Below, piece after piece: positions 1 through 64,000 of a stretch of DNA of 64,000 nt (position 1 is its first letter; the number at the start of each line of letters is the position of its first letter). A program made the position numbers and the translations under genes. The notes under the pieces were generated by a model. That model was not told the DNA's origin. It worked only from the letters and a program-made list of their open reading frames with translations, and did no database searches. Location of the stretch: positions 15,536,552 through 15,600,551 of the forward strand of contig NC_089740.1 of the NCBI RefSeq assembly GCF_035083965.1, given 5' to 3'. This DNA is from Branchiostoma lanceolatum. Its lineage: Eukaryota > Chordata > Leptocardii > Amphioxiformes > Branchiostomatidae.

Positions 1-1760
1 AGTAGACTATGGACACTAGCAAGCTTACCTGTACTGTTAGCTTCTGCTGTGCTGTTGTTGTGTGGAGAGGAGCAGAGGATATCCGGGAGAGTCTCACAGT
101 CCATCAGACTTCTACATGTAATACTCATTAGACTAGTAGACTACGGACACTAGCAAGCTTACCTGTACTGTTAGCTTCTGCTGTGCTGTTGTCATGTGGA
201 GAGGAGCAGAGAATATCCGGTAGAGTCTCACAGTCCATCAGACTATATTACTCATTAGACTAGTAGACTACGGACACTAGCAAGCTTACCTGTACTGTTA
301 GCTTCTGCTGTGCTGTTGTTGTGTGGAGAGGAGCAGAGAATATCCGGGAGAGTCTCACAGTCCATCAGACTTCTACATTTAATACTCATTAGACTTGTAG
401 ACTACGGATACTAGCAAGCTTACCTGTACTGTTAGCTTCTGCTGTGCTGTTGTTGTGTGGAGAGGAACAGAGAATATCCGGTAGAGTCTCACAGTCCATC
501 AGACTACATTACTCATTAGACTAGTAGACTACGGACACTAGCAAGCTTACCTGTACTGTTAGCTTCTGCTGTGCTGTTGTTGTGTGGAGAGGAACAGAGA
601 ATATCCTGTAGGCTCTCACAGTCCATCATACTTCTACATTTAATACTCATTAGACTAGTAGACTACGGACATTAGCAAGCTTATCTGTACTGTTAGCTCT
701 TGCTGTGTTGTTGTTATGTGGAGATGAGCACAGTATATCCGTGAGACTCTCACTGTCCATCAGACTACATTTGATACTCATTAGACTAGCAGACTACGGA
801 CACTAGTAAGCTTTTATTCAATAGTAACTTCTTCTGTTAGTTTCTGCTGTGTTGTTGTTATGTGGAGAGGTGCAGAGGATAGACTCTTACAGTCTAGAAG
901 ACACTGTTACTGTCACATGTACATCATTAGAAACCCTGTTCTGTTGGACACTTACCTATACTGTTAGCTTCTGCTGTGCTGTTGTTGTGTGGAGAGGAGC
1001 AGAGAATATCCGGTAGAGTCTCACAGTCCATCAGACTACATTACTCACTAGACTAGTAGACTACGGACACTAGCAAGTGTACCTGTGCTGTTAGCTTCTG
1101 CTGTGCTGTTGTTGTGTGGAGAGGAGCAGAGAATATCCGGGAGACTCTCACAGTCAAGTATAGACACTGATACTCTCACATGTACATAAGTATGACACCG
1201 TTGGACACTAACCTGTGCTGTTAGCTTCTGCTGTGTTGTTGTTGTGTGGAGAAGAGCAGAGAATATCCGGGAGAGTCTCACAGTCCATCAGACTACATTT
1301 GATACTCATTAGACTAGTAGACTACGGACACTAGCAAGCTTACCTGTACTGTTAGCTTCTGCTGTGCTGTTGTCATGTGGAGAGGAGCAGAGAATATCCG
1401 GTAGAGTCTCACAGTCCATCAGACTTCATTACTCATTAGACTAGTAGACGTTGGACACTAGCAAGCTTACCTGTACTGTTAGTTCTTGCTGTGCTATGTG
1501 GAGAGGAGCAGAGGATATCCGGTAGAGTCTCACAGTCCATCAGACTATATTACTCATTAGACTACGGACACTAGCAAGCTTACCTGTACTGTTAGCTATT
1601 GCTGTGCTAGTGTTGTGTGGAGAGGAACATAGGATATCCGGGAGACTCTCACAGTCCATCAGACTACATACATTACTCATTACACTAGTAGACGTTGGAC
1701 ACTAGCAAGCTTACCTGTGCTGTTAGCTTCTGCTGTGCTGTTGTTGTGTGGAGAGGAGCA
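1..1760 (-). repeat. 14-copy minisatellite of the exon 15 donor edge
   Basis: The last 70-80 bases of exon 15, coding [20 protein letters not shown], and its GTAAGC donor recur about every 127-134 bases. Each copy is joined to a short intron piece with the repeated words CATTAGACTAGTAGAC and GGACACTAGCAAGC. I count 14 copies including the true exon, and the array runs off the left edge. Copies lie on the intron side only. Read-through past the true donor meets a stop about 12 codons later. Confidence 0.9.
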
Positions 1761-3128
1761 GAGGATATCCGGTAGACTCTCACAGTCCAGCGGTAGATCC
1801 AGGCCCAGACTCGCGATGGTGGCCCCGCAGTGGTCCTTCACTTCCCGACAGAAACTCTTGCACATCGGAACCTTTAGAAACCGGTTGAAAATTGGACCAG
1901 TGAAATGTCGTCTATCATTTTGTGTAAATGCACTTTTGGTCGACTCTATATGCAGTCACTCAGACAGTTTCATGATTCCACAACATTTTGACTCACCATA
2001 AACAGGGCAGTTATGAATATGCTATCACCTTTTTTCATTATCAAACAAATCCTAATCACTCTCAATAGTTCCACACCAATTTATTTCATTGGTTCTCGGA
2101 AAGTTGTCTTTAGTATTATTTATTATTATTATTTGTATAAGCTGTAAATAGTTAGCTTTTGAATACGACATGTACAGCAAGTACACAATTCAGCAAGTTG
2201 GCTGCTATGTACTAACTGCTATGTTCGTTTTAGCAATAAACCATTCTATCTATCTTAAGGGACAAGATAAGAAAGCTGAGACCGAGGAGGAAAACTTGAA
2301 GCTGACATTCTGTTTATCCCAGAAACATTGTGTACTGAGACTTTGCCCTCATTCTCTGTCTTCATATTAATTTTACATTATACAGCATAATATCCATGTT
2401 GGCACATCTGCATATATGAACAGGATTAGGATGCTACTGATTAAGCATTCACTATTATTTATAACAGTGGGGTTTAAGCTCCTCCAACCGACCAGTCTTA
2501 CTGGTCTAGACCTTTTAGCCTAGTGGTTAAGGCGTGCCTGCCTGTGATCTGGTTGCCCGGTTTCGGCGTGGGTTCAAATCCTGGGGGCCAGGAGACTTAT
2601 TTCTACTCGCTTCTTTGTTTCATAGTAATTACATCTACATCTACATCTACATAGGGGTTGTGCCCAAATAACTCCTTCAGGGGCAAAGTAGGGGGGGGGG
2701 GGGGGGGAGTTGAGGTCCCGGGCTAAGGTGGGCAGGCCTCCAGCCTGGCGCGGAACGACTCAACGGTGGGAGCCGTCGCAACCGTGCCAGGCAGGATATT
2801 CCACTGAGGGATGGTACGGGGAAAGAAAGAATGTTTAAGTGTCGGATCTTGCGTGGATGGTGTAAAACTTGAGGTCGTGGCTCCCCCGGGTGCGCCGGTA
2901 GACATCCTACCTTGATAGGTCCCATGGCGTTGGGCAGCAGCAAAGAGCAGACAGCCAGCGCGACCTCGGGGAGACAGTCGCTGTCGAGCACCTGCTGCAG
3001 GGCCCCCAGGGTGGCCGCGTCAGCCTGAAGCGCTGCCTGAGAAACGTGGCCCAGCAGCTCGGGCAGGAGGGTGGTGTTGTAGGGCAGCACGTTCCTGCAC
3101 AGGTCCACCTCGATAGGCTCACTGGGAG
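1715..3128 (-). CDS. FZ CRD6 (exons 14 and 15), lacks cysteines 1 and 5
   Basis: Exon 14 is 3128-2911 and exon 15 is 1871-1715, with phases 1-0-1 like CRD2. It has [44 protein letters not shown] and ILC. C1 is Ser (PSEPI; AGT instead of TGT) and C5 is Ala (LPNAMG versus VPNCHN in CRD2). C1 and C5 form one disulfide in the FZ fold. The domain is followed by a tail rich in N-glycosylation sites (NNST, ANST). Exon 15 leaves in phase 1, so the gene continues left of the window. Confidence 0.86.
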
Positions 3129-4132
3129 CTGGGATACAGGGGACATTTTGTTTGTTTGTTTGTTTTTTCACCTGGAAGGAAATTTATTGCGTACTGCCCT
3201 TGAGGGAAAAACCAAAACAAATGTTGATGTCATTAAATGCTTAAATGAAGATGCAGGAATAAAAGCTACGTCAGGGCTCTACAACTCATAATCCCTCAAC
3301 AGAGACGGGGGGCGTTATAGACTGTCTGTAACTTATGATCCACTGCTAAACGAGACACGTGTTCTACCTGCATGATGTTCCTATGTTGTCTTCATTTCTG
3401 TCACAATGTTGACAGTATGTAACAATTGGGACATTCTAGTGGCGGTCAACATGTAACTTTTGGCTTCAGTGTTACAAGATGGCCAGAGAAGTGATTGAAA
3501 CTAATACGGCGTGAATGGCAGTTCAGACACACAAGGTGACAAAAGACACTTGGATCTGGAATACAGATAATTGTTTAAGATCAGTTTGCTCAATTCAAGT
3601 CTGTAATTGACCGCTTCTACGCATTGAACTAAGCTGATGGAAGATGGAGATGTAATTGATGCTGGGAGATAGCGAGAACATTGGTTTTGAAGTCTTGAAG
3701 GTTATACATGCATGGGAGGGACTGTCTGTAGGGACATTCTAGTGTCGGTCACTAGGTGGCTTCACTGCCACTTAGATGGCAAAAGTACTGATTGAAAGGA
3801 TTGAATCAGTGACAGCTCAGACATATCAGGATGTTTTCCTTTACATTCTTAAGGAAAGTTCAGATTCCCAGGGTCTTTAAATAACAAGACAAGACTAAGA
3901 TAAGACAAAGATATGACTAAGATAAGACTAATCTTAGACTAAGATAAGACAAGACAAGAGTTGTCCCTACCAGGTCCGACACAGTCGTTTTCCGGCAGCG
4001 GTAAGCAGGCCATGGTGACCAGGTCAGCCATCTCCCCCAGAACTGGTCCCAGGTAGCCCTTAATGACACCTTCACAGAAGGACTGGCAGGGCAGCCTGTA
4101 ACAAGAGATATTTTATAGAGAATATAGTTAAT

Positions 4133-4180
<48 letters not shown>

Positions 4181-4278
4181 TAACAAGAGATATTTTATAG
4201 AGAATATAGTTAATATCATCATCATCATCATCATCATCATCATCTAACAAGAGATATTTTATAGAGAATATAGTTAAT

Positions 4279-4326
<48 letters not shown>

Positions 4327-4424
4327 TAACAAGAGATATTTTATAGAGAATATAGTTAATATCATCATCATCATCATCATCTAACAAGAGATATTTTATA
4401 GAGAATATAGTTAATATCATGTTT

Positions 4425-4457
<33 letters not shown>

Positions 4458-7400
4458 GTCCCCATCATCATCATCATCTTGTTTGGTCCCAATATTTCTC
4501 TCCAAGAATTCCTCTTTTTTTCTCCAAGAATTCCTCTTTTTTTCTCCAAGAATTCCTCTTTTTTTCTCCAAGAATTCCTCTTTTTCTCTCCAATAATTCC
4601 TCTTTTTCTCTCCCTCAGTTCATCCATAAACTATATACATCCAGGTAGTTATTGTTAAAACAATTTACATTTCAGATAAATCCAGCAACTGGATAAATTC
4701 TCTCAGGGTCAGATGTTTCAAATAGCATCCAATCATAATCTTTCATTTATTAACTGGCTGAGTTCATTCAGATCCACAATTAGAAAAATTGAGAAAGTAG
4801 ACTTATCATTTTAGATGTTATATCTGCCAACACAAAAGTCCAGAACAATAACAAAAGCATGAAGGATTGGCCAAAATTGTAGTGCCCACAAGTTCTTCCA
4901 TGTTTTGGAAGATAGATACACAGTATTCACAGAAGATGTGCAATAGATAGATAAATATGAATACCTGATCCCCCCGTCCTCCGTGCACTGCGGGAACAGT
5001 ATGGAGCAGGCACCGAACTCCAGGTGGGGGTGGTCCCCAGGAATCTGGTTCAGGCCGGCGAAGATCGCGGGCGCCACGGCGAGGGCTACGTCACTTCCGG
5101 GCAGGCCGAACACGCCCGGGGACCGCGCATGCGTGTACGGCATCCCCATGCACCGGTCAAAACGGATCGGCGCACACGCTGCAATAAACGAACGAACGAA
5201 CGAATAAATAAATGAGGGCCTGCATGGGGGGTCCCGACAACGCTCTACACTAAATTCGGAGGGCCGGCTACGTAATACGCTAAATTCAGAAAGCCTCCCC
5301 CTGCGCTCTACGATAAATTGAGAAAGCCTCCCCCTATGCTCTACGATAAATTCAGAAAGCCCCCCCCTACTCTCTACGCTAAGTTATAGAGTAGGGGGGC
5401 TACGCTCTACGTAAAATAAAAACGGCCGATTACGCTCTACGTAAAATGGGCATGCAGGCCCTCATAAATAAATGAGTGATCAGGGAGTGAGTGAATAAAT
5501 GGCATAAGTGTGTACAGCATATATACACTTGTTGTCAAACCGAATGGGCTCACAAGCTAGAACATGAAATAAATGAATGAGTGAATGAATGAATAGATCG
5601 ATCAATGGAAAATGAGTGAATGAGGGAATGACGGACCGAATGAGCGAATGAATGACTGATATTGTCGAATCGGATTGGTTCACATGCATGGAATGAAGGA
5701 ATGATAAAAAGAACCGATGAATACAAACAGACTGAGTCTATATCATACAGCCTGGCCTCCATTCATTAAGTACAGGTTGATGTAACAGCTAATTACAAAT
5801 TGTACAAACCTATGCAGGATAAGTGTAGTTGTCTCTGCATCCATGTCGGCAGGCAGACTGATGACTGTAGGTATGGGGATGGTCAGGTTCACTTACACCT
5901 ACAGTCATTAGTCTGACTGACGACCGAGAGGATGCAGAAGATAACTAAGAGGAATATTGCACATTCATTCATTCATTCATACATTCAAACTAACACACAG
6001 GAAGCTGTAGGATCATACTGACCAGCGCTGTTCAAACTAACACACAGGAAGCTGTAGGATCATACTGACCAGTGCTGTTCAAACTAACACACAGGAAGCT
6101 GTAGGATCATACTGACCAGCGCTGTTGTCGCGTGGTGGCTCCGGAGACTCAGCTGTCTTGTTGTGTGGGGCTGGAAGGACATGAACAGTAAGGTATTAAC
6201 GTTTAAGTAGTTACATTTTTAAGTTAATTCCTGTATTATTTGTTATTATTTGAACTTTTAGTGTTGCTGTGTACTATCATGTAAGGGGTTGAACCCCCCA
6301 GGAATCGTTGAAAAACGCCGCCAGGCGATACTGTATTCCTGGTTAAATAAATAAACAAACAAACAAACAAACAAACAAACAAGTAAGGACTTTCTCAGCA
6401 GGTTCAAGCATATGAAATTGTGTTTCAAACTTTGCTATATGGCAATAGTCCACTGAGAAGTTAAAATGTTTGGGTTCAGGTTAGTTTTCCGTTGGTAATT
6501 CATCTGTGTTGCTTTCATCTATTGGTTCAGCAGGTGCATCCTAGCATCTGTGTTCACTTGGTTCTTCCATTTCGTTCCATTTCGTTCCATTTTGTTCCAT
6601 TTCGTTCCATTTCGTTCCCTTTCGTTCCATTTCGTTCCATTTCGCACTTTCGGGGGACCGTTGAGCTGTAATTTCCAACACGAAAACACACAGAAGCAGT
6701 GGATTGCTTGTTTCTTGACAAAGACTGGTCAAAGCTTAAATTAGGACTTTCTAAGCAGGTTCAAGCATGTGAAATGGTGTTTCAAACTTTGCTATATGGC
6801 AATACTCCACTAAGAAGTTAAGATGTTTGGGTTCAGGTTAGTTTTCACTTGGTAATTCATCTGTGTTAGTGCTTTTATCGATTGGTTCAGCATGTACATC
6901 CTAGCATCTGTATTGGTAGGAGTCATTCTGGATAAAAAATGAGCTGTAATTTCCAACACGACACGAAAACACACAGACGCAGTGGATTGCTTGTTTCTTG
7001 ACAAAGACTGGTCAGGAGTTGATCAGTCGAAACTTTGGGTTAATCCATTTTTTTTGGTGTCGGTAAGTACAGTTCGACTTTGATTGGTTCAAGTTTGTTA
7101 GTCTTTACACATGGCAATGTTACGTCAAACTATTCTGAGGTTGATCAGACTCAACGGCGGCAACACAATTGTCGTCAGGCACCCGAACTTTGCTTTGAAA
7201 TGTTACATCGGAATGTATTCTTTAGTCACAGTTGCGTGAGTAACTATTACTTGGCGTAAACTATTCTGAGGTTCATGAAACTCACCGGCTGCAACACAAT
7301 TGTCGTCAGGTAGCAGCCGAACGCAGCCCGAACTTTGCTTTACGATATTATAATAAGAAGTTTATTGCAAGTTCATGCCCGTGGGCTAATTGCAAATACA

Positions 7401-9310
7401 TGGTAAAAACATAGAGAAAAACATACATGCGTCAGTAAATTGTGTCTGACTTTGCTGTAACAATAGGTTACTGGTACTATATACAATTGTTGGCTATATC
7501 TAAATTAGCTGGGTTTGACTTATTTTTTGGAAGCAGTGGAAGACGAAAAGTCCCACTTTTTCTAGTATATTACATCCATTCTTCTGTCACAGTTGCTTGA
7601 GTAACTCTTACTTTGCGTAAACTATTCTAAGGTTGCTGAAACTCACCGGCTGCAACACAGTTGTCGTCTGGCAGAAGGTAACAACCGAACGCGACCCAGT
7701 CCATTCCCAGAGCGGCAAGAGCCGAACCGCCGCATGAGAACACAAGATCCTCACAGAACGAACGGCACGGCAGTCTGGCAGGAGAATAAACATGAAAAAA
7801 TAAACAAATAATCATTATTCTATCTAAGTTGGGTTGTACCTTAAGTTTGTATAATTATACTTTGTTATTTCGGTATGTTTTGTTTATGTATGCCTGCAGG
7901 GCGCTTTGAAAACCGCCCGTGTATCGATGTGTTGATCCTGGATGAAATGAAATGAAACATATATATATATACAGTCAAACAGATATTCTATTATTGATTT
8001 ATTGATTGTAAGTTGTGTAAAGTATAGAGAGTGGAGCGTTCGCCTTGAGCTTACATTCGGAAAGCTTCTCTGCTACACTCAGCACTTGTGCGAGTTGAAC
8101 ACATATGGCAAAGAATAGACCATGGACAATTTTGCTTCTTGCTTCTGTGCCGTGGGTGTGTGTCTGCATATATCTTTGAAGAAATAATAAGAAAATTGCA
8201 TTCGTGATGCTTCTCTGCATAGCACTTGAACTTGTGGGAATTGAACACACATAGAGAAGAATGAGAATAGACGAGCCTGGAGACAGATCTCCATCTTCAC
8301 TGCTACCTTGCCCCCCAACGACCCGGAGGTCAAGGGACTAGGTAGGCAGGTAGAGAAGAATAGAGCATGGGCAATTTTGATTATTGTGCCTGCCCTGTGT
8401 GTGTCTGTATATTCCTTTGAAGAGATGATAAAGAAAAGAACAATGTAAAACTACTAACTTGGTTTCCGATGAGCACCCCGGGAAGGAGAGCGCGCAGAAG
8501 AAGATGTCTAGTTGCGGGTGACACCCGGTCAGCATGAGCAGATCCAGCCCAGCGAACAGCGCAGGCGCGATGGCCAGGGCCGTCCCCTGGTCCGGCAGGC
8601 CGAAGGAGTTCGGGAAGCTGGTGTGGCTGTAGGGCAGGGCCGAGCAGCGATTGAACTGGAGAGGCTCACAGGCTGGAAAACACATTTTTGTACAAGCAAC
8701 GTTATCCGAAAGTGCTAAAACTTAAACAGTAAGATTTATCTAGTATAACAGTAACAACATTAAACTGGTGTGGCTGTAGGGCAGGGCCGAGCAGCGCTCA
8801 AACTGCAGAGGCTCACAGGCTGAAAACACATTTTTGTACAAAAAACGTTATCCAGATGTTCCGAAACAGAAACAGCAAGATTTAGCTAGTATTACAGTAA
8901 CAACATAAAGCTAGTGTGGCCGTAGGGTAGAGCCATACAGCGATCAAACTACAGAGGCTCACAGGCTGGAAAATATAAAACCAGATGTTAGAAAGAAAAC
9001 ACACACAAAAAACGATATGATAAATATTTTCTCTCCAGAGGCCCCAAAAGAAAAAAAAAAAAAAAGTTAGACTTATCTAGTAAAGAGAAACAATATTTGG
9101 TTGAAAGACGTACCTGTGGTGTTGTGGGGTTTTGTCATGCCGCCCGAATCTGTGAAGGTAAAAATCAAGTTATTTTTTTATCCATTTTTGGTGAGTGATA
9201 CGATGCAAAACGAAATAACGCAAATACAAATGTTTGGCCTTTCAAACCAAACTAAAGAAAAAGCAAACAGAAATTAAATTCCAAAGTTCAAATGTCAAGG
9301 TTTTTAACCG

Positions 9311-9352
<42 letters not shown>

Positions 9353-9396
9353 ACACACAGACACACACACACACACACAGACAGACAGACAGAGAA

Positions 9397-9461
<65 letters not shown>

Positions 9462-12400
9462 CAGACACACACACACACACAAATGAACAAACAAACAAAC
9501 AAACAAACAGAAAACAACAACAACAACAGACTGACCAGTCCCGACGCAGCCCTCCTCGGGAAGAGCGTTGCAGACGAGGTTGACCGCGGGCAGGAGGGCG
9601 GAGACCGGGACCCAGTCCATCCCGGCCAGTTTAAGCACCGGCTCCGCGCAGGACGAGATGGTCTCACGGCACACCGAGCGGCACGGCAGTCTGTGGAACA
9701 GAGATTAACAGATGTAAGTTGGGCAGGAGGGCGGAGACCGGGAGCCAGTCCATCCCGACCAGTTTAAGCACCGGCTCCGCGCAGGACGAGACGGTCTCAC
9801 GGCACACCGAGCCGCACGGCAGTCTGTGGAACAGAGATTAACAGATGTAAGTTGGGCAGGAGGGCGGAGACCGGGACCCAGTCCATCCCGACCAGTTTAA
9901 GCACCGGCTCCGCACAGGATGAGATCGTCTCACGGCACACCGAGCCGCACGGCAGTCTAAGGAGGGGAAATACATAACTTAATTTTTTATTTTGTATTAT
10001 TAGAAGTGCAACAGTGCAATACACGTGAGACACAGGCAGCTATTGTTGGTGTCGTGACCCACATACATAATGTACTTGATTCTTACACCTAGGTGAAGTG
10101 AGGAAAGTCGCGGAAAGTGCCTTTTTCCCAAGGGCACAAGATCGGTGGCGTCAGGGCCGCTGGATTCTGGGCCGAAAACTCCGCCACACTACCTAACAAT
10201 TGTCAAACAACCAAATTCATAGTTCCTGCGTAAAACCTAGGTAAAAAATCACAGAGGCACAGAAGACCAGCTTCAAACCACCTTTGTCCTGTCGCTTATA
10301 AATTAAGTCAGATCAAATGACATACAAATAAAACGAAATTGTTGTTTCCGTAACCGACATGAGTAAATCCTCCGGAGACCTACAGATCCAAACCACCACT
10401 GTACAGTCGCTAATAAATTAAATCAGATCAAATGAAGTGAACACAATTGCTGTTTCTGTAACCGACATTCTAATTAAATGAAATAAGATGAACAAAATCG
10501 CTGTTTCCGTGTGTTCAGTTTTTTTATGAAATGAAAGAAAAAGAAGCAATCATTGTTCACTTATGCCTGCGAACGATTGATTGATCATTGTTTCCGTGAC
10601 TGACCTGAGCTCCTCAGAGCGGCAGTCCTGGTACATGAGGGAACACAGGATGGAGTCCAGGTACGGGGAGCACTCCGACAGCTGCAGCAGGTCCAGCACT
10701 GTGAAGACAACCGGCGCGACCGTCAGGACCAGCCCCTGGTCAGGCAGGCCCAGCGCGGTCGGGAACCTGGCGTGGCGATACGGGAGTGCAGAACAGCGGG
10801 GGAACCGGATAGGCTCACAGTCTGAAACATACACAACATACCATTAAAGATCAGTATATGCACTAATATGTGCTGCCGTTAGGGGGCGCCCCTGCACTAG
10901 GTGGCCCAGCGCGTTGGGGAACCTGGCGTGGCGATACGGGAGGGCAGAACATCGGGGGAACCGGATGGGCTCACAGTCTGAAACATTGCAGAACACCATG
11001 TTAAAGATTGGGGCATGCACTAATATATGCTGCCGTTAGGAGGTGCCCCTACACAGCGCGTTTGGGAACCTGGCATGGCGGTACGGTAGGGCCGAACATC
11101 GGGGGAACAAGATGGGCTCACAGTCTGAAATAATGCAGAACACCATGTTAAACAATGATACATGCACTTATATGTGCTGCCGTTAGGGGGCGCCCCTGCA
11201 CTAGGAGGCCCAGCGTGTTGGGGAACCTGAAGTGGTGGTACGGGAAGGCCGAGCAACGGGGGAACCGGATGGGCTCACAGTCTGAAACATACACGACATA
11301 ACGTTAAAGGTCAGTATATGCACTAATATGTGCTGCCGTTAGGGGGCGCCCCTGCACTAGGAGGCCCAGCGCGGTCGGGAACCTGGCGTGGCGGTACGGC
11401 AGGGCAAAACATCGGGGGAACCGGATTGGCTCACAGTCTGAAACATACACGACATAACGTTAAAGGTCAGTATATGCACTAATATGTGCTGCCGTTAGGG
11501 GGCGTCACTGCACTAGAGGGCCAAGCGCGTTCGGGAACCTGGCGTGGCGGTACGGCAGTGCCGAACAGCGGGGAAACCGGATGGGCTCATAGTCTGAAAT
11601 ATTACAGGACATCATGTCAAAACATCGTAGATGCACTAATTTGTGCTGCCGTTAGGGGGCGCCCCTAAGGGGAACCAGATGGGCTCAGAGTCTGACATAT
11701 ACAAAACAACACATCAGAGAAGATTGGTACATGCACTAATATGTGCTGCCGTCAGGGAGCGCCCCTGCGCAAGGAGACCCAGCGTGCTGTGAACCATTTA
11801 AGTCAAGCCCATAGCACTTTCAGAAAATTAGACCCCAAACTTTTAAATTCTGCAGCAATTAGGTTCAAAGCCGCTAGGGGGCCTATCATCGAACTTGACT
11901 TTTGTTTTCCCGACCTCTACCTACCAAATATCATGAACATCCATTGACAGCTTCTTGAGTTCTGCTGTTTACATACACATATACATACACACCACATCCA
12001 CGCCATAATGGCAAACCCGAAAATTTAATCCTTTGGCGAAGGTAATGCATCATAAAGACGGTACCTGTCTTGTTGCGTCTGTTGGCCAGCGCACGCGCGG
12101 TCTCGTTGTATGGGGACGAGCACCTCCCCTGGTGAGCGTCTGGGAACGAGTTGCAGTCAAACGGCCAGGTTTGGCCCATGCTGGCCATCGTGGGCTCGCA
12201 GGCCTCCCGTACCTCATGGCAAAACGACTTGCACGGGGGGATCTGTGAGAAAAGTATCATATAATTAAGTTCATACCGCCCGCCCTCTCTGTTGAGTGAT
12301 TAATATTTTTGTAAGATAATAAGACTTATTCCTGTAAGAAAAACTTTTTTTCCCAAATTGATGTACAGTATTGAAAAGGAAATCCCATCGGAAAGGCGTT

Positions 12401-15400
12401 GTGTTGATGAGTGCAAGGAAGTCTATACCACGGGCCGTCTCTATTGAGTGATTTTGTAACAAATTCACAAGCTAATTAAAAGATTTATTTTTGTATGAAG
12501 ATCTTTTTTTCCAAATTGACGCACAGAATTGAGAGTTAAACCAGCTGGAAATGAGTTATAACGTCATAAATTATGGTCAAAAAGTCTATACCACCCACCG
12601 TCTCTATCAATTCACATTTGTAACGAGTTGGCAAGGTAAGAAAATTTAGTTTTATTTAGAGCGTTTGAAAGAGAAACCCACCGCGGCAGTGTTGTGGCAG
12701 TTGGGCACCATGGCGGCGCAGACAGCGAAGCCGATCTCGGGGTGACAGCCGGAGTTGATCAGCTGGGCGGTGTCGTTCAAGGTCACGGGGTCGGCCAGCA
12801 GCTCGGCCTGCGACCCGTGCCCCAGCAGGTTGGGAAACCCCGTGCTGTTGTACGGCACGAGGGTCCGGCAGGTGGCGTGGTGGATCGGTTCGCACGGAGC
12901 TGAAATCAAGATGTTTAACAAGAAAATATTTTTAAACTTTTACTACTTAAGAAGTATCTCCCAAGCATTGTTTTAGTCTGTCCGTCTGTTTGTGTGTCCG
13001 TGCGCTTTTCTTTGACATTCCGGCACATTCCGCATTAGATGAGCAAAAAGAAGACGTTTTATCATTGGTCGAAGGTGAATTCTTGTTGGTAGAAGTCAAT
13101 CTTAAGACGCAATTTAACTGTAGTTTTCAATATGACTGACGGAGGACGCCATAAGCTGCCAGATTTGATCCACTGCTTGCTGTCATGATAATGTCATTTC
13201 CGATCGAACAACCAACCAACCAACCAACCAACCAACCAACCAACCAACCAACCAACCAACCAACCAACCAACCAACCAACCAAACAAAAAAACGAACAAA
13301 CAGTACTGACCAGGGCGAGTACAGTTGCGTTCCGGAAGTGCGTCACAGAAAAGCGTGAGCCAGTGCTGCATGTCCCCCAGTACCGGCCCTGCACACGTTC
13401 TGATGACGTTACGGCAAAACGAACGACACGGCATTCTGTGGGTACAAAAAGATAAGTATGAGTCTATATTGGGGATTGTAATTTGTAAATCATTATCCTC
13501 TACAACTTTAGTGTGAGAGGAACAAGAATGTTGACGAATATGAATCCAAGTCGGACCACAAGATACTACTACTATGAACAATCGCATCATAAGTCTGTAA
13601 GAATATATAACGTTGGGTAACATAAATTCGCGGGGTACTTAAATTCGCGATTTTTCGAAAACGGGGTATTTAGGGATATGTGCTAGATGCAACATCAGTA
13701 ATACCGCTAGAAATGCAAACTTGACAGACTAACGTATTCAGAACACTGGCTGAAAAGCTTTGATAACCATGCATTAGAAGTAGGCGACGTCAAAAACTCT
13801 CCGTCCCTTATTGACAGAATCCGGGGGCTTCGTGGGAGAATCACACTGCACGGTTGTTCGCTGGTTTATAAGACAAGTGTCACATCTCCTGCCTGCTAAA
13901 CACAATTATTTACAAGACAACTTATTATAATCTCTTTTGCTAACCTGCAACTGGATTCTAAGTGTGATCAATCATCAAAACTCCTCTTTGTTGCTACAAC
14001 CTACGGCACGTGTATTTTCCCGCCGCCATATTATTAGCCAGAATCCTGTCGTCAAGCAGACGACAAAGGTTTGTGAGGAACACTTTTTTGTCTTTTGTGT
14101 GATAGTGGACTGAAGACGATATTTTCCTCAAAGTTTGCTCATAGCACAACAAGGAACACATGGACATAGTAGTATAACCATTGCTACGGCATCCAGCTAA
14201 CTTTCCATGAATAATGTACACGTTGCCATGACGGTGTGGATCGACTTTGAGTGACGTTCTACCAAGGACTTGGTTCTACCGACTCAACAAACGGGATGTT
14301 ACTGAAGGCCTGATGTGTGCGGTACGGCCGTTTTTTCGTGTATTTTTTTACTTGGACACGTCTATATCCATAGCACTCTCCTCAAGCCAAGGATGGAACG
14401 AATAGCTGCTGTATAAAATGTAATTAGCGGTAAGATATTCAAGACGAATCTCCTCTCCCGAAATAATGTTCACACCTGTCCGACAACACCGTCATTGTGC
14501 GTGCAGCGGACGGTAGTTTCAAGTTGAAATATTATGGTGTCAGCACGACTAGAGACAAAATCTACCATATATATGATTAGTGCAAAGATAGTACATGATA
14601 CTGACAGAATAATAGAAAAAAAGGATGGTTTATGGTTCTGCTAGATTGATTTCAGTCAACCATTATCGGAAAAATGGCGAATTTATGTTACCCAACGTTA
14701 GACGTTTGTTGATAAGGGTGAAAAAAATCCCAGTACATATCGTGTCTTGATACATTTACCTGATCACAAACGCATCCCCCCTACACTCACAACACACACA
14801 CGCACACACACACACACGCACACACACACAGACATATATATATATATATATACACACACACATACACACTCACAGAAACGTACCTCATCCCTTCAGGTGT
14901 GCACCGCGGGAACATGAGAGAGCACAGGAAGGTGTCCAGGTGGGGGCACCTGGTGACCATGTCCAGCGCCGTGAAGACGGCAGGTGCCACCGCCAGCGCC
15001 AGGTCCTGGTCGGGCAGCCCGAGGGGGTTCGGGAAACGGGTCTGGGCGTAGGGCAGAACCGAGCTGCAGCGGTCGTACAGGATGGGCGCGCATTCTGAAA
15101 TAGAGAATGATAGAGATCAAACTACCAAAATCTCCAGGTGCCATAGTCCGTCCGAATTAGAAGATACATGTAATAGTATCAAATAAGAATTTTTTTAAAA
15201 CGTCCAGTGCGAGGATTTATATATAACTCTGATCGACGTTTGAATCTATCGGATGGAGATGAATCCTACTAATTGGATGACAACAGGTGCCATTCTACAA
15301 TAGTTCACGATGAGACTGGATTTTAACATTTTGATTAAGCGTTGACACAACCAACACTTGTAGTCATGAATGTGTCCCTTTTTAAGCTGGGTTATTTACC

Positions 15401-18400
15401 TCTAACTGCCGCTTAAGCAAGACTAATGAATATGCCTTGTCATTACCGTATTTGGTAACAACAGGTGCCCATGGTACGTGTTTGTACAACATCACAATTA
15501 ACTCCGCCCAGCCAACCGTCCTTAACATCGCCTCTTCATCATCCCAGCAGTAAGCCGTTAGGATGACAGGGGATTGCTGAAAATTCTTCCTGCTTCCAGG
15601 GTCGTGTTTTAATAACAATCTCCTCAATGATTTCCATCATATTAACAGAATGAAGACCTTTATTGTACATCTAACACTGGACCAGTATTAGACTATGCTG
15701 AAGATGTGGATTATCATAATGACCTTGCTGGGATTGCCGGCTGAGCTCCCAGCTTTCAGGGTCGGGTTTTGATAGCATCTACACAATCATTTCCATCATG
15801 TTAATACTGGACTCGTATCAGCTATGCTGAAGCGCAACCCGATCACAATGAATGTGTTGGGACCGCTTTCTGTACTTTTACGGACGTAAGTTAATAACAA
15901 CAACTCATTGTTTTCCATCATGTTAAAACTGAAGTCGTATTAGACTATACTGAAGCAATCGTAGTGATTGTGCTTGGATTGACACTCTGAGCTTCAAGGG
16001 TCGTGTTTTAATAACAATCTACTCAATCATTTCCATCATGTTAACACTGGAATCGTCTTAGACTCTGCTGAAGAAGTAGCTTATTATAATGACCTTGCTG
16101 GGATTGTCGGTTAAGCTCCCAGCTTTCAGTGTCGTGGTTTAATAACATCTACTCAATAGACCGATCCTGTCGAACACCATATCGAACGTTTAGAACCCCG
16201 TGTTCTTTTTTGACGGAGGTGTTCGAAATAGAACGTTTAGAACCCATGTTCTTTTTTGACGGAGGTGTTCGAAATAGAACAGGGGGCGTGGCTTCGACCG
16301 TCTCGACCCTGGAATCGTATTAGACTCTGCTGAAGAAGTAGCTGATTACAATGAACGTGATGGGATTGCCAACCGTTGTTAGCACCTCTCCTTTATCCGA
16401 GCAGCTGTAAGGCGTCAGGATAATCTGGGATCGCCAGATGAGCTTCTTGCTCCCAGGGACGTTTTGAATAGCTAATATTTTCCACCATATTAACAGTGGA
16501 CTCGTGCTAGACTGTGCTGTCATAGCAGATAATGCCGATGAAGGTTAGACATCCAGGTAATAAGACATACATAAGACATACATAAGACATACATAAGACA
16601 TACATAAGACATACATAAGACATACATAAGACATAAATAAGACATACATAAGATATACAAGATAACAGTTACTCCACTAAGCAGCCGGATAGAGTTGTAA
16701 ACTGCCAAAGCAGCTTATCATAATGACTGTGCTAGGAATGAGCTAACAATAATCTTAACACTATATATAGACTTGTGTTAGACCATGTCGAAACAACAGA
16801 TTGCTATGATGACTGTGCTGGGATTGCCGACTGTCCTATTTGTTCCAATGACGTTTTAGTCAAAAGTTTATTGCAACTTCTTGCCCGCAGTCTTATTGCA
16901 AATACATTAAACACGAAAAGAACGGACAGTGAAAATGATTTTCTATGACTCTAGTTTAACTACTGACACTAAATTATAACCTATTAGGTTTCACTTCTTT
17001 TTCCGAGACAGTGGAAGATGAATGATCCCATTTCTGTAATGTGTGGGTTTTGTGAAGCTAATAATAGCTACTCATTATCTTACACCAAATTAACAATGGA
17101 CTAGGATGAGACTACATGCTGAAAGTACAGCTGGCTAAGATGCCTGTGCTAAGATTGTACGGCTAAGATTCCTGCTTCCAATGTCGTTTTATTATCAACT
17201 ACTCTACATTTTCACCATTCTATAAATGGAATCGTATTAGAATATACTGAAGCAGAAGCTGATTATAATGGCTGAATACGTATTACATGTTTAAAGAGGT
17301 ATTGCTACGTCGCCAGCTTATATTTCTGTGTAAAAATCGACTGCGTTTTATACACATCTTTTCCTCAAACCTCCTTCAAGTTTGCTCCTTTGTCAGACAC
17401 AACTGTTAACACTGTCAGAATCGACATGTTACTTTTAGTTCGTTCTAAAACAACAAGATGGGCAATTAAACCAATAACTGCATACGACTTAAAATGAACG
17501 AGACAGTCTGACACGAATTCAGTGAACACCAATACAGAAAACAAAGGCACTAATTAGCCAAGAAGTACAGCAAATGAGAATATAATTACACAATGTCCCT
17601 GGGTAGATTGCTTATCTCAGCAAAAGTACTTTCTTTACAGTGTATTGTCTTTTTGATTGGTTTCCTTACGAATGTAGAATGGTTCAATGAATCAACGGGA
17701 GGGTAGTTTTGGCCTGACGTTCCAACTAGGCTTCTGGTATGTATGTACATGTATTCATTCACCTATTCACACGTCTTGTCAAACATTTTGTTTTTCATAA
17801 TGTACAAGTGACGGCGGGAATATAAGTTGAGTACAACTTGAGTCCGCCGTCACTTCGTCTATGTCACTTTATTTGTATTATTTGATGTTTTCTTTGAATA
17901 ATAAAAAAAAAACTTAATAAATGTCATCCACAAATTGCATTTCCTCCCACGCTACGTATATTGGGTGCCATGATCACCTTATCTAATTAATTGTAATTAC
18001 TTGTTATTATGGAAAATCTACATGTGACATGTTACAGGTAACGTTACGCAAGGCACTACCAGAAAATAAACAATAAACAACATCACTTTACTACGTGTGT
18101 TTCGTAATGTCCTGATCACATCCGTCGTACGACGGACTTACGACAACAAATTGAGAACATTCTTGTGACAGTGGTGGAGTCATCGTACACAAATTCAGCT
18201 GTCAAAACCAGGTTATCGTAAATCGTTGTCAACAGTAACTTCTCTCACAGTCTCGCTAAAAACCGTACGAAACCAAAACAAACAGTCGTATGGAGATGTG
18301 ACAATACCCGTACAGACGCCATTGTCACATCATCAGCACCTGGCGGCGTACCTGTACGTAACAGGTGATACCAGCGCGCTGAGCCCCGGCGGCTTCGGGC

Positions 18401-18538
18401 CCAACCCTCCCAACCCCCGACCAACTCACCTCCGACTCTCGGCGGTTCTCTCTGCGGGCCCTTCTCCCCCAAACTGCCTCTCAACAGCGTTAGAACACTG
18501 ATAATCCACAGGAAAATACTTGTCGCCCCAGCCGACAT
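1715..18538 (-). CDS. Secreted multi-Frizzled-CRD protein, 15 exons, 3' end outside window
   Basis: The gene encodes an N-terminal signal peptide followed by six tandem Frizzled (FZ) cysteine-rich domains. Exons, 5' to 3' on the minus strand: 18538-18430, 15094-14884, 13435-13311, 12899-12682, 12242-12065, 10821-10605, 9690-9536, 9149-9114, 8672-8459, 7774-7647, 6170-6117, 5178-4965, 4095-3971, 3128-2911, 1871-1715. All have AG/GT borders, and the joined 2359 bases stay open (about 786 residues). FZ domains usually bind Wnt lipid or act in matrix and receptor proteins; the ligand here is unknown. Each CRD uses two exons, and CRD units begin and end in phase 1, so they can be shuffled or duplicated. 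No transmembrane segment, protease or kinase domain appears before the window edge, so the protein may be secreted or may continue into another domain (corin-like proteins, for example, combine FZ domains with others). High confidence in the domains, moderate in completeness. Confidence 0.88.
2505..2690 (+). repeat. tRNA-derived SINE-like element
   Basis: The segment holds an A-box-like TAGCCTAGTGGTTAAGGC and a B-box-like GGTTCAAATCC at tRNA-like spacing, then a unique tail and a short (CATCTA)n run. The stems of a functional tRNA do not pair well, so it is better read as a tRNA-derived retroposon than as a tRNA gene. Confidence 0.5.
2640..2906 (-). mobile_element. Non-LTR retrotransposon 3' fragment
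   Basis: The minus strand encodes [16 protein letters not shown] followed by [14 protein letters not shown], close to the C-terminal end common in CR1/L2-type LINE reverse transcriptase ORFs. It is followed by a short 3' region and a (GATGTA)n-like tail. It begins within a few bases of the exon 14 donor. It is 5' truncated and inactive. Confidence 0.6.
3971..5178 (-). CDS. FZ CRD5 (exons 12 and 13), lacks cysteines 3 and 8
   Basis: Exon 12 is 5178-4965 and exon 13 is 4095-3971, with phases 1-2-1. The domain keeps C1, C2, C4, C5, C6, C7, C9 and C10. C3 is replaced by His (GDHPHLEF versus TRCPHLDT in CRD1) and C8 by Tyr ([10 protein letters not shown] versus [10 protein letters not shown]). 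In the known FZ fold C3 pairs with C8, so one whole disulfide has been lost while the frame and all other positions are kept. Confidence 0.87.
4096..4425 (-). repeat. Five-copy repeat at the exon 13 acceptor, with (CAT)n blocks
   Basis: The intron sequence directly upstream of the exon 13 acceptor (on the plus strand TAACAAGAGATATTTTATAG and onward) occurs five times, at about 4099, 4182, 4244, 4326 and 4382. Copies are separated by (CAT)n runs of variable length. The long Asp or Met reading frames here are products of the triplet repeat. A tandem CTCCAAGAATTCCTCTTTTT repeat follows at about 4500-4610. Confidence 0.85.
5214..5463. mobile_element. Foldback/MITE element with 10-base target duplication
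   Basis: The ends are perfect inverted repeats (GAGGGCCTGCATG and CATGCAGGCCCTC), flanked on both sides by ATAAATAAAT (5204-5213 and 5464-5473). The interior consists of about six degenerate repeats of a CTCTACGnTAAATTnAGAAAG unit. No ORF. It lies in the intron upstream of exon 12. Confidence 0.75.
5984..6116 (-). repeat. Two extra copies of the exon 11 donor edge
   Basis: On the minus strand the exon end AGCGCTG and donor GTCAGTATGATCC, plus following intron, recur at about 6021 and 6068 with the true exon end at 6117. The period is about 47 bases. One copy has AGCACTG in place of AGCGCTG. Confidence 0.85.
6117..6170 (-). CDS. FZ-CRD gene exon 11: 54-base linker exon
   Basis: The exon lies between a TTCCAG acceptor and a GTCAGT donor, with phase 1 on both sides. 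It encodes a Pro/Glu/Asn-rich linker ([17 protein letters not shown]) between CRD4 and CRD5. It could be skipped in frame. Its donor edge is copied twice downstream with a period of about 47 bases. Confidence 0.72.
6250..6382 (+). mobile_element. LINE 3' tail with (AAAC)n end
   Basis: The words GCCAGGCGATACTGTATTCC and TGGTTAAATAAATAAACAAAC have the form of a CR1/L2-type 3' end with a short-unit tail. There is no ORF. Confidence 0.45.
6385..7020. repeat. Two-unit direct repeat of about 300-350 bases
   Basis: The segment from GGACTTTCTnAGCAGGTTCAA to GACAAAGACTGGTCA occurs twice, at 6385-6733 and 6745-7014. The first unit contains an internal (TTCCATTTCG)n minisatellite at about 6570-6650. 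The pair is intronic. Confidence 0.8.
7123..7345 (-). repeat. Two degenerate copies of the exon 10 donor edge
   Basis: The minus-strand exon end (ACAACTGTGTTGCAGCCG then GTGAGT) is echoed at 7256-7340, where the donor is still perfect, and at 7123-7200 in a more mutated form. An unrelated interspersed repeat (7345-7565) now separates them from the true exon end at 7647. Confidence 0.8.
7345..7565. repeat. Interspersed repeat family R1, copy 1
   Basis: It begins with a word like AGTTTATTGCAAGTTC and ends with a core like TTGGAAGCAGTGGAAGACGA. The same order is seen at 16855-17045 and 37745-37940. On the minus strand the element would end in AATAAACT, as a retroposon with its own polyadenylation signal might. 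No ORF. Confidence 0.65.
7647..8672 (-). CDS. FZ CRD4 (exons 9 and 10), type A
   Basis: Exon 9 is 8672-8459 (donor GTTAGT) and exon 10 is 7774-7647 (donor GTGAGT), with phases 1-2-1. All ten cysteines are present ([31 protein letters not shown]). Exon 9 is flanked upstream by two copies of its acceptor edge. Exon 10 is flanked downstream by two older copies of its donor edge. Confidence 0.87.
7868..7965 (+). mobile_element. LINE 3' tail with (AAATG)n end
   Basis: A segment ending TTGATCCTGGATGAAATGAA followed by a short-unit tail resembles a second LINE 3' terminus, different from the one at 6.3 kb. Confidence 0.4.
8760..8970 (-). repeat. Two extra copies of the exon 9 acceptor edge
   Basis: The first 55-60 bases of exon 9 ([19 protein letters not shown]) with the acceptor and about 85 bases of intron are repeated twice upstream, with a period near 146 bases (about 8625, 8771 and 8917). 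The copies carry scattered substitutions. Confidence 0.9.
9114..9149 (-). CDS. FZ-CRD gene exon 8: 36-base linker exon
   Basis: This short exon lies between a CACAG acceptor and a GTACGT donor. It encodes a linker ending in MTKPHNTT, with a possible N-glycosylation site NTT. It enters and leaves in phase 1, so it could be skipped without a frameshift. Its sequence resembles the PHN-type tails after CRD2 and CRD6 and exon 11. Confidence 0.7.
9312..9515. repeat. Composite (CA)n, (GA)n and (AAAC)n microsatellite
   Basis: Runs of CACACA, AGAGAG and AAACA follow one another in the intron just after the exon 7 donor. The long low-complexity reading frames on both strands here are products of the repeat. 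Confidence 0.95.
9536..10821 (-). CDS. FZ CRD3 (exons 6 and 7), type A
   Basis: Exon 6 is 10821-10605 and exon 7 is 9690-9536, with phases 1-2-1. All ten cysteines are present ([32 protein letters not shown]). Both exons have tandem copies of their acceptor edge in the intron upstream: 10.86-11.7 kb for exon 6 and 9.7-9.98 kb for exon 7. Only the copy of exon 7 at 9690-9536 runs through to a proper donor (GTCAGT). Confidence 0.88.
9691..9975 (-). repeat. Two partial copies of the exon 7 acceptor edge
   Basis: A 133-base unit (intron end, acceptor and the first 115 or so bases of exon 7) is repeated upstream, at offsets of +133 and +266 from the true exon. Both copies break off after CTCCTGCCC with no donor. 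The copy furthest upstream uses a different intron sequence before its AG. Confidence 0.9.
10860..11780 (-). repeat. Six extra copies of the exon 6 acceptor edge
   Basis: The exon 6 start ([20 protein letters not shown]) with its TTTCAG-type acceptor is repeated about every 150-157 bases at roughly 10968, 11117, 11271, 11428, 11582 and 11681 (the last is short). Each is linked to the intron word GTGCTGCCGTTAGGGGGCGC. All copies lie upstream of the true exon and none has a complete exon body. Confidence 0.92.
12065..12899 (-). CDS. FZ CRD2 (exons 4 and 5), type B, classical
   Basis: Exon 4 is 12899-12682 and exon 5 is 12242-12065, with phases 1-0-1. This is the most canonical CRD. It has PCEPI, then [18 protein letters not shown] with [32 protein letters not shown], and [12 protein letters not shown], the usual FZ pattern around C9. 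All ten cysteines are present. A Ser/Thr/Asn-rich tail follows, with N-glycosylation motifs NET and NKT. Confidence 0.9.
13208..13284. repeat. (AACC)n microsatellite
   Basis: About 19 uninterrupted AACC units lie in the intron after exon 3. The Gly-Trp-Leu-Val reading frame is an artefact. Confidence 0.97.
13311..15094 (-). CDS. FZ CRD1 (exons 2 and 3), type A
   Basis: Exon 2 is 15094-14884 and exon 3 is 13435-13311. All ten FZ cysteines are present: C1 in ECAPI, C2 in [10 protein letters not shown]3 in TRCPHL, C4 in FLCSLMFP, C5 in PRCTP, then MPC, SFC, RTC, LFC and RNC. Exon 2 runs from phase 1 to phase 2 and exon 3 from phase 2 to phase 1. The intron between them carries a 1.09 kb inverted-repeat element (13608-14700). 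This type A CRD lacks the classical WP motif before C9 and has an [10 protein letters not shown] segment shared with CRD3 and CRD4. Confidence 0.88.
13608..14700. mobile_element. 1.09 kb non-autonomous TIR element in an intron
   Basis: The ends are perfect inverted repeats of 24 bases, starting TAACGTTGGGTAACATAAAT on the left and mirrored at 14677-14700. The interior has no convincing transposase ORF; the longest frame is 75 codons without recognisable motifs. It lies between exons 2 and 3. The length of the target duplication could not be fixed. Confidence 0.75.
14790..14870. repeat. (CA)n/(TA)n microsatellite
   Basis: Simple CACA and TATA runs lie a few bases downstream of the exon 2 donor on the gene strand. 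Confidence 0.95.
16155..16310. mobile_element. Element with TAGACCGATCC end and internal 61-base repeat
   Basis: The left end ATAGACCGATCCTG matches ends seen at 18.95 kb and 53.3 kb. Inside, a unit of about 61 bases (CGAACGTTTAGAACCC through GACGGAGGTGTTCGAAATAG) is repeated twice. The right end is unclear. Confidence 0.45.
16559..16655. repeat. 11-base minisatellite
   Basis: About nine units of ATAAGACATAC lie in intron 1 of the FZ-CRD gene. Confidence 0.93.
16855..17045. repeat. Interspersed repeat family R1, copy 2
   Basis: It shares the order TTTATTGCAACTTCTTGCCCG, then GGTTTCACTTCTTTTTCCGA, then CAGTGGAAGATGAATGATCCC with the copies at 7.4 kb and 37.8 kb. Confidence 0.6.
17806..17855. 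repeat. Hairpin-forming inverted repeat
   Basis: AAGTGACGGCGG (17806-17817) pairs perfectly with CCGCCGTCACTT (17844-17855). A second short inverted pair (AAGTT and AACTT) lies in the loop. It may be a foldback remnant. Confidence 0.8.
18430..18538 (-). CDS. FZ-CRD gene exon 1: start codon and signal peptide
   Basis: The exon starts [20 protein letters not shown], a basic-poor N-terminus followed by a hydrophobic core of about 15 residues and then GSLGEKGPQ. This is a typical cleavable signal peptide. It ends GTC GGA G followed by GTGAGT, a strong donor in phase 1. That matches exon 2, where G joins AA to give Glu followed by the first CRD cysteine. No clear TATA box was seen upstream. Confidence 0.82.
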
Positions 18539-18539
18539 G

Positions 18540-19600
18540 TTGGCTGGATCGTCAGTAAAATCTCAAACACTAGGAACTGATCATGCGTCACAGATAACCG
18601 GTAGAACATCTAAATCTATCAGACGAGCTGTAGGATGCAGGGGTGTGGCGTTGGGAATTATCATTCTAATGAGCTCATCGCTTGGTAACGAGGCGCAAAC
18701 GTCACAGCAAAGGTGTCTTCGTGATGCGGCCTGAGGTCAATAAACCGATCTCATAGCCCAACCCGTCTCCGTCAAGACGTAGAAACGGAAAATAGAAACA
18801 TACAAATGCAAATATTTGACGGACATACGGCCACTGTCATTGGACGAACCAAGGAGGTTAAAATAGGAATTTAACCTCCTTGGACGAACCGATGATTGTC
18901 ATGCTGCCATTGATGGCACTTCTGATTGTGACGGACAGTCAGGATCGGTCTATTTATGGTTCTTTACAAAAGATAATTGACGTGACATTTTGTATGTCTG
19001 ATAGCTGAATGTTCCGTAAGGCGCCGATCTCTTTAGTCGTGCGATGTCCGTACGATCGATCGCAAACTCAAGACATTCTTGGGATTGTCGTGCGTACGTC
19101 GTACAGAATATAGCTGTCTTTCTACCGGAAAAGTTGTCTTAGCTAGATTCTTGTCAGTTGGTCCTGTTACAGCCTGACTGAATATTCTGTAACATTAAAA
19201 TCGTACGACGACCTATGACGATGGTGACCGCGACGTAGGATATTTCAGGTCCATCCACACAAGACCGCTTTGACGGACATGAGTATCAAAGTCAAAATAA
19301 AAAATAAAATATAAACATGAACCAAAATTAAGAAAAAAATATGGTGCCCAAATAGAACAAAGCAGATTTGACAAAAATGATTTGATAATCCAACAAATCC
19401 ATCATGATTGTCAACATATAGCTAATTGTCCTCATTTGCAAAGCTAAAGATGCGCCCGAGAGGTCGTTCTAATACTAGTCGCCTCAGGCTGGCTAGACGA
19501 TTAACATGGCATCTCGTACGTACATCCAGTAGTCGCCATGGCTATGTGGTCTGGTAGCGAAATACAACACTCAAGCTTTAAATTTGCAAGACTCTTGAAT
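18540..19600. other. 5' flank of the FZ-CRD gene with short inverted-repeat elements
   Basis: No coding exon is seen. It contains a perfect 14-base stem hairpin at 18849-18883. A possible MITE at 18735-18955 has ends resembling ATAGACCGATCC. A GTCGTACGACG-rich segment at about 19030-19110 resembles ones at 18100-18240 and 23520-23600. Core promoter motifs were not evident. Confidence 0.5.
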
Positions 19601-20199
19601 TCGAAAAGGTTTATCCTAGTGAAATATAGGTATAGAGCATTGACGACGTATTGTCAGAGAAATAAAGTTGACGATTAGTCGAAAGAAGATAGATTTGTTT
19701 CTCGGTCTCAAAACTGGGTCATGTTGTCTTGTATAAGCGTCATCGGTAACCAAGCAACGAGTCGAGGGTAATCTAGGGGTCAAAATGTCGTCTCTCATTT
19801 TGTGAAAGAAATAATAATCTTATCGACTGAGACGCTTGTATGGTCCTCAGCAATCTACTGAATGAATAGTAAAAACAAAAAACAGGAATACCTGAACACG
19901 AATACAGAATTGTGGGATAAGATGGGATCCCTACAAATATACTCTTACATATGTAATAATCTAATAATCTCTCTACATTTTGTCCTAAAGATCGAACGTA
20001 TGGTTTTATCTGTACAAATTGATAATTTGTTCGTTTTGATGATGGATACTTTGAAAACTGGGCCAACTTCTAATACATCTATATAATGACCTCTGTATGT
20101 TCTACAAAAATTATATATGGATATGATCTACTTTAGTATTCCGAACAAAAGAATAATTTTTCCGTCTTGAGGGATAATTTTCGTGCCAACGTAGGGCCG

Positions 20200-21260
20200 A
20201 AAACTGGGCCGCATTATCCTGTGTTTTATCCGTGACCTGGCAACATTGTCTGTCCAGTAACGGGCTAATCTGGCCAAGAAAAGTGTGAAAATAAGACCTC
20301 CACCGCCCACAGGTGTTTGTATTGTGTCCTATTTGCGGCTGATTGCCTCCTCTCTCTGTATGGAGCCAGACGCATGGCTGAACAGATGTCTCCAAGCGTA
20401 GGCACGACATGGGCTTGCTTTATCTACCCATTTCGCTTATTCTGTAGGTACATCTAATGTAGTAAGTTTCCTAACTGGGTAAATTAGACGCCAAAGATGA
20501 AACAAACGTTAACGGATTGATAAGTGGCGAAGTAAAGTGTGAGGGAGTGTCTGTCATAACCAGCAGGTGTTTGAATTGTGCTCTATTTACGGCTGACCGT
20601 CTTTTCTCTTCGCAGTCAGAGGCGTGAATGGAGCGGATGTGTCTAAAGCAGCTGATGTTTTCAGATCTCCAAGCGTATGAGCGACATGGGTTGCTGTTTT
20701 TTTTACCTCTTTCACTTGGTCTGTAAGAATATCTGATGAAGTAAGTTTTCTAATTGGATAGAATAGACAACAAAAACACAACAGACTGGTTGATATGGCC
20801 AAGACAAGTGAGGAGAAGCCTGTCAAACCCCCCAGGTGGTTGTGTTGTGTTCTATTCACGGCTGATTGCCCTCTCTCTTTGCGACAGGAAGCCGAACGAG
20901 CTTAGATTAACAAGGCTTAAAAGCGCGGGTGTCTACAACAGCTGATAAGTTTGAGATCTCCAGGCAGACGGACGGTCTGCCGTTTTTTGTACATGATCAC
21001 CTCGATGCTCAAGTTGCCAATTCTTTATTGTTTTTTCGCACCATTGTGAGGGGGGGGGTTATGCTACACTGATCACACTAAGGCAGTGGCCTGAACCCCC
21101 TTCAAGCGAGGAGTCTTGCCTACTTTTGCACATAGCTATATGTTCAGATGTCTTGGTCCGTTTTTGTTCACGCCTTTCGCTCATTTTGTAGGTATAACGT
21201 TATCTGATGTAGTAAGTTTCCTGACTGGACGAAATAGACGACACGAATAAGCCAGGCGCA
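20200..21260. repeat. Diverged tandem repeat of about 300 bases, four units
   Basis: The words CAGGTGTTTGnATTGTG, TATTTnCGGCTGA, AGATCTCCAAGCGTA, GACATGGG and GTAAGTTTnCTAACTGG recur in the same order near 20.3, 20.55, 20.85 and 21.15 kb. There is no open frame across units. It is an old, decayed repeat with unknown role. Confidence 0.65.
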
Positions 21261-21939
21261 CTAAACAGTGGCAAGCATGCTAAAGATCTACCGGTCAACA
21301 TGCCCCATTTTACTCATTAGAACCGGTTTGGCCACATTTGCCAAATCGACCGGAAGACACGGTCTGGGGGTTATCTGGGGGATTTTTAGGGGTTTTGGAG
21401 ATACTAGTACCTTTAAGTAGCCTTAGCTACATTGGACGTTGTCATGTGTTGCGCAACAAGTCATACATTGAACATTTGTGGCAAAATGGAACGGAAATTC
21501 TCGCGATGTGTATCACTCCGTGGCTCCTAACAACGCGGTTGCTAAGGACGCATTCCATCGAAAAAGTGAGAGCAGAAGACCGATTTCAGATATAAATAAT
21601 TACATGGGATTGAGGGGCTTGAATCTGGAGGAGCCTGAGATTAATTAGCAAGACACTCGAAAGAGATTAAAACAATGGAGAAACGAAGGATTAGAGGAAA
21701 TGTTGGCAAAGTATTCCCCATACCCGGATCTCAGCGTCGACAGGGCTACTTTGATTGCGAGGAATGATGTAATGTCTAAGACAGAAGAATGTTTTTCTTG
21801 GGCCTTTAAGACGCCGGCAGGTGTGAAACGTCTTGGGGCACACAGGTCACTATGTACAAGGGTCACTGTGTCCCTGTTATGAAACAATTAAGAAGCTTCA
21901 AAGGTCATTGAACTCGAGTCGATAGATTTTCACTTTTAC

Positions 21940-22855
21940 TCACGGATCACAAAGCCAGGGGTTCGATTCCCGACCACCTGTTGGATGTCTGAACGCGGCA
22001 ATGCAAGCTTCTGGTGCGGGTGATGCCTTTTATGGGAGTTTCGCCAAAAAAGCAATTACTCAAACAACTGGATATGATTTTGGAAACGGTCAGACGTTTC
22101 AAGTAGCATCCACTACTTTTCGTCAGTGACTGTGAGCAAGATCAGTTGAACAGCAGGTTTATAACCACGAACTATGAATTGATATGCAAATAAGGAGAAG
22201 ACAAATTTTTAGATAGTCCAGTATGGGAGTTTGTTGGCAAAGATAAACTTTTTACGTTAGCTGATGGATCATAAAGTCGCGGGTTCGATTTACCGACCAC
22301 CTGATGGATTCAGAACGCGACAATGCAAGCTTCTGGTGGCCTTAATAGCCCTTAAAAGAGATATTTCCAACCATTGCTGCGTTTAGAAGTCCATCGGGTT
22401 GTTGGGTTTCGAACCCTTGACTTTGTGATCCATCAGCTAAAATGAAGAAAAAAACATCTTCGCCAAACAGCCGCCTATAAAAGGCATCACCCCTATCAGA
22501 AGCTTGCATTGCCGTGTTAGAAAATCCAACAGGTGGTCAGGAATCGAACCCTTGACTTTGTGATCCATCAGCTAAAATGAAACAAAACAAAAACATATTC
22601 GCCAAACAGCCGCCCGTAAAAGGCATCACCCCTATCAGGAGCTTGCATTGCCGTGTTAAAAAATCCAACAGGTGGTCGGGAATCGAACCCTTGACTTTGT
22701 GATCCATCAGCTAAAATAAAAAAAAAACACATCTTCGCCAAACAGCCGCCCATAAAAGGCATCACCCCTATCAGAAGCTTGCATTGCCGTGTTAAAAAAT
22801 CTAACAGGTGGTCGGGAATAGAACCGGTGGCTTTGTGAGTCATTAGCAAAAGGGA
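21940..22855. repeat. Array of tRNA-arm-like repeats next to tRNA-Ser
   Basis: A unit of about 141 bases containing TGATCCATCAGCTAAAATGA, GGCATCACCCCTATCAGAAG and a B-box-like GGTCGGGAATCGAACC occurs three to four times at 22400-22850. Opposite-strand relatives lie at 21945-22060 and 22255-22350. It looks like a tRNA-derived SINE that became tandem. No ORF is credible. Confidence 0.65.
22040..22180. repeat. Interspersed repeat family R2
   Basis: The segment with CAACTGGATATGATTTTGGA, AACGGTCAGACGTTTC and GTAGCATCCACT is shared with 63180-63350. Shorter fragments lie at about 4670-4740 and 16530-16560. Confidence 0.6.
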
Positions 22856-22864
22856 AAAAGCTAT

Positions 22865-22946
22865 CGACGAGGATGGGATTCGAACCCACGCGTGCAGAGC
22901 ACAATGGATTAGCAGTCCATCACCTTAACCACTCGGCCACCTCGTC
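22865..22946 (-). tRNA. tRNA-Ser(GCT)
   Basis: The 82-base minus-strand gene folds into a complete class II tRNA. The acceptor stem pairs GACGAGG with CCTCGTC. The A box is TGGCCGAGTGGTTAAGG, the anticodon loop CTGCTAA (anticodon GCT) lies on an ATGGA/TCCAT stem, the long variable arm is GTGCTCTGCAC, and the T arm has GGGTTCGAATCCC. A run of five T at 22857-22853 on the gene strand is a Pol III terminator. There is no intron. Confidence 0.95.
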
Positions 22947-23865
22947 TGGGTAAATGATTAAGACTCTGTCTCTCCTGTATGTGTACAGATTCACAATACA
23001 ACAATGGAGAGCAGACAACTGTGACGACATGACAATTGTGTTCTCAAAGAAAAGGGCTTTTGTTTAAGAATCCTTGCAGAACTACCATCAGATAGAATGA
23101 CATTAGTCTTTCATCGCTTTCTTTGTACAATGTTCTCTCATATTTCTACTAACTTAAGTTTTTTTCTCTCTCTTTTATAGTTCTTTTTCTACTCTGAAGG
23201 CAGGATGATGTAATCGCATGCTGATGTTGTCTACCCTGGTAACGCTAACAGCAGCCCTGTGCGTGCGACAGTGGCCGGGGCTGAGCGGGCACGGAAACAC
23301 CTTTCATACAATGTAAGCTACCTTCTGCTGACAGTGGCGAGGTATGTGTGAGCACGGAAAGCTGTTTGATCAATTCTCTTTTGTTCGTACATCAGCCAGA
23401 AATGATGGGGTGTCGGCAGGTGACACGTCCCCCCGAGCGGACGTGCGTTTGGAGCTTGTTTTTCTCGCTCTTCCCGTTAACGTTTATGTCAAGATAACTC
23501 GCCTAACAACCCCGCAACATTTGTCGTACGATAGGTGTGCGAACTCAAGGCAGTCTTGGGTACGTCGTGGATGCACCGTACGACATCTAGTTGGATATTG
23601 CAGTGTTTTTTTACACAGCCAGTCACTTCTCACCTGCTGACGTTTCGGTGTCCGTCAGACACCTTATTCGGAGATTCTGACTGGAGCACTGCTTGTCGCC
23701 GCTTTGAGTAGCCGCTATATTCGGAAGGAACATCCAGCTGTTTTGCGACAGAAAATTAAAGGTTTTTGTAGAGCCTTGTTATTTCAGTCAAAGCCTATCT
23801 GAGTACAGCAGGTTGTTGGGTTTCGGACCCGTGACTTTGTGATCCATGAGCCAAAACAAAATGTT

Positions 23866-23912
23866 CTCGACGAGGATGAGATTCGAACCCTCGCGTGCAC
23901 AGCACAGCCGAT
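23866..23912 (-). pseudogene. Truncated tRNA-Ser pseudogene
   Basis: About 45 bases match the 3' half of the tRNA-Ser(GCT) gene 1 kb away: variable arm, T arm with one change, and acceptor 3' strand. The 5' half is missing. The flank (GATCCATGAGCCAAAA) resembles the flank of the intact gene, so the pair may come from duplication of the array plus tRNA. Confidence 0.75.
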
Positions 23913-24039
23913 CTGAATACCATACAGCAGACAGAAATCGACACTCTGAAACACAATAGAAACGTTCAGAAAGACATAAAAGATTAGCTGCCGCTTTGGA
24001 AAGGCTTAGCCCCGGGCACAGTTCAGACTCCATTCACAA

Positions 24040-24720
24040 AAATGTGACCTAAAAAGTTGCTGAAGAGAATTATATACATTTTGGGTTCTGATAACAGATA
24101 AACAGTCCTGTCTTTATTCACGAATTCGTGACTTGTAGAAAATGCGACCTGAATATTTGTTGAAGTGGGTTGAGTTCATTTTGAGTTTTGACAATACCAA
24201 GAATCGGTTGTCTCTCAGCTTTATATTGTAGATAAGCCGTATCTACTAGTTTTATGTAACACGTTACTGTTTGCAGTTGTAAAAGAGGAACGGCTACGAG
24301 TTCAGAAATGACATGTAACTTGTAGAGACATGTATTACTATACAGATGTAGTTCTAGTTTCCTACAGTAATTGTATGTGGGTCGCGGGGAACTGATCTTT
24401 GCTTCCGACAAAATTCCAAGGGTGTGGTCATCTTGAAATAAATTTAGTCACTCATAAAATCTGAACAACAAATCGAGATATTTCAGTCTGAAGAAGAGAC
24501 GTGCCTTCACATCTGTGCCAAAGATCAACACGTTTCATACAAAAATGAACTTACTATGATACTAATGATATGAAGTTCTGACTCATCTTAGTAACACACA
24601 CAGAATGTGGCTCCAACAGATGATTAAGTAGATTAAGTGCATTTGAGTTGTGACAATACCTAAAACAGGTCAGCCTTAAGTTGGCGTTATCTGATAAACC
24701 GTGCCCTGAAGGCTGCTTAC
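24040..24720. repeat. Diverged repeat of about 130-500 base spacing
   Basis: Related words (GACTTGTAGAAAATGCGACC, TTGCTGAAG, CATTTTGAGTTnTGACAATACC, GATAAnCCGT) recur at about 24.04, 24.13 and 24.56-24.70 kb. No gene seen. Confidence 0.45.
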
Positions 24721-25364
24721 GGTAAGCCAACACTTTCACAGTACGTTCCCGTATACAAAGATGATATCCTGTGAATTGTTACCGAAATATCGTTTAATGT
24801 TCTATACGAGTTTTTGCCTTTCAATAATTTGTAATCGCACAGAAGATTCTGCAACAAAAGTTTCAAACTAACAATCCAGCAGAGCTGGTGGACCACTGAG
24901 ATCACAGAGGACCAACAGTTCTGCCTGACAGTTGCAACCGAAAGGCGTTTTTCGGCTCAAATCTGCCCGATCCACCCTGGATTTTACCTAAAGTGAAGAG
25001 AATTTGAGCTTTGGTGATCCACAAATTGAATTATAAACCCTCCATTAACGTCTTAGTTTGCAGTCCTTCACATAAAGAAAATCGCGTGACACCGGATGTC
25101 TCTACACTGACCGGGCGTCGAACCCTAATACGGATGATCTGGATTCCAGCACCCCGACTTTCCCGGTTACATGATTGATTCATGACTCTCATAACACGAA
25201 CCAAGCGATGCGCTACGTGTATCACATCACACCCACATCTACACACCAGGCTATTAATAAATGATGTCATAAGGTCAGGAGTTTTCTTAGTGTCAGGACC
25301 ATCCAAGTGTGAGCCACAAAAATGCAGAGGACAATCCGCGTCATTGTCAAGAGCTTAAGCGTCA

Positions 25365-25580
25365 CGGTCGTTACCTAGCGACAAAGCCACGCGCTATATG
25401 ACGTCAGGAGTGTTCTACAGGTCATAATGTCCTGTAACCATGGCAATAGCATCAACAGAACATATAGAAAGTGTAAGTCAGGTTGAGGGTTGGGCACGTT
25501 TCAACAAATTGCTGATAGGTACGTAGGCCTCATGTTCGTTACCTAGCAACAAAGTCACGAGCCATATGACGTCACGCGTG
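25365..25580. promoter_or_regulatory. Clustered X-box-like and CRE motifs, duplicated
   Basis: GTTACCTAGCAAC (25538-25550) fits the RFX X-box pattern with a one-base spacer, and TGACGTCA (25567-25574) is a perfect CRE 16 bases downstream. A diverged copy has GTTACCTAGCGAC (25370-25382) and TGACGTCA (25399-25406). GTAACCATGGCAAT (25434-25447) is another X-box-like site. Function is inferred from motifs only. Confidence 0.4.
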
Positions 25581-26009
25581 TCCTATGGGCCATAGTTCCC
25601 TTGTAATAATGACTCTCGAAATATGGACAGCTGAGCGGGTGTTTCATAGATACACCAGGACCATTAATAAATTACGTCAAGAGGTCATCAACCTTAGAAA
25701 GTATCTTAGAGTCAGGAACATCGAAGTGTGAGTCACAAAACTGCCGAGGACAATGACATCAACAAGATACACAAGCGCAAGTTTGCTACAATCATGATCT
25801 ATGATAAGACTGCAATGTTAATGAGACATTCTTTGCTCATGACCAGAATCCTGTTGCCTACCCGTTTTACCTGACAGTTGACCTATTTGAACATACTAAA
25901 AAATTGGTTTGGTTTTGAAAATGCAATTCTCAATGTCATCCTATGATATTCACCACACATTTCTGCATAGATGACATCTCCTAGTCGTTACTTGTTTACA
26001 TTGGCACAG

Positions 26010-26090
26010 AGAGAGAGAAAGAGAGAGGGGGAGGGAGAGAGAGAAGGAGAGGGGAGAAAGGGAGAGAGAGGAAGAGGGAGAGAGACACGG
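26010..26090. repeat. (GA)n-rich simple repeat
   Basis: A purine-rich GAGAGA tract. The reading frames over it are low complexity. Confidence 0.9.
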
Positions 26091-26504
26091 ATAGTAGAGT
26101 TTTTGGTTCACCATTATCGATCAGGAGATATATTACATGATGCCTATAGTATAGCAAGCAAATCGTTCTGTGTTTTTTTTTTTTTTGCTTTACAAGAATA
26201 TTTTCGTGAATGAAACACATGAATGTCAGTTTAAATGATCTAAATCATCAATAGCAATCATGAACTTCTAAGGCATAGTGTCATCTGAAAGTTTCGGGCT
26301 CAGGGTTTCGGTAAGGACATATTAGTCCATTTCGTTCTCTAAAAAAAGTACCTAAAAGTTATTCTCAAATGGGTTACTGTAGACAGTAAAGCTAAAACAA
26401 GGGATAAGGCTTGTAGAAACAGAATTACGAACAACGATAGGCCGTGGATCACTAGCTTCTTTTCTAATCTCTTGATCAGCGTTCCTGTAACAGGTGTGTT
26501 CCAG

Positions 26505-26720
26505 TATATCATAAATAACGCATGAGGAGAAAGACATCAGTTGAAAATGCTTCATCCAGGTAAAGAAGATAAAGAAACCCAGCCAGCCATCTTCTGTCTT
26601 GGTTTTTGGCCACTTACAGATCTATAAAACGCACGGAGAGAAAGGCACCAATTAAGAATTCTAGCAGAGACAACCAGATAGAAAAAAACCCTGAAGAAAC
26701 TAACCTCCCGACATTGTCTG
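26505..26720 (-). repeat. Degenerate copy of the alternative first-exon donor edge
   Basis: The exon end with CCCGACATTGTCTGTCTTGG (26707-26726) has a weaker match, CAGCCATCTTCTGTCTTGG, at about 26580. Both are followed on their left by similar intron words (ATAAAACGCACGGAGAGAAA versus ATAAATAACGCATGAGGAGA). The unit is about 125 bases. Confidence 0.55.
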
Positions 26721-26810
26721 TCTTGGTTTAGGGTCTTCCTCTCCCAAGACGTTGCCGAGTAGAATCCAAGAAACTATCAAAGACGCGAGAACACGTCTCC
26801 AAGGCGTCAT
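26705..26810 (-). CDS. Candidate alternative signal-peptide first exon of the FZ-CRD gene
   Basis: On the minus strand an ATG at 26810 opens MTPWRRVLASLIVSWILLGN followed by VLGEEDPKPRQ and ends TCG GGA G before a GTTAGT donor, in phase 1. It resembles exon 1 at 18.5 kb in length (106 versus 109 bases), hydrophobic core, the LGE(E/K) cleavage region followed by a charged tail, and donor phase. No other minus-strand gene with a matching phase-1 acceptor was found between this exon and 18.5 kb. The simplest reading is a second promoter and first exon of the same gene, or the first exon of a decayed or small paralogue. Transcript data are needed to decide. Confidence 0.55.
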
Positions 26811-27297
26811 GTTTGCGCGAGAACCCGGGAACCCGGTCTTCAGCGGGCCTACACACCACTCTCTTCGGCTAAACAAGCCCTCTTTGCCGCCCGTCTTACT
26901 CTACTCGCCCGGAGGAATAAGCCAGTTGTTCAGTGGTGTCTGGTGGCTGTTCAGACGGTATCTAGACGTGAAATCTCGATAGGAAACGGTAGAAGTGAAA
27001 CGACGGTACGAGAAGTCGGCGGGATGGCCTCACGTCGCGTAACCAATTTTTGTCACACGGTGAGAATAAAGGTGAGATGGGCGGATTGACCCAAATAATC
27101 TGCTTTGTTCAGTCACATGGCATGCGATGTGCGCGGACACTGGTGATGCCGCCGGACAGGCTGTGGAGGCGGGCCACAGAAAATCGTTTCTGTGGGTCAC
27201 GTCATCTTTAGAACCAAATCTGAGGCCACAACGTGAAAAGTGCTGGTAGGCCGAACGAAAAAAGAAAACAAATATAGCAATACCTACAATTTTTCAT

Positions 27298-27345
27298 CCA
27301 TCCATCCATCCATCCATCCATCCATCCATCCATCCATCCATCCGT
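27298..27345. repeat. (ATCC)n microsatellite
   Basis: About 11 uninterrupted CATC-type tetranucleotide units. Confidence 0.96.
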
Positions 27346-27608
27346 TCATTTATTTATTCAGTCAATCATTATTTCATTTATTCATTCATGAACGAGATGA
27401 AGGAATCACGAATTTTACAACAGCCAATACACTTTCCATTCGCTCACTGGAGCATTGAACATTTGCAAACTACAAAACACGCCACTGACACTGTTCTGTG
27501 ATCTGAGCATCAGGTGTCAATTCTTGCTATGGATACTTGGTGACTCGATGTAAACGATTGAAAAGGAAAAAAATCTTGTTGTTTCTCCATAGCAACTTTG
27601 TGCGCTAA

Positions 27609-27845
27609 GTACGTAGTCTCTACCAGACTAACTACGCCGACTATAGGGAGAATAGTTGCCGGGGCTTCACTTCCAGGCTCCGTTAGTCTGTCATATATGT
27701 CAGCGAGAAGAAAAGCAATAAAATTCTAGGATTGCAGATTGGACCCTTTTTCCGTAGTCCACTCCCTTAGCATACTATTTGGCCAATTTTTACTATTTTC
27801 TCAGCCATCCATGGAGCCTGGTAGAGGCGACTCAGTACGAGCGAT
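27609..27845. mobile_element. Possible MITE with CTCTACCAG ends
   Basis: GTAGTCTCTACCAGACT at the left and an inverted relative (GGAGCCTGGTAGAGGCGACT) at the right bound about 230 bases without an ORF. The ends match imperfectly. Confidence 0.4.
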
Positions 27846-30800
27846 GATGTGATCCACAAAACTGCCCCTGAGTGGCCAGACAGCCGTGTGTGACGTTAAA
27901 GCCGAGCGGGTTGCGGTACTGACTGGTACCCGTCCGGCCGGAGGGCAGGTGGGAATGACACGGATAAAAGTCCCGCTTGTCCCACAAAGGACTTTTCACA
28001 ACCACCTGTCACAATATTGTGGTCCAGGTTCGCACTTTGGCGTTTACCTCGGTCAAAAAATGTCTTGAGTAGTCTGAAGGAGATGAAAGGTCTTAGAATA
28101 GCTTGATCTGACACTTAACTTGCACTTGACCTCTAGAACGTTTGGATCGTCTTTTCGGTTAGAAATCACACATTTTCTGTAAAGACAACAGTTTTTGCTT
28201 CTTCCATAAGGCTAGATGTTCTTCCTTAAAAAAAAGAACTTTTTATTTCAAAATTGTTGGTTTTCTCGGATAAGAACAGTCAAATCATGCAATTTATCCA
28301 CAGACATGTTAATAGAACGAAAAAAACGCTTCTATTTAGAGTAACTGTGTCAAATTTTAGCGCCAATTATATTGTTTATCTCGAGTTAAAAAGGTCCAAA
28401 GGAATTTGTCCCCAAATTAGAAGCAGGGTTGCCCATTGTTGTACAATACAGCTCAGACAATGTACCGACCGACAAACAGGTCAGGCAAATGCTGCATGGC
28501 AACTTCGACCGACGTCCGACCGGACGTTATCTAAATCGGACTCTCAGGTGGCTTGAAAACTAGGACCGACTGGCGCAGAATATGTTATCAAAATGGCAAG
28601 GAGGAAGTGAGGACATTGTTATCCTGTGACCGACTAACTTATCTTGTATGTTATCTTCCCTATTTGTCAATTTTTTTTTTCATTTTTATTACTGTGCCGC
28701 AGAAGGAGCCTGCTGAAGGCTATATCTACCAGGTGTACGCGAGTAACCTCTGTAGGGGAAGCCACGCCCACATATAAGCCGAGCTGGTATTACCTTCACA
28801 CGCAACGGCACTAGAAGTAGGTAAAATAGAGAAAAAATGTTCATGACAAGAAAAAACACTTGGACGCGACTCATGAAGATAAAAAACAGCAATCGTGTTT
28901 TCCCTCTTGAGGATTTACTACAGTTTTTTTTTCTCAGAATGACTTATAAAGCTAGCTCAAGTCTCGGCTACTCTACCGTTAGTCCGAGGTAGCAAGACAC
29001 AATTCTTACGTCTACAGTGTAAATTCTATTGTGTCATCTTAGCTAGGACGACATTTTGACAGCTGACAATGGATGTAGCTGAGACACAAGAGTCTGGAGC
29101 GGCTGCCATTCGGCGTTAACTCAGGTGACATCAATACGACAGTAACCTGGCCCCAGTTGCGGCCATAAGACTGAGTTCTGATCGACGCATACCGGAGCGA
29201 ACACCATCTCTTTATTTCTAGTCTTAGACATACTCGTGGTTTATTTTTCATTGATATACTATAACAGACCGGAATTTGAACTCCTGACACGACGACGGCC
29301 GGGATTCGAACCCAGGACAGTGGACCAACCGGCCTGATCCCCTCATTACAATCACAAAGCGCACACCTGCCCGTAACCCGGCAACCGCCCCACCGTCAGC
29401 TTCTTCTGATCCCCTCGGGACTGGAAGCGCCTCCTGCCGTCTAGGACAAGCAGCGCACACGGTGAAATTTTCACGGGATGGGGTTCAGTTATCTGATGTA
29501 AGAAAGATCAGCAGTAGGAAAGAAAAAGCCGACGCTTACTAGGATTGTGGCCGGTAAAACGCCCCGATGCGAGCTGCGAGGCTAGCCTGACTGGAAAATT
29601 CTGGGTCATGCTGACATGACTACGTCATACGCGGGTGCGCGCACACCCCAGACTGACCATAGCGCCAACATGTCCGGCACACCAAGCAGTTCTCTCGTCA
29701 GGATCGCGACCTGGCGTTTCGCAGACGCCTGTTTGGAACTTGACGCACCCGTCCCGTGATTAGGGTTGTTTCCAGGTGAGTTGGTGTGAATATTGTGCTC
29801 TAGGCGCCGTTAGTTTAATAGTGTGTTTGTTCGATGTGAATTTGTAGCCCCGGTCGGCACTGGCTACAGGTGAGGCGAACGACAAGCGCATTTAGCAAGC
29901 AACCGTCGAGTCCGAAACGGTTTTAAAGCTGCAAATCTCACCAACGTTCACACTACAGTTGAACCTGTGGTAGTAACCACCTCTGTGTAAGGACTACCTA
30001 GCCATTGTACCCGATTTTGTTTCTACCTTAGATCGCTTTCCCCAATGACACACGTAGTAAGAACCCTGTCTATAGTGACCACCTGTCTATTGTGACCACT
30101 TTCTTGAAGTCCCCTGAGTCAGTCGTATAGTTGCTATAGACAGGGTTAGTTGTAAATGGTTTACAATATGTTTTTATACTGCACATACACGGAAAAGTCC
30201 CAATTTGCATACTATGTACTACTATACTACTTTAAGAAGATATCAAAGAACGCTTTGGGTTCAAACTGTAAACTAACCACAAAAAACTGCTGGTCTTTTT
30301 AGAGCAGGAACATGGCGATTCTTAAACGCACAGATCACGGTTGTAGTCAAGCGTGGGTTTTGCCTAGTGGTTTTCACACTGTGTTTGGAATAGATCTCTT
30401 CGTACCATGTATATTTAACAAGAGGTAGACATGCATGTCCTCTGTCTCATATACAACAGTACCGCGGTTGCATTGTTATGATAGTCACTCGCTGTGAAAC
30501 GATATCGGACACTGTTTATGTAGATTTGCATAGCTACCTGAAACACGGAATCTCCAACAGTTTAAAGGAAATCCTTTTTATAACTTATTCCACATGGCAG
30601 ATAAAGCTAACGTTATGTACACAGAAGTCTACAAATTCGTAAATTGCATGTCAAAGTTAACTGTAGATATACAATGTACTGTATAGTCCAAATCCATAGG
30701 GTCCATGTATGATGCCTTGGCCATGATATAAGAAAAGACAGGGACCAACAATATCGGAACTATCTTGACATAAATTTGCAATACTTTGATAATTGGTGTT

Positions 30801-32919
30801 TTTAATACAAAAGTATGCTCATCATTTGCAATGTACACGCAGAACAATAAGCTGGTTGAATGACCCTGGATAGTGACGTCATTGCCCTTATATGGAGTTA
30901 CTAACACACCATTTCGACTTTCCATTGAGACGACGGCCGTTGAGCGACTAATTGCAAAACTCTCATTAGTAGTTCTAATTAACTAATTTCATCAATGAAG
31001 AAGTGTATTTTGAAAGTTTGTTTTTTACTTTGTCATATTTCAAATCATACTCTTTAACCTTGGATCATATTCCAACTATTGTTTGTGTGTTTGTTTGTTT
31101 GTCTGAGATTTTATCAATTCATGAAAGACTAGCCGCTTTTCATTGAGGTCATGAAAGAAGAGGTCAGGGTCAGACAAAATATATAAAAAAGATGTAGATT
31201 GCACGTCCTAATAAATCCATAAACATATAGTCATATTAAATCCATTATCCTTACATATACATGGCATTACAAAAATATACTTGATACTATTGTAAAAAGT
31301 CATAGGTCATACAAGTCCACTGTCGGTCTCTCAGCGGTCTCTATCCGATGAAAGCGGGCTAGTTCAATGTCCTTACACAGTGACGTCATTGCCCTTATAT
31401 GGAGTACAACTTCAAGTAACTAGACCCGTTAATGGACCATGAGAGGCTGTGTGTGGGTGTTGTTGTCTCGCAGACGGCAGGTGTAAAATCAAACTTCTGC
31501 TGAGTGAAAGATGTCAACGGGCTTTTCATAAGCGTTTCTGCACTGGAAGATATGAATCTAGGAAGCTCAAACTTTTTTTCTTCAACATCTACTTTTACTT
31601 AAAGGTGAAGGTAAAAGTAGTCACAGAGCCTTTTCAAGGCCGTAGGGGCGGTGGACAAGGAGAGGGTGTGTGCGGGTGTTGTCGTCTCCCAGACGGCAGG
31701 TGTAAAAACAACTCTGCTGATTTATCGGGGAGCGATGTCAACGTGGTCTTCATAAGCGGTTCTGCACCGGAAGATGTGAATTTAGGAAGCCCAAACATTT
31801 TTTGTTGAAGATCTACTAAGTTAAAGGTAAATGTTAGTAGAAACAGACCCCTTTCGGGGCCGTAGAGGCAGTGTGTTGTTATTCACTGTAACCTCCCAAA
31901 CCGAAGTCATTTTTACACCTACATGTAGTGAGTAGAGTCGTGTCAAGTGCCTTTAGAGTCGTGTCAAGTCCCGAGGGAAAAACGTCTAGCCAGGAATCTA
32001 ACCCATGACATCTCGAGTCCCGTAGCCTAGCGAATCGGCCATTCGACGACACATAAGATCTACTTAAAACAAGCAAACAAACGAACAATAGAAAAAAACC
32101 CAAAAAAAACATGAAATACTCAAAAACCACACTGAACATCTCCTTTGATATTGGGCATCCTTAATCGTTTTAGTTTTCACTTGAAAAAGCACGGCAGGGT
32201 ATTTAGACTCTGATCATTCGGAATAAACGGAGCCACGGAGACAAAGCTGTTTATTATCACGTATGAGCTAATCGGACTAAAGCCTAGAATTAACTATATA
32301 ATCTGCAGTGCTCCAGATTAGGCGATTATAAGAGTAAGTTTTAGGTCACAGGGCGATTCTGTTCATGGCTTTATCGTAAGTATCTGTTTCTTACAAGCGG
32401 ATTTCGTTTGAAATGAGCTTTTTACTCGAAGTACAGCTTATTGCAGTAAACATATTTAGAGTTAGGCAGGTTTCTAACCGTCTTGGTGTTTCTTTTCAAA
32501 TTGACGGTAACAGAACGCATTATTTTCCTCTGTCGTTTCTATCAGAAAGCAAAGCTAATGATCATAAATTCAACATGTAAATTCAATGATTATGATGTGG
32601 GGCACTTCGACCCCACATGGTTCGTTCCTTTCTGAGTCACAAAAGTACAATAAAGGTCTTCATTCGTCTTTATAAAACCTGTAACATGAAAAGTAGATAA
32701 TTTATGTAAGTGTCGCTCTGACCTGTCCCTGTAACAGGATCATAGATCCTCACAAGGATTATCCTCCTCATTAATAAATAATGACACCTTTCTGACGTAC
32801 GACTCCGCAGGTGTGTTTACCTGTTGTTGTACCATTGCCATGGTAACGAGGCCCAACCCCACATTTTTACCTGGGTCAACAACCCTTAGGGCATTGCTGT
32901 AATCTCTGTCTTTATTGTT

Positions 32920-33220
32920 GTGATGAGGTGTTGTGTTATTAATAAAAAACCCTTGATTACCTGCGGGGGAAGGATTTGTTATGGCTGCATGTCAAACGCG
33001 GTCGAAGACGAAGTACATTCTATCTCCAACTGTCCCAAAAAAGAGATATTCAAAGTAGCCAACAAAAGTAATCACAATTTTAAAACGTTTACTGACGAAA
33101 AAACTAAATCATTACTAGTCACTCCTATGTGCTTCTCCCTGGGATTTATCATTTTAGAACGGTACAGTATCAGTTCCCTAAATGTAAGCTTAGGGCAACC
33201 TACCGGGATCTCGTAGCTAT
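32920..33220 (+). mobile_element. LINE reverse-transcriptase C-terminal relic
   Basis: The frame contains CYGCMSNAVEDEVHSISNCP, then a basic stretch with NFKTFTDEKTKSLL. The C-x2-C...VEDE.H....CP pattern followed by F.TFTDE is typical of the extreme C-terminus of many animal non-LTR retrotransposon ORF2 proteins. Upstream reverse transcriptase domains are missing, so it is a dead fragment. Confidence 0.6.
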
Positions 33221-33229
33221 CGTAGAAAG

Positions 33230-35830
33230 TGGCCAATAATAAAGTCTACTCAAAAACTCCGCTTGGTCATGACTCATCTGGAGGAAGAGGGAGATGAACA
33301 TGAAAACAGAGTCCCAGGGGAAGTCTGTCCCTTCGTACACACAGTTTCAGGAAGTGAATATAGTCAGAGTCAAGTTTTCCTTCAAGCCCCGTTTCCATCT
33401 CAAACTCTTGCTCAGTTTTCACTATAAGATATTCGAGAACCAGAAAAATGCATTGATGTGGCCTTAGCAACCATAGACCCTGATAAAGTCCAACACTTTA
33501 GGAGGAAGTAGCAGGCGAGGCAATTTGATTCACATTGTGCTCACACAACAGTGTGGCCCAAGGGCTCTGAAAAAAAGAGATGGGCGCCACCCTAAACTGG
33601 TGCATGTCGGCCCATTCTCCTGCTTCATTGTAGAAAGAAAAGCGCAGACTCGGATCAACCAGGCTTTCCCCAAGCAGCTTACGCGGAGCCCGGGAATTGT
33701 CCCGATTAAATCCGTGTTTTCCCGTTGCCATAGCCTTCAGCCAGACCTAGGGGCTTCTTGTGCACATCCCTTATATGCAGCGTACGGAGGCCCTTTGTTC
33801 GTGCTTTTGTCTCGTCATGGGCGGACGCTTTTCAATGAGGTCATGAGGGTCAAACAAGTAACAAGAGTTAGATTACACGGTTGATGTTCTGACTATAAAA
33901 CACATAAGATATACAGTTGATGGCTAGAAAATAGCAAAATAGATGTCGGCAGCACAGCAGAATACCTTTCTTGTACAATAATTATGTAAGATGAAACTTA
34001 TGACACCTTTTTTTACTTAGCAAGATTCTGTACACTCTTCAGTGGAATTCCTAATAGTGAAACAGTTTCTTACGCACTGTTCTATATTTACAATGAAGGG
34101 ATCACCACATGCCAGTATAGTCAATGCGTCCATTTCGTCATTGTAGGAGTCTTTGTGTCCGTGTGTCTGATGGTGAAATCTTCCAAACTTTCCCAATGAC
34201 CGGTATAACGTTGTTTCCATGCGGGTTGTTACAGACAAAAGAACCTTACAAGGCCGACACTTATGCTTAGATGGCACTGGGAAAGGAAGTAGGGTGTTGT
34301 CTGTTTCTGTTAAGTCCCTTAACTCTTACATAAACAGGTACTTTTGGAAGGCCAGGAAGACAATACAAAGAGTTCACAGAAGTTTGGGTACTGGAAGTAG
34401 GTTGTCTTAACGTATCAAAAGCTGTAACCATGGCGTTCAAAGAAAATTAGGTCAGACACAGTTAGGCGATGACAATAAAGAGGAAGGCCACTAGACTAAA
34501 CTAGTCCCATTTCATTGTGTCTACATTTATATTTAGTTCATTTGCAAATAGAAAAAAGAAGTCATTTGATAACAGCAGGGAAAACAATATACTGGGGATA
34601 CCGGAAACCTACGAGGTTACCCACGCTGAGGTTATAGATATAATCATAACAATTAATGATTTCAATGTGTAATAATCGGATCAAATTGACTATCAAAATC
34701 AACAGAAGTTAAAGAAAACAAAATGCGTAAAACTAATAAGTTACTAATCATCGTACAAAGTAAAAGATTTTATCTTCTGCCGACTTGGCTGAAAGAAAAA
34801 TGTAACACCTCTGCCATGGAAGTAACGACTCCAAATCTGCGACATGCGTGTGAAGGAAGACCGCATCTCCTACGTGATCAATTAAAAATTGCAACATTTG
34901 ACAACATTTGACACATCGGACGTTTGTTGCGCATTCCTACTGACAGATCTAGGTTGTCTTTTGTGTCTCCTATTGTTGGATTTAGAGAATAGGTCTTTGT
35001 TGACAGTTTTACAAGGTTGGGGTTATAGAGAGTCAACTTGTGTCCCAAAGTTACCTGGTTTACACAGAAACGCACCAATTTGAAATACCGAATAATGTTT
35101 GCCTTTTTATTTGGTTCCATATAATTTTTTCCATTATATTATCATTTGGCGTGTTTTCGAGAATCCGATTTATATAATGTACACTCGAACTGGCCGATCT
35201 TGTTCTGTTTCTTGTACCGTGTATAATTCATAGATCAGACATTTGTTACTGTCAATACGATATAGGTTACTGCAGGTCAATAGTTGTGATTTAATCATGT
35301 TGAAGATTGGGACATGCATTGGGCTGTCTCCAAATTTGGGTAAAAAGGCACTTCATAACCTTATACGTAGATCGTGTATTAGCGAATGAAACATATAGTC
35401 TATGGTCAGATATCTCTCTCTCTCTCTCTCCCTCTCTCTCTCTCTATATATATATACATCTATATATATATACATACAAGTTAAGTCCTCCCTTGAGCAA
35501 AACAGACAACTTTACATTCTTGATGCGCATAGACAAACAATATGTACCCAAAGCTATCATTCCAAAAAGAACACCAGGGCAAGTACTTTAGCTAGGTGTA
35601 ATTGTATGAAGTTTCTGTTCATATCTACAATACTTGTATCTATAATGAACTGTTTTTAGGCCAGTAAAAAAATTGGCCGAAATAACGAAACACCTTCATT
35701 GTGTAAGAATAGATATCTGTCATCATTCCGTACATCAACCCCATATTTGGACATTGACGTCAAGGATACCGTGACAACCACAAACCAACCGGTCGGTTGT
35801 TTCTTTTTCTAGAAACGCAGTTTTGTTTGT
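33230..35830. other. Non-coding stretch, no supported gene
   Basis: AT-rich sequence with only short frames. A (TC)n/(TA)n microsatellite lies at about 35410-35480. No splice-bounded exon with family support was found. Confidence 0.5.
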
Positions 35831-36420
35831 GGCGACCACCAACACAGGGCACTTGGAGACTAATCATAATGACAATATGGGGACAGGTTAGTTCTGGGAT
35901 CTGGAATCTTTAGGGATTTTCATTTCTTTCCGTTACCGGACTAATAAATCCAAACTCAGTCCCTAACAACAAACGTCTAATACCAAAGAGCGCTTCCAAC
36001 ATTGGGAAAAAAGTCTGAAATGCCCGCCATTCGGCAACCACCTACACTGGACACTTGAAGACTAATCATAATGACAATATGGGGACAGGTTAGTTCAGGG
36101 ATCTGGAATCTTTAGGGATTTTCATTTCTTTCTGTTACCGGACTAATAAATCCAAACCCAGCCCCTAGCAACAAACGTCTAATACCAAAAGCGTTTCCAA
36201 CATTGGGAAAGGAGGCTGATATGTCCGCCATTCGGCAAAATTGTTTGTGGCATATTGGAGAAAAATAGTGGTGGGAAGATTCCGAGCTAACTCGACGGAG
36301 TGACGAGTGTTTGTTTGTGGCAATCACATATACAGGACACTTGGAGACTAATTATAATGACAATATGCGGACAGGTTATTCTAAGGCTCGGTGGGGTCTT
36401 TTGGGATTTTCGTTTCTCTC
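35830..36420. repeat. Three-unit tandem repeat of about 205-280 bases
   Basis: CACTTGGAGACTAATCATAA, TGACAATATGGGGACAGG, GGGATTTTCATTTCTTT and ACAACAAACGTCTAATACCA recur at about 35.85, 36.05 and 36.33 kb. The third unit is the most diverged. Confidence 0.8.
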
Positions 36421-36714
36421 TGCCTGCTGACGAATAAACCTTGTCCCTAACAACAAAGATCTACCGAAGAGCGTTGCTAATATGGCTTAAGGAAGATGAC
36501 ATATCCTCCGGCTGTTAACCTGGTACATTTTGAGGGAATCGTGGAGGGTGTAGAAAACCGATTTCTTCTGATTCGGTAAGACACTAAAAACACTCACACT
36601 TGCTAGAAAGTTGAGTATCCTTGCAACACCATTGGGGCGGAGACGGAAATACAATTTTAGCAACAGTGTGTCTTCAAATTGACCATTGAAAAGCACATTT
36701 TGCTGTGACGTGCA

Positions 36715-37070
36715 CAATTGCTAGTGGTTTCTATAGACGCTACACACTAACTCATAACCAGGTTATCTACTGCAATAAATGTAAGGATTTCAGTTATGTG
36801 GAGAGCTAAAACGGACCTACTGTAATTGCTTAATTTCGTCCCCACCCTACAGCTGCATTCTTGACTCAGTGTGGGCGCTGTTATTGGTTTCTATGGACAC
36901 TGCACGCTAACTGATAGTCCGTGTTTGTACTGTAATGAATATAAGGATTCAATATTGAGAGCTGAAAAGAACCTACTGTAATTGCTTCATTTCATCCACC
37001 CCAGAGTTGCTAGTGGTTTCTATAGAACCTGCACGCTAAGTGATTGTATACAATGTATGCTCTTCTGAAT
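36715..37070. repeat. Three-unit tandem repeat of about 125-165 bases
   Basis: GTGGTTTCTATAGACGCTAC, ACTGCAATAAATGTAAGGAT and CCTACTGTAATTGCTTnATT recur near 36.72, 36.88 and 37.01 kb. Confidence 0.75.
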
Positions 37071-37599
37071 GAGAATCTACTGAATAGCAAATACTCGACA
37101 TTTCTTAGGATATCGTTGAGATAGGAATTTCCGTTCATGGTAGACAAGACGCGATGCGCATGGGCAAAGGGATGGCACTTTTGTGTATCGACAGGTTTTG
37201 TGCAATTGGAATCTTACAGATACGTCAATGAACAATTGCTGCTTTTCTTGTCTAAAAAGGAGTTGATTGACTTTCTGAACACCCCCAAAGACCGACCTTA
37301 ATTCAGTTGTCAGAAAACAGAAGTCATATGTACATGTATGCAATTAGATAATATGTGCAAATTCCATGAGGAAAATGGTGAGCTTATTCACAAGATCTAA
37401 GCTCTTGGTATTCACGCTAACTTGAATTGAAAATGAAGAAAAAAGGACCGCTTTCAATCACATATAATTTTTCTTACGTATTGGGATTTCCTATGTAGCA
37501 CTATGGCACAGCCGCTGTCTTCACTGCAACTGAAGTTTTCATGCTCTTTGATAAGAACCAACATTTTTCTCCGCTGTGTTTCAGGTGTTGAGGTGAACG

Positions 37600-37741
37600 A
37601 TGATGGAACATGGCGTCACAGAGCGGTGGATGCGGCGCGCCTTCCAGAAGTTCGGCCGTTTCCTCGCGCGACATCCGCACGCGTTCCTCCTCGCCTCGCT
37701 GGTTCTCGCGGGATCTTTAGGGGGAGGACTCTACTTTTTAG
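37600..37741 (+). CDS. PTCHD-like exon 1 (coding): N-terminus and TM1
   Basis: MMEHGVTERWMRRAFQKFGR is followed by RHPHAFLLASLVLAGSLGGG, an amphipathic start then TM1, as is usual in Patched-related proteins. It is preceded by a TTTCAG acceptor at 37579-37584. The donor GTAATC is in phase 1. Confidence 0.85.
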
Positions 37742-40700
37742 GTAATCGACTTTTATTTTCAAGTTCTTGCCCGAGCAATAATTATAACATGTAAGAATGT
37801 ATAAAAAGGTAATGGTGACACGTGCAACGAGTGACTATTCTAAGAACTGCTACGGAAAACAATCTACGCTTTTTGGGTTTGACTTCTTTTTTGGAAGCAG
37901 TGGAAGATGAAGTGTCTCACTTTTTTGCAATGAGTGGGTTTGAAAGGTTTGCAGGGCTCTAGCTTTCTTTTCTTCAGTAAACGTATGCTTGGAAATTGTG
38001 GTGGCTTCTTTAAGTAGCTCTTTTCTTTCCTGATCATTAAAGTGTACGTGAGTAATAGTAAGTACGGAATCTATGAAGACTACCTGTGAGCCAGTGTTTT
38101 CCCAGCGATCAGATCATCAACTTTATATGTTTGCATGATTTCATTTTAGGAAACGAAGGTTCTATCGAGAAGCTCTACACACCTGAAGACGGCCCGGGGA
38201 AGGTAGAGAGGGAATATGTACGGACGAACTTCCCGGTTAACGACTCCGAACACTTCCTCCCCTCCCGGGTGATCACAGCGGGGCGTTACGGGGCTGTGAT
38301 CATCAGGCCCCGAGGGGAAGTCTCGGACAACGCGCTGCACACGGCGGTACTGGACGCCGCCGTCTCTCTACACAATAACATATCGGACTTAGTAACGGAT
38401 GAGCTCGGGTTGAGCTATACAGACGTTTGTGCCAAATGGAAAACCGACTGCGTCATCAGCGGTTTGGACTTGCTAGACTTCATCGCCACAAGTTTTCCTA
38501 ACGTTACGGTTGGCTACCCGTGGACTTCCTTACCGGGAGGTTTAAGAACTTTCAGCGGAGCGATTCTTGGCGACGTAACCCTTAAAGACGAGACGGAAAC
38601 CGTCAAGAAAGTTGGAGCCATCAAACTTATTTACCATCTTCGCTCTTCTCGAGAAGATGACGACAGAAGGAGCGAGGCGTGGGAAGGCGCCTTCCTGGAG
38701 AACATGGCGGTGTTTTCCTCTGACGTCATAGCCGTGACGTGGTCGACGTCACACTCGCTGGAGACGGAGATTGCCGAGATGGCGACACGAGCCGTGCCGA
38801 ACCTGGCGGCCTACACGGTCAGTAGGGCCTTTTTGAATCCCGTCTTTTATTGTTAAAGTAGAAAGAAGTAATAACTAAGCTACTACGAGCAGGCTGATTG
38901 TCATGGGACCCAAGCTCAAAGACAAGAGGGCACAGTTACCATGCTTGTATGTTTGAAACTGCGACAACTAAGTGAACTGTTATGCATGTCTGTGCAAATT
39001 GATGTCAAGGCTGGAAAATGGCAACTTCTTGGTTTAATTATCCATCATGGCGGTCATAGTTGACATCATATAGTCATGTGACGTGTGTGGAAAGCAGTGG
39101 TGGCCCGCATCGTCGACAGATGAAAGCGGCGACAACGATGATGATAGTCAAGTAAGTAAGTGCAACGCTATAATGTATGTCTAATAACATGAAATGTACC
39201 CGTTGATCCAGGTGAGCATGCTGCTGGCGTTCGCGGTGCTGTCGTGCGTGATGCGGGACCCGGTCCGCAGCAAGCCGTTCCTGGGCATGGTGGGCGTGCT
39301 GGGCGCGGGCATGGCCGTCATGGCCACCGTGGGGCTCTTCTCCTACTGCGGGGTCATGTTCAACAACCTGGTGGCCGCCATGCCGTTCCTCATCATAGGT
39401 CAGTGGTTATAGTTTATTTGTCAGTGGTCAAAGTTCAACTGTCATAGGTCAGTGGTCATATCTTATGTTTTAGGTCAGTGGTCATAGTTCATATGTCATA
39501 GGTCAGTTTAGTCATGTTCAGCAACCTGGTTGCTGCCATGACGTTCCTCATCATAGGTCAGTGGTCATAGTTCATATGGTATAGGTCATAGTTCATATGT
39601 CATAGGTCAGCTTAGTCATATTCAGCAACCTGGTGGCCGCCATGCCTTCGCTCACCATAGGTCAGTGGTCATAGTCTATATGCAATAGGTCATAGTTCAT
39701 ATGTCATAGATCAGTTTAGTAATGTTCAATAACCTGGTGGCCCCCATGCCTTCGCTCACCATAGGTCAGTGGTCATAGTTCATATGTCAGTGGTCAAAGT
39801 TCAAATGTCATAGGTCAGTGGTCATATCTTATGTTTTAGGTCAGTGGTCATAGTTCATATGTCATAGGTCAGTTTAGTCATGTTCAACAACCTGGTGGCC
39901 GCCATGCCGTTCCTCATCATAGGTCAGTGGTTATAGTTTATTTGTAATAGGTCATAGTTCATATGTCATAGGTCAGTTTAGTCATGTTCAATAACCTGGT
40001 GGCCGCCATGCCTTCGCTCACCATAGGTCAGTGGTCATGGTTCATATGTCAGTGGTCAAAGTTCAAATGTCATAGGTCAGTGGTCATATCTTATGTTTTA
40101 GGTCAGTGGTCATAGTTCATATGTCATAGGTCAGTTTAGTCATGTTCAATAACCTGGTGGCCGCCATGTCTTTCCTCATCATAGGTCAGTGGTCAAAGGT
40201 CTTATGTTATAGGTCAATGGTCAGAGGTAATGTGTCATAGGTCAGTTAAGTGATGTTCAACAACCTGGTTGCCGCCATGACGTTCCTCATCATAGGTCAG
40301 TGATCATAGTTTATATGTTATGTGTCATAATTCTTATGTCATAGGTCAGTTTAGTCATTTTCAACAACCTGGTGGCCGCCATGCCGTTCCTTATCATAGG
40401 TCAATGGTCATGGTTCATTTAAGGTACATGTTCCCCAGCCATGCCTGGCGGTCGAAGGAGAACCACCGTGCCCACAGTGGAAAACAACCCACTGGCCTCA
40501 AAAAGGCTATGGGACTACCTTTGGCTACCTTTATTTTTACCTTTCTGTCTGTCTTGCCCAGGTGTAGGAGTGGATAACATGTTCCTGCTGCTGGCCGCGT
40601 GGCGCCGGACCAGCCCGCGGCGCAGTGTGGAGGAGCGGGCTTCGCGTGTTGGTGTTGTTTGATGGTTGTTTGATGGTTGTTTGTTTCCCCTCAGGTGTAG

Positions 40701-43700
40701 GAGTAGATAACATGTTCCTGCTGCTGGCCGCGTGGCGCCGGACCAGCCCGCGGCGCAGTGTGGAGGAGCGGGCTTCGCGTGTTGGTGTTGTTTGATGGTT
40801 GTTTGATGGTTGTTTGTTTCCCCTCAGGTGTAGGAGTGGATAACATGTTCCTGCTGCTGGCCGCGTGGCGCCGGACCAGCCCGCGGCGCAGCGTGGAGGA
40901 GCGGGCTTCGCGTGTTGGTGTTGTTTGATGGTTGTTTGATGGTTGTTTGTTTCCCCTCAGGTGTAGGAGTGGATAACATGTTCCTCCTGCTGCTGGCCGC
41001 GTGGCGCCGGACCAGCCCGCGCGGCGCAGTGTGGAGGAGCGGGCTTCGCGTGTTGGTGTTGTTTGATGGTTGTTTGATGGTTGTTTGTTTGTTGCCCCCC
41101 AGGTGTAGGAGTAGATAACATGTTCCTGCTGCTGGCCGCGTGGCGCCGGACCAGCCCGCGGCGCAGTGTGGAGGAGCGGGCTTCGCGTGTTGGTGTTGTT
41201 TGATGGTTGTTTGATGGTTGTTTGTTTCCCCTCAGGTGTAGGAGTGGATAACATGTTCCTGCTGCTGGCCGCGTGGCGCCGGACCAGCCCGCGGCGCAGT
41301 GTGGAGGAGCGGGCTTCGCGTGTTGGTGTTGTTTGATGGTTGTTTGATGGTTGTTTGTTTCCCCTCAGGTGTAGGAGTGGATAACATGTTCCTGCTGCTG
41401 GCCGCGTGGCGCCGGACCAGCCCGCGGCGCAGTGTGGAGGAGCGGGCTTCGCGTGTTGGTGTTGTTTGATGGTTGTTTGATGGTTGTTTGTTTCCCCTCA
41501 GGTGTAGGAGTAGATAACATGTTCCTGCTGCTGGCCGCGTGGCGCCGGACCAGCCCGCGGCGCAGTGTGGAGGAGCGGGCTTCGCGTGTTGGTGTTGTTT
41601 GATGGTTGTTTGATGGTTGTTTGTTTCCCCTCAGGTGTAGGAGTGGATAACATGTTCCTGCTGCTGGCCGCGTGGCGCCGGACCAGCCCGCGCGGCGCAG
41701 TGTGGAGGAGCGGGCTTCGCGTGTTGGTGTTGTTTGATGGTTGTTTGATGGTTGTTTGTTTGTTGCCCCCCAGGTGTAGGAGTAGATAACATGTTCCTGC
41801 TGCTGGCCGCGTGGCGCCGGACCAGCCCGCGGCGCAGTGTGGAGGAGCGGGCTTCGCGTGTTGGTGTTGTTTGATGGTTGTTTGATGGTTGTTCGTTTCC
41901 CCTCAGGTGTAGGAGTGGATAACATGTTCCTGCTGCTGGCCGCGTGGCGCCGGACCAGCCCGCGGCGCAGTGTGGAGGAGCGGGCTTCGCGTGTTGGTGT
42001 TGTTTGATGGTTGTTTGTTGCCCCCCAGGTGTAGGAGTGGATAACATGTTCCTGCTGCTGGCCGCGTGGCGCCGGACCAGCCCGCGGCGCAGTGTGGAGG
42101 AGCGGGCTTCGCGTGTTGGTGTTGTTTGATGGTTGTTTGATGGTTGTTTGTTGCCCCCCAGGTGTAGGAGTGGATAACATGTTCCTCCTGCTGGCGGCGT
42201 GGCGCCGGACCAGCCCGCGGCGCAGTGTGGAGGAGCGGGCTTCGCGTGTTGGTGTTGTTTGATGGTTGTTTGATGGTTGTTTGTTGCCCCCCAGGTGTAG
42301 GAGTGGATAACATGTTCCTGCTGCTGGCCGCGTGGCGCCGGACCAGCCCGCGGCGCAGTGTGGAGGAGCGGGCTTCGCGTGTTGGTGTTGTTTGATGGTT
42401 GTTTGATGGTTGTTTGTTGCCCCCCAGGTGTAGGAGTAGATAACATGTTCCTGCTGCTGGCGGCGTGGCGCCGGACCAGCCCGCGGCGCAGTGTGGAGGA
42501 GCGGGCTTCGCGTGTTGGTGTTGTTTGATGGTTGTTTGATGGTTGTTTGTTGCCCCTCAGGTGTAGGAGTAGATAACATGTTCCTGCTGCTGGCGGCGTG
42601 GCGCCGGACCAGCCCGCGGCGCAGTGTGGAGGAGCGGGCTTCGCGTGTTGGTGTTGTTTGATGGTTGTTTGATGGTTGTTTGTTTGTTTCCCCTCAGGTG
42701 TAGGAGTAGATAACATGTTCCTGCTGCTGGCGGCGTGGCGCCGGACCAGCCCGCGGCACAGTGTGGAGGAGCGGGCTTCGCGTGTTTGTGTTGTTTGATG
42801 GTTGTTTGTTTCCCCCAGGTGTGGGAGTGGATAACATGTTCCTGCTGCTGGCGGCGTGGCGCCGGACCAGCCCGCGGCACAGTGTGGAGGAGCGGGCTTC
42901 GCGTGTTGGTGTTGTTTGATGGTTGTTTGTTTCCCCTCAGGTGTGGGAGTGGATAACATGTTCCTGCTGCTGGCCGCGTGGCGCCGGACCAGCCCCCGGC
43001 GTAGTGTGGAGGGGCGGGCTTCGCGTGTTTGATGGTTGTTTGTTTCCCCTCAGGTGTGGGAGTGGATAACATGTTTCTCCTGCTGGCCGCGTGGCGCCGG
43101 ACCAGCCCGCGGCGCAGTGTGGAGGAGCGGGCTTCGCATGTTGGTGTTGTTTGACGGTTGTTTGTTGCCCCTCAGGTGTGGGAGTGGATAACATGTTCCT
43201 CCTCCTGGCCGCGTGGCGCCGGACCAGCCCGCGGCGCAGTGTGGAGGAGCGGGCGGCGGAAACCTTCGCGGAGGCCGGCGTCTCCATCACCATCACCGCC
43301 ATGACCAACGCGCTCGCCTTCGCCGTAGGAGCAATCACCAGGTAACAAGATTTTCATCATTTTCTAAATTTTTGTAATGAATTTCATTTAGAAAAAATCA
43401 AATACAGGCAAACACATACAATATATTGTACATATACATGTCATGAGCATAAACTGGCCAGAGGCCTTGCGATGGATGGCGTTTCTTAGTTTTCTTTGGA
43501 AGAACATGTACATGAAAGTTTGGTTCTATAGGTAACGCGACTGTCTTTTGGTCTATGATACTTCAGTCGTCAATCTTATAGCATGTTTGGTTTTAAAGTC
43601 GTTAAGTCTTATGACTGGAGGTGATCAAGTTTTAGACAACACTTTATTCGGACATAGGCTGCAATTTTCATCCAACTTTTTGTTTGTTTGTCTAGTCATT

Positions 43701-45584
43701 TAATTTCATTCATTTATTCATCAATTCATTCCCTCCCCCAGTTTCCCTGGCGTGCGGATATTCTGCATGTACAGCGGAGTGGCAGTCCTGTTCGCCTACC
43801 TGTTCCAGATCAACTTCTTCGGCGCGTGTCTAATCTACGACGGGATCCGCGAGCACCAGCACCGGCACTTCCTCACCTGCCTGCGGGTCCCCCCGCCGAC
43901 CAAGGCCGACCAGCCCGCCTGCTGCCCACGGTCCTGCCGTACCGGCGACGCTTCGGTAGACCTGCGGGTCCCCACGCCGACCAAGGCCGACCAGCCTGGC
44001 TGCGGCTCACGGTCCTGTTGTACCGGCGACGCTTCGGCAGGCCTGCGGGTCCCCACGCCGACCAAGGCCGACCACCCCACCTGCTGCCCACGGTCCTGTT
44101 GTACCGGCGACGCTTCGGCAGGCCTGCGGGTCCACACGCCGATCAAGGCCGACCAGCCTGGCTGCCACCCGCGGTCCTGCTGTACAGGCGACGCTTCGGA
44201 CCAAGACGGGGAGGACCACAACGACCACCTCCTTATGCTGTTCTTTAAGAACTACTACGGCCCCTTCATGACTCAGAAGTGGGTGAAAGTGGCAGTGACT
44301 GCGATGTTTTTCGGGTATATCGGGGTGGGGGTCTGGGGGTGCACACGACTGAGGGAGGGGGTCCCCCTAAGTAAACTGGCAGAGGACGGGTCTTACGTGG
44401 CCCGCTTTCTCGACCAGGACGATCGGTACTTCAGCGAGTATGACGTCAGGGTGGGCGTCATGGTAACGGAGAGGGTGGACTATTGGGACCCGGATGTACA
44501 GGATCAGTTGGAAGCAATGTTAGCTGATTTTGAAGACACGGACTTTACATACGGTAAAAACGAGTCGGAATCGTGGCTTCGCGTATATCATAAATTCGCG
44601 GAGCAAATTCCTGGCCTAAACCTGACCGATAAAACGTCTTTCATGACAGGACTTAAAGACATATTTCTTAAGACACCGGGTTTAGTTAGATATTCTTACG
44701 ACCTTCAGTTCAGCGAAGACGGTGGCGAAATCCTCGCGAGCCGATTCTTCGTGCAGACCAAACAAATCGACGACACTATCAGAGAGAAGCACATGATGCT
44801 CAAAATGAGAGGCGTTGCCAAAAACGCACCTGTCCGAACCACGGTGTACCACCCGGCTTTCGTATACTATGACCAGTACACAGCCATCCTACCCAACACG
44901 CTGCAAAACTTAGGCATCGCCACAGTGGCCATGTTGGTGGTATCCCTCATACTCATGCCACACCCTGTGCATGCGGTCTGGGTGACTCTCGCGATAGCTT
45001 CCATCTGTTTGGGTGTTGTAGGTTTCATGACACTTTGGGGAATCAATCTAGACAGCATTTCCATGATCAGCCTTATCATGTGTATCGGGTTCTCAGTAGA
45101 CTTTTCGGCCCACTTTATTTACTCCTTTGTGTCTGCAGAAGAAAGCGCGCGGGACGCCAAAGCCGTGCACGCGCTGTACAGCTTAGGGGTACCCATTCTC
45201 CAGGGGTCGATCTCAACAGTTCTTGGAGTGGCCGCGTTAAGCACGGCGCCGTCGTACGGCTTCAGAACATTCTTCAAGACGGTGTTCTTAGTCGTGGTGT
45301 TCGGTCTCCTTCACGGGATCGTGTTCCTTCCGGTCATGCTGTCCTGTCTTGGGACGAAACTTAAGATGTGTGGCGTCTTATATTGCACGTCAGGTGATAA
45401 GATACACCGCGTTGCACCAGCGAAAAGTACGACAGATCTGCCGGAGATTTGTAGAGAAAGAGAAGCTCCTAGTTTTACTCTCAGTCTCACTCCCGTAGAG
45501 GGGACAACTAACCCGGCGTACGAGCACGAGATACCGAGGGAAAGGGGAGCGTCTCCTTTTCCTATCATCCTCATGCCAGACTAG
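37600..45584 (+). CDS. Patched-domain (RND / sterol-sensing) membrane protein, PTCHD-like, complete
   Basis: Five coding exons (37600-37741, 38150-38817, 39212-39398, 43176-43341, 43742-45584) join in frame to 3006 bases, about 1001 residues plus stop. The family layout is clear: TM1 near residue 30, a large extracellular domain (exon 2), then TM2-TM6 forming a sterol-sensing domain with the RND motif GVGVDNMFLL in TM4. A second extracellular domain and TM8-12 follow in exon 5, with the matching motif IGFSVDFSAHFIYSF. Patched-related proteins use these GxxxD sites in proton- or ion-coupled lipid transport; substrate and partners are unknown. The start has two adjacent ATGs; an acceptor at 37584/37585 puts the 5' UTR in an upstream exon not identified. 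Unusual points are the four-unit in-frame repeat after TM6 and an intron 3 built from exon-edge copies. PTCHD3-type and nematode PTR proteins are close alternatives within the family. Confidence 0.92.
37745..37940. repeat. Interspersed repeat family R1, copy 3
   Basis: Located in intron 1. It shares GGGTTTGACTTCTTTTTTGG, AAGCAGTGGAAGATGAAGTG and CCCACTTTTT-like words with the copies at 7.4 kb and 16.9 kb. Confidence 0.65.
38150..38817 (+). CDS. PTCHD-like exon 2: first extracellular domain
   Basis: The exon contains LYTPEDGPGK, VRTNFPVND, the DVC and DCVIS cysteines, TSFPNVTVGYPW and the amphipathic EIAEMATRAVPN region before TM2. It starts after TTTTAG and ends at ACG/GTCAGT in phase 0. Two N-glycosylation sites (NVT and NDS) agree with an extracellular location. 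Confidence 0.9.
39212..39398 (+). CDS. PTCHD-like exon 3: TM2-TM3 of the sterol-sensing domain
   Basis: VSMLLAFAVLSCVMRD forms TM2, and GMVGVLGAGMAVMATVGLFS with the following residues forms TM3 and leads to the AAMPFLIIG segment. The exon ends ATC ATA G before GTCAGT (phase 1). Its last 50 bases and the donor are copied eight times downstream. Missing the true donor would add Gly-Gln-Trp-Leu and then a stop. Confidence 0.9.
39399..40440 (+). repeat. Eight extra copies of the exon 3 donor edge
   Basis: The exon end (GTTCAACAACCTGGTGGCCG through CTCATCATAG) plus GTCAGTGG and an intron piece rich in CATAGTTCATATGTCATAGG recurs at about 39512, 39615, 39719, 39877, 39981, 40139, 40250 and 40355, at spacings near 104 or 158 bases. 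Most copies retain an intact GTCAGT donor; the last has GTCAAT. Confidence 0.93.
40555..43175 (+). repeat. Twenty extra copies of the exon 4 acceptor edge
   Basis: A unit of about 133 bases (TTTCCCCTCAG or TTGCCCCCCAG acceptor, the first 90 or so exon bases coding GVGVDNMFLLLAAWRRTSPR, then CTTCGCGTGTTGGTGTTGTT and TGATGGTTGTT words) is repeated 20 times before the true exon. Acceptors fall at about 40561, 40694, 40828, 40961, 41102, 41236, 41369, 41502, 41635, 41774, 41907, 42028, 42161, 42294, 42427, 42561, 42699, 42819, 42941 and 43052. Every copy has a credible 3' splice site. Read from exon 3, each copy runs into TGA at its 34th codon. Confidence 0.95.
43176..43341 (+). CDS. PTCHD-like exon 4: TM4 with GVGVD motif, TM5
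   Basis: It encodes VGVDNMFLLLAAWRRTSPRR, then ETFAEAGVSITITAMTNALA and FAVGAIT. The GxxxD motif of TM4 and the TAMTN segment are signatures of the RND/Patched sterol-sensing domain. It is the only copy of the array that continues past GAGCGGGC into the rest of the exon and a GTAACA donor (phase 2). Confidence 0.92.
43370..43735. other. Intron 4 of the PTCHD-like gene
   Basis: A plain AT-rich intron with a TTTG-rich run before the CCCCCAG acceptor. There are no copies of either exon edge here, in contrast to intron 3. Confidence 0.7.
43742..45584 (+). CDS. PTCHD-like exon 5: TM6, repeat loop, second extracellular domain, TM7-12, stop
   Basis: The exon begins SFPGVRIFCMYSGVAVLFAY (TM5-6), then has the four-unit Cys-rich repeat, KNYYGPFMTQKW leading to TM7, and an extracellular domain with YFSEYDVRVGVMV. 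The TM8-12 bundle follows, with SMISLIMCIGFSVDFSAHFI and GSISTVLGVAALSTAPSYGF. The cytoplasmic tail ends at TAG 45582-45584. Order and motifs agree with Patched-related proteins. Confidence 0.92.
43881..44204 (+). repeat. In-frame 81-base coding repeat, four units (27 residues each)
   Basis: Each unit encodes a variant of LRVPTPTKADQPGC followed by RSCCTGDASAG. Four units keep frame exactly. They lie just after TM6, in the segment that is normally the cytoplasmic loop between the two halves of Patched-like proteins. The loop gains about a dozen cysteines. Confidence 0.93.
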
Positions 45585-47770
45585 GATCTCTAGATATACA
45601 TACCAAATGGATCCAAACTTATGTCGCTTCTTCTCAAACCGATGGTCTATCTACCACCAGAAAAGCATCACCGTGATATTATATTGTAGGTAAAGATGGT
45701 CACGGTATTCAAAGGATGCAAAGTGTAAATCAAAGATAGTGGTGAGAAAGTTAAAGTGTAAAAACGAATAATGGGGGAAATTCAAAGAACCGAAAAAGTC
45801 ACACAAATACACTAATTCCTTAGATTATTACTATTTTCATAAAGTGTTTTAGCTTATACTACCGGAACCGGAAACTGTCTGGTTATTGCAATTGCTGCTA
45901 CAGATTTAAGTGCTTTACATTTACAATAGCTTCAGAATAACTATATTTTCTCACTGTTGGGGACTGTAAGTGTTTAAACACTGGTCTATGATCTTACTGT
46001 AGTATGATTGCAGACAGCAAGCCCCCCTCCCCCTTATGACCTTGAAAGTTAGTCATGATAAATGTTACCTCTGATTCCGAGGAATCTCTGCCATTGCCAG
46101 TAGCAGACCGAGGTCGTTTGGCATTTTCCTCAGCTGCCGTTGTTCTGCTTCTGGCCCAGAGATGCACTCATCTACTGCACGATCGATCCGAGTCTATCAT
46201 GTCGGCCATGTTGTTCTAACGTGGTTACCGGGAGCATGGAAACTTCCCATTTATGCAAATTTTACTATGACGCCATTCATACTTACATCACTTGCTGCAA
46301 AAACAGTCCGAACTTCCCGACATTTTTCACTTAAATATTTCTCTTAACTCTTCGTTGGGCCGATTGTTTTGCTTCTGAATGAATGAAGCTTAAAACTGAA
46401 CGGCCTCTCGTACAGCGCCACACTGCGACTTTTGCCGACATTGCAGATACCGCGTAGTGTTTTCGAATACACACCCTCCCCATATTGAGAATGGTCTTGA
46501 CTTCATGTCAAAAGGGAAGTTTTCTTGAAAGCAAGCTAATAAGTTTTGTCACTGGAGGCATTTGTCTTCTTGTATGCTAGCCAAATGTTGTTAAAATGTT
46601 ATTCATGTAAATGTACATGTACTGAGTACTGTTGCAAGGTGCCATAGAGAATAGAACTGAGGACTGTGACACAAGATTGGTTAAGTCTAGTATGCAATGC
46701 AATAGAGATCATTAGAATAACTGCTCAAAAAGAAGATAAAAGAAATACTCAAGGACAATCTCTTATATTGCACTTACAGAATGATACTTTCTTAATGCTG
46801 CGGTCACATTTCCAAACCGGGGCCCGACCGGGCTGTTTGCGGGAACAGAAAATAAAAGTGTATGTAAAGAAATATTTACAAATTATGCTCATGATGGATA
46901 TATCTATGTTTGTGTGATTTGTTGTCTTTTATGTCATACTTTTCGTTCCCGAAAACTACCTGGCCGGGCCCCGGTTTGGAAATGTGACCGTAGCATAAGA
47001 CATGTTTCCCCTTGTCGTTTCAACCACCCTTGTGTATATAAGATAAAGTAAAGAATTATTGTGTTATTTCTCAAAGCTTCTATTGTAAATAATGTCCTGT
47101 TTCTCTGTTATGTTATATGCCTTGTAATTCTAAAATTGCAACGTTTTTCCCCTCACAGAATCACAATTCAGAATGTGTCAATATTGTGTAACAATAGAAA
47201 ACAAAAGCAACAAAAAATGCAATCGTCAAATATATATAGAGCAAGAGTAGTGTGTGATGTTCCCATGAGTATCTACCGATTATTTCTTATTCATTGTCTA
47301 AACGCACAAAAATGAGTCAATGAAGACATTGTCAAGCACTTGTTATGATAGGTACAGTATCATTAACCTGCATTAACATTGATCCGCCGGTCTACATAAA
47401 TCCGCCACATTGAAAAACAGTGGGTTTGAGAGATCTCTAGTGCAGCACCCCCCGGTATGCACAGTTTATAGATATACGGGAGTGCATCATACTGGGGGAC
47501 GTTGGGTTGGAGATCTGTTTGGATGTATCTTTTCAGGGTGGCGTAATGATATACCCTGGTGGAATTATGTTAGTAGATGTTAACTTTTCTATAGATCTGT
47601 GTGATTGATTACTGCAGTTCGACATCTTTCTCTCGTTTTTGATCTATGCAAGTTCTGTTGTACAGCATTCACCCTCCTTTTCCCATGTGACTGTGCGTCT
47701 TTATGACAAACTTTGTAAAAATTGTTTTTGTCTACTTTTGAAAGGACAATAAAAGAGTTGATGAGTTTAA
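45585..47770 (+). other. Probable 3' UTR of the PTCHD-like gene, with a MITE
   Basis: No ORF of interest. A good polyadenylation signal AATAAA at 47748-47753 is followed by a GT-rich stretch (TCTTGTTGTGTCTC), which would give a 3' UTR of about 2.2 kb. An earlier AATAAA lies inside the MITE at about 46850. The true end is uncertain. Confidence 0.45.
46795..46996. mobile_element. MITE family M1, copy 1
   Basis: The ends are long near-perfect inverted repeats. The left end has GGTCACATTTCCAAACCGGG followed by GCCCGACCGGG, and the right end mirrors it with CCGGTTTGGAAATGTGACC. Length is about 202 bases, with no ORF. A second copy is at 51302-51485. Confidence 0.8.
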
Positions 47771-49350
47771 CATGAAATGTCTTGTTGTGTCTCAATAAAT
47801 GGAATGGAAAATATATGCACCTATAATTTAGTATTTCCGTCGCAGTATCTTATATCTAAACACTCTTTTATGTATTTCTTCTGAACACCTTCAAGTCAAA
47901 ACTGGACAACCACTGGAGGGGACTGGAGTACTCGCCCAGCCCAACATAAACTCTAATCACAAACTCTGAACTCTTAGCTTAAGACGCGGATCTTATAGGC
48001 AATATGCCTCCTATCCGAACACTATGTTATGTTATGTTATGTTATGTTAAATATGATTAAACATACCTATTGTATACAATGCGTTAAGTTCTTTTGAGCA
48101 AGCAGAAAGAAATATGACCAGCTTTGGGCATTTATCATATTATGACCAATCCAAGATTAAGTGACGTTCCATTTCCAATCATATGTAAAACACGTATATA
48201 ATGATCAAGAGTCAAACCCTATGTGGCGTCGGGTAGATTCTTATAGCTTGAATTATGAATGGCGCTTTTTAAAGTCCATTCATAAAATATACATCTGTTC
48301 TATCCCCATTGTCCGTCGCGATGTACGGGCCATTAGACCACTTACGGTCCGTTAAACTACAACAAAGGGCACTTAGGCCGCTCCAAAACAGTACAGGGTT
48401 CGTAGGTGTGTTTTAGGAAAATGTAATATGTTTCCATACTTATCGGATTTCATAGCGTTAGGTAGCCTCAAACTGAGGCTCATGTTTATCAACACAGAAA
48501 GAAAGAAACAGAGACAGAAAGAGAAAGATAGAGACAGAAAGAGAAAGATAGAGAGTCAGAGAGACAAAGACAAAAAAGTGACCAAGAGAAACAGAGAGTA
48601 AGAGAGAGAGAGAGAAACAGAGACAGATAGACAGAGAGGAAGAGAGACAAAGACAGAGAGAGACAGAGTGACGGAGAGAGAGAGACAGAGAGAGAGATTT
48701 GGAGAGATGCATATGCATTGTTTGAGAACTAGATGTGGGCTAGAATGAAGTTCTGAACGGGAACTATGCGGCTACAGCGTCCTAACTATTAACACAGAAA
48801 GAAAGAGAGAGATAGATAGAGGAAGAGAGACAAAGACAAAAGAGACAAAGAGGTACTGAGATAGTGAGATAGAGAAAGATGGAGACAGAGAGAAAGACAA
48901 AGAGAAAGAGAGTGAGAAAGAGATAGAGACAGAGAGAAAGAGAGACAAAGACAGAGAGAGAGACACAGAGAGAGAGACACAGAGAGAGACAGATATAGAG
49001 AGATGCATATGCATTGTTGGGGAACTGGTTGTGGTCTCGAATGACGTTCTAAACGGGAACTATATGTATGTGGCTACAACGTCCTTTCTAAAGATGTGGC
49101 GTGAGGTGTGCACGGTTGACTTGAGGCTGTCCACTACTACTTGCCCTTTGTTATTACCTTATTGTACATGTATTGTAGTCTATTTAGACCTCATTGTATG
49201 ACCATAGCATCTACATAGGTTCTCCATAGTGAGAATCATATCAGAAAATACAAACCTTGTGGATGTGAAACAACGTTTTCTACGAATTTGCCCGTTACTT
49301 CCTTAAAGTACGCCCGGGAGGATCCACTTAGAACCCGTCATGATCACCTG
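47771..49350. repeat. Intergenic region with duplicated (GA)n-rich blocks
   Basis: Two purine-rich blocks (48490-48700 and 48795-49000) share flanks (AACACAGAAAGAAAGA on the left, GAGAGATGCATATGCATTG on the right, then GAACGGGAACTAT and GCTACAnCGTCCT), so the region is a direct duplication with a period of about 300 bases. A (TTATG)n run lies at about 48025. No gene seen. Confidence 0.75.
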
Positions 49351-49359
49351 TTTATCTTC

Positions 49360-49435
49360 AGATGACACCAGGTGAGACAGGTACAGGAAGGACAGGTAAA
49401 GGTACAGGTGCTACAGGTACAGGGACAGGTAGGAT
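49360..49435 (+). repeat. Cluster of CAGGT donor-like words
   Basis: After a TCTTCAG at 49353-49360 the sequence holds at least seven CAGGT words in about 60 bases (CAGGTGAG, CAGGTACAG, CAGGTAAAG and others). It may be a short 5' UTR exon of the EF-hand gene with a repeated donor edge. No coding sense is apparent. Confidence 0.4.
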
Positions 49436-50097
49436 GGTTACTTCTATTTTCTACATTTTGTCATCAGTATTGCTTGAAACATGAACTTACCGTATGCATG
49501 GTCAGGAAATATGATAGCTGTTATTAGCGCTAGTCAAAAAGGAAAGTGTTGTTTTGGGAGGCTGAGTTGTTCTTAGCTTGATTTCATCGTCCAGTCGAGC
49601 AGAAAAACACCTGTGGCCGGCAGCCGTTTGCAGCATCATAAGCAGTGGTTGTTCTGTCTTTTAGGCTTAAGCCTTCAGAATTTCTATTCTCCTGACTTAA
49701 AGAGACCCGCGTCTTGATTTGAGCCAAGTCTTCACACGTCTTAGGAGGATGAGATCCTTACTGTTGGGTGACGTAAGTCTGATGTTTGGCCCTTAAGGAT
49801 GGAAATTCCGCTTGTGGTACGTCTTGAATTTGTGTTTTTCACGGAGGAACTTGAACGTGTGCTAGTCAGGGGAAAGAGTCTTGGGTCTGGCGTTTCTTTA
49901 CTTTACTTGTCAATGAGAAGAAACTGTGATCGCTTGCTATGATGCTGCATTTAGTTTACTGTAGACAGTCTAAGGAAAAATACACAGCACGTCCCCTTTT
50001 AGTAGATCTAAGATGACGTCAGTCTTTTAAAACGTATAACGTATGATTTTTAACTCTGAATTTTCTTGTATTCAGACCAGCTATACCGAGAAACATC

Positions 50098-51679
50098 ATG
50101 GCTTCTAGTACGGCAAGTAACGCATTGTTTCTTGAGCATTACATCAGTTTTCTCTTAGTTCCCAGAGCATATCATCCATATCATAGAATCAACATGGCTG
50201 TTAATTTATTCATTACCTTCGCTAAGAAGATTATGTTTTGGGTGGTGTGTGTATATTTGTATGTATGTGTGTGTGTGCGTGTGGATAAACAGCATAACTT
50301 GAGAAGGCCTGGGTGGGTTGTCTTGATATTTAGTATGTGAGTAGGTCTTGATGAGACCTGGAAATGATCAGATTATTGGCCACATAGCTAGTGGTTCGTT
50401 ACAGTATTGCAGTGTAACATCTGGGTTTTTCAATCTCGTGTTCTGGTTTATTTATTTAGTCATAATCCTTAAGGATACCTTGTGGACCTGGGAAACCTTT
50501 GTCTCCCTCAGGACGCCCATTTAGACCAGGAGTGTGAAAAGATCCTGTCGGACAAGGACCTGTTTAACGACTACGTGGCGCGGATGAACCACTGGATGCG
50601 TCAGAACAACGGCAGGGTCATCGACCTCTTCCGCCAGTTCGACAAGAACGGAGACAGCGTCGTGTCCTACCAGGAGTTCAAGGAAGGTCAGTGGGGAGAG
50701 AGGGAATGGGAGAGGGAGAGAGGGAGAGAGATGGAGGAGAGAGAGATGGAGAGAGAGAGGGAGAAAGAGAGAGGGGAGAGAGAGATGGAGAGAGGGGGAG
50801 ATGGAGAGAGAGAGAGGGGAGAAAGGGGGCGAGAGAAAGGGAGAGAATGAGAGAGAGGGAGGGTTGAACGAAGGAGAGAGGGAGAGAGGGGGAGGGAGAG
50901 AATGAGATAGAAGGGAGCATTGAACGAATGAGAGGGAGAAATTGAGAGAATGAGAGAGAGGGAGGATTGAACGAATGAGAGAGAGTGAGAGAGAAAGGGA
51001 GAGAGAGAAAATGAGGATGAGAGAGGGGAATAGAGTTTGGTGGAAGAAAAGATTGATTTGGCTTGGCTTGGCGCCCCCTGCAGTCTCGAGACAACTCGCC
51101 AGGTGTCGCTAACGAAAGTGTCTCCCTGTTGTAGGAATGCAGCGGCTGGGCGCCCCCTGTAGTCTCGCAGAGCTACATCTCCTGGCCAAGCTGCTCGACA
51201 CGGACAACAGCCGCACCATCGACTACATGGAGTTCTCCAGGGGGCTACGCTACATGAGGTGAGTCGCTAGGGGGCGATGGTGGACGGCCAGGATTGTGTC
51301 ACGTCGGGGTCACATTTCCAAACCGGGGTCTGGGCTGTTTGCGGAAACGAAAAATAAAAGTGTCTATGAAGAAAATTTCACCAATCATGTTGACGACTAG
51401 TTTGCTTATGTTTTGTCGTCTTTTGTATCATGCTTTTTGTTCCAGCAAACTGCCCGGTCGGGCCCCGGTTCCGAAATGGGACGCTTGTGTAAGGGTGGGG
51501 TTCAGGGAATGATGGCGACATGTTGCAAGTTGCTGCTGCTGATTCCTCTTTTAATTTGAATATCTTCTGAACACTGAAAATGGCCAGCTGTTTCTTAAAG
51601 TTACAAGAATGCATGCAAACGATCTTGGAATTGCACTCATTTGCCTGGTATCTTTTGTTCTTCTTGCAGGAAGATCTAA
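50098..51679 (+). CDS. Small protein with two EF-hands
   Basis: Supported exons are 50512-50686, 51135-51258 and 51670-51679, which join in frame and end at RKI-stop. The first EF loop is DKNGDSVVSYQE and the second DTDNSRTIDYME. Both have acidic residues at positions 1, 3 or 5 and Glu at 12, so calcium binding is likely. Residues before the first loop (NHWMRQNNGRVIDLFRQF) form its entering helix. The likely first coding exon is 50076-50112, with ATG at 50098 (MASST) and a GC-type donor (GCAAGT), giving a protein of about 107 residues. Further upstream exons cannot be excluded. Calcium-sensor function is inferred from the fold; I do not recognise the orthologue. Confidence 0.75.
50512..50686 (+). 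CDS. EF-hand gene exon with first EF loop
   Basis: The exon lies between CCCTCAG and GTCAGT (phase 0 in, phase 1 out). It encodes DAHLDQECEKILSDKDLFND through FDKNGDSVVSYQEFKEG. A purine-rich microsatellite starts immediately after the donor. Confidence 0.85.
50690..51020. repeat. (GA)n-rich repeat in EF-hand gene intron
   Basis: A GAGAGA tract of about 330 bases with scattered ATGGAG and GAATGAGAG units. Reading frames here are low-complexity Glu/Arg or Ser/Leu artefacts. Confidence 0.93.
51060..51105 (+). repeat. Partial copy of an EF-hand exon upstream of its acceptor
   Basis: GGCGCCCCCTGCAGTCTCG (about 51070) matches the exon interior GGCGCCCCCTGTAGTCTCG (about 51152), about 82 bases apart in the same orientation. 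It is one more acceptor-side duplication of an exon edge. Confidence 0.7.
51135..51258 (+). CDS. EF-hand gene exon with second EF loop
   Basis: The exon follows TTGTAG and ends ATG AG before GTGAGT. It encodes GMQRLGAPCSLAELHLLAKL and then LDTDNSRTIDYMEFSRGLRY. The last exon adds RKI and TAA (51677-51679). Confidence 0.85.
51302..51485. mobile_element. MITE family M1, copy 2
   Basis: The left end GGTCACATTTCCAAACCGGG and the right end with GGTCGGGCCCCGGTTCCGAA match the 46.8 kb element. The interior words (AAAATAAAAGTGT, TGTCGTCTTTTGTATCATGC) also match. It lies in the last intron of the EF-hand gene. Confidence 0.8.
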
Positions 51680-52256
51680 GTAAGACGCGGCGCCGAAAGC
51701 CTCGTACAGCTAATAGTGGGTACTACAAGGCATTATCACACTGACTCTGGAAGATGTGAAAGAAGGAAAAAACAGGATCGTCCAAATGGCCTGTGAAAAA
51801 TCATTGTATGGCCAGTAACAACATGAATGATAGAAAATTTAAGTGACGAGTTTCATGACGTACGGGTGTTGAGTGTGAGTTCGGGTGAAACGTATACTAG
51901 GCAGAAATATTTACGCCTGTGCATGTTGATTGTTTATTACTGACGCCAAGAAAAATGCACGTACTCTTGGATATGATGAAATGCAACGTGTTTGTTGTCT
52001 TTTATTAATCAAATCGTTTGGAAATGATTCCATATCGATATGACCGCATGTTTGACTAGATTTGATACAAGAGTATATACATGTTGTAACATCACAAGCC
52101 TTCATATTGAAATGTCATTCTTGTTTGTATGGCGTATTTGTACGTATATGTTGCTGTGGCATAATATACAATCTCGTGGTATGCCGTTTATATAGACCTT
52201 ATAACTGTATCAGTGAACGGTACATGGCGTGGCTAACATGGCTAACAATGCGCTGA

Positions 52257-52262
52257 AATAAA
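52257..52262 (+). promoter_or_regulatory. Polyadenylation signal, EF-hand gene
   Basis: AATAAA lies about 580 bases after the stop codon, in AT-rich sequence. The convergent TRIM gene has its own signal about 100 bases further on, so the two transcripts end close together. Confidence 0.55.
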
Positions 52263-52362
52263 TAGTTAAACATGGATATCTGTATGAATGTGTCTCCAAA
52301 TTTTTGTACTCCTGACTGTCCCATATAATCAAACACAAGCTATAAGTAAGCTATATTTATCA

Positions 52363-52368
52363 TTTATT
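52363..52368 (-). promoter_or_regulatory. Polyadenylation signal, TRIM gene
   Basis: AATAAA on the minus strand, about 200 bases beyond the TRIM stop codon at 52569. Confidence 0.55.
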
Positions 52369-52568
52369 ATATTTTTTTTCTATTTAAGCTAAGGTACCCT
52401 TTTTAAAAGGTAGGTACGATATTTTGAAAAAAAGAATGCCTTAGTTATGGCACAGCTTTAAAGGATAGATAGGAGGATTTAAAAAAAAAACTCATCCCAA
52501 AAGATTAAGAGAAAAAAATCATACCTGTAAGGTTTCTTTCCGCAATTCCCTCTTTCCAAACATATAAA

Positions 52569-53078
52569 CTAATAGAAGTAGAAAAAAACTATCAAAACTT
52601 TGAACTTTGACCCTATGGACTCCCAGTAGGCAGAGAAGCTTGAAGCGCCCCCTTCCTGTTCATCGCCGTACTGCAGGTAATCACTAACACTGACCGGCGC
52701 GAACAACATTGCGCAGACAAGAATCACAACACTCATGACGACCGCCCAAAACGCGGGTCTCTTCAGAAGCCGCAGCGTAGCGGTACCGAGTCTCTGTACA
52801 CGGCTGTCCTTTCTGCGTGCGCCTGCGCAATGTGGCCGGTTGTTGTTGTTGCTAGGAGGAACGTCCTTGATCACAGAGAGCTGCCCGACCTTGACCTTGG
52901 CGGAGATGACCTTGGAAGACGTGAAGCTGAAGTTGGGGAGGGGGCAGGAGTAGACGGTGTCCATCTTGATCGCGGCGAGTTTGTGTTTGGAGTCGAGGAT
53001 GTCGGAAGGGTCGTCTGCAGAGGTCGCGGCCTCGGCTCGGTTCAAGGTCAACATCAAACCGCCCAGGTCCTGCTCAAT
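52569..53078 (-). CDS. TRIM exon 5: C-terminal region with transmembrane segment
   Basis: The exon starts IEQDLGGLMLTLNRAEAATS. It contains a low-complexity PPSNNNNRP stretch and a basic patch (GTATLRLLKR), then the hydrophobic anchor and a short tail ending FYFY-stop. There is no SPRY, NHL or FN3 domain, which fits the TM-anchored TRIM group. Confidence 0.9.
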   Translation of the reverse strand: MEQDLGGLMLTLNRAEAATSADDPSDILDSKHKLAAIKMDTVYSCPLPNFSFTSSKVISAKVKVGQLSVIKDVPPSNNNNRPHCAGARRKDSRVQRLGTATLRLLKRPAFWAVVMSVVILVCAMLFAPVSVSDYLQYGDEQEGGASSFSAYWESIGSKFKVLIVFFYFY

Positions 53079-56000
53079 CTGAGGACAAATCACGTGAGCC
53101 ACCTTAGTTTCTTTAACTTCCTTATAAGGAGCAGGGCCAGCCATTAACATCCTGTTAAGGTCAGTGATATTTTGGCATCACCTTTAAAACAAGAATCTAT
53201 GGCAAGCATAATGGTACTAATTTTCCCTGCTTTAAGCATCCCTTTCAGCACTCTCAACAAGCCCGTATCTGAACCACGTTAACAAAACGTGAAATGCAGT
53301 AGACCGATCCCACAGCACATTACCGCCTTCAAAAAACAACGAAATGGTAGTAAAATCTGAACGTAGAAATGCAATGTTATCTCTTATTGGTTAAAGCAAG
53401 GATCGGTCTATTCAAGGAACTTTGATCAAAGGCTTTTATCAAAAGCTCCCTGGTCTATCTCGTGGAGGAGCCGGCTGTAGAGAAACCAGTTTTCTGTTGC
53501 CGGCTCCGAACAGATTTTTAATCTGTGAAGATGAATAAATAGATAAATAAACTGTTGTGGAGAGTGTCGTTCAGTTTTCCCCCCAGTTTTTCCCGAACAC
53601 ACCTTAAGTCAATTTGTGTGTTACCACGTTTTCCCACCTTTCCCTCATGCGTAGCGATCTCGTTCCCATGCCCCACCTGAGTTCTGACGTCAGCGATGAC
53701 GTTTCTGGCGGCCTGGTGACTCGTGTCCAGGTTCTCCAGCAGCGCCACCTTCTCCTTGGCGATGGCGTCGATCAGCTGGTCAGTCGCTTCCTGGATGCTC
53801 TTCTTCGCGCGTTCCTGGAAAACGGAAGTACGTCATCATTCTTCTACCTTTACGTCATTTTCTGTCTTATTCGCGCATTCCTGGAAAACGGAAGTACGTC
53901 ATCATTTTTTTTACCTTTACGTCACTTCCCGCAGATCAATGTTCACATGAAGGAAAAACTGCTTAAAGCTAAACTGATGAGAACATCAGACATAGACTAA
54001 TAGCAACAATCTGGTTTCTTTTTGACAAATATTTAAACAATATACACAACTAAAAGAGTAGCTACTTTGGTTTCTGTAGCTTTCCATCGTGGTTATGTTT
54101 TATACAGAGTAGATTGGCTTTTAAGAGAGCTGGCTATAAGCCTGTCCGGGTTTCAACTGCGCATGACCAGCGAGATGCACAATGATAAAGGTTAATCAGC
54201 CAGCATGGTGGACAATGCTGACGTCAAAATCACGTGAGTGCAAACACCATATAAGGCGCGGTTTCTCACCTGCCTGGCGTTCAGCTCAGCATCCGTTTCC
54301 GCCATCTCCCGCAGCCTTCCCGTCAGCTCTTGCGCGCGCTTCCTGCCACTCTCCAGCTGAACTTTCACCTTTGCCCTCTGCTGCTCTAGCACGTCACCGA
54401 GCCTCGTGACGTCATGGTTTTTGTGGCCCAGAATCATGCACTCAGAGCACACGGTTTCGTCACAGCGGGTGCAGAAATATCTAGAACATGCAAATCAATA
54501 TGACGTCATATGTTGTTCAGTACCCTGAAAAAGGTCTTAAAGATGGACGAAAAGTCAATAAAAGTGCATTTGTTGTTATCGTTATAATTTCATTGGATTC
54601 TTTTAGAAGGATTTGGATCTGGGTACGTTTTCAACGTAGTCTATTTCATTTATAAACTACAACAACAAATAATAAAAAATGAGAACGCACCTAAGTTGTT
54701 CCCCCTCGTGAGTGGTACATTCCCGTCCTTCCCTGCGCATGCCCAGTTCCCTGACCTCCAGCTCGCGCCGTTCCGACAGCACCTGTCTCAGGTTACCGAC
54801 CCAGAAGTTCTCAGGTAACCCGCGGACACCTGGGGAAAACACAAAGTCTGTCTTAAGATGCTCAACTTCAGTCTGTAACTTGGCAGGTGTTAAAAGTGCC
54901 GGTACCATGAAATCACCGAAAGGTGGAAACTGACTGATCATCCTGTAAGAAGCTAAGAGACATGTAAATGAAAAATGAAAGCGGCATCATGAAACCTATT
55001 AAATGACTTTCTTTAATCAGAACTGACCTTGACTTCTTCCATGTTTTGATTGTAATATCAAGGTTTCCTAAAAAAAAGGTCATTGCCCGAACGTAACCTC
55101 ATTGGCAATACAAACAGACCACCAACCAGTCTCCTTAGCCATAGTTTAGGCATACAAAAACATCGTCACATAATCGTTATAGAATCAACTGGAAAGGAAA
55201 ACTGAATAGAGCCAAATATCAACATTTCCAGCTAAAAACTATCAATATCACAGAATTATTACCAACTCACCTTCGAAGGGAGCCTAAACAAGGCCAAATA
55301 TAGTAATACCAGAACGTTTGAACTGAATTAACCCCCAAATCTGCCAGTCGTCTGTTTAGTCTCTGACTGTGGGTCCATTTTCTACAGGCTTATGGGTTGG
55401 CCCCTACATTCTAACGGTTAACTTAACACCAAAAAACAGCGTCGCTGAGGTAAAAACAGTTTCAGAATCTTAACATACGTACCCAAATTTAGCTCGAGCT
55501 GGGTCAAAGACAGTAACGTCGGTTGTTCTGTAATAATAGGAAGGTCTGAACTGTCTTAACCCCAAGTTTTGTCCGTGCGCCAGTTTTGTACGAACTCCTG
55601 TCTCTATGGCTGATCCCCGAACATTCCTCGCACTATTAAACACGCCGGCTCACATACCTCAACAAACCTGAGCCGGCCAAGGAAGAGTGTGTGATGTCTT
55701 AAGGATATAGTGGGTACGTCTTGCGGATGGGGGCACGATTGCGTGGTGTCTTAACGGAAGCGGTCACGTCTTAGGAATGGGGACACAAGTGTCAACACCG
55801 GAAAGACCGTAAATCAAGGCTGAAAAGTGGCTAAGACGGCCACAAAGTCTTAGAGTAAGGGACTTTGATATTCTCCCTACAGTTTGGAGAGGACGCAGAT
55901 ATATCCCTGCCAAAAATATGAAATCGATGTTTTGTCTTTTCAAACTTACAATATCTAGAATGTTTTCAAGAAAGTAAGTTGCCGGAACAACTGTACAACG

Positions 56001-56977
56001 TTTTTCATCACATGACAGCTGAATTTTGTACAACTTGCTCACGGCAGTCCCGAGACTGTCCCCAATTTGCTCTCGTGTCGTCTAAGGCCCCTTCGCTAAC
56101 CTGTCGTAACCGAAGGTATCTTATCATAGACGACTATTATATAAGGACAGAAGAATTCGCCTGTGTCTGGAGGTTCGACATCCTTCCTACAGTTAGAACA
56201 TGACATAGAGATTCTACATCCGACCATGTCTTGAAGACAGTCCTCACAAAATGAGTACGACGTTTGGCTACTCTTGGCTCTGGCAAAAACAAATCTTTTA
56301 GCTTTCTTGATATATTTACCCGTGTCTGGAAATTTGACATAATTCCTACAGTTGAGACACGGCATAGGGATTCTCCATCCAACCATGTGTTGTAGACAGT
56401 CATCACAGCGCAGGCGGGGTAATACTCACCCTAGTAAAACAAAACTTATAGCTTTCTATGAAAGGGTATATATATTCACCTGTGTCCGGCAGTTTGACGT
56501 CTTTTCTACAGTTGGGACATGACATAGATATCCTCCACCCCACCATGCCCTGTAGACAGTCCTCACAGAAGGAGTACACTAGGTAAAACTATAAAGGTCT
56601 ATAAACTACTACTATTCACCTGTGTCTGGCGGTTTGACGTCTTTCCTACAGTTCGGACATGACATAGAGATCCTCCACCATTCATGCCCTGGAGACATAC
56701 ACAGTCCTCGCAGAAGGCTAGGAGTACACTAGGTAAAACTATAAAGGTCTATAAACTACTATTCACCTGTGTCTGGTAGTTTGACGTCCTTTCTACAGTT
56801 GGGACATGACATGGATATCCTCCACCCGACCATGCCCTGGAGACAGTCCTCGCAGAAGGAGTGCGCGCACGGCAGCAGTTTAGGGCGCGTGTACGTGTCT
56901 AGGCAGATCCCGCACGTCAGCATCTCGTTCCCAGAACAGCTCGACGTCCTCGAACGTCCGCTCGCCGCCGCCGCCAT
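52569..56977 (-). CDS. TRIM-family E3 ubiquitin ligase with C-terminal membrane anchor (TRIM13/TRIM59-like)
   Basis: Five exons (56977-56767, 54829-54691, 54480-54270, 53814-53677, 53078-52569) join in frame to 1209 bases, about 402 residues, close to TRIM13 and TRIM59 in length as I recall them. Domain order: a C3HC4 RING at residues 20-65 (CGICLD, CAHSFCEDCL, CPNC) and a B-box2 (CTTH, YFCTRCDETVCSECM, GHKNH). A coiled coil follows through residues 140-240 and a variable region, then a single hydrophobic segment near the C-terminus (AFWAVVMSVVILVCAMLF). RING ligases of this type ubiquitinate substrates at the ER membrane; the substrate is unknown. The start codon lies in a CAAGATGGCGGC context, a YY1-like site. 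Intron 1 holds four copies of the RING exon end. High confidence in class, moderate in orthology. Confidence 0.92.
53295..53415. mobile_element. Short MITE with TAGACCGATCC inverted ends
   Basis: TAGACCGATCC at the left and GGATCGGTCTA at the right bound about 115 bases without an ORF, in a TRIM intron. The same end sequence is seen at 16.16 kb and 18.95 kb. Confidence 0.65.
53440..53550. mobile_element. Possible LINE 3' tail
   Basis: A GC-rich hairpin-like segment (GGAGCCGGCTGTAGAGAAAC and its mirror TGTTGCCGGCTCC) is followed by GTGAAGATGAATAAATAGAT and AAATAAAC, like the short-unit tail of other LINE ends here. Confidence 0.35.
53677..53814 (-). CDS. TRIM exon 4: coiled coil
   Basis: The exon encodes ERAKKSIQEATDQLIDAIAK followed by EKVALLENLDTSHQAARNVI, a continuous helix. 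Acceptor TTCCAG, donor GTGGGG, phase 0 on both sides. Its acceptor edge is repeated once upstream. Confidence 0.9.
53806..53935 (-). repeat. Extra copy of the TRIM exon 4 acceptor edge
   Basis: TTCGCGCGTTCCTGGAAAAC and then GGAAGTACGTCATCATT with CTACCTTTACGTCA occur at about 53804 and again at about 53870 with small changes, a period of about 66 bases. The second copy retains the AG. Confidence 0.85.
54270..54480 (-). CDS. TRIM exon 3: B-box2 core and start of coiled coil
   Basis: YFCTRCDETVCSECMILGHK and NHDV complete the B-box2 zinc ligands. A heptad-rich helix follows (VLEQQRAKVKVQLESGRKRA). Acceptor TTCTAG, donor GTGAGA. Confidence 0.92.
54691..54829 (-). CDS. TRIM exon 2: RING/B-box linker
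   Basis: GVRGLPENFWVGNLRQVLSE is the usual link (a GLPxN motif) between the RING and B-box in TRIM proteins. It ends with the first B-box ligands, CTTHEGEQL. Acceptor CCCCAG, donor GTGCGT, phases 1 to 2. Confidence 0.9.
54960..56110. other. TRIM intron 1, unique part
   Basis: AT-rich intron sequence with no family-supported exon. A GTGTCTTAAnGGAnnnGG word recurs two or three times near 55690-55780. The rest shows nothing notable. Confidence 0.5.
56120..56766 (-). repeat. Four extra copies of the TRIM RING-exon donor edge
   Basis: The exon end (coding SFCEDCLQGMVGWRISMSCP, NCRKD and PDTG) with its GTGAAT donor recurs at about 56618, 56476, 56320 and 56157, at spacings near 142-163 bases. The two nearer copies keep most RING residues; the two farther ones are more mutated (for example NCRNYVKFPDTG). 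Copies lie only downstream of the true exon. Confidence 0.93.
56767..56977 (-). CDS. TRIM exon 1: start codon and RING finger
   Basis: MAAAASGRSRTSSCSGNEML leads into the RING. All zinc ligands are seen: C-x2-C in CGIC, C and H in CAH, C-x2-C in CEDC, and C-x2-C in CPNC. It ends CCAGACACAG before GTGAAT in phase 1. Confidence 0.92.
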
Positions 56978-57215
56978 CTTGGATTTGTTCTGGGTTGTCG
57001 TTTGATTGTGACGTCACCTTCTGGGAATGTTGTTGAAATCTTCGCTCGCGCCTTCTAAGGCTTGAAGTTCATTCCTGTTGAAAGAGAAGACTGTGATGTT
57101 ATCAAGAAACAAAATGTAGGATCGCCATCTTGGATTTGCCCCGTTTGCCATGACGTCACCGCCTGGGAATGTTCGTGTTGATTTTCGCGCCTTTTAAGGC
57201 TTAAGTTACTCAGTC
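56960..57215 (-). promoter_or_regulatory. Duplicated TRIM promoter and start-codon region
   Basis: A segment with GCCATCTTGGATTTG (YY1-like, covering the start codon), TGACGTCACC (CRE) and TGGGAATGTT, plus CGCGCCTT and TAAGGCTT words, occurs twice about 142 bases apart (CREs at 57009-57016 and 57151-57158). The upstream copy keeps an ATG that opens a nine-codon frame (MAILHFVS, then a stop). Confidence 0.7.
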
Positions 57216-60200
57216 TTCAGTCCAGCTAAAAAGGAGACGGCGGTGTGACTGGAAACAAGCTCGTTAAACTATTTTTCACACATCATTCTTAAAGAAACAT
57301 GCACACCAGGGAGGTTTATATGGAGTTTTCCTAAGATCATGAATGGACGTTTAACGTTTAGTGCGAGGAAAAAAGGGACGACTATTTTCCTCAGGACTAG
57401 CTTTAGTAAGCCCAGGTAGACAGTTGTTTATCTACTAGCCTGCATGTCCGGATGTCGGCGACCCGTTCAGAACGGTGACAACACGAGCCGCTGAACCATA
57501 CTCGTCTGTAAACAGACCTCTAAGTGGCTGATAATTACTCTCCTTACTCACTTCTAACAACCGTATTTAACGTGCCTTAAACATCCGGAGTGCGCAATGA
57601 CAAAGGGTCCCGCCATGTATTTTAGCAAATCATCATTCGTGAACTAAGATGAATATTCGTCTATAAGACTCGAATTGTAGTGACAAGGGGTGCCGCTATA
57701 TACTTAAAGAAATCATGATTTGTGAATTCAGACTTTTTGCATGTGACAATTCCGTTTGTAATACTAGTAGTAAGTCACATCCCTAGCTAGCTGGCCATAC
57801 CTGTCGTACTCAGTCGCGGGGGTCAGAACGCAAATGTTTTTTTTCGATCTTTTTTTCTATTGCAACATGAAAAACAACACATAGTGATGCCGCAATCATA
57901 CAAAACACGCTTATTCAAGCGAAATCACCACACACAAGAAGCAAAACATGTGACGAAGTATGCAAACAGACGAAAATATTTGAATTCAGTCGCAATTGGA
58001 ATCTCCAAGACGACCCAATTTCATGAGACTGTATCTCGAACGTATCTTGATCTCCAGAAAGATAACACAATGTAGACAGTCTATTGGTTTTGAAGAGGCC
58101 CTTAAGATTTAGGTCATGTTAGGTCATTTTTAGAGCCCGGCCAATGTTCACAGATCCCCGAGCTCGAGAAACAAAACAAAATTAAACAAGAACAAGAACG
58201 GGGGCGTGATGACTGTGGGACGCACACGACGCCCGTCCCGTGCCGCCACACGGGTTTGCCCCGGTCGCAGGGACAGGTACCCCCAGCCCGCAGGCACACC
58301 TGTCCTCTCACCTGTCCTCTCACCTGCCCATCCACGTGCGGATCTACCTGGCCATCGTCTCACTTGGATGAACTACGGTGTGATTGGGGCACCTTTCGTG
58401 CCTAATGGCTCACACATATACCACGTGTAAAGCTAAATGTGAACTTTATGTATGTGTTTTTTTACGGAAAAACTGACAGATTATGGGAAATGACCATCAT
58501 CTGGATAATCTAAAATTGGGCAAATATTAAAACTGGAGCGGAATGATTTTGATTGACATGAAAGAAGGCGGTGATTGTGTCATACAGAGCCCTGATTGTT
58601 CAATGTACCCTTGCCCTATTTGCTCACTATCCGTATGATATTAACACATCTTATCTCCAATTGTTCAGTGAACCATAACGAAAGAAACAAATTGTTCAAA
58701 GAAAACATCACGAAATACCCCAACTTTCAAACATTCACGGACGAACAAAAAGTAAAATCATAGAACTTATAAGAAGCAACAACTTATAGAAAACGTGGGG
58801 CTTTTCGTCTTTCACTGCCTCCAAAGTAAAGTAAAGTTAAGTAAAGTAAAGCAGTCATCCTCAATTAAGCTGAAGCATATGATGCTTTTTCAAGTAGCTA
58901 GTGGTAGTGCAATGCGGCCTCGCCACGGCTCGCGTTTTTGACCAAGCACACCGGGTCACCCCTACTCTTCTCGATAAGTGTGTTGGGTTCTTTTACGTGC
59001 AGAGGGCTACGCTTGAGGCAATACGCCCGACGCTCCCTCATAAACGGGGGCGTCACCATCCGAAATGAGGAATGCAATCCATTACAACATGCCCGAGCTC
59101 AAGTCGACCCCTAGTATGCTGTAGATGTCCCGGTACGTTTGTTGTATCAATCAAATTCAACCACCGTTTCCAGTGAGTTAAAGAATGTCCCCTACTGAAC
59201 ATCCGTGTATCTGCCTGTTTCCGTATCTGTACAGCTGATGGAACCAGTCTTAGTTGTAACACACCAGCTTTAATGGCACATTTACACTGCACGGCCTGTC
59301 ACACCTGACCTCTGCACTTATAGCTGTTGACGTTGTTTAAAGCTATCTATCGAGGATGTCACTGTAGTACGACGTATGTGACAGCGGCTTTACACAGTTG
59401 ACACCAACTCTCCACAAAACTGTTCTGTTACCCTACAAGTCGGTACCCGTTTTAACAGATACACTGCACTGTTAGTGTTAACACAAGACGTGTCTCGCAT
59501 GTTTTACAGACTCACCTTTGTACAGCTGACACTTACCAACGCTAACTACAAAACTGTTCTGTTACCCTACAAGTCGTGCACTGCACTGTAAATATAAGAC
59601 TCGTGCCTCACATGCTTTACCAGCCACAGAAACACCTCAGCCCCCCTCCCCACTTTCCTACACACCTCACCTGTCTACCTGTACATCTTACCTGTTGTAC
59701 GTCCTTACATGTGACGTCTCTACGTCACGAACGTCTCAGGTGTGCAGGTGACATCCCGTGTGTGCTACCTGCGGCCGAACTGTCGCGGCTGTCGGTTTAA
59801 ATCTACCTGAGCCGACAGTCAACTTTCACCTCGCCTAACAGCTGGGCTCTTGTTGCCAGCAGAGGCTCTCACGGGGTTACAGAGAATCTCTTCACACCAT
59901 GATAGGTCATGACCGTATACATGGCTGTGTGAATTGCTTTGCGTGTATGAATGAGTGAATGAATGAATGAATGAATGGATGGACAGAAGTTGTTGAATGA
60001 ATGGATGGCATTGAATGAATTAATGAATGAATTAATGACGGAAGGAAGGAAGGAAGGAATATAAATGGCACGTATTCACGAGCGCTGATATACCCTTTCA
60101 GGGCCGCGCAGTGGTACAGGCCGTTATTGTCAGTTAGCCCTCAGGACATGACAGAAATAACAATAGAGTCGCTTAAAACCGAGAAGCCCCGGATGTGGAT

Positions 60201-60270
60201 GAGAACGATGACCCGTATCAGATGTTTTGCATGTAGGCTGGACGTGTCAGGCATGCGAAATCTACGACAG
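57216..60270. other. Intergenic stretch, no supported gene
   Basis: No exon with family support. Contents: a possible LINE C-terminal relic at about 58670-58770 (FKENITKYPNFQTFTDEQK before a stop), an element-like segment at 58800-59060 containing GTTGGGTTCTTTTACGTGC, a small CTCACCTGTC repeat near 58300, and TGAA-type simple repeats at about 59950-60060. Confidence 0.45.
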
Positions 60271-60280
60271 AAAATACTGT

Positions 60281-60487
60281 AAATGCAAAAATGTTCGCGG
60301 TGGTTTAATCTTCACGGTTTTCGCGGTGAACTCTTTACCGCGAACATAAATCCACCGCGAAAAGGCGTTCCATTCTGTAACTGTATTGCTATCAGCTATT
60401 GTTTCAAACGCAAACTCAGAACCACCGAAAACACTCCATTTTCTACATACCGCAAAATTGAATCCCCGCAAACATTTCTGCATTGAT
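60281..60487. mobile_element. Palindromic MITE with GTTCGCGGTGG ends
   Basis: AATGCAAAAATGTTCGCGG at the left mirrors CCCCGCAAACATTTCTGCATT at the right. CGCGGTGAA and TTCACGG motifs repeat inside. Both strands carry similar short frames starting MQKC, as expected for a palindrome. Confidence 0.7.
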
Positions 60488-60489
60488 AT

Positions 60490-62550
60490 TGGCCATGTGC
60501 CTGACGCAAATGAATAGATAAAAAGTGAATGAATAGAATGGTTATTTATGCATGAATTTTATTCCACACATAGGAATTCGTATAAGAAATAGTTAGATTT
60601 GTTTGAATCAACATATAGCGGATGCGCTTAGACGATGTTTCATATGAGTTTGTATGCTTTACGTGCACATTGTGTAAATTTGATACAAACTAATATATAA
60701 TCCCCATATCAATTCATATGTTTTTATGTTACATCGTTAGACTCTTTAAGCGCCCCGAAAAGGCCATTTCAACTCAGATTATATCAAATTGGACAATCCC
60801 CGAGAACACAAGTCACAAGGAAAAAACGGACACAGACACAGGGTGTTTTTCATGAATTTATTCTCCTCCTCTTCTTCTTCCGTTCAACGCATCAATATCT
60901 GTTCACTTCGCAACAGAAAAGACGTTGAGAATTCAACAATATACATAAAAATAGACAATATGTACATCCTTATGAGCGAACACAATAACATCGTAGACAC
61001 CGAAGCCATGGCATAATGCAAAGCTGGTCTCGTGTAAAATTTTAACCTTAACGACGAAATCGGAGTCATTGTGACGTCAGGGCAAAAGTAATAGATATTG
61101 TTTGTCATGAAACATATTTCAGTCAAAGTCGAGTGCGAACAAATCTGCTTGCATGGATGTCGTCTTCCATGCACCCAAAACTTATGCTAGGGACATGAGG
61201 GAAGGGATAGTACGTCGCCATATCGCAGCACGTTTTGAAACATATTCATCCGTGTGATGAAAAAAACAGAAATATGCCACTATATATTAACCATTTTTGA
61301 AGGGGCACATTAAAATCGATATATGTGGAGATGATGTCATGCATTTAATCATGTTTATGAGAAAAATATGGACGAATGGTGGAAAAATTTAGAAACGGGG
61401 GCTAGTGTGTCGTCACTGTGACGTCACGGTTATCGGGTGGTCTGCATAGAACACGTGATACATTACGCAATCGACGGGTACTCCATGGAACTGTGCGCGT
61501 TTATAGTTAAGACATGCTCACAATTCTACAGAACATTTTTAGGACTGTACGATTTCGCGTCTTGACTTAAAAGTCGTCGTCTTGGACATTTCATATTCAA
61601 CCATTAATTCTTCCAAAATTGTACATGACATGACATTATTTGAGGCAAAATTCGTTATAAAAAACTTCTAATTCTTTTGTAATTGTCAACAAAAATCGTT
61701 TCAGGAACTTAATATTCATTCCACATTGCAAATTCTCGTTTAATACAATGTAGAATCTATCATAAAAGGTCAAAGGTCACTCCCATGATGCTTCGTGATG
61801 AACCTGAAGGAGTTAGGCTGCAAATGTTAAAACCAACCGTTCTCATTTACAAAAGATATTTCACAAGTTTGGTGGGAAATTAAAACTTTTCATTAAACCC
61901 GTCTTTTTTTACTTAATATATAGTCCCCTTTTACTAATAAATATACTTCTTAGAACTGATCAGTATAAAAATACTAACCAGATACATATTCCAAGATATC
62001 TATCTATAGTACATATATTCAATAAAAATACTACTTTCCTTTCTTTACTTTTATATACAATAACCTTTTTTCTTAAAACTACAGTTTTTATCGGAACATC
62101 TCTACGTCTATGGTACAGTGTGGTACATTATTTTGACACTTTACAAAAGTGTCAATCGGAGTGTCACACAATTCACTAGAGGACGTTCTATACAGTATAG
62201 AAACGTTCTATACAGTCTTGTACCCAGTTCTACAATAATCGCGGGGTCCATTGACAATGTTCTGTTGTAGTTGCAGCACCGTGTTGCAATCCTCCACAAG
62301 CATTTGCTGAGGCAACGATTTCCCGTATCCTACCGTAGTCATGGTTCTCCACAGCATTGTCCTTATCGTCCATCGTAGTTACCATCATCGTAGCATTGTC
62401 ATTGTAGTGTATCATAGCTACAGTCTTCTTCAGACTATGTCGTTGTGGGCTACGGTAGATATGATTCCCACCTGATTGTCGTTATAGTCCTTCGTAGTTA
62501 CGATAATCGCAGCAGTGTCTTTGTGGTCTACGTAGTTATAGTCCTCGCAA
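60490..62550 (-). other. Probable 3' UTR and flank of the Rab-like gene
   Basis: AT-rich, without a credible ORF. A minus-strand AATAAA at about 60853-60858 could end a long 3' UTR of the Rab-like gene. The part next to the gene (62230-62550) contains decayed relatives of the stop-codon repeat. Confidence 0.35.
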
Positions 62551-62554
62551 GACT

Positions 62555-62700
62555 GTGTCGTTGTGGGATACGGTAGTTATGATCCTCCGCGGAATGGTCC
62601 CTGTGGGCTACGGTAGCTATGATCCCCGCAGAATTGTCCCTGTGGGCTACGGTAGCTATGATCCCCGCAGAATTGTCCCTGTGGGCTACGGTAGCTACGA
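62555..62700 (-). repeat. Tandem repeat of the Rab-like stop-codon edge
   Basis: The minus-strand end CTGCGGAGGGTCGTAG followed by CTACCGTAGCCCACAGGGAC recurs about every 42 bases, three to four times (CTGCGGGGATCATAG and similar) beyond the stop codon. Older copies extend leftward to about 62240. Confidence 0.85.
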
Positions 62701-64000
62701 CCCTCCGCAGCACTTAGATTTCTTCTCCTCCTTCTTGTTGAGGTCCAGAATGTTGGATCTCGTCTCCTCCGAGTCCATCTGCATCATTTGTCTGGAAAAC
62801 AGCGTCACGTTCGTGTTTACTTGTTTGTTTACATGTACTTGGATTTTCTTCACCCCAAGGAGAATAATACCTATATATAAATATACATTTGTACGTAGAT
62901 ACCACTCCGTATGAGACATGGGCTAGACAAGCATATAACGTACACAACATAAACGTCCAACTATCTTTACATAACCGTGTCCATCAGTCGTATATATATA
63001 CGGAATGGTATACTTTTCCTTGACCGAAGCACAATGTGAAAAAAAAACCTGAACAGTTTTGAAAAAATAGTCGTATCCATCTCTTTTTCTTTTAGACGTT
63101 GTTTACTGTCCATTTTGTACACATATATTACCTGGGTACGTATGGAATCACAATTGTTGGCAACACAACAATTGTTACGTCAATGAAGGTTAGACATCCA
63201 GGTTATGAGGCACGCCAAAAAGCAGTTACTCCAGCAACTGGATATGATTTTGGAAACGGTCAGACGTTTCAGGTTACAAGTAGCATCCACTCCCTTTCGT
63301 CAGTGACCTTTAGCAAGATTTGTGGGTCAGCAGGTTTTTAACCACGTATTATAGATTGACTTTAGATTAAAGTTATCTTGAAGCGAGTCAGTCGCTACCT
63401 AGTTTACCTTAACGACTACATCTGGCAAAGCAAACTCGCCAGTACTGAGTGGGAGGGTGTCAGCTTTTAAATGATGTTTTCAGATTGAAATTATGGCAGT
63501 TTGGAAACGATATAATTGGCAACAGTAATCTTGACGTGTCTCTTACCTCATGAGTTTTTCCACGGCATCCTGCACGTTGTCTCCATGCTTCGCGCTCGTC
63601 TCACAGAACAGGGCTCCGTGCTCCTGGGGAGGAAGGAAGGAAGGAGGGAAGGAGGGAAGGAAGAAATGAATGAATAGATGAATTGATGGATAAATAAATG
63701 GATGAAGCACAAATTAAGGTCAAATCTGCCTAAGAAACAAAAGCGTCTTGTATGACTGAAAGGGTAAAATATCGACAAAAGTAAGTGAAAAGACAAAAAT
63801 TGGTATGAAAACTCGTCTGTTGCAGTCATTTCAACTTGAGAAGGGTCAGCGACTGACTTACATCTTCTTAGTAAGAGCTTTATTTTGTGCAAGGAGACAG
63901 TACGAAAACAATGAAGTCGTCATCCAGAACAGAATAAAACAAAGAAGATGTTGATAAAAAAACTCACTCTGGCCATCTCCTCTCCGTGACCTTTCAGGAT
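62695..64000 (-). CDS. Rab-like small GTPase, last three exons (5' part outside window)
   Basis: Exons 64000-63968 (partial), 63623-63547 and 62791-62695 join in frame. They encode ILKGHGEEMAR, then EHGALFCETSAKHGDNVQDA with VEKLMR, then QMMQMDSEETRSNILDLNKK ending KKSKCCGGS-stop. FCETSAK is the Rab/Ras G5 motif (E-T/S-S-A-K) that contacts the guanine base, and the C-terminal CC followed by three residues fits double geranylgeranylation of Rab proteins. The basic KKEEKKSK tract supports membrane targeting. The P-loop and switch regions lie beyond base 64000, so the subfamily cannot be named safely. Confidence 0.85.
63180..63350. repeat. Interspersed repeat family R2, copy 2
   Basis: It shares GGTTAGACATCCAGG, CAACTGGATATGATTTTGGA, ACGGTCAGACGTTTCAGG and CTTTCGTCAGTGAC words with 22040-22180. 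It lies in the last intron of the Rab-like gene. Confidence 0.65.
63630..63715. repeat. (GGAA)n and (TGAA)n simple repeats
   Basis: A GGAAGGAAGGAGGGAAG tract followed by AATGAATGAATAGATG lies directly upstream of the acceptor of the ETSAK exon. Confidence 0.9.

Follow-up and report, generated by a model that had tools for sequence, protein, structure and literature searches.

Tandem copies span the adjacent exon edge at 10 of the 48 edges modelled in the window (the whole 64-kb stretch of amphioxus DNA analysed here), and these copies vary mainly at the third position of the codons of their exon. We lean towards the view that they are minisatellites of the kind called mirages, in which the real edge belongs to a recombining array as its one member under selection and re-seeds it, probably from different alleles; the preference for edges lies outside this explanation.

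Our gene models are based on homology and phase and comprise four genes (multi-Frizzled, FZ; Patched-like, PT; TRIM-like, TR; and EF-hand) with 24 exons, whose joins are backed by unbroken phase and by Pfam domains that span joins in five spliced pieces. The array-bearing edges are five acceptors, four donors and one start codon. Nine of them were found by a probe search with a threshold of at least 40 bits, namely the FZ-e1, FZ-e4, PT-e3 and TR-e1 donors and the FZ-e5, FZ-e6, FZ-e7, PT-e4 and TR-e4 acceptors (Table 1). The tenth, where the TR-e1 promoter is duplicated together with the start codon, is older, has a unit that holds only ~6-7 coding bases and comes from a separate array list rather than from the probe search. 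The affected edges lie on both strands and are of both types, acceptors and donors being involved alike (5/23 vs 4/22). The initial annotation was right that exon-edge arrays exist and that one of them copies a promoter and start codon, but its count of at least 14 arrays in all five genes was not confirmed: 10 edges are counted, they are confined to the multi-Frizzled, Patched-like and TRIM-like genes, the EF-hand gene has tandem copies at 0/4 edges in the probe search, and no fifth gene model was found in the window. The stop-codon array that it also described did not appear in the probe search (0/2 stop-codon edges).

Table 1. Exon-edge arrays and their authentic exons (window coordinates)
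Feature	Position	Strand	Copies and units
FZ-e1 donor-edge array	1..1789	-	13 copies scored, units ~113-134 bp; extends past left window end
FZ-e1 authentic exon, Frizzled domain	1715..1871	-	
FZ-e4 donor-edge copies	7120..7697	-	spacings 361 and 131 bp
FZ-e4 authentic exon	7647..7774	-	
FZ-e5 acceptor-edge array	8615..8972	-	2 copies, unit 146-147 bp
FZ-e5 authentic exon	8459..8672	-	
FZ-e6 acceptor-edge array	9588..9963	-	2 copies, unit 133 bp
FZ-e6 authentic exon	9536..9690	-	
FZ-e7 acceptor-edge array	10720..11795	-	5 copies scored, units 147-157 bp
FZ-e7 authentic exon	10605..10821	-	
PT-e3 donor-edge array	39353..40431	+	8 copies scored, compound unit ~104 bp
PT-e3 authentic exon, Patched sterol-sensing domain	39212..39398	+	
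PT-e4 acceptor-edge array	40546..43254	+	20 copies preceding the authentic one, units 113-142 bp
PT-e4 authentic exon	43176..43341	+	
TR-e4 acceptor-edge duplication	53795..53930 (limits approximate)	-	two copies, shift 66 bp
TR-e4 authentic exon	53677..53814	-	
TR-e1 donor-edge array (RING exon end)	56138..56862	-	4 copies scored, units ~140-160 bp
TR-e1 authentic RING exon with start codon	56767..56978	-	
TR-e1 promoter-side duplication with start codon, old	56972..57258	-	two copies, shift 151 bp

Most arrays are too old for the first duplication junction to be located. Elsewhere in the window one array (43879-44199) lies entirely within a coding exon, another (12267-12657) is entirely intronic, and further arrays are present between 15 and 37 kb. 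A tRNA-Ser at 22865-22946 was considered as a case of edge copying and rejected: the adjoining repeat unit is no copy of the tRNA end and instead resembles the body of a dispersed element headed by a tRNA. That the arrays are artefacts of assembly is very hard to believe: one mirage is reported to have been aberrantly assembled in a genome draft (PMC3087553), but the many differences between copies, the intact flanks and the several independent arrays speak against it here.

Are the arrays concentrated at exon edges? The intactness of the exon and the direction of copying (acceptors upstream, donors downstream) had been offered as arguments for this, and we reject them as evidence, because any tandem duplication across an edge forces this geometry; enrichment alone counts. 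A point-wise control at 40 bits gave no excess (9/48 edges vs 966/4000 random points), because the expanded arrays themselves occupy much of the window; the arrays are thus their own background, and this test was dropped as a measure in favour of a collapsed map on which every array contributes a single count. Seven of the 19 arrays in our own list cross an edge, vs 2.31 expected (P = 0.005); this list has 18 rows, of which 39353-43254 was split by hand into two, and because it caps the spacing allowed between copies, FZ-e4 and TR-e4 drop out of it and are excluded from the enrichment counts. In the TRF list 7/11 arrays cross an edge vs 0.97 expected (P = 5e-6); these 11 were picked by hand from 108 rows, after removal of rows that overlapped, of units <40 bp, of one ATC-rich array (4099-4457) and of the GA-rich ones at 48.4-51.0 kb. 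When single genes are left out of our own list, the arrays that cross number 5/17 without the Patched-like gene (P = 0.02), 6/17 without the TRIM-like gene (P = 0.0038) and 3/15 without the Frizzled gene (0.98 expected, P = 0.069). The part of the placement claim that stands is a moderate enrichment, which in the window depends largely on a single gene, Frizzled.

It is conceivable, if rather doubtful, that arrays arise everywhere alike and that those that hold exon sequence stay recognisable longer through refreshing by the exon. Compared with the intron flank, the exon parts of the copies do vary less at the first two codon positions and contain fewer indels (below), and the excess is weaker without the Frizzled gene and among the more alike TRF arrays (at least 85% matches); these last nonetheless exceed expectation (3/7 vs 0.55, P = 0.012). 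The initial annotation had suggested initiation at splice sites or R-loops: the 10 array edges could not be told apart from the 38 others by GC step (P = 0.53), exon GC (P = 0.38) or exon length (P = 0.66), and these predictors and the equal incidence at acceptors and donors neither back nor exclude it.

The codon signature was measured in nine arrays, eight of them with at least two copies, by scoring the columns that vary among copies with the authentic unit excluded. At positions 1, 2 and 3 of the exon frame 27/184, 20/184 and 64/183 columns vary (position 3 vs 1+2, OR 3.7, P = 4e-9); the third position is the most variable in 8/8 arrays, and positions 1+2 vary less (P = 4e-6) than the intron flank of the copies (76/279), whose variable columns have no phase (27/96, 26/91 and 23/92). 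The OR for position 3 is 3.8 when CpG columns are removed and 3.05 (P = 2e-6) when stratified by base and CpG, and rotation of the frames equals the observed total in 1/6561 (P = 0.00015). When copies are compared with the exon, 80 of the 140 classified variants are synonymous, vs 35.9 expected.

Could a single old duplication per edge, followed by the usual growth of a minisatellite while its copies decay neutrally, with selection on the exon only, leave such a pattern? The exon's own branch alone yields some silent bias, and the piling up of frame-breaking indels and the absence of a distance gradient (below) agree with such a history, which we nevertheless judge unlikely. By our own derivation, one duplication with neutral decay sets an upper bound of 0.467 on the position-3 share, and this bound is exceeded in three measures, which overlap (P = 0.013, 0.00024 and 3e-5). 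Parsimony counts, which recombination can inflate, are 67/110 without TR-e1 (P = 0.0019) and 53/93 without TR-e1 and PT-e4 (P = 0.03). The silent bias grows with the likely age of the variants: those at positions 1/2/3 number 20/13/39 in single copies, 3/7/25 in several copies and 0/1/7 where the exon differs from nearly all copies. Single-copy variants, which are expected to be near neutral, are still biased (39/72 at position 3).

Indels are fewer in the exonic parts of the copies than in the intron flanks (13 vs 49); 11/13 of the unique exonic ones break the frame, and 40/49 of the intronic ones would likewise do so. Most unit lengths are not divisible by three (e.g., 133 and 104), and the AG/GT splice dinucleotides are intact in 54/57 aligned copies, three more copies being unaligned. 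Four arrays yielded 28 copied acceptors; within 50-300 nt downstream, 26 of these lack any donor-like site that equals the donor of their own exon in strength, and 19 lack any that matches the weakest authentic donor, by a matrix built from the same authentic donors. The constraint at positions 1 and 2, the retained AG/GT and an open frame of 109 aa common to the two distal, neighbouring TR-e1 copies would suit direct selection on the copies, for example as seldom-used alternative exon edges; the broken frames, the unit lengths and the scarcity of donor-like sites at exon distance argue against it, and we consider it improbable. We likewise give little credence to capture of the copies from diverged exon versions (paralogous genes or very old alleles) with little decay since then: in the distal two TR-e1 copies 15/30 and 14/32 third positions depart from the exon, but only 7/59 and 4/64 of the positions 1 and 2 combined, as capture might produce, but intron flank of the same locus is also present in most copies.

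Among the five arrays with at least four copies, divergence shows no trend as copies lie farther from their exon (rank correlations -0.16, 0.20, -0.61, -0.28 and 0.60, none significant), and simple addition beside the exon is therefore not what happened. The exchange, its allelic source and the exon definition that we infer would act as follows: a local tandem duplication of ~65-160 bp across an edge would make one unit the authentic edge itself and place its copy or copies in the intron, and the array would expand and contract through unequal exchange and short gene conversion. With the working exon as the end unit, exchange would export exon sequence, other alleles included, into the array, and with protein-level selection in the exon only, the exported sequence would be largely without amino-acid changes. 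The copies, though not expected to be translated, would thus differ mainly at silent positions because the exported sequence had already been filtered by selection. Exon definition would make them tolerable, since most copied edges have no partner splice site at exon distance. Toy population models of this process gave synonymous/nonsynonymous ratios of 1.0-1.75 in eight settings with slower exchange, 1.3-38 in seven further settings and 3.3 in one in which the exon also receives. Amphioxus heterozygosity is reported as 3.2-4.2%, and non-crossover tracts as mostly <200 bp (PMC12500494). Against re-seeding stand the missing distance gradient, the bias of single-copy variants and the third-position divergence of the distal TR-e1 copies, which looks too high for the alleles of one population; the scarcer exonic indels are equally explained by direct constraint, and the intron sequence is also simpler.

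More tentatively, and at somewhat less than even chances in our estimation, the exon edge may take an active part in the array within its own intron. Fast exchange, probably between alleles, would then stock untranslated DNA with the silent variants of the exon, and selection acting on one unit would leave its record in sequence that is not translated; in a large, variable population the arrays could also return silent variants to the exon. If about one fifth of exon edges carry arrays genome-wide, as they do in the window, these would keep spare splice sites permanently available and would show, as an experiment of nature, how the right one is chosen by the splicing machinery. The codon signature allows sequence exchange between exon and repeat to be measured from a single assembly, and it is also a means of spotting unannotated exons next to arrays. 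So far as literature searches show, this signature is new; the open-licence PubMed Central literature, as far as it was covered, yielded no genome-wide mirage survey and no codon-position analysis of mirage copies.

How do these arrays compare with known systems? Like intron gain by tandem duplication (a model in PMC3087553 and a potato case in PMC4974935), they arise from duplications that carry splice signals, but their copies sit within existing introns and no new intron is shown. Lancelet PGBD5 carries imperfect repeats of 60 and 108 bp that take in intron/exon boundaries and vary in copy number between assemblies; it is a single gene, and the account of it in PMC3902484, which also cites troponin C, gives no placement or codon test so far as covered here. 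The initial annotation's mention of boundary minisatellites in amphioxus was sound: they are in print as "mirages" (PMC3087553; PMC3902484), with Adh3 (Canestro et al. 2002, as cited in both) and the globins BflGb6 and BflGb9 (PMC3087553) as examples, and PMC3087553 reports length polymorphism, somatic instability and RT-PCR data, with regular splicing undisturbed in Adh3 and the globins. Mirages are tandem, minisatellite-like duplications of acceptor or donor edges with their splice signals, with globin units of 150-160 bp (PMC3087553). The arrays described here are of this kind, already known in amphioxus: their units span boundaries (at nine splice edges), both 5' and 3' boundaries are involved, AG/GT is kept in many copies, and the animal gene set of the window is compatible with a cephalochordate host. 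They differ from the published mirages in that a single 64-kb window holds them at 10/48 edges, one with a promoter and start codon, and in that the codon signature of their copies has been measured.

The 24 exon models used here, with AG and GT sites, give 48 edges (acceptors, donors, starts and stops). Each exon chain keeps a single consistent open phase: 12 exons in the Frizzled gene, 4 (exons 2-5) in the Patched-like gene, 5 in the TRIM-like gene and 2 in the EF-hand gene. A profile search found Pfam domains spanning the joins of five spliced pieces (E values: Fz 4e-15, 1e-15 and 2e-17; Patched SSD 4e-48; B-box 1e-10). The row of Frizzled modules, each spread over two exons, is to our knowledge an uncommon architecture. 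Two minus-strand open frames with signal-peptide-like starts are possible first exons or separate genes.

Genes, arrays and other features in the window
Feature	Position	Strand	Basis or remark
Gene with several Frizzled domains	up to 15.1 kb	-	Pfam
Consecutive Frizzled-type modules	1715-15094		at least six, two exons per module
Array with ATC runs, intron ahead of exon FZ-e2b	4099-4457		stops about 3 nt short of the exon's AG
Old 152-bp array	12267-12657		almost entire intron between FZ-e9 and FZ-e8
Tandem arrays outside gene models	15570-16368, 20258-20992, 31433-31873		
Tandem arrays outside gene models	35831-36238, 36719-37010, 62330-62714		
Open frames	18245-18562, 26700-26900	-	signal-peptide-like starts
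Inverted copies of unit adjoining tRNA-Ser	near 22.0-22.3 kb		
tRNA-Ser and adjoining array	22372-22946		array follows on the tRNA's strand, units 135-139 bp
tRNA-Ser (GCT)	22865-22946		
Partial tRNA-like piece	23868-23923		
Patched / sterol-sensing-domain gene	37.6-45.6 kb	+	Pfam
Repeat wholly within coding exon PT-e5	43879-44199		81-bp unit, about four times
Simple-sequence arrays, GA-rich	48487-49090, 50694-51008		
EF-hand gene, two modelled exons	50.5-51.3 kb	+	Pfam
TRIM-like gene, RING + B-box	52.6-57.0 kb	-	Pfam

Sequence spanning an edge recurs in the adjoining DNA at 10 of the 48 edges (5 acceptors, 4 donors and 1 start); nine came from a probe search, and the tenth is an older duplication of a promoter and start codon, as the initial annotation had proposed. 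That annotation had counted at least 14 such arrays in five genes; edge copies do exist, but are supported here at 10 edges in three genes, the probe search finding 0/4 edges copied in the EF-hand gene and, contrary to a supposed stop-codon array, 0/2 stop codons copied. Copy spacing is 66 bp to about 160 bp except for a single spacing of 361 bp at the Frizzled exon FZ-e4, and at splice edges each unit includes, by our reading, about 17-105 bp of exon. At the Patched-like exon PT-e4, 20 acceptor copies stand ahead of the authentic acceptor.

Other arrays lie in or beside exons. The 81-bp repeat in PT-e5 is in frame (27 residues per unit) and is a coding repeat rather than an edge copy. The array with ATC runs ends at the splice site with FZ-e2b not copied, the 152-bp array halts about 25 nt from either splice site with neither edge copied, and the second GA-rich array starts directly past the EF-e1 donor, that exon also not being copied. 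The units beside tRNA-Ser contain a T-arm-like motif, and this region looks like a dispersed, tRNA-headed element with a repeated body.

A tandem duplication spanning an acceptor leaves its copy upstream and the exon whole, and one spanning a donor leaves its copy downstream; this geometry, previously offered as a sign of targeting, is thus forced and is no evidence for it. Nor are edges special point by point (9/48 edges in the probe search versus 966/4000 random points), because expanded arrays occupy much of the window. When each array was collapsed to one unit and counted once, 7/19 crossed an edge where 2.31 were expected (P 0.005); for TRF arrays the values were 7/11 versus 0.97 (P 5e-6), and for those with at least 85% matches 3/7 versus 0.55 (P 0.012). 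With the TRIM-like, Patched-like or Frizzled gene left out, 6/17 (P 0.0038), 5/17 (P 0.02) and 3/15 (P 0.069) arrays cross, respectively. An excess at exon borders is present in the collapsed counts but leans on one gene; part of it could reflect longer persistence of exon-bearing arrays. Nine of the 19 arrays fall outside the gene models, and some of these may touch unmodelled exons.

Lying in introns, the exon parts of the copies would not normally be translated, and under neutrality the three codon positions should change equally. Among copies, with the authentic exon excluded, variable columns instead number 27/184, 20/184 and 64/183 at positions 1, 2 and 3. The same units' intron flank has 76/279, which position 3 resembles (P 0.08) and positions 1 and 2 together fall below (P 4e-6); read in three phases, the flank shows no periodicity (27/96, 26/91 and 23/92). 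The third-position pattern persists without CpG columns and when stratified by base and CpG, position 3 is the most variable in 8/8 arrays with at least two copies, and array-by-array frame rotation reached the observed total in 1/6561 cases. Between copy and exon, 80/140 classified variants are synonymous (35.9 expected), and at FZ-e4 5/5 differences fall at silent third positions.

If each array arose by one duplication followed by neutral decay, silent bias would arise through the exon's own branch only, and we derive a position-3 share of at most about 47%. Three overlapping measures exceed this bound (64/111, 87/141 and 95/150; P 0.013, 0.00024 and 3e-5), as does parsimony without the TRIM-like exon TR-e1 (67/110, P 0.0019) or without both TR-e1 and PT-e4 (53/93, P 0.03). 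Direct selection on the copies is unlikely, since 11/13 unique exonic indels break frame, comparable to 40/49 intronic ones. With the bound exceeded and direct selection unlikely, the sequences leave recurrent copying, in which an authentic exon under selection would be copied into its array again and again, from differing alleles or lineages. In amphioxus, published heterozygosity is 3.2-4.2%, SNPs in a single diploid assembly give a polymorphism rate of 4.39% (PMC4284660) and non-crossover tracts are mostly <200 bp (PMC12500494), so an amphioxus host would have alleles and tract sizes available for such copying. A toy population model gave synonymous/nonsynonymous ratios of 1.0-1.75 across eight settings with slower exchange and 1.3-38 across seven others, mostly with fast exchange. 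Against recurrent copying, divergence showed a gradient with distance from the exon in 0/5 arrays examined, single-copy variants are already biased (39/72 at position 3), and third-position divergence in distal TRIM copies (15/30 and 14/32) looks too old for alleles.

Splice sites are intact in 54/57 aligned copies (3 further copies are unaligned), so another feature must distinguish copies from authentic sites. A motif search in four arrays recovered 28 copied acceptors, and the stretch 50-300 nt downstream of each was scored for donor-like sites with a matrix built from the same authentic donors. In 26 cases no such site matches the strength of the exon's own donor; in 19 none reaches the weakest authentic donor. 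This scarcity would fit exon definition.

The amphioxus exon-intron minisatellites mentioned in the initial annotation are indeed published, as mirages, in Adh3, globins, troponin C and PGBD5 (PMC3087553; PMC3902484). The globin report describes regular splicing by RT-PCR, haplotypes of 6 and 3 units and concerted evolution within clusters, and proposes an intron-gain model (PMC3087553). Beyond these known mirages, the present analysis shows how dense the arrays are within one window, tests their placement and describes the codon signature.
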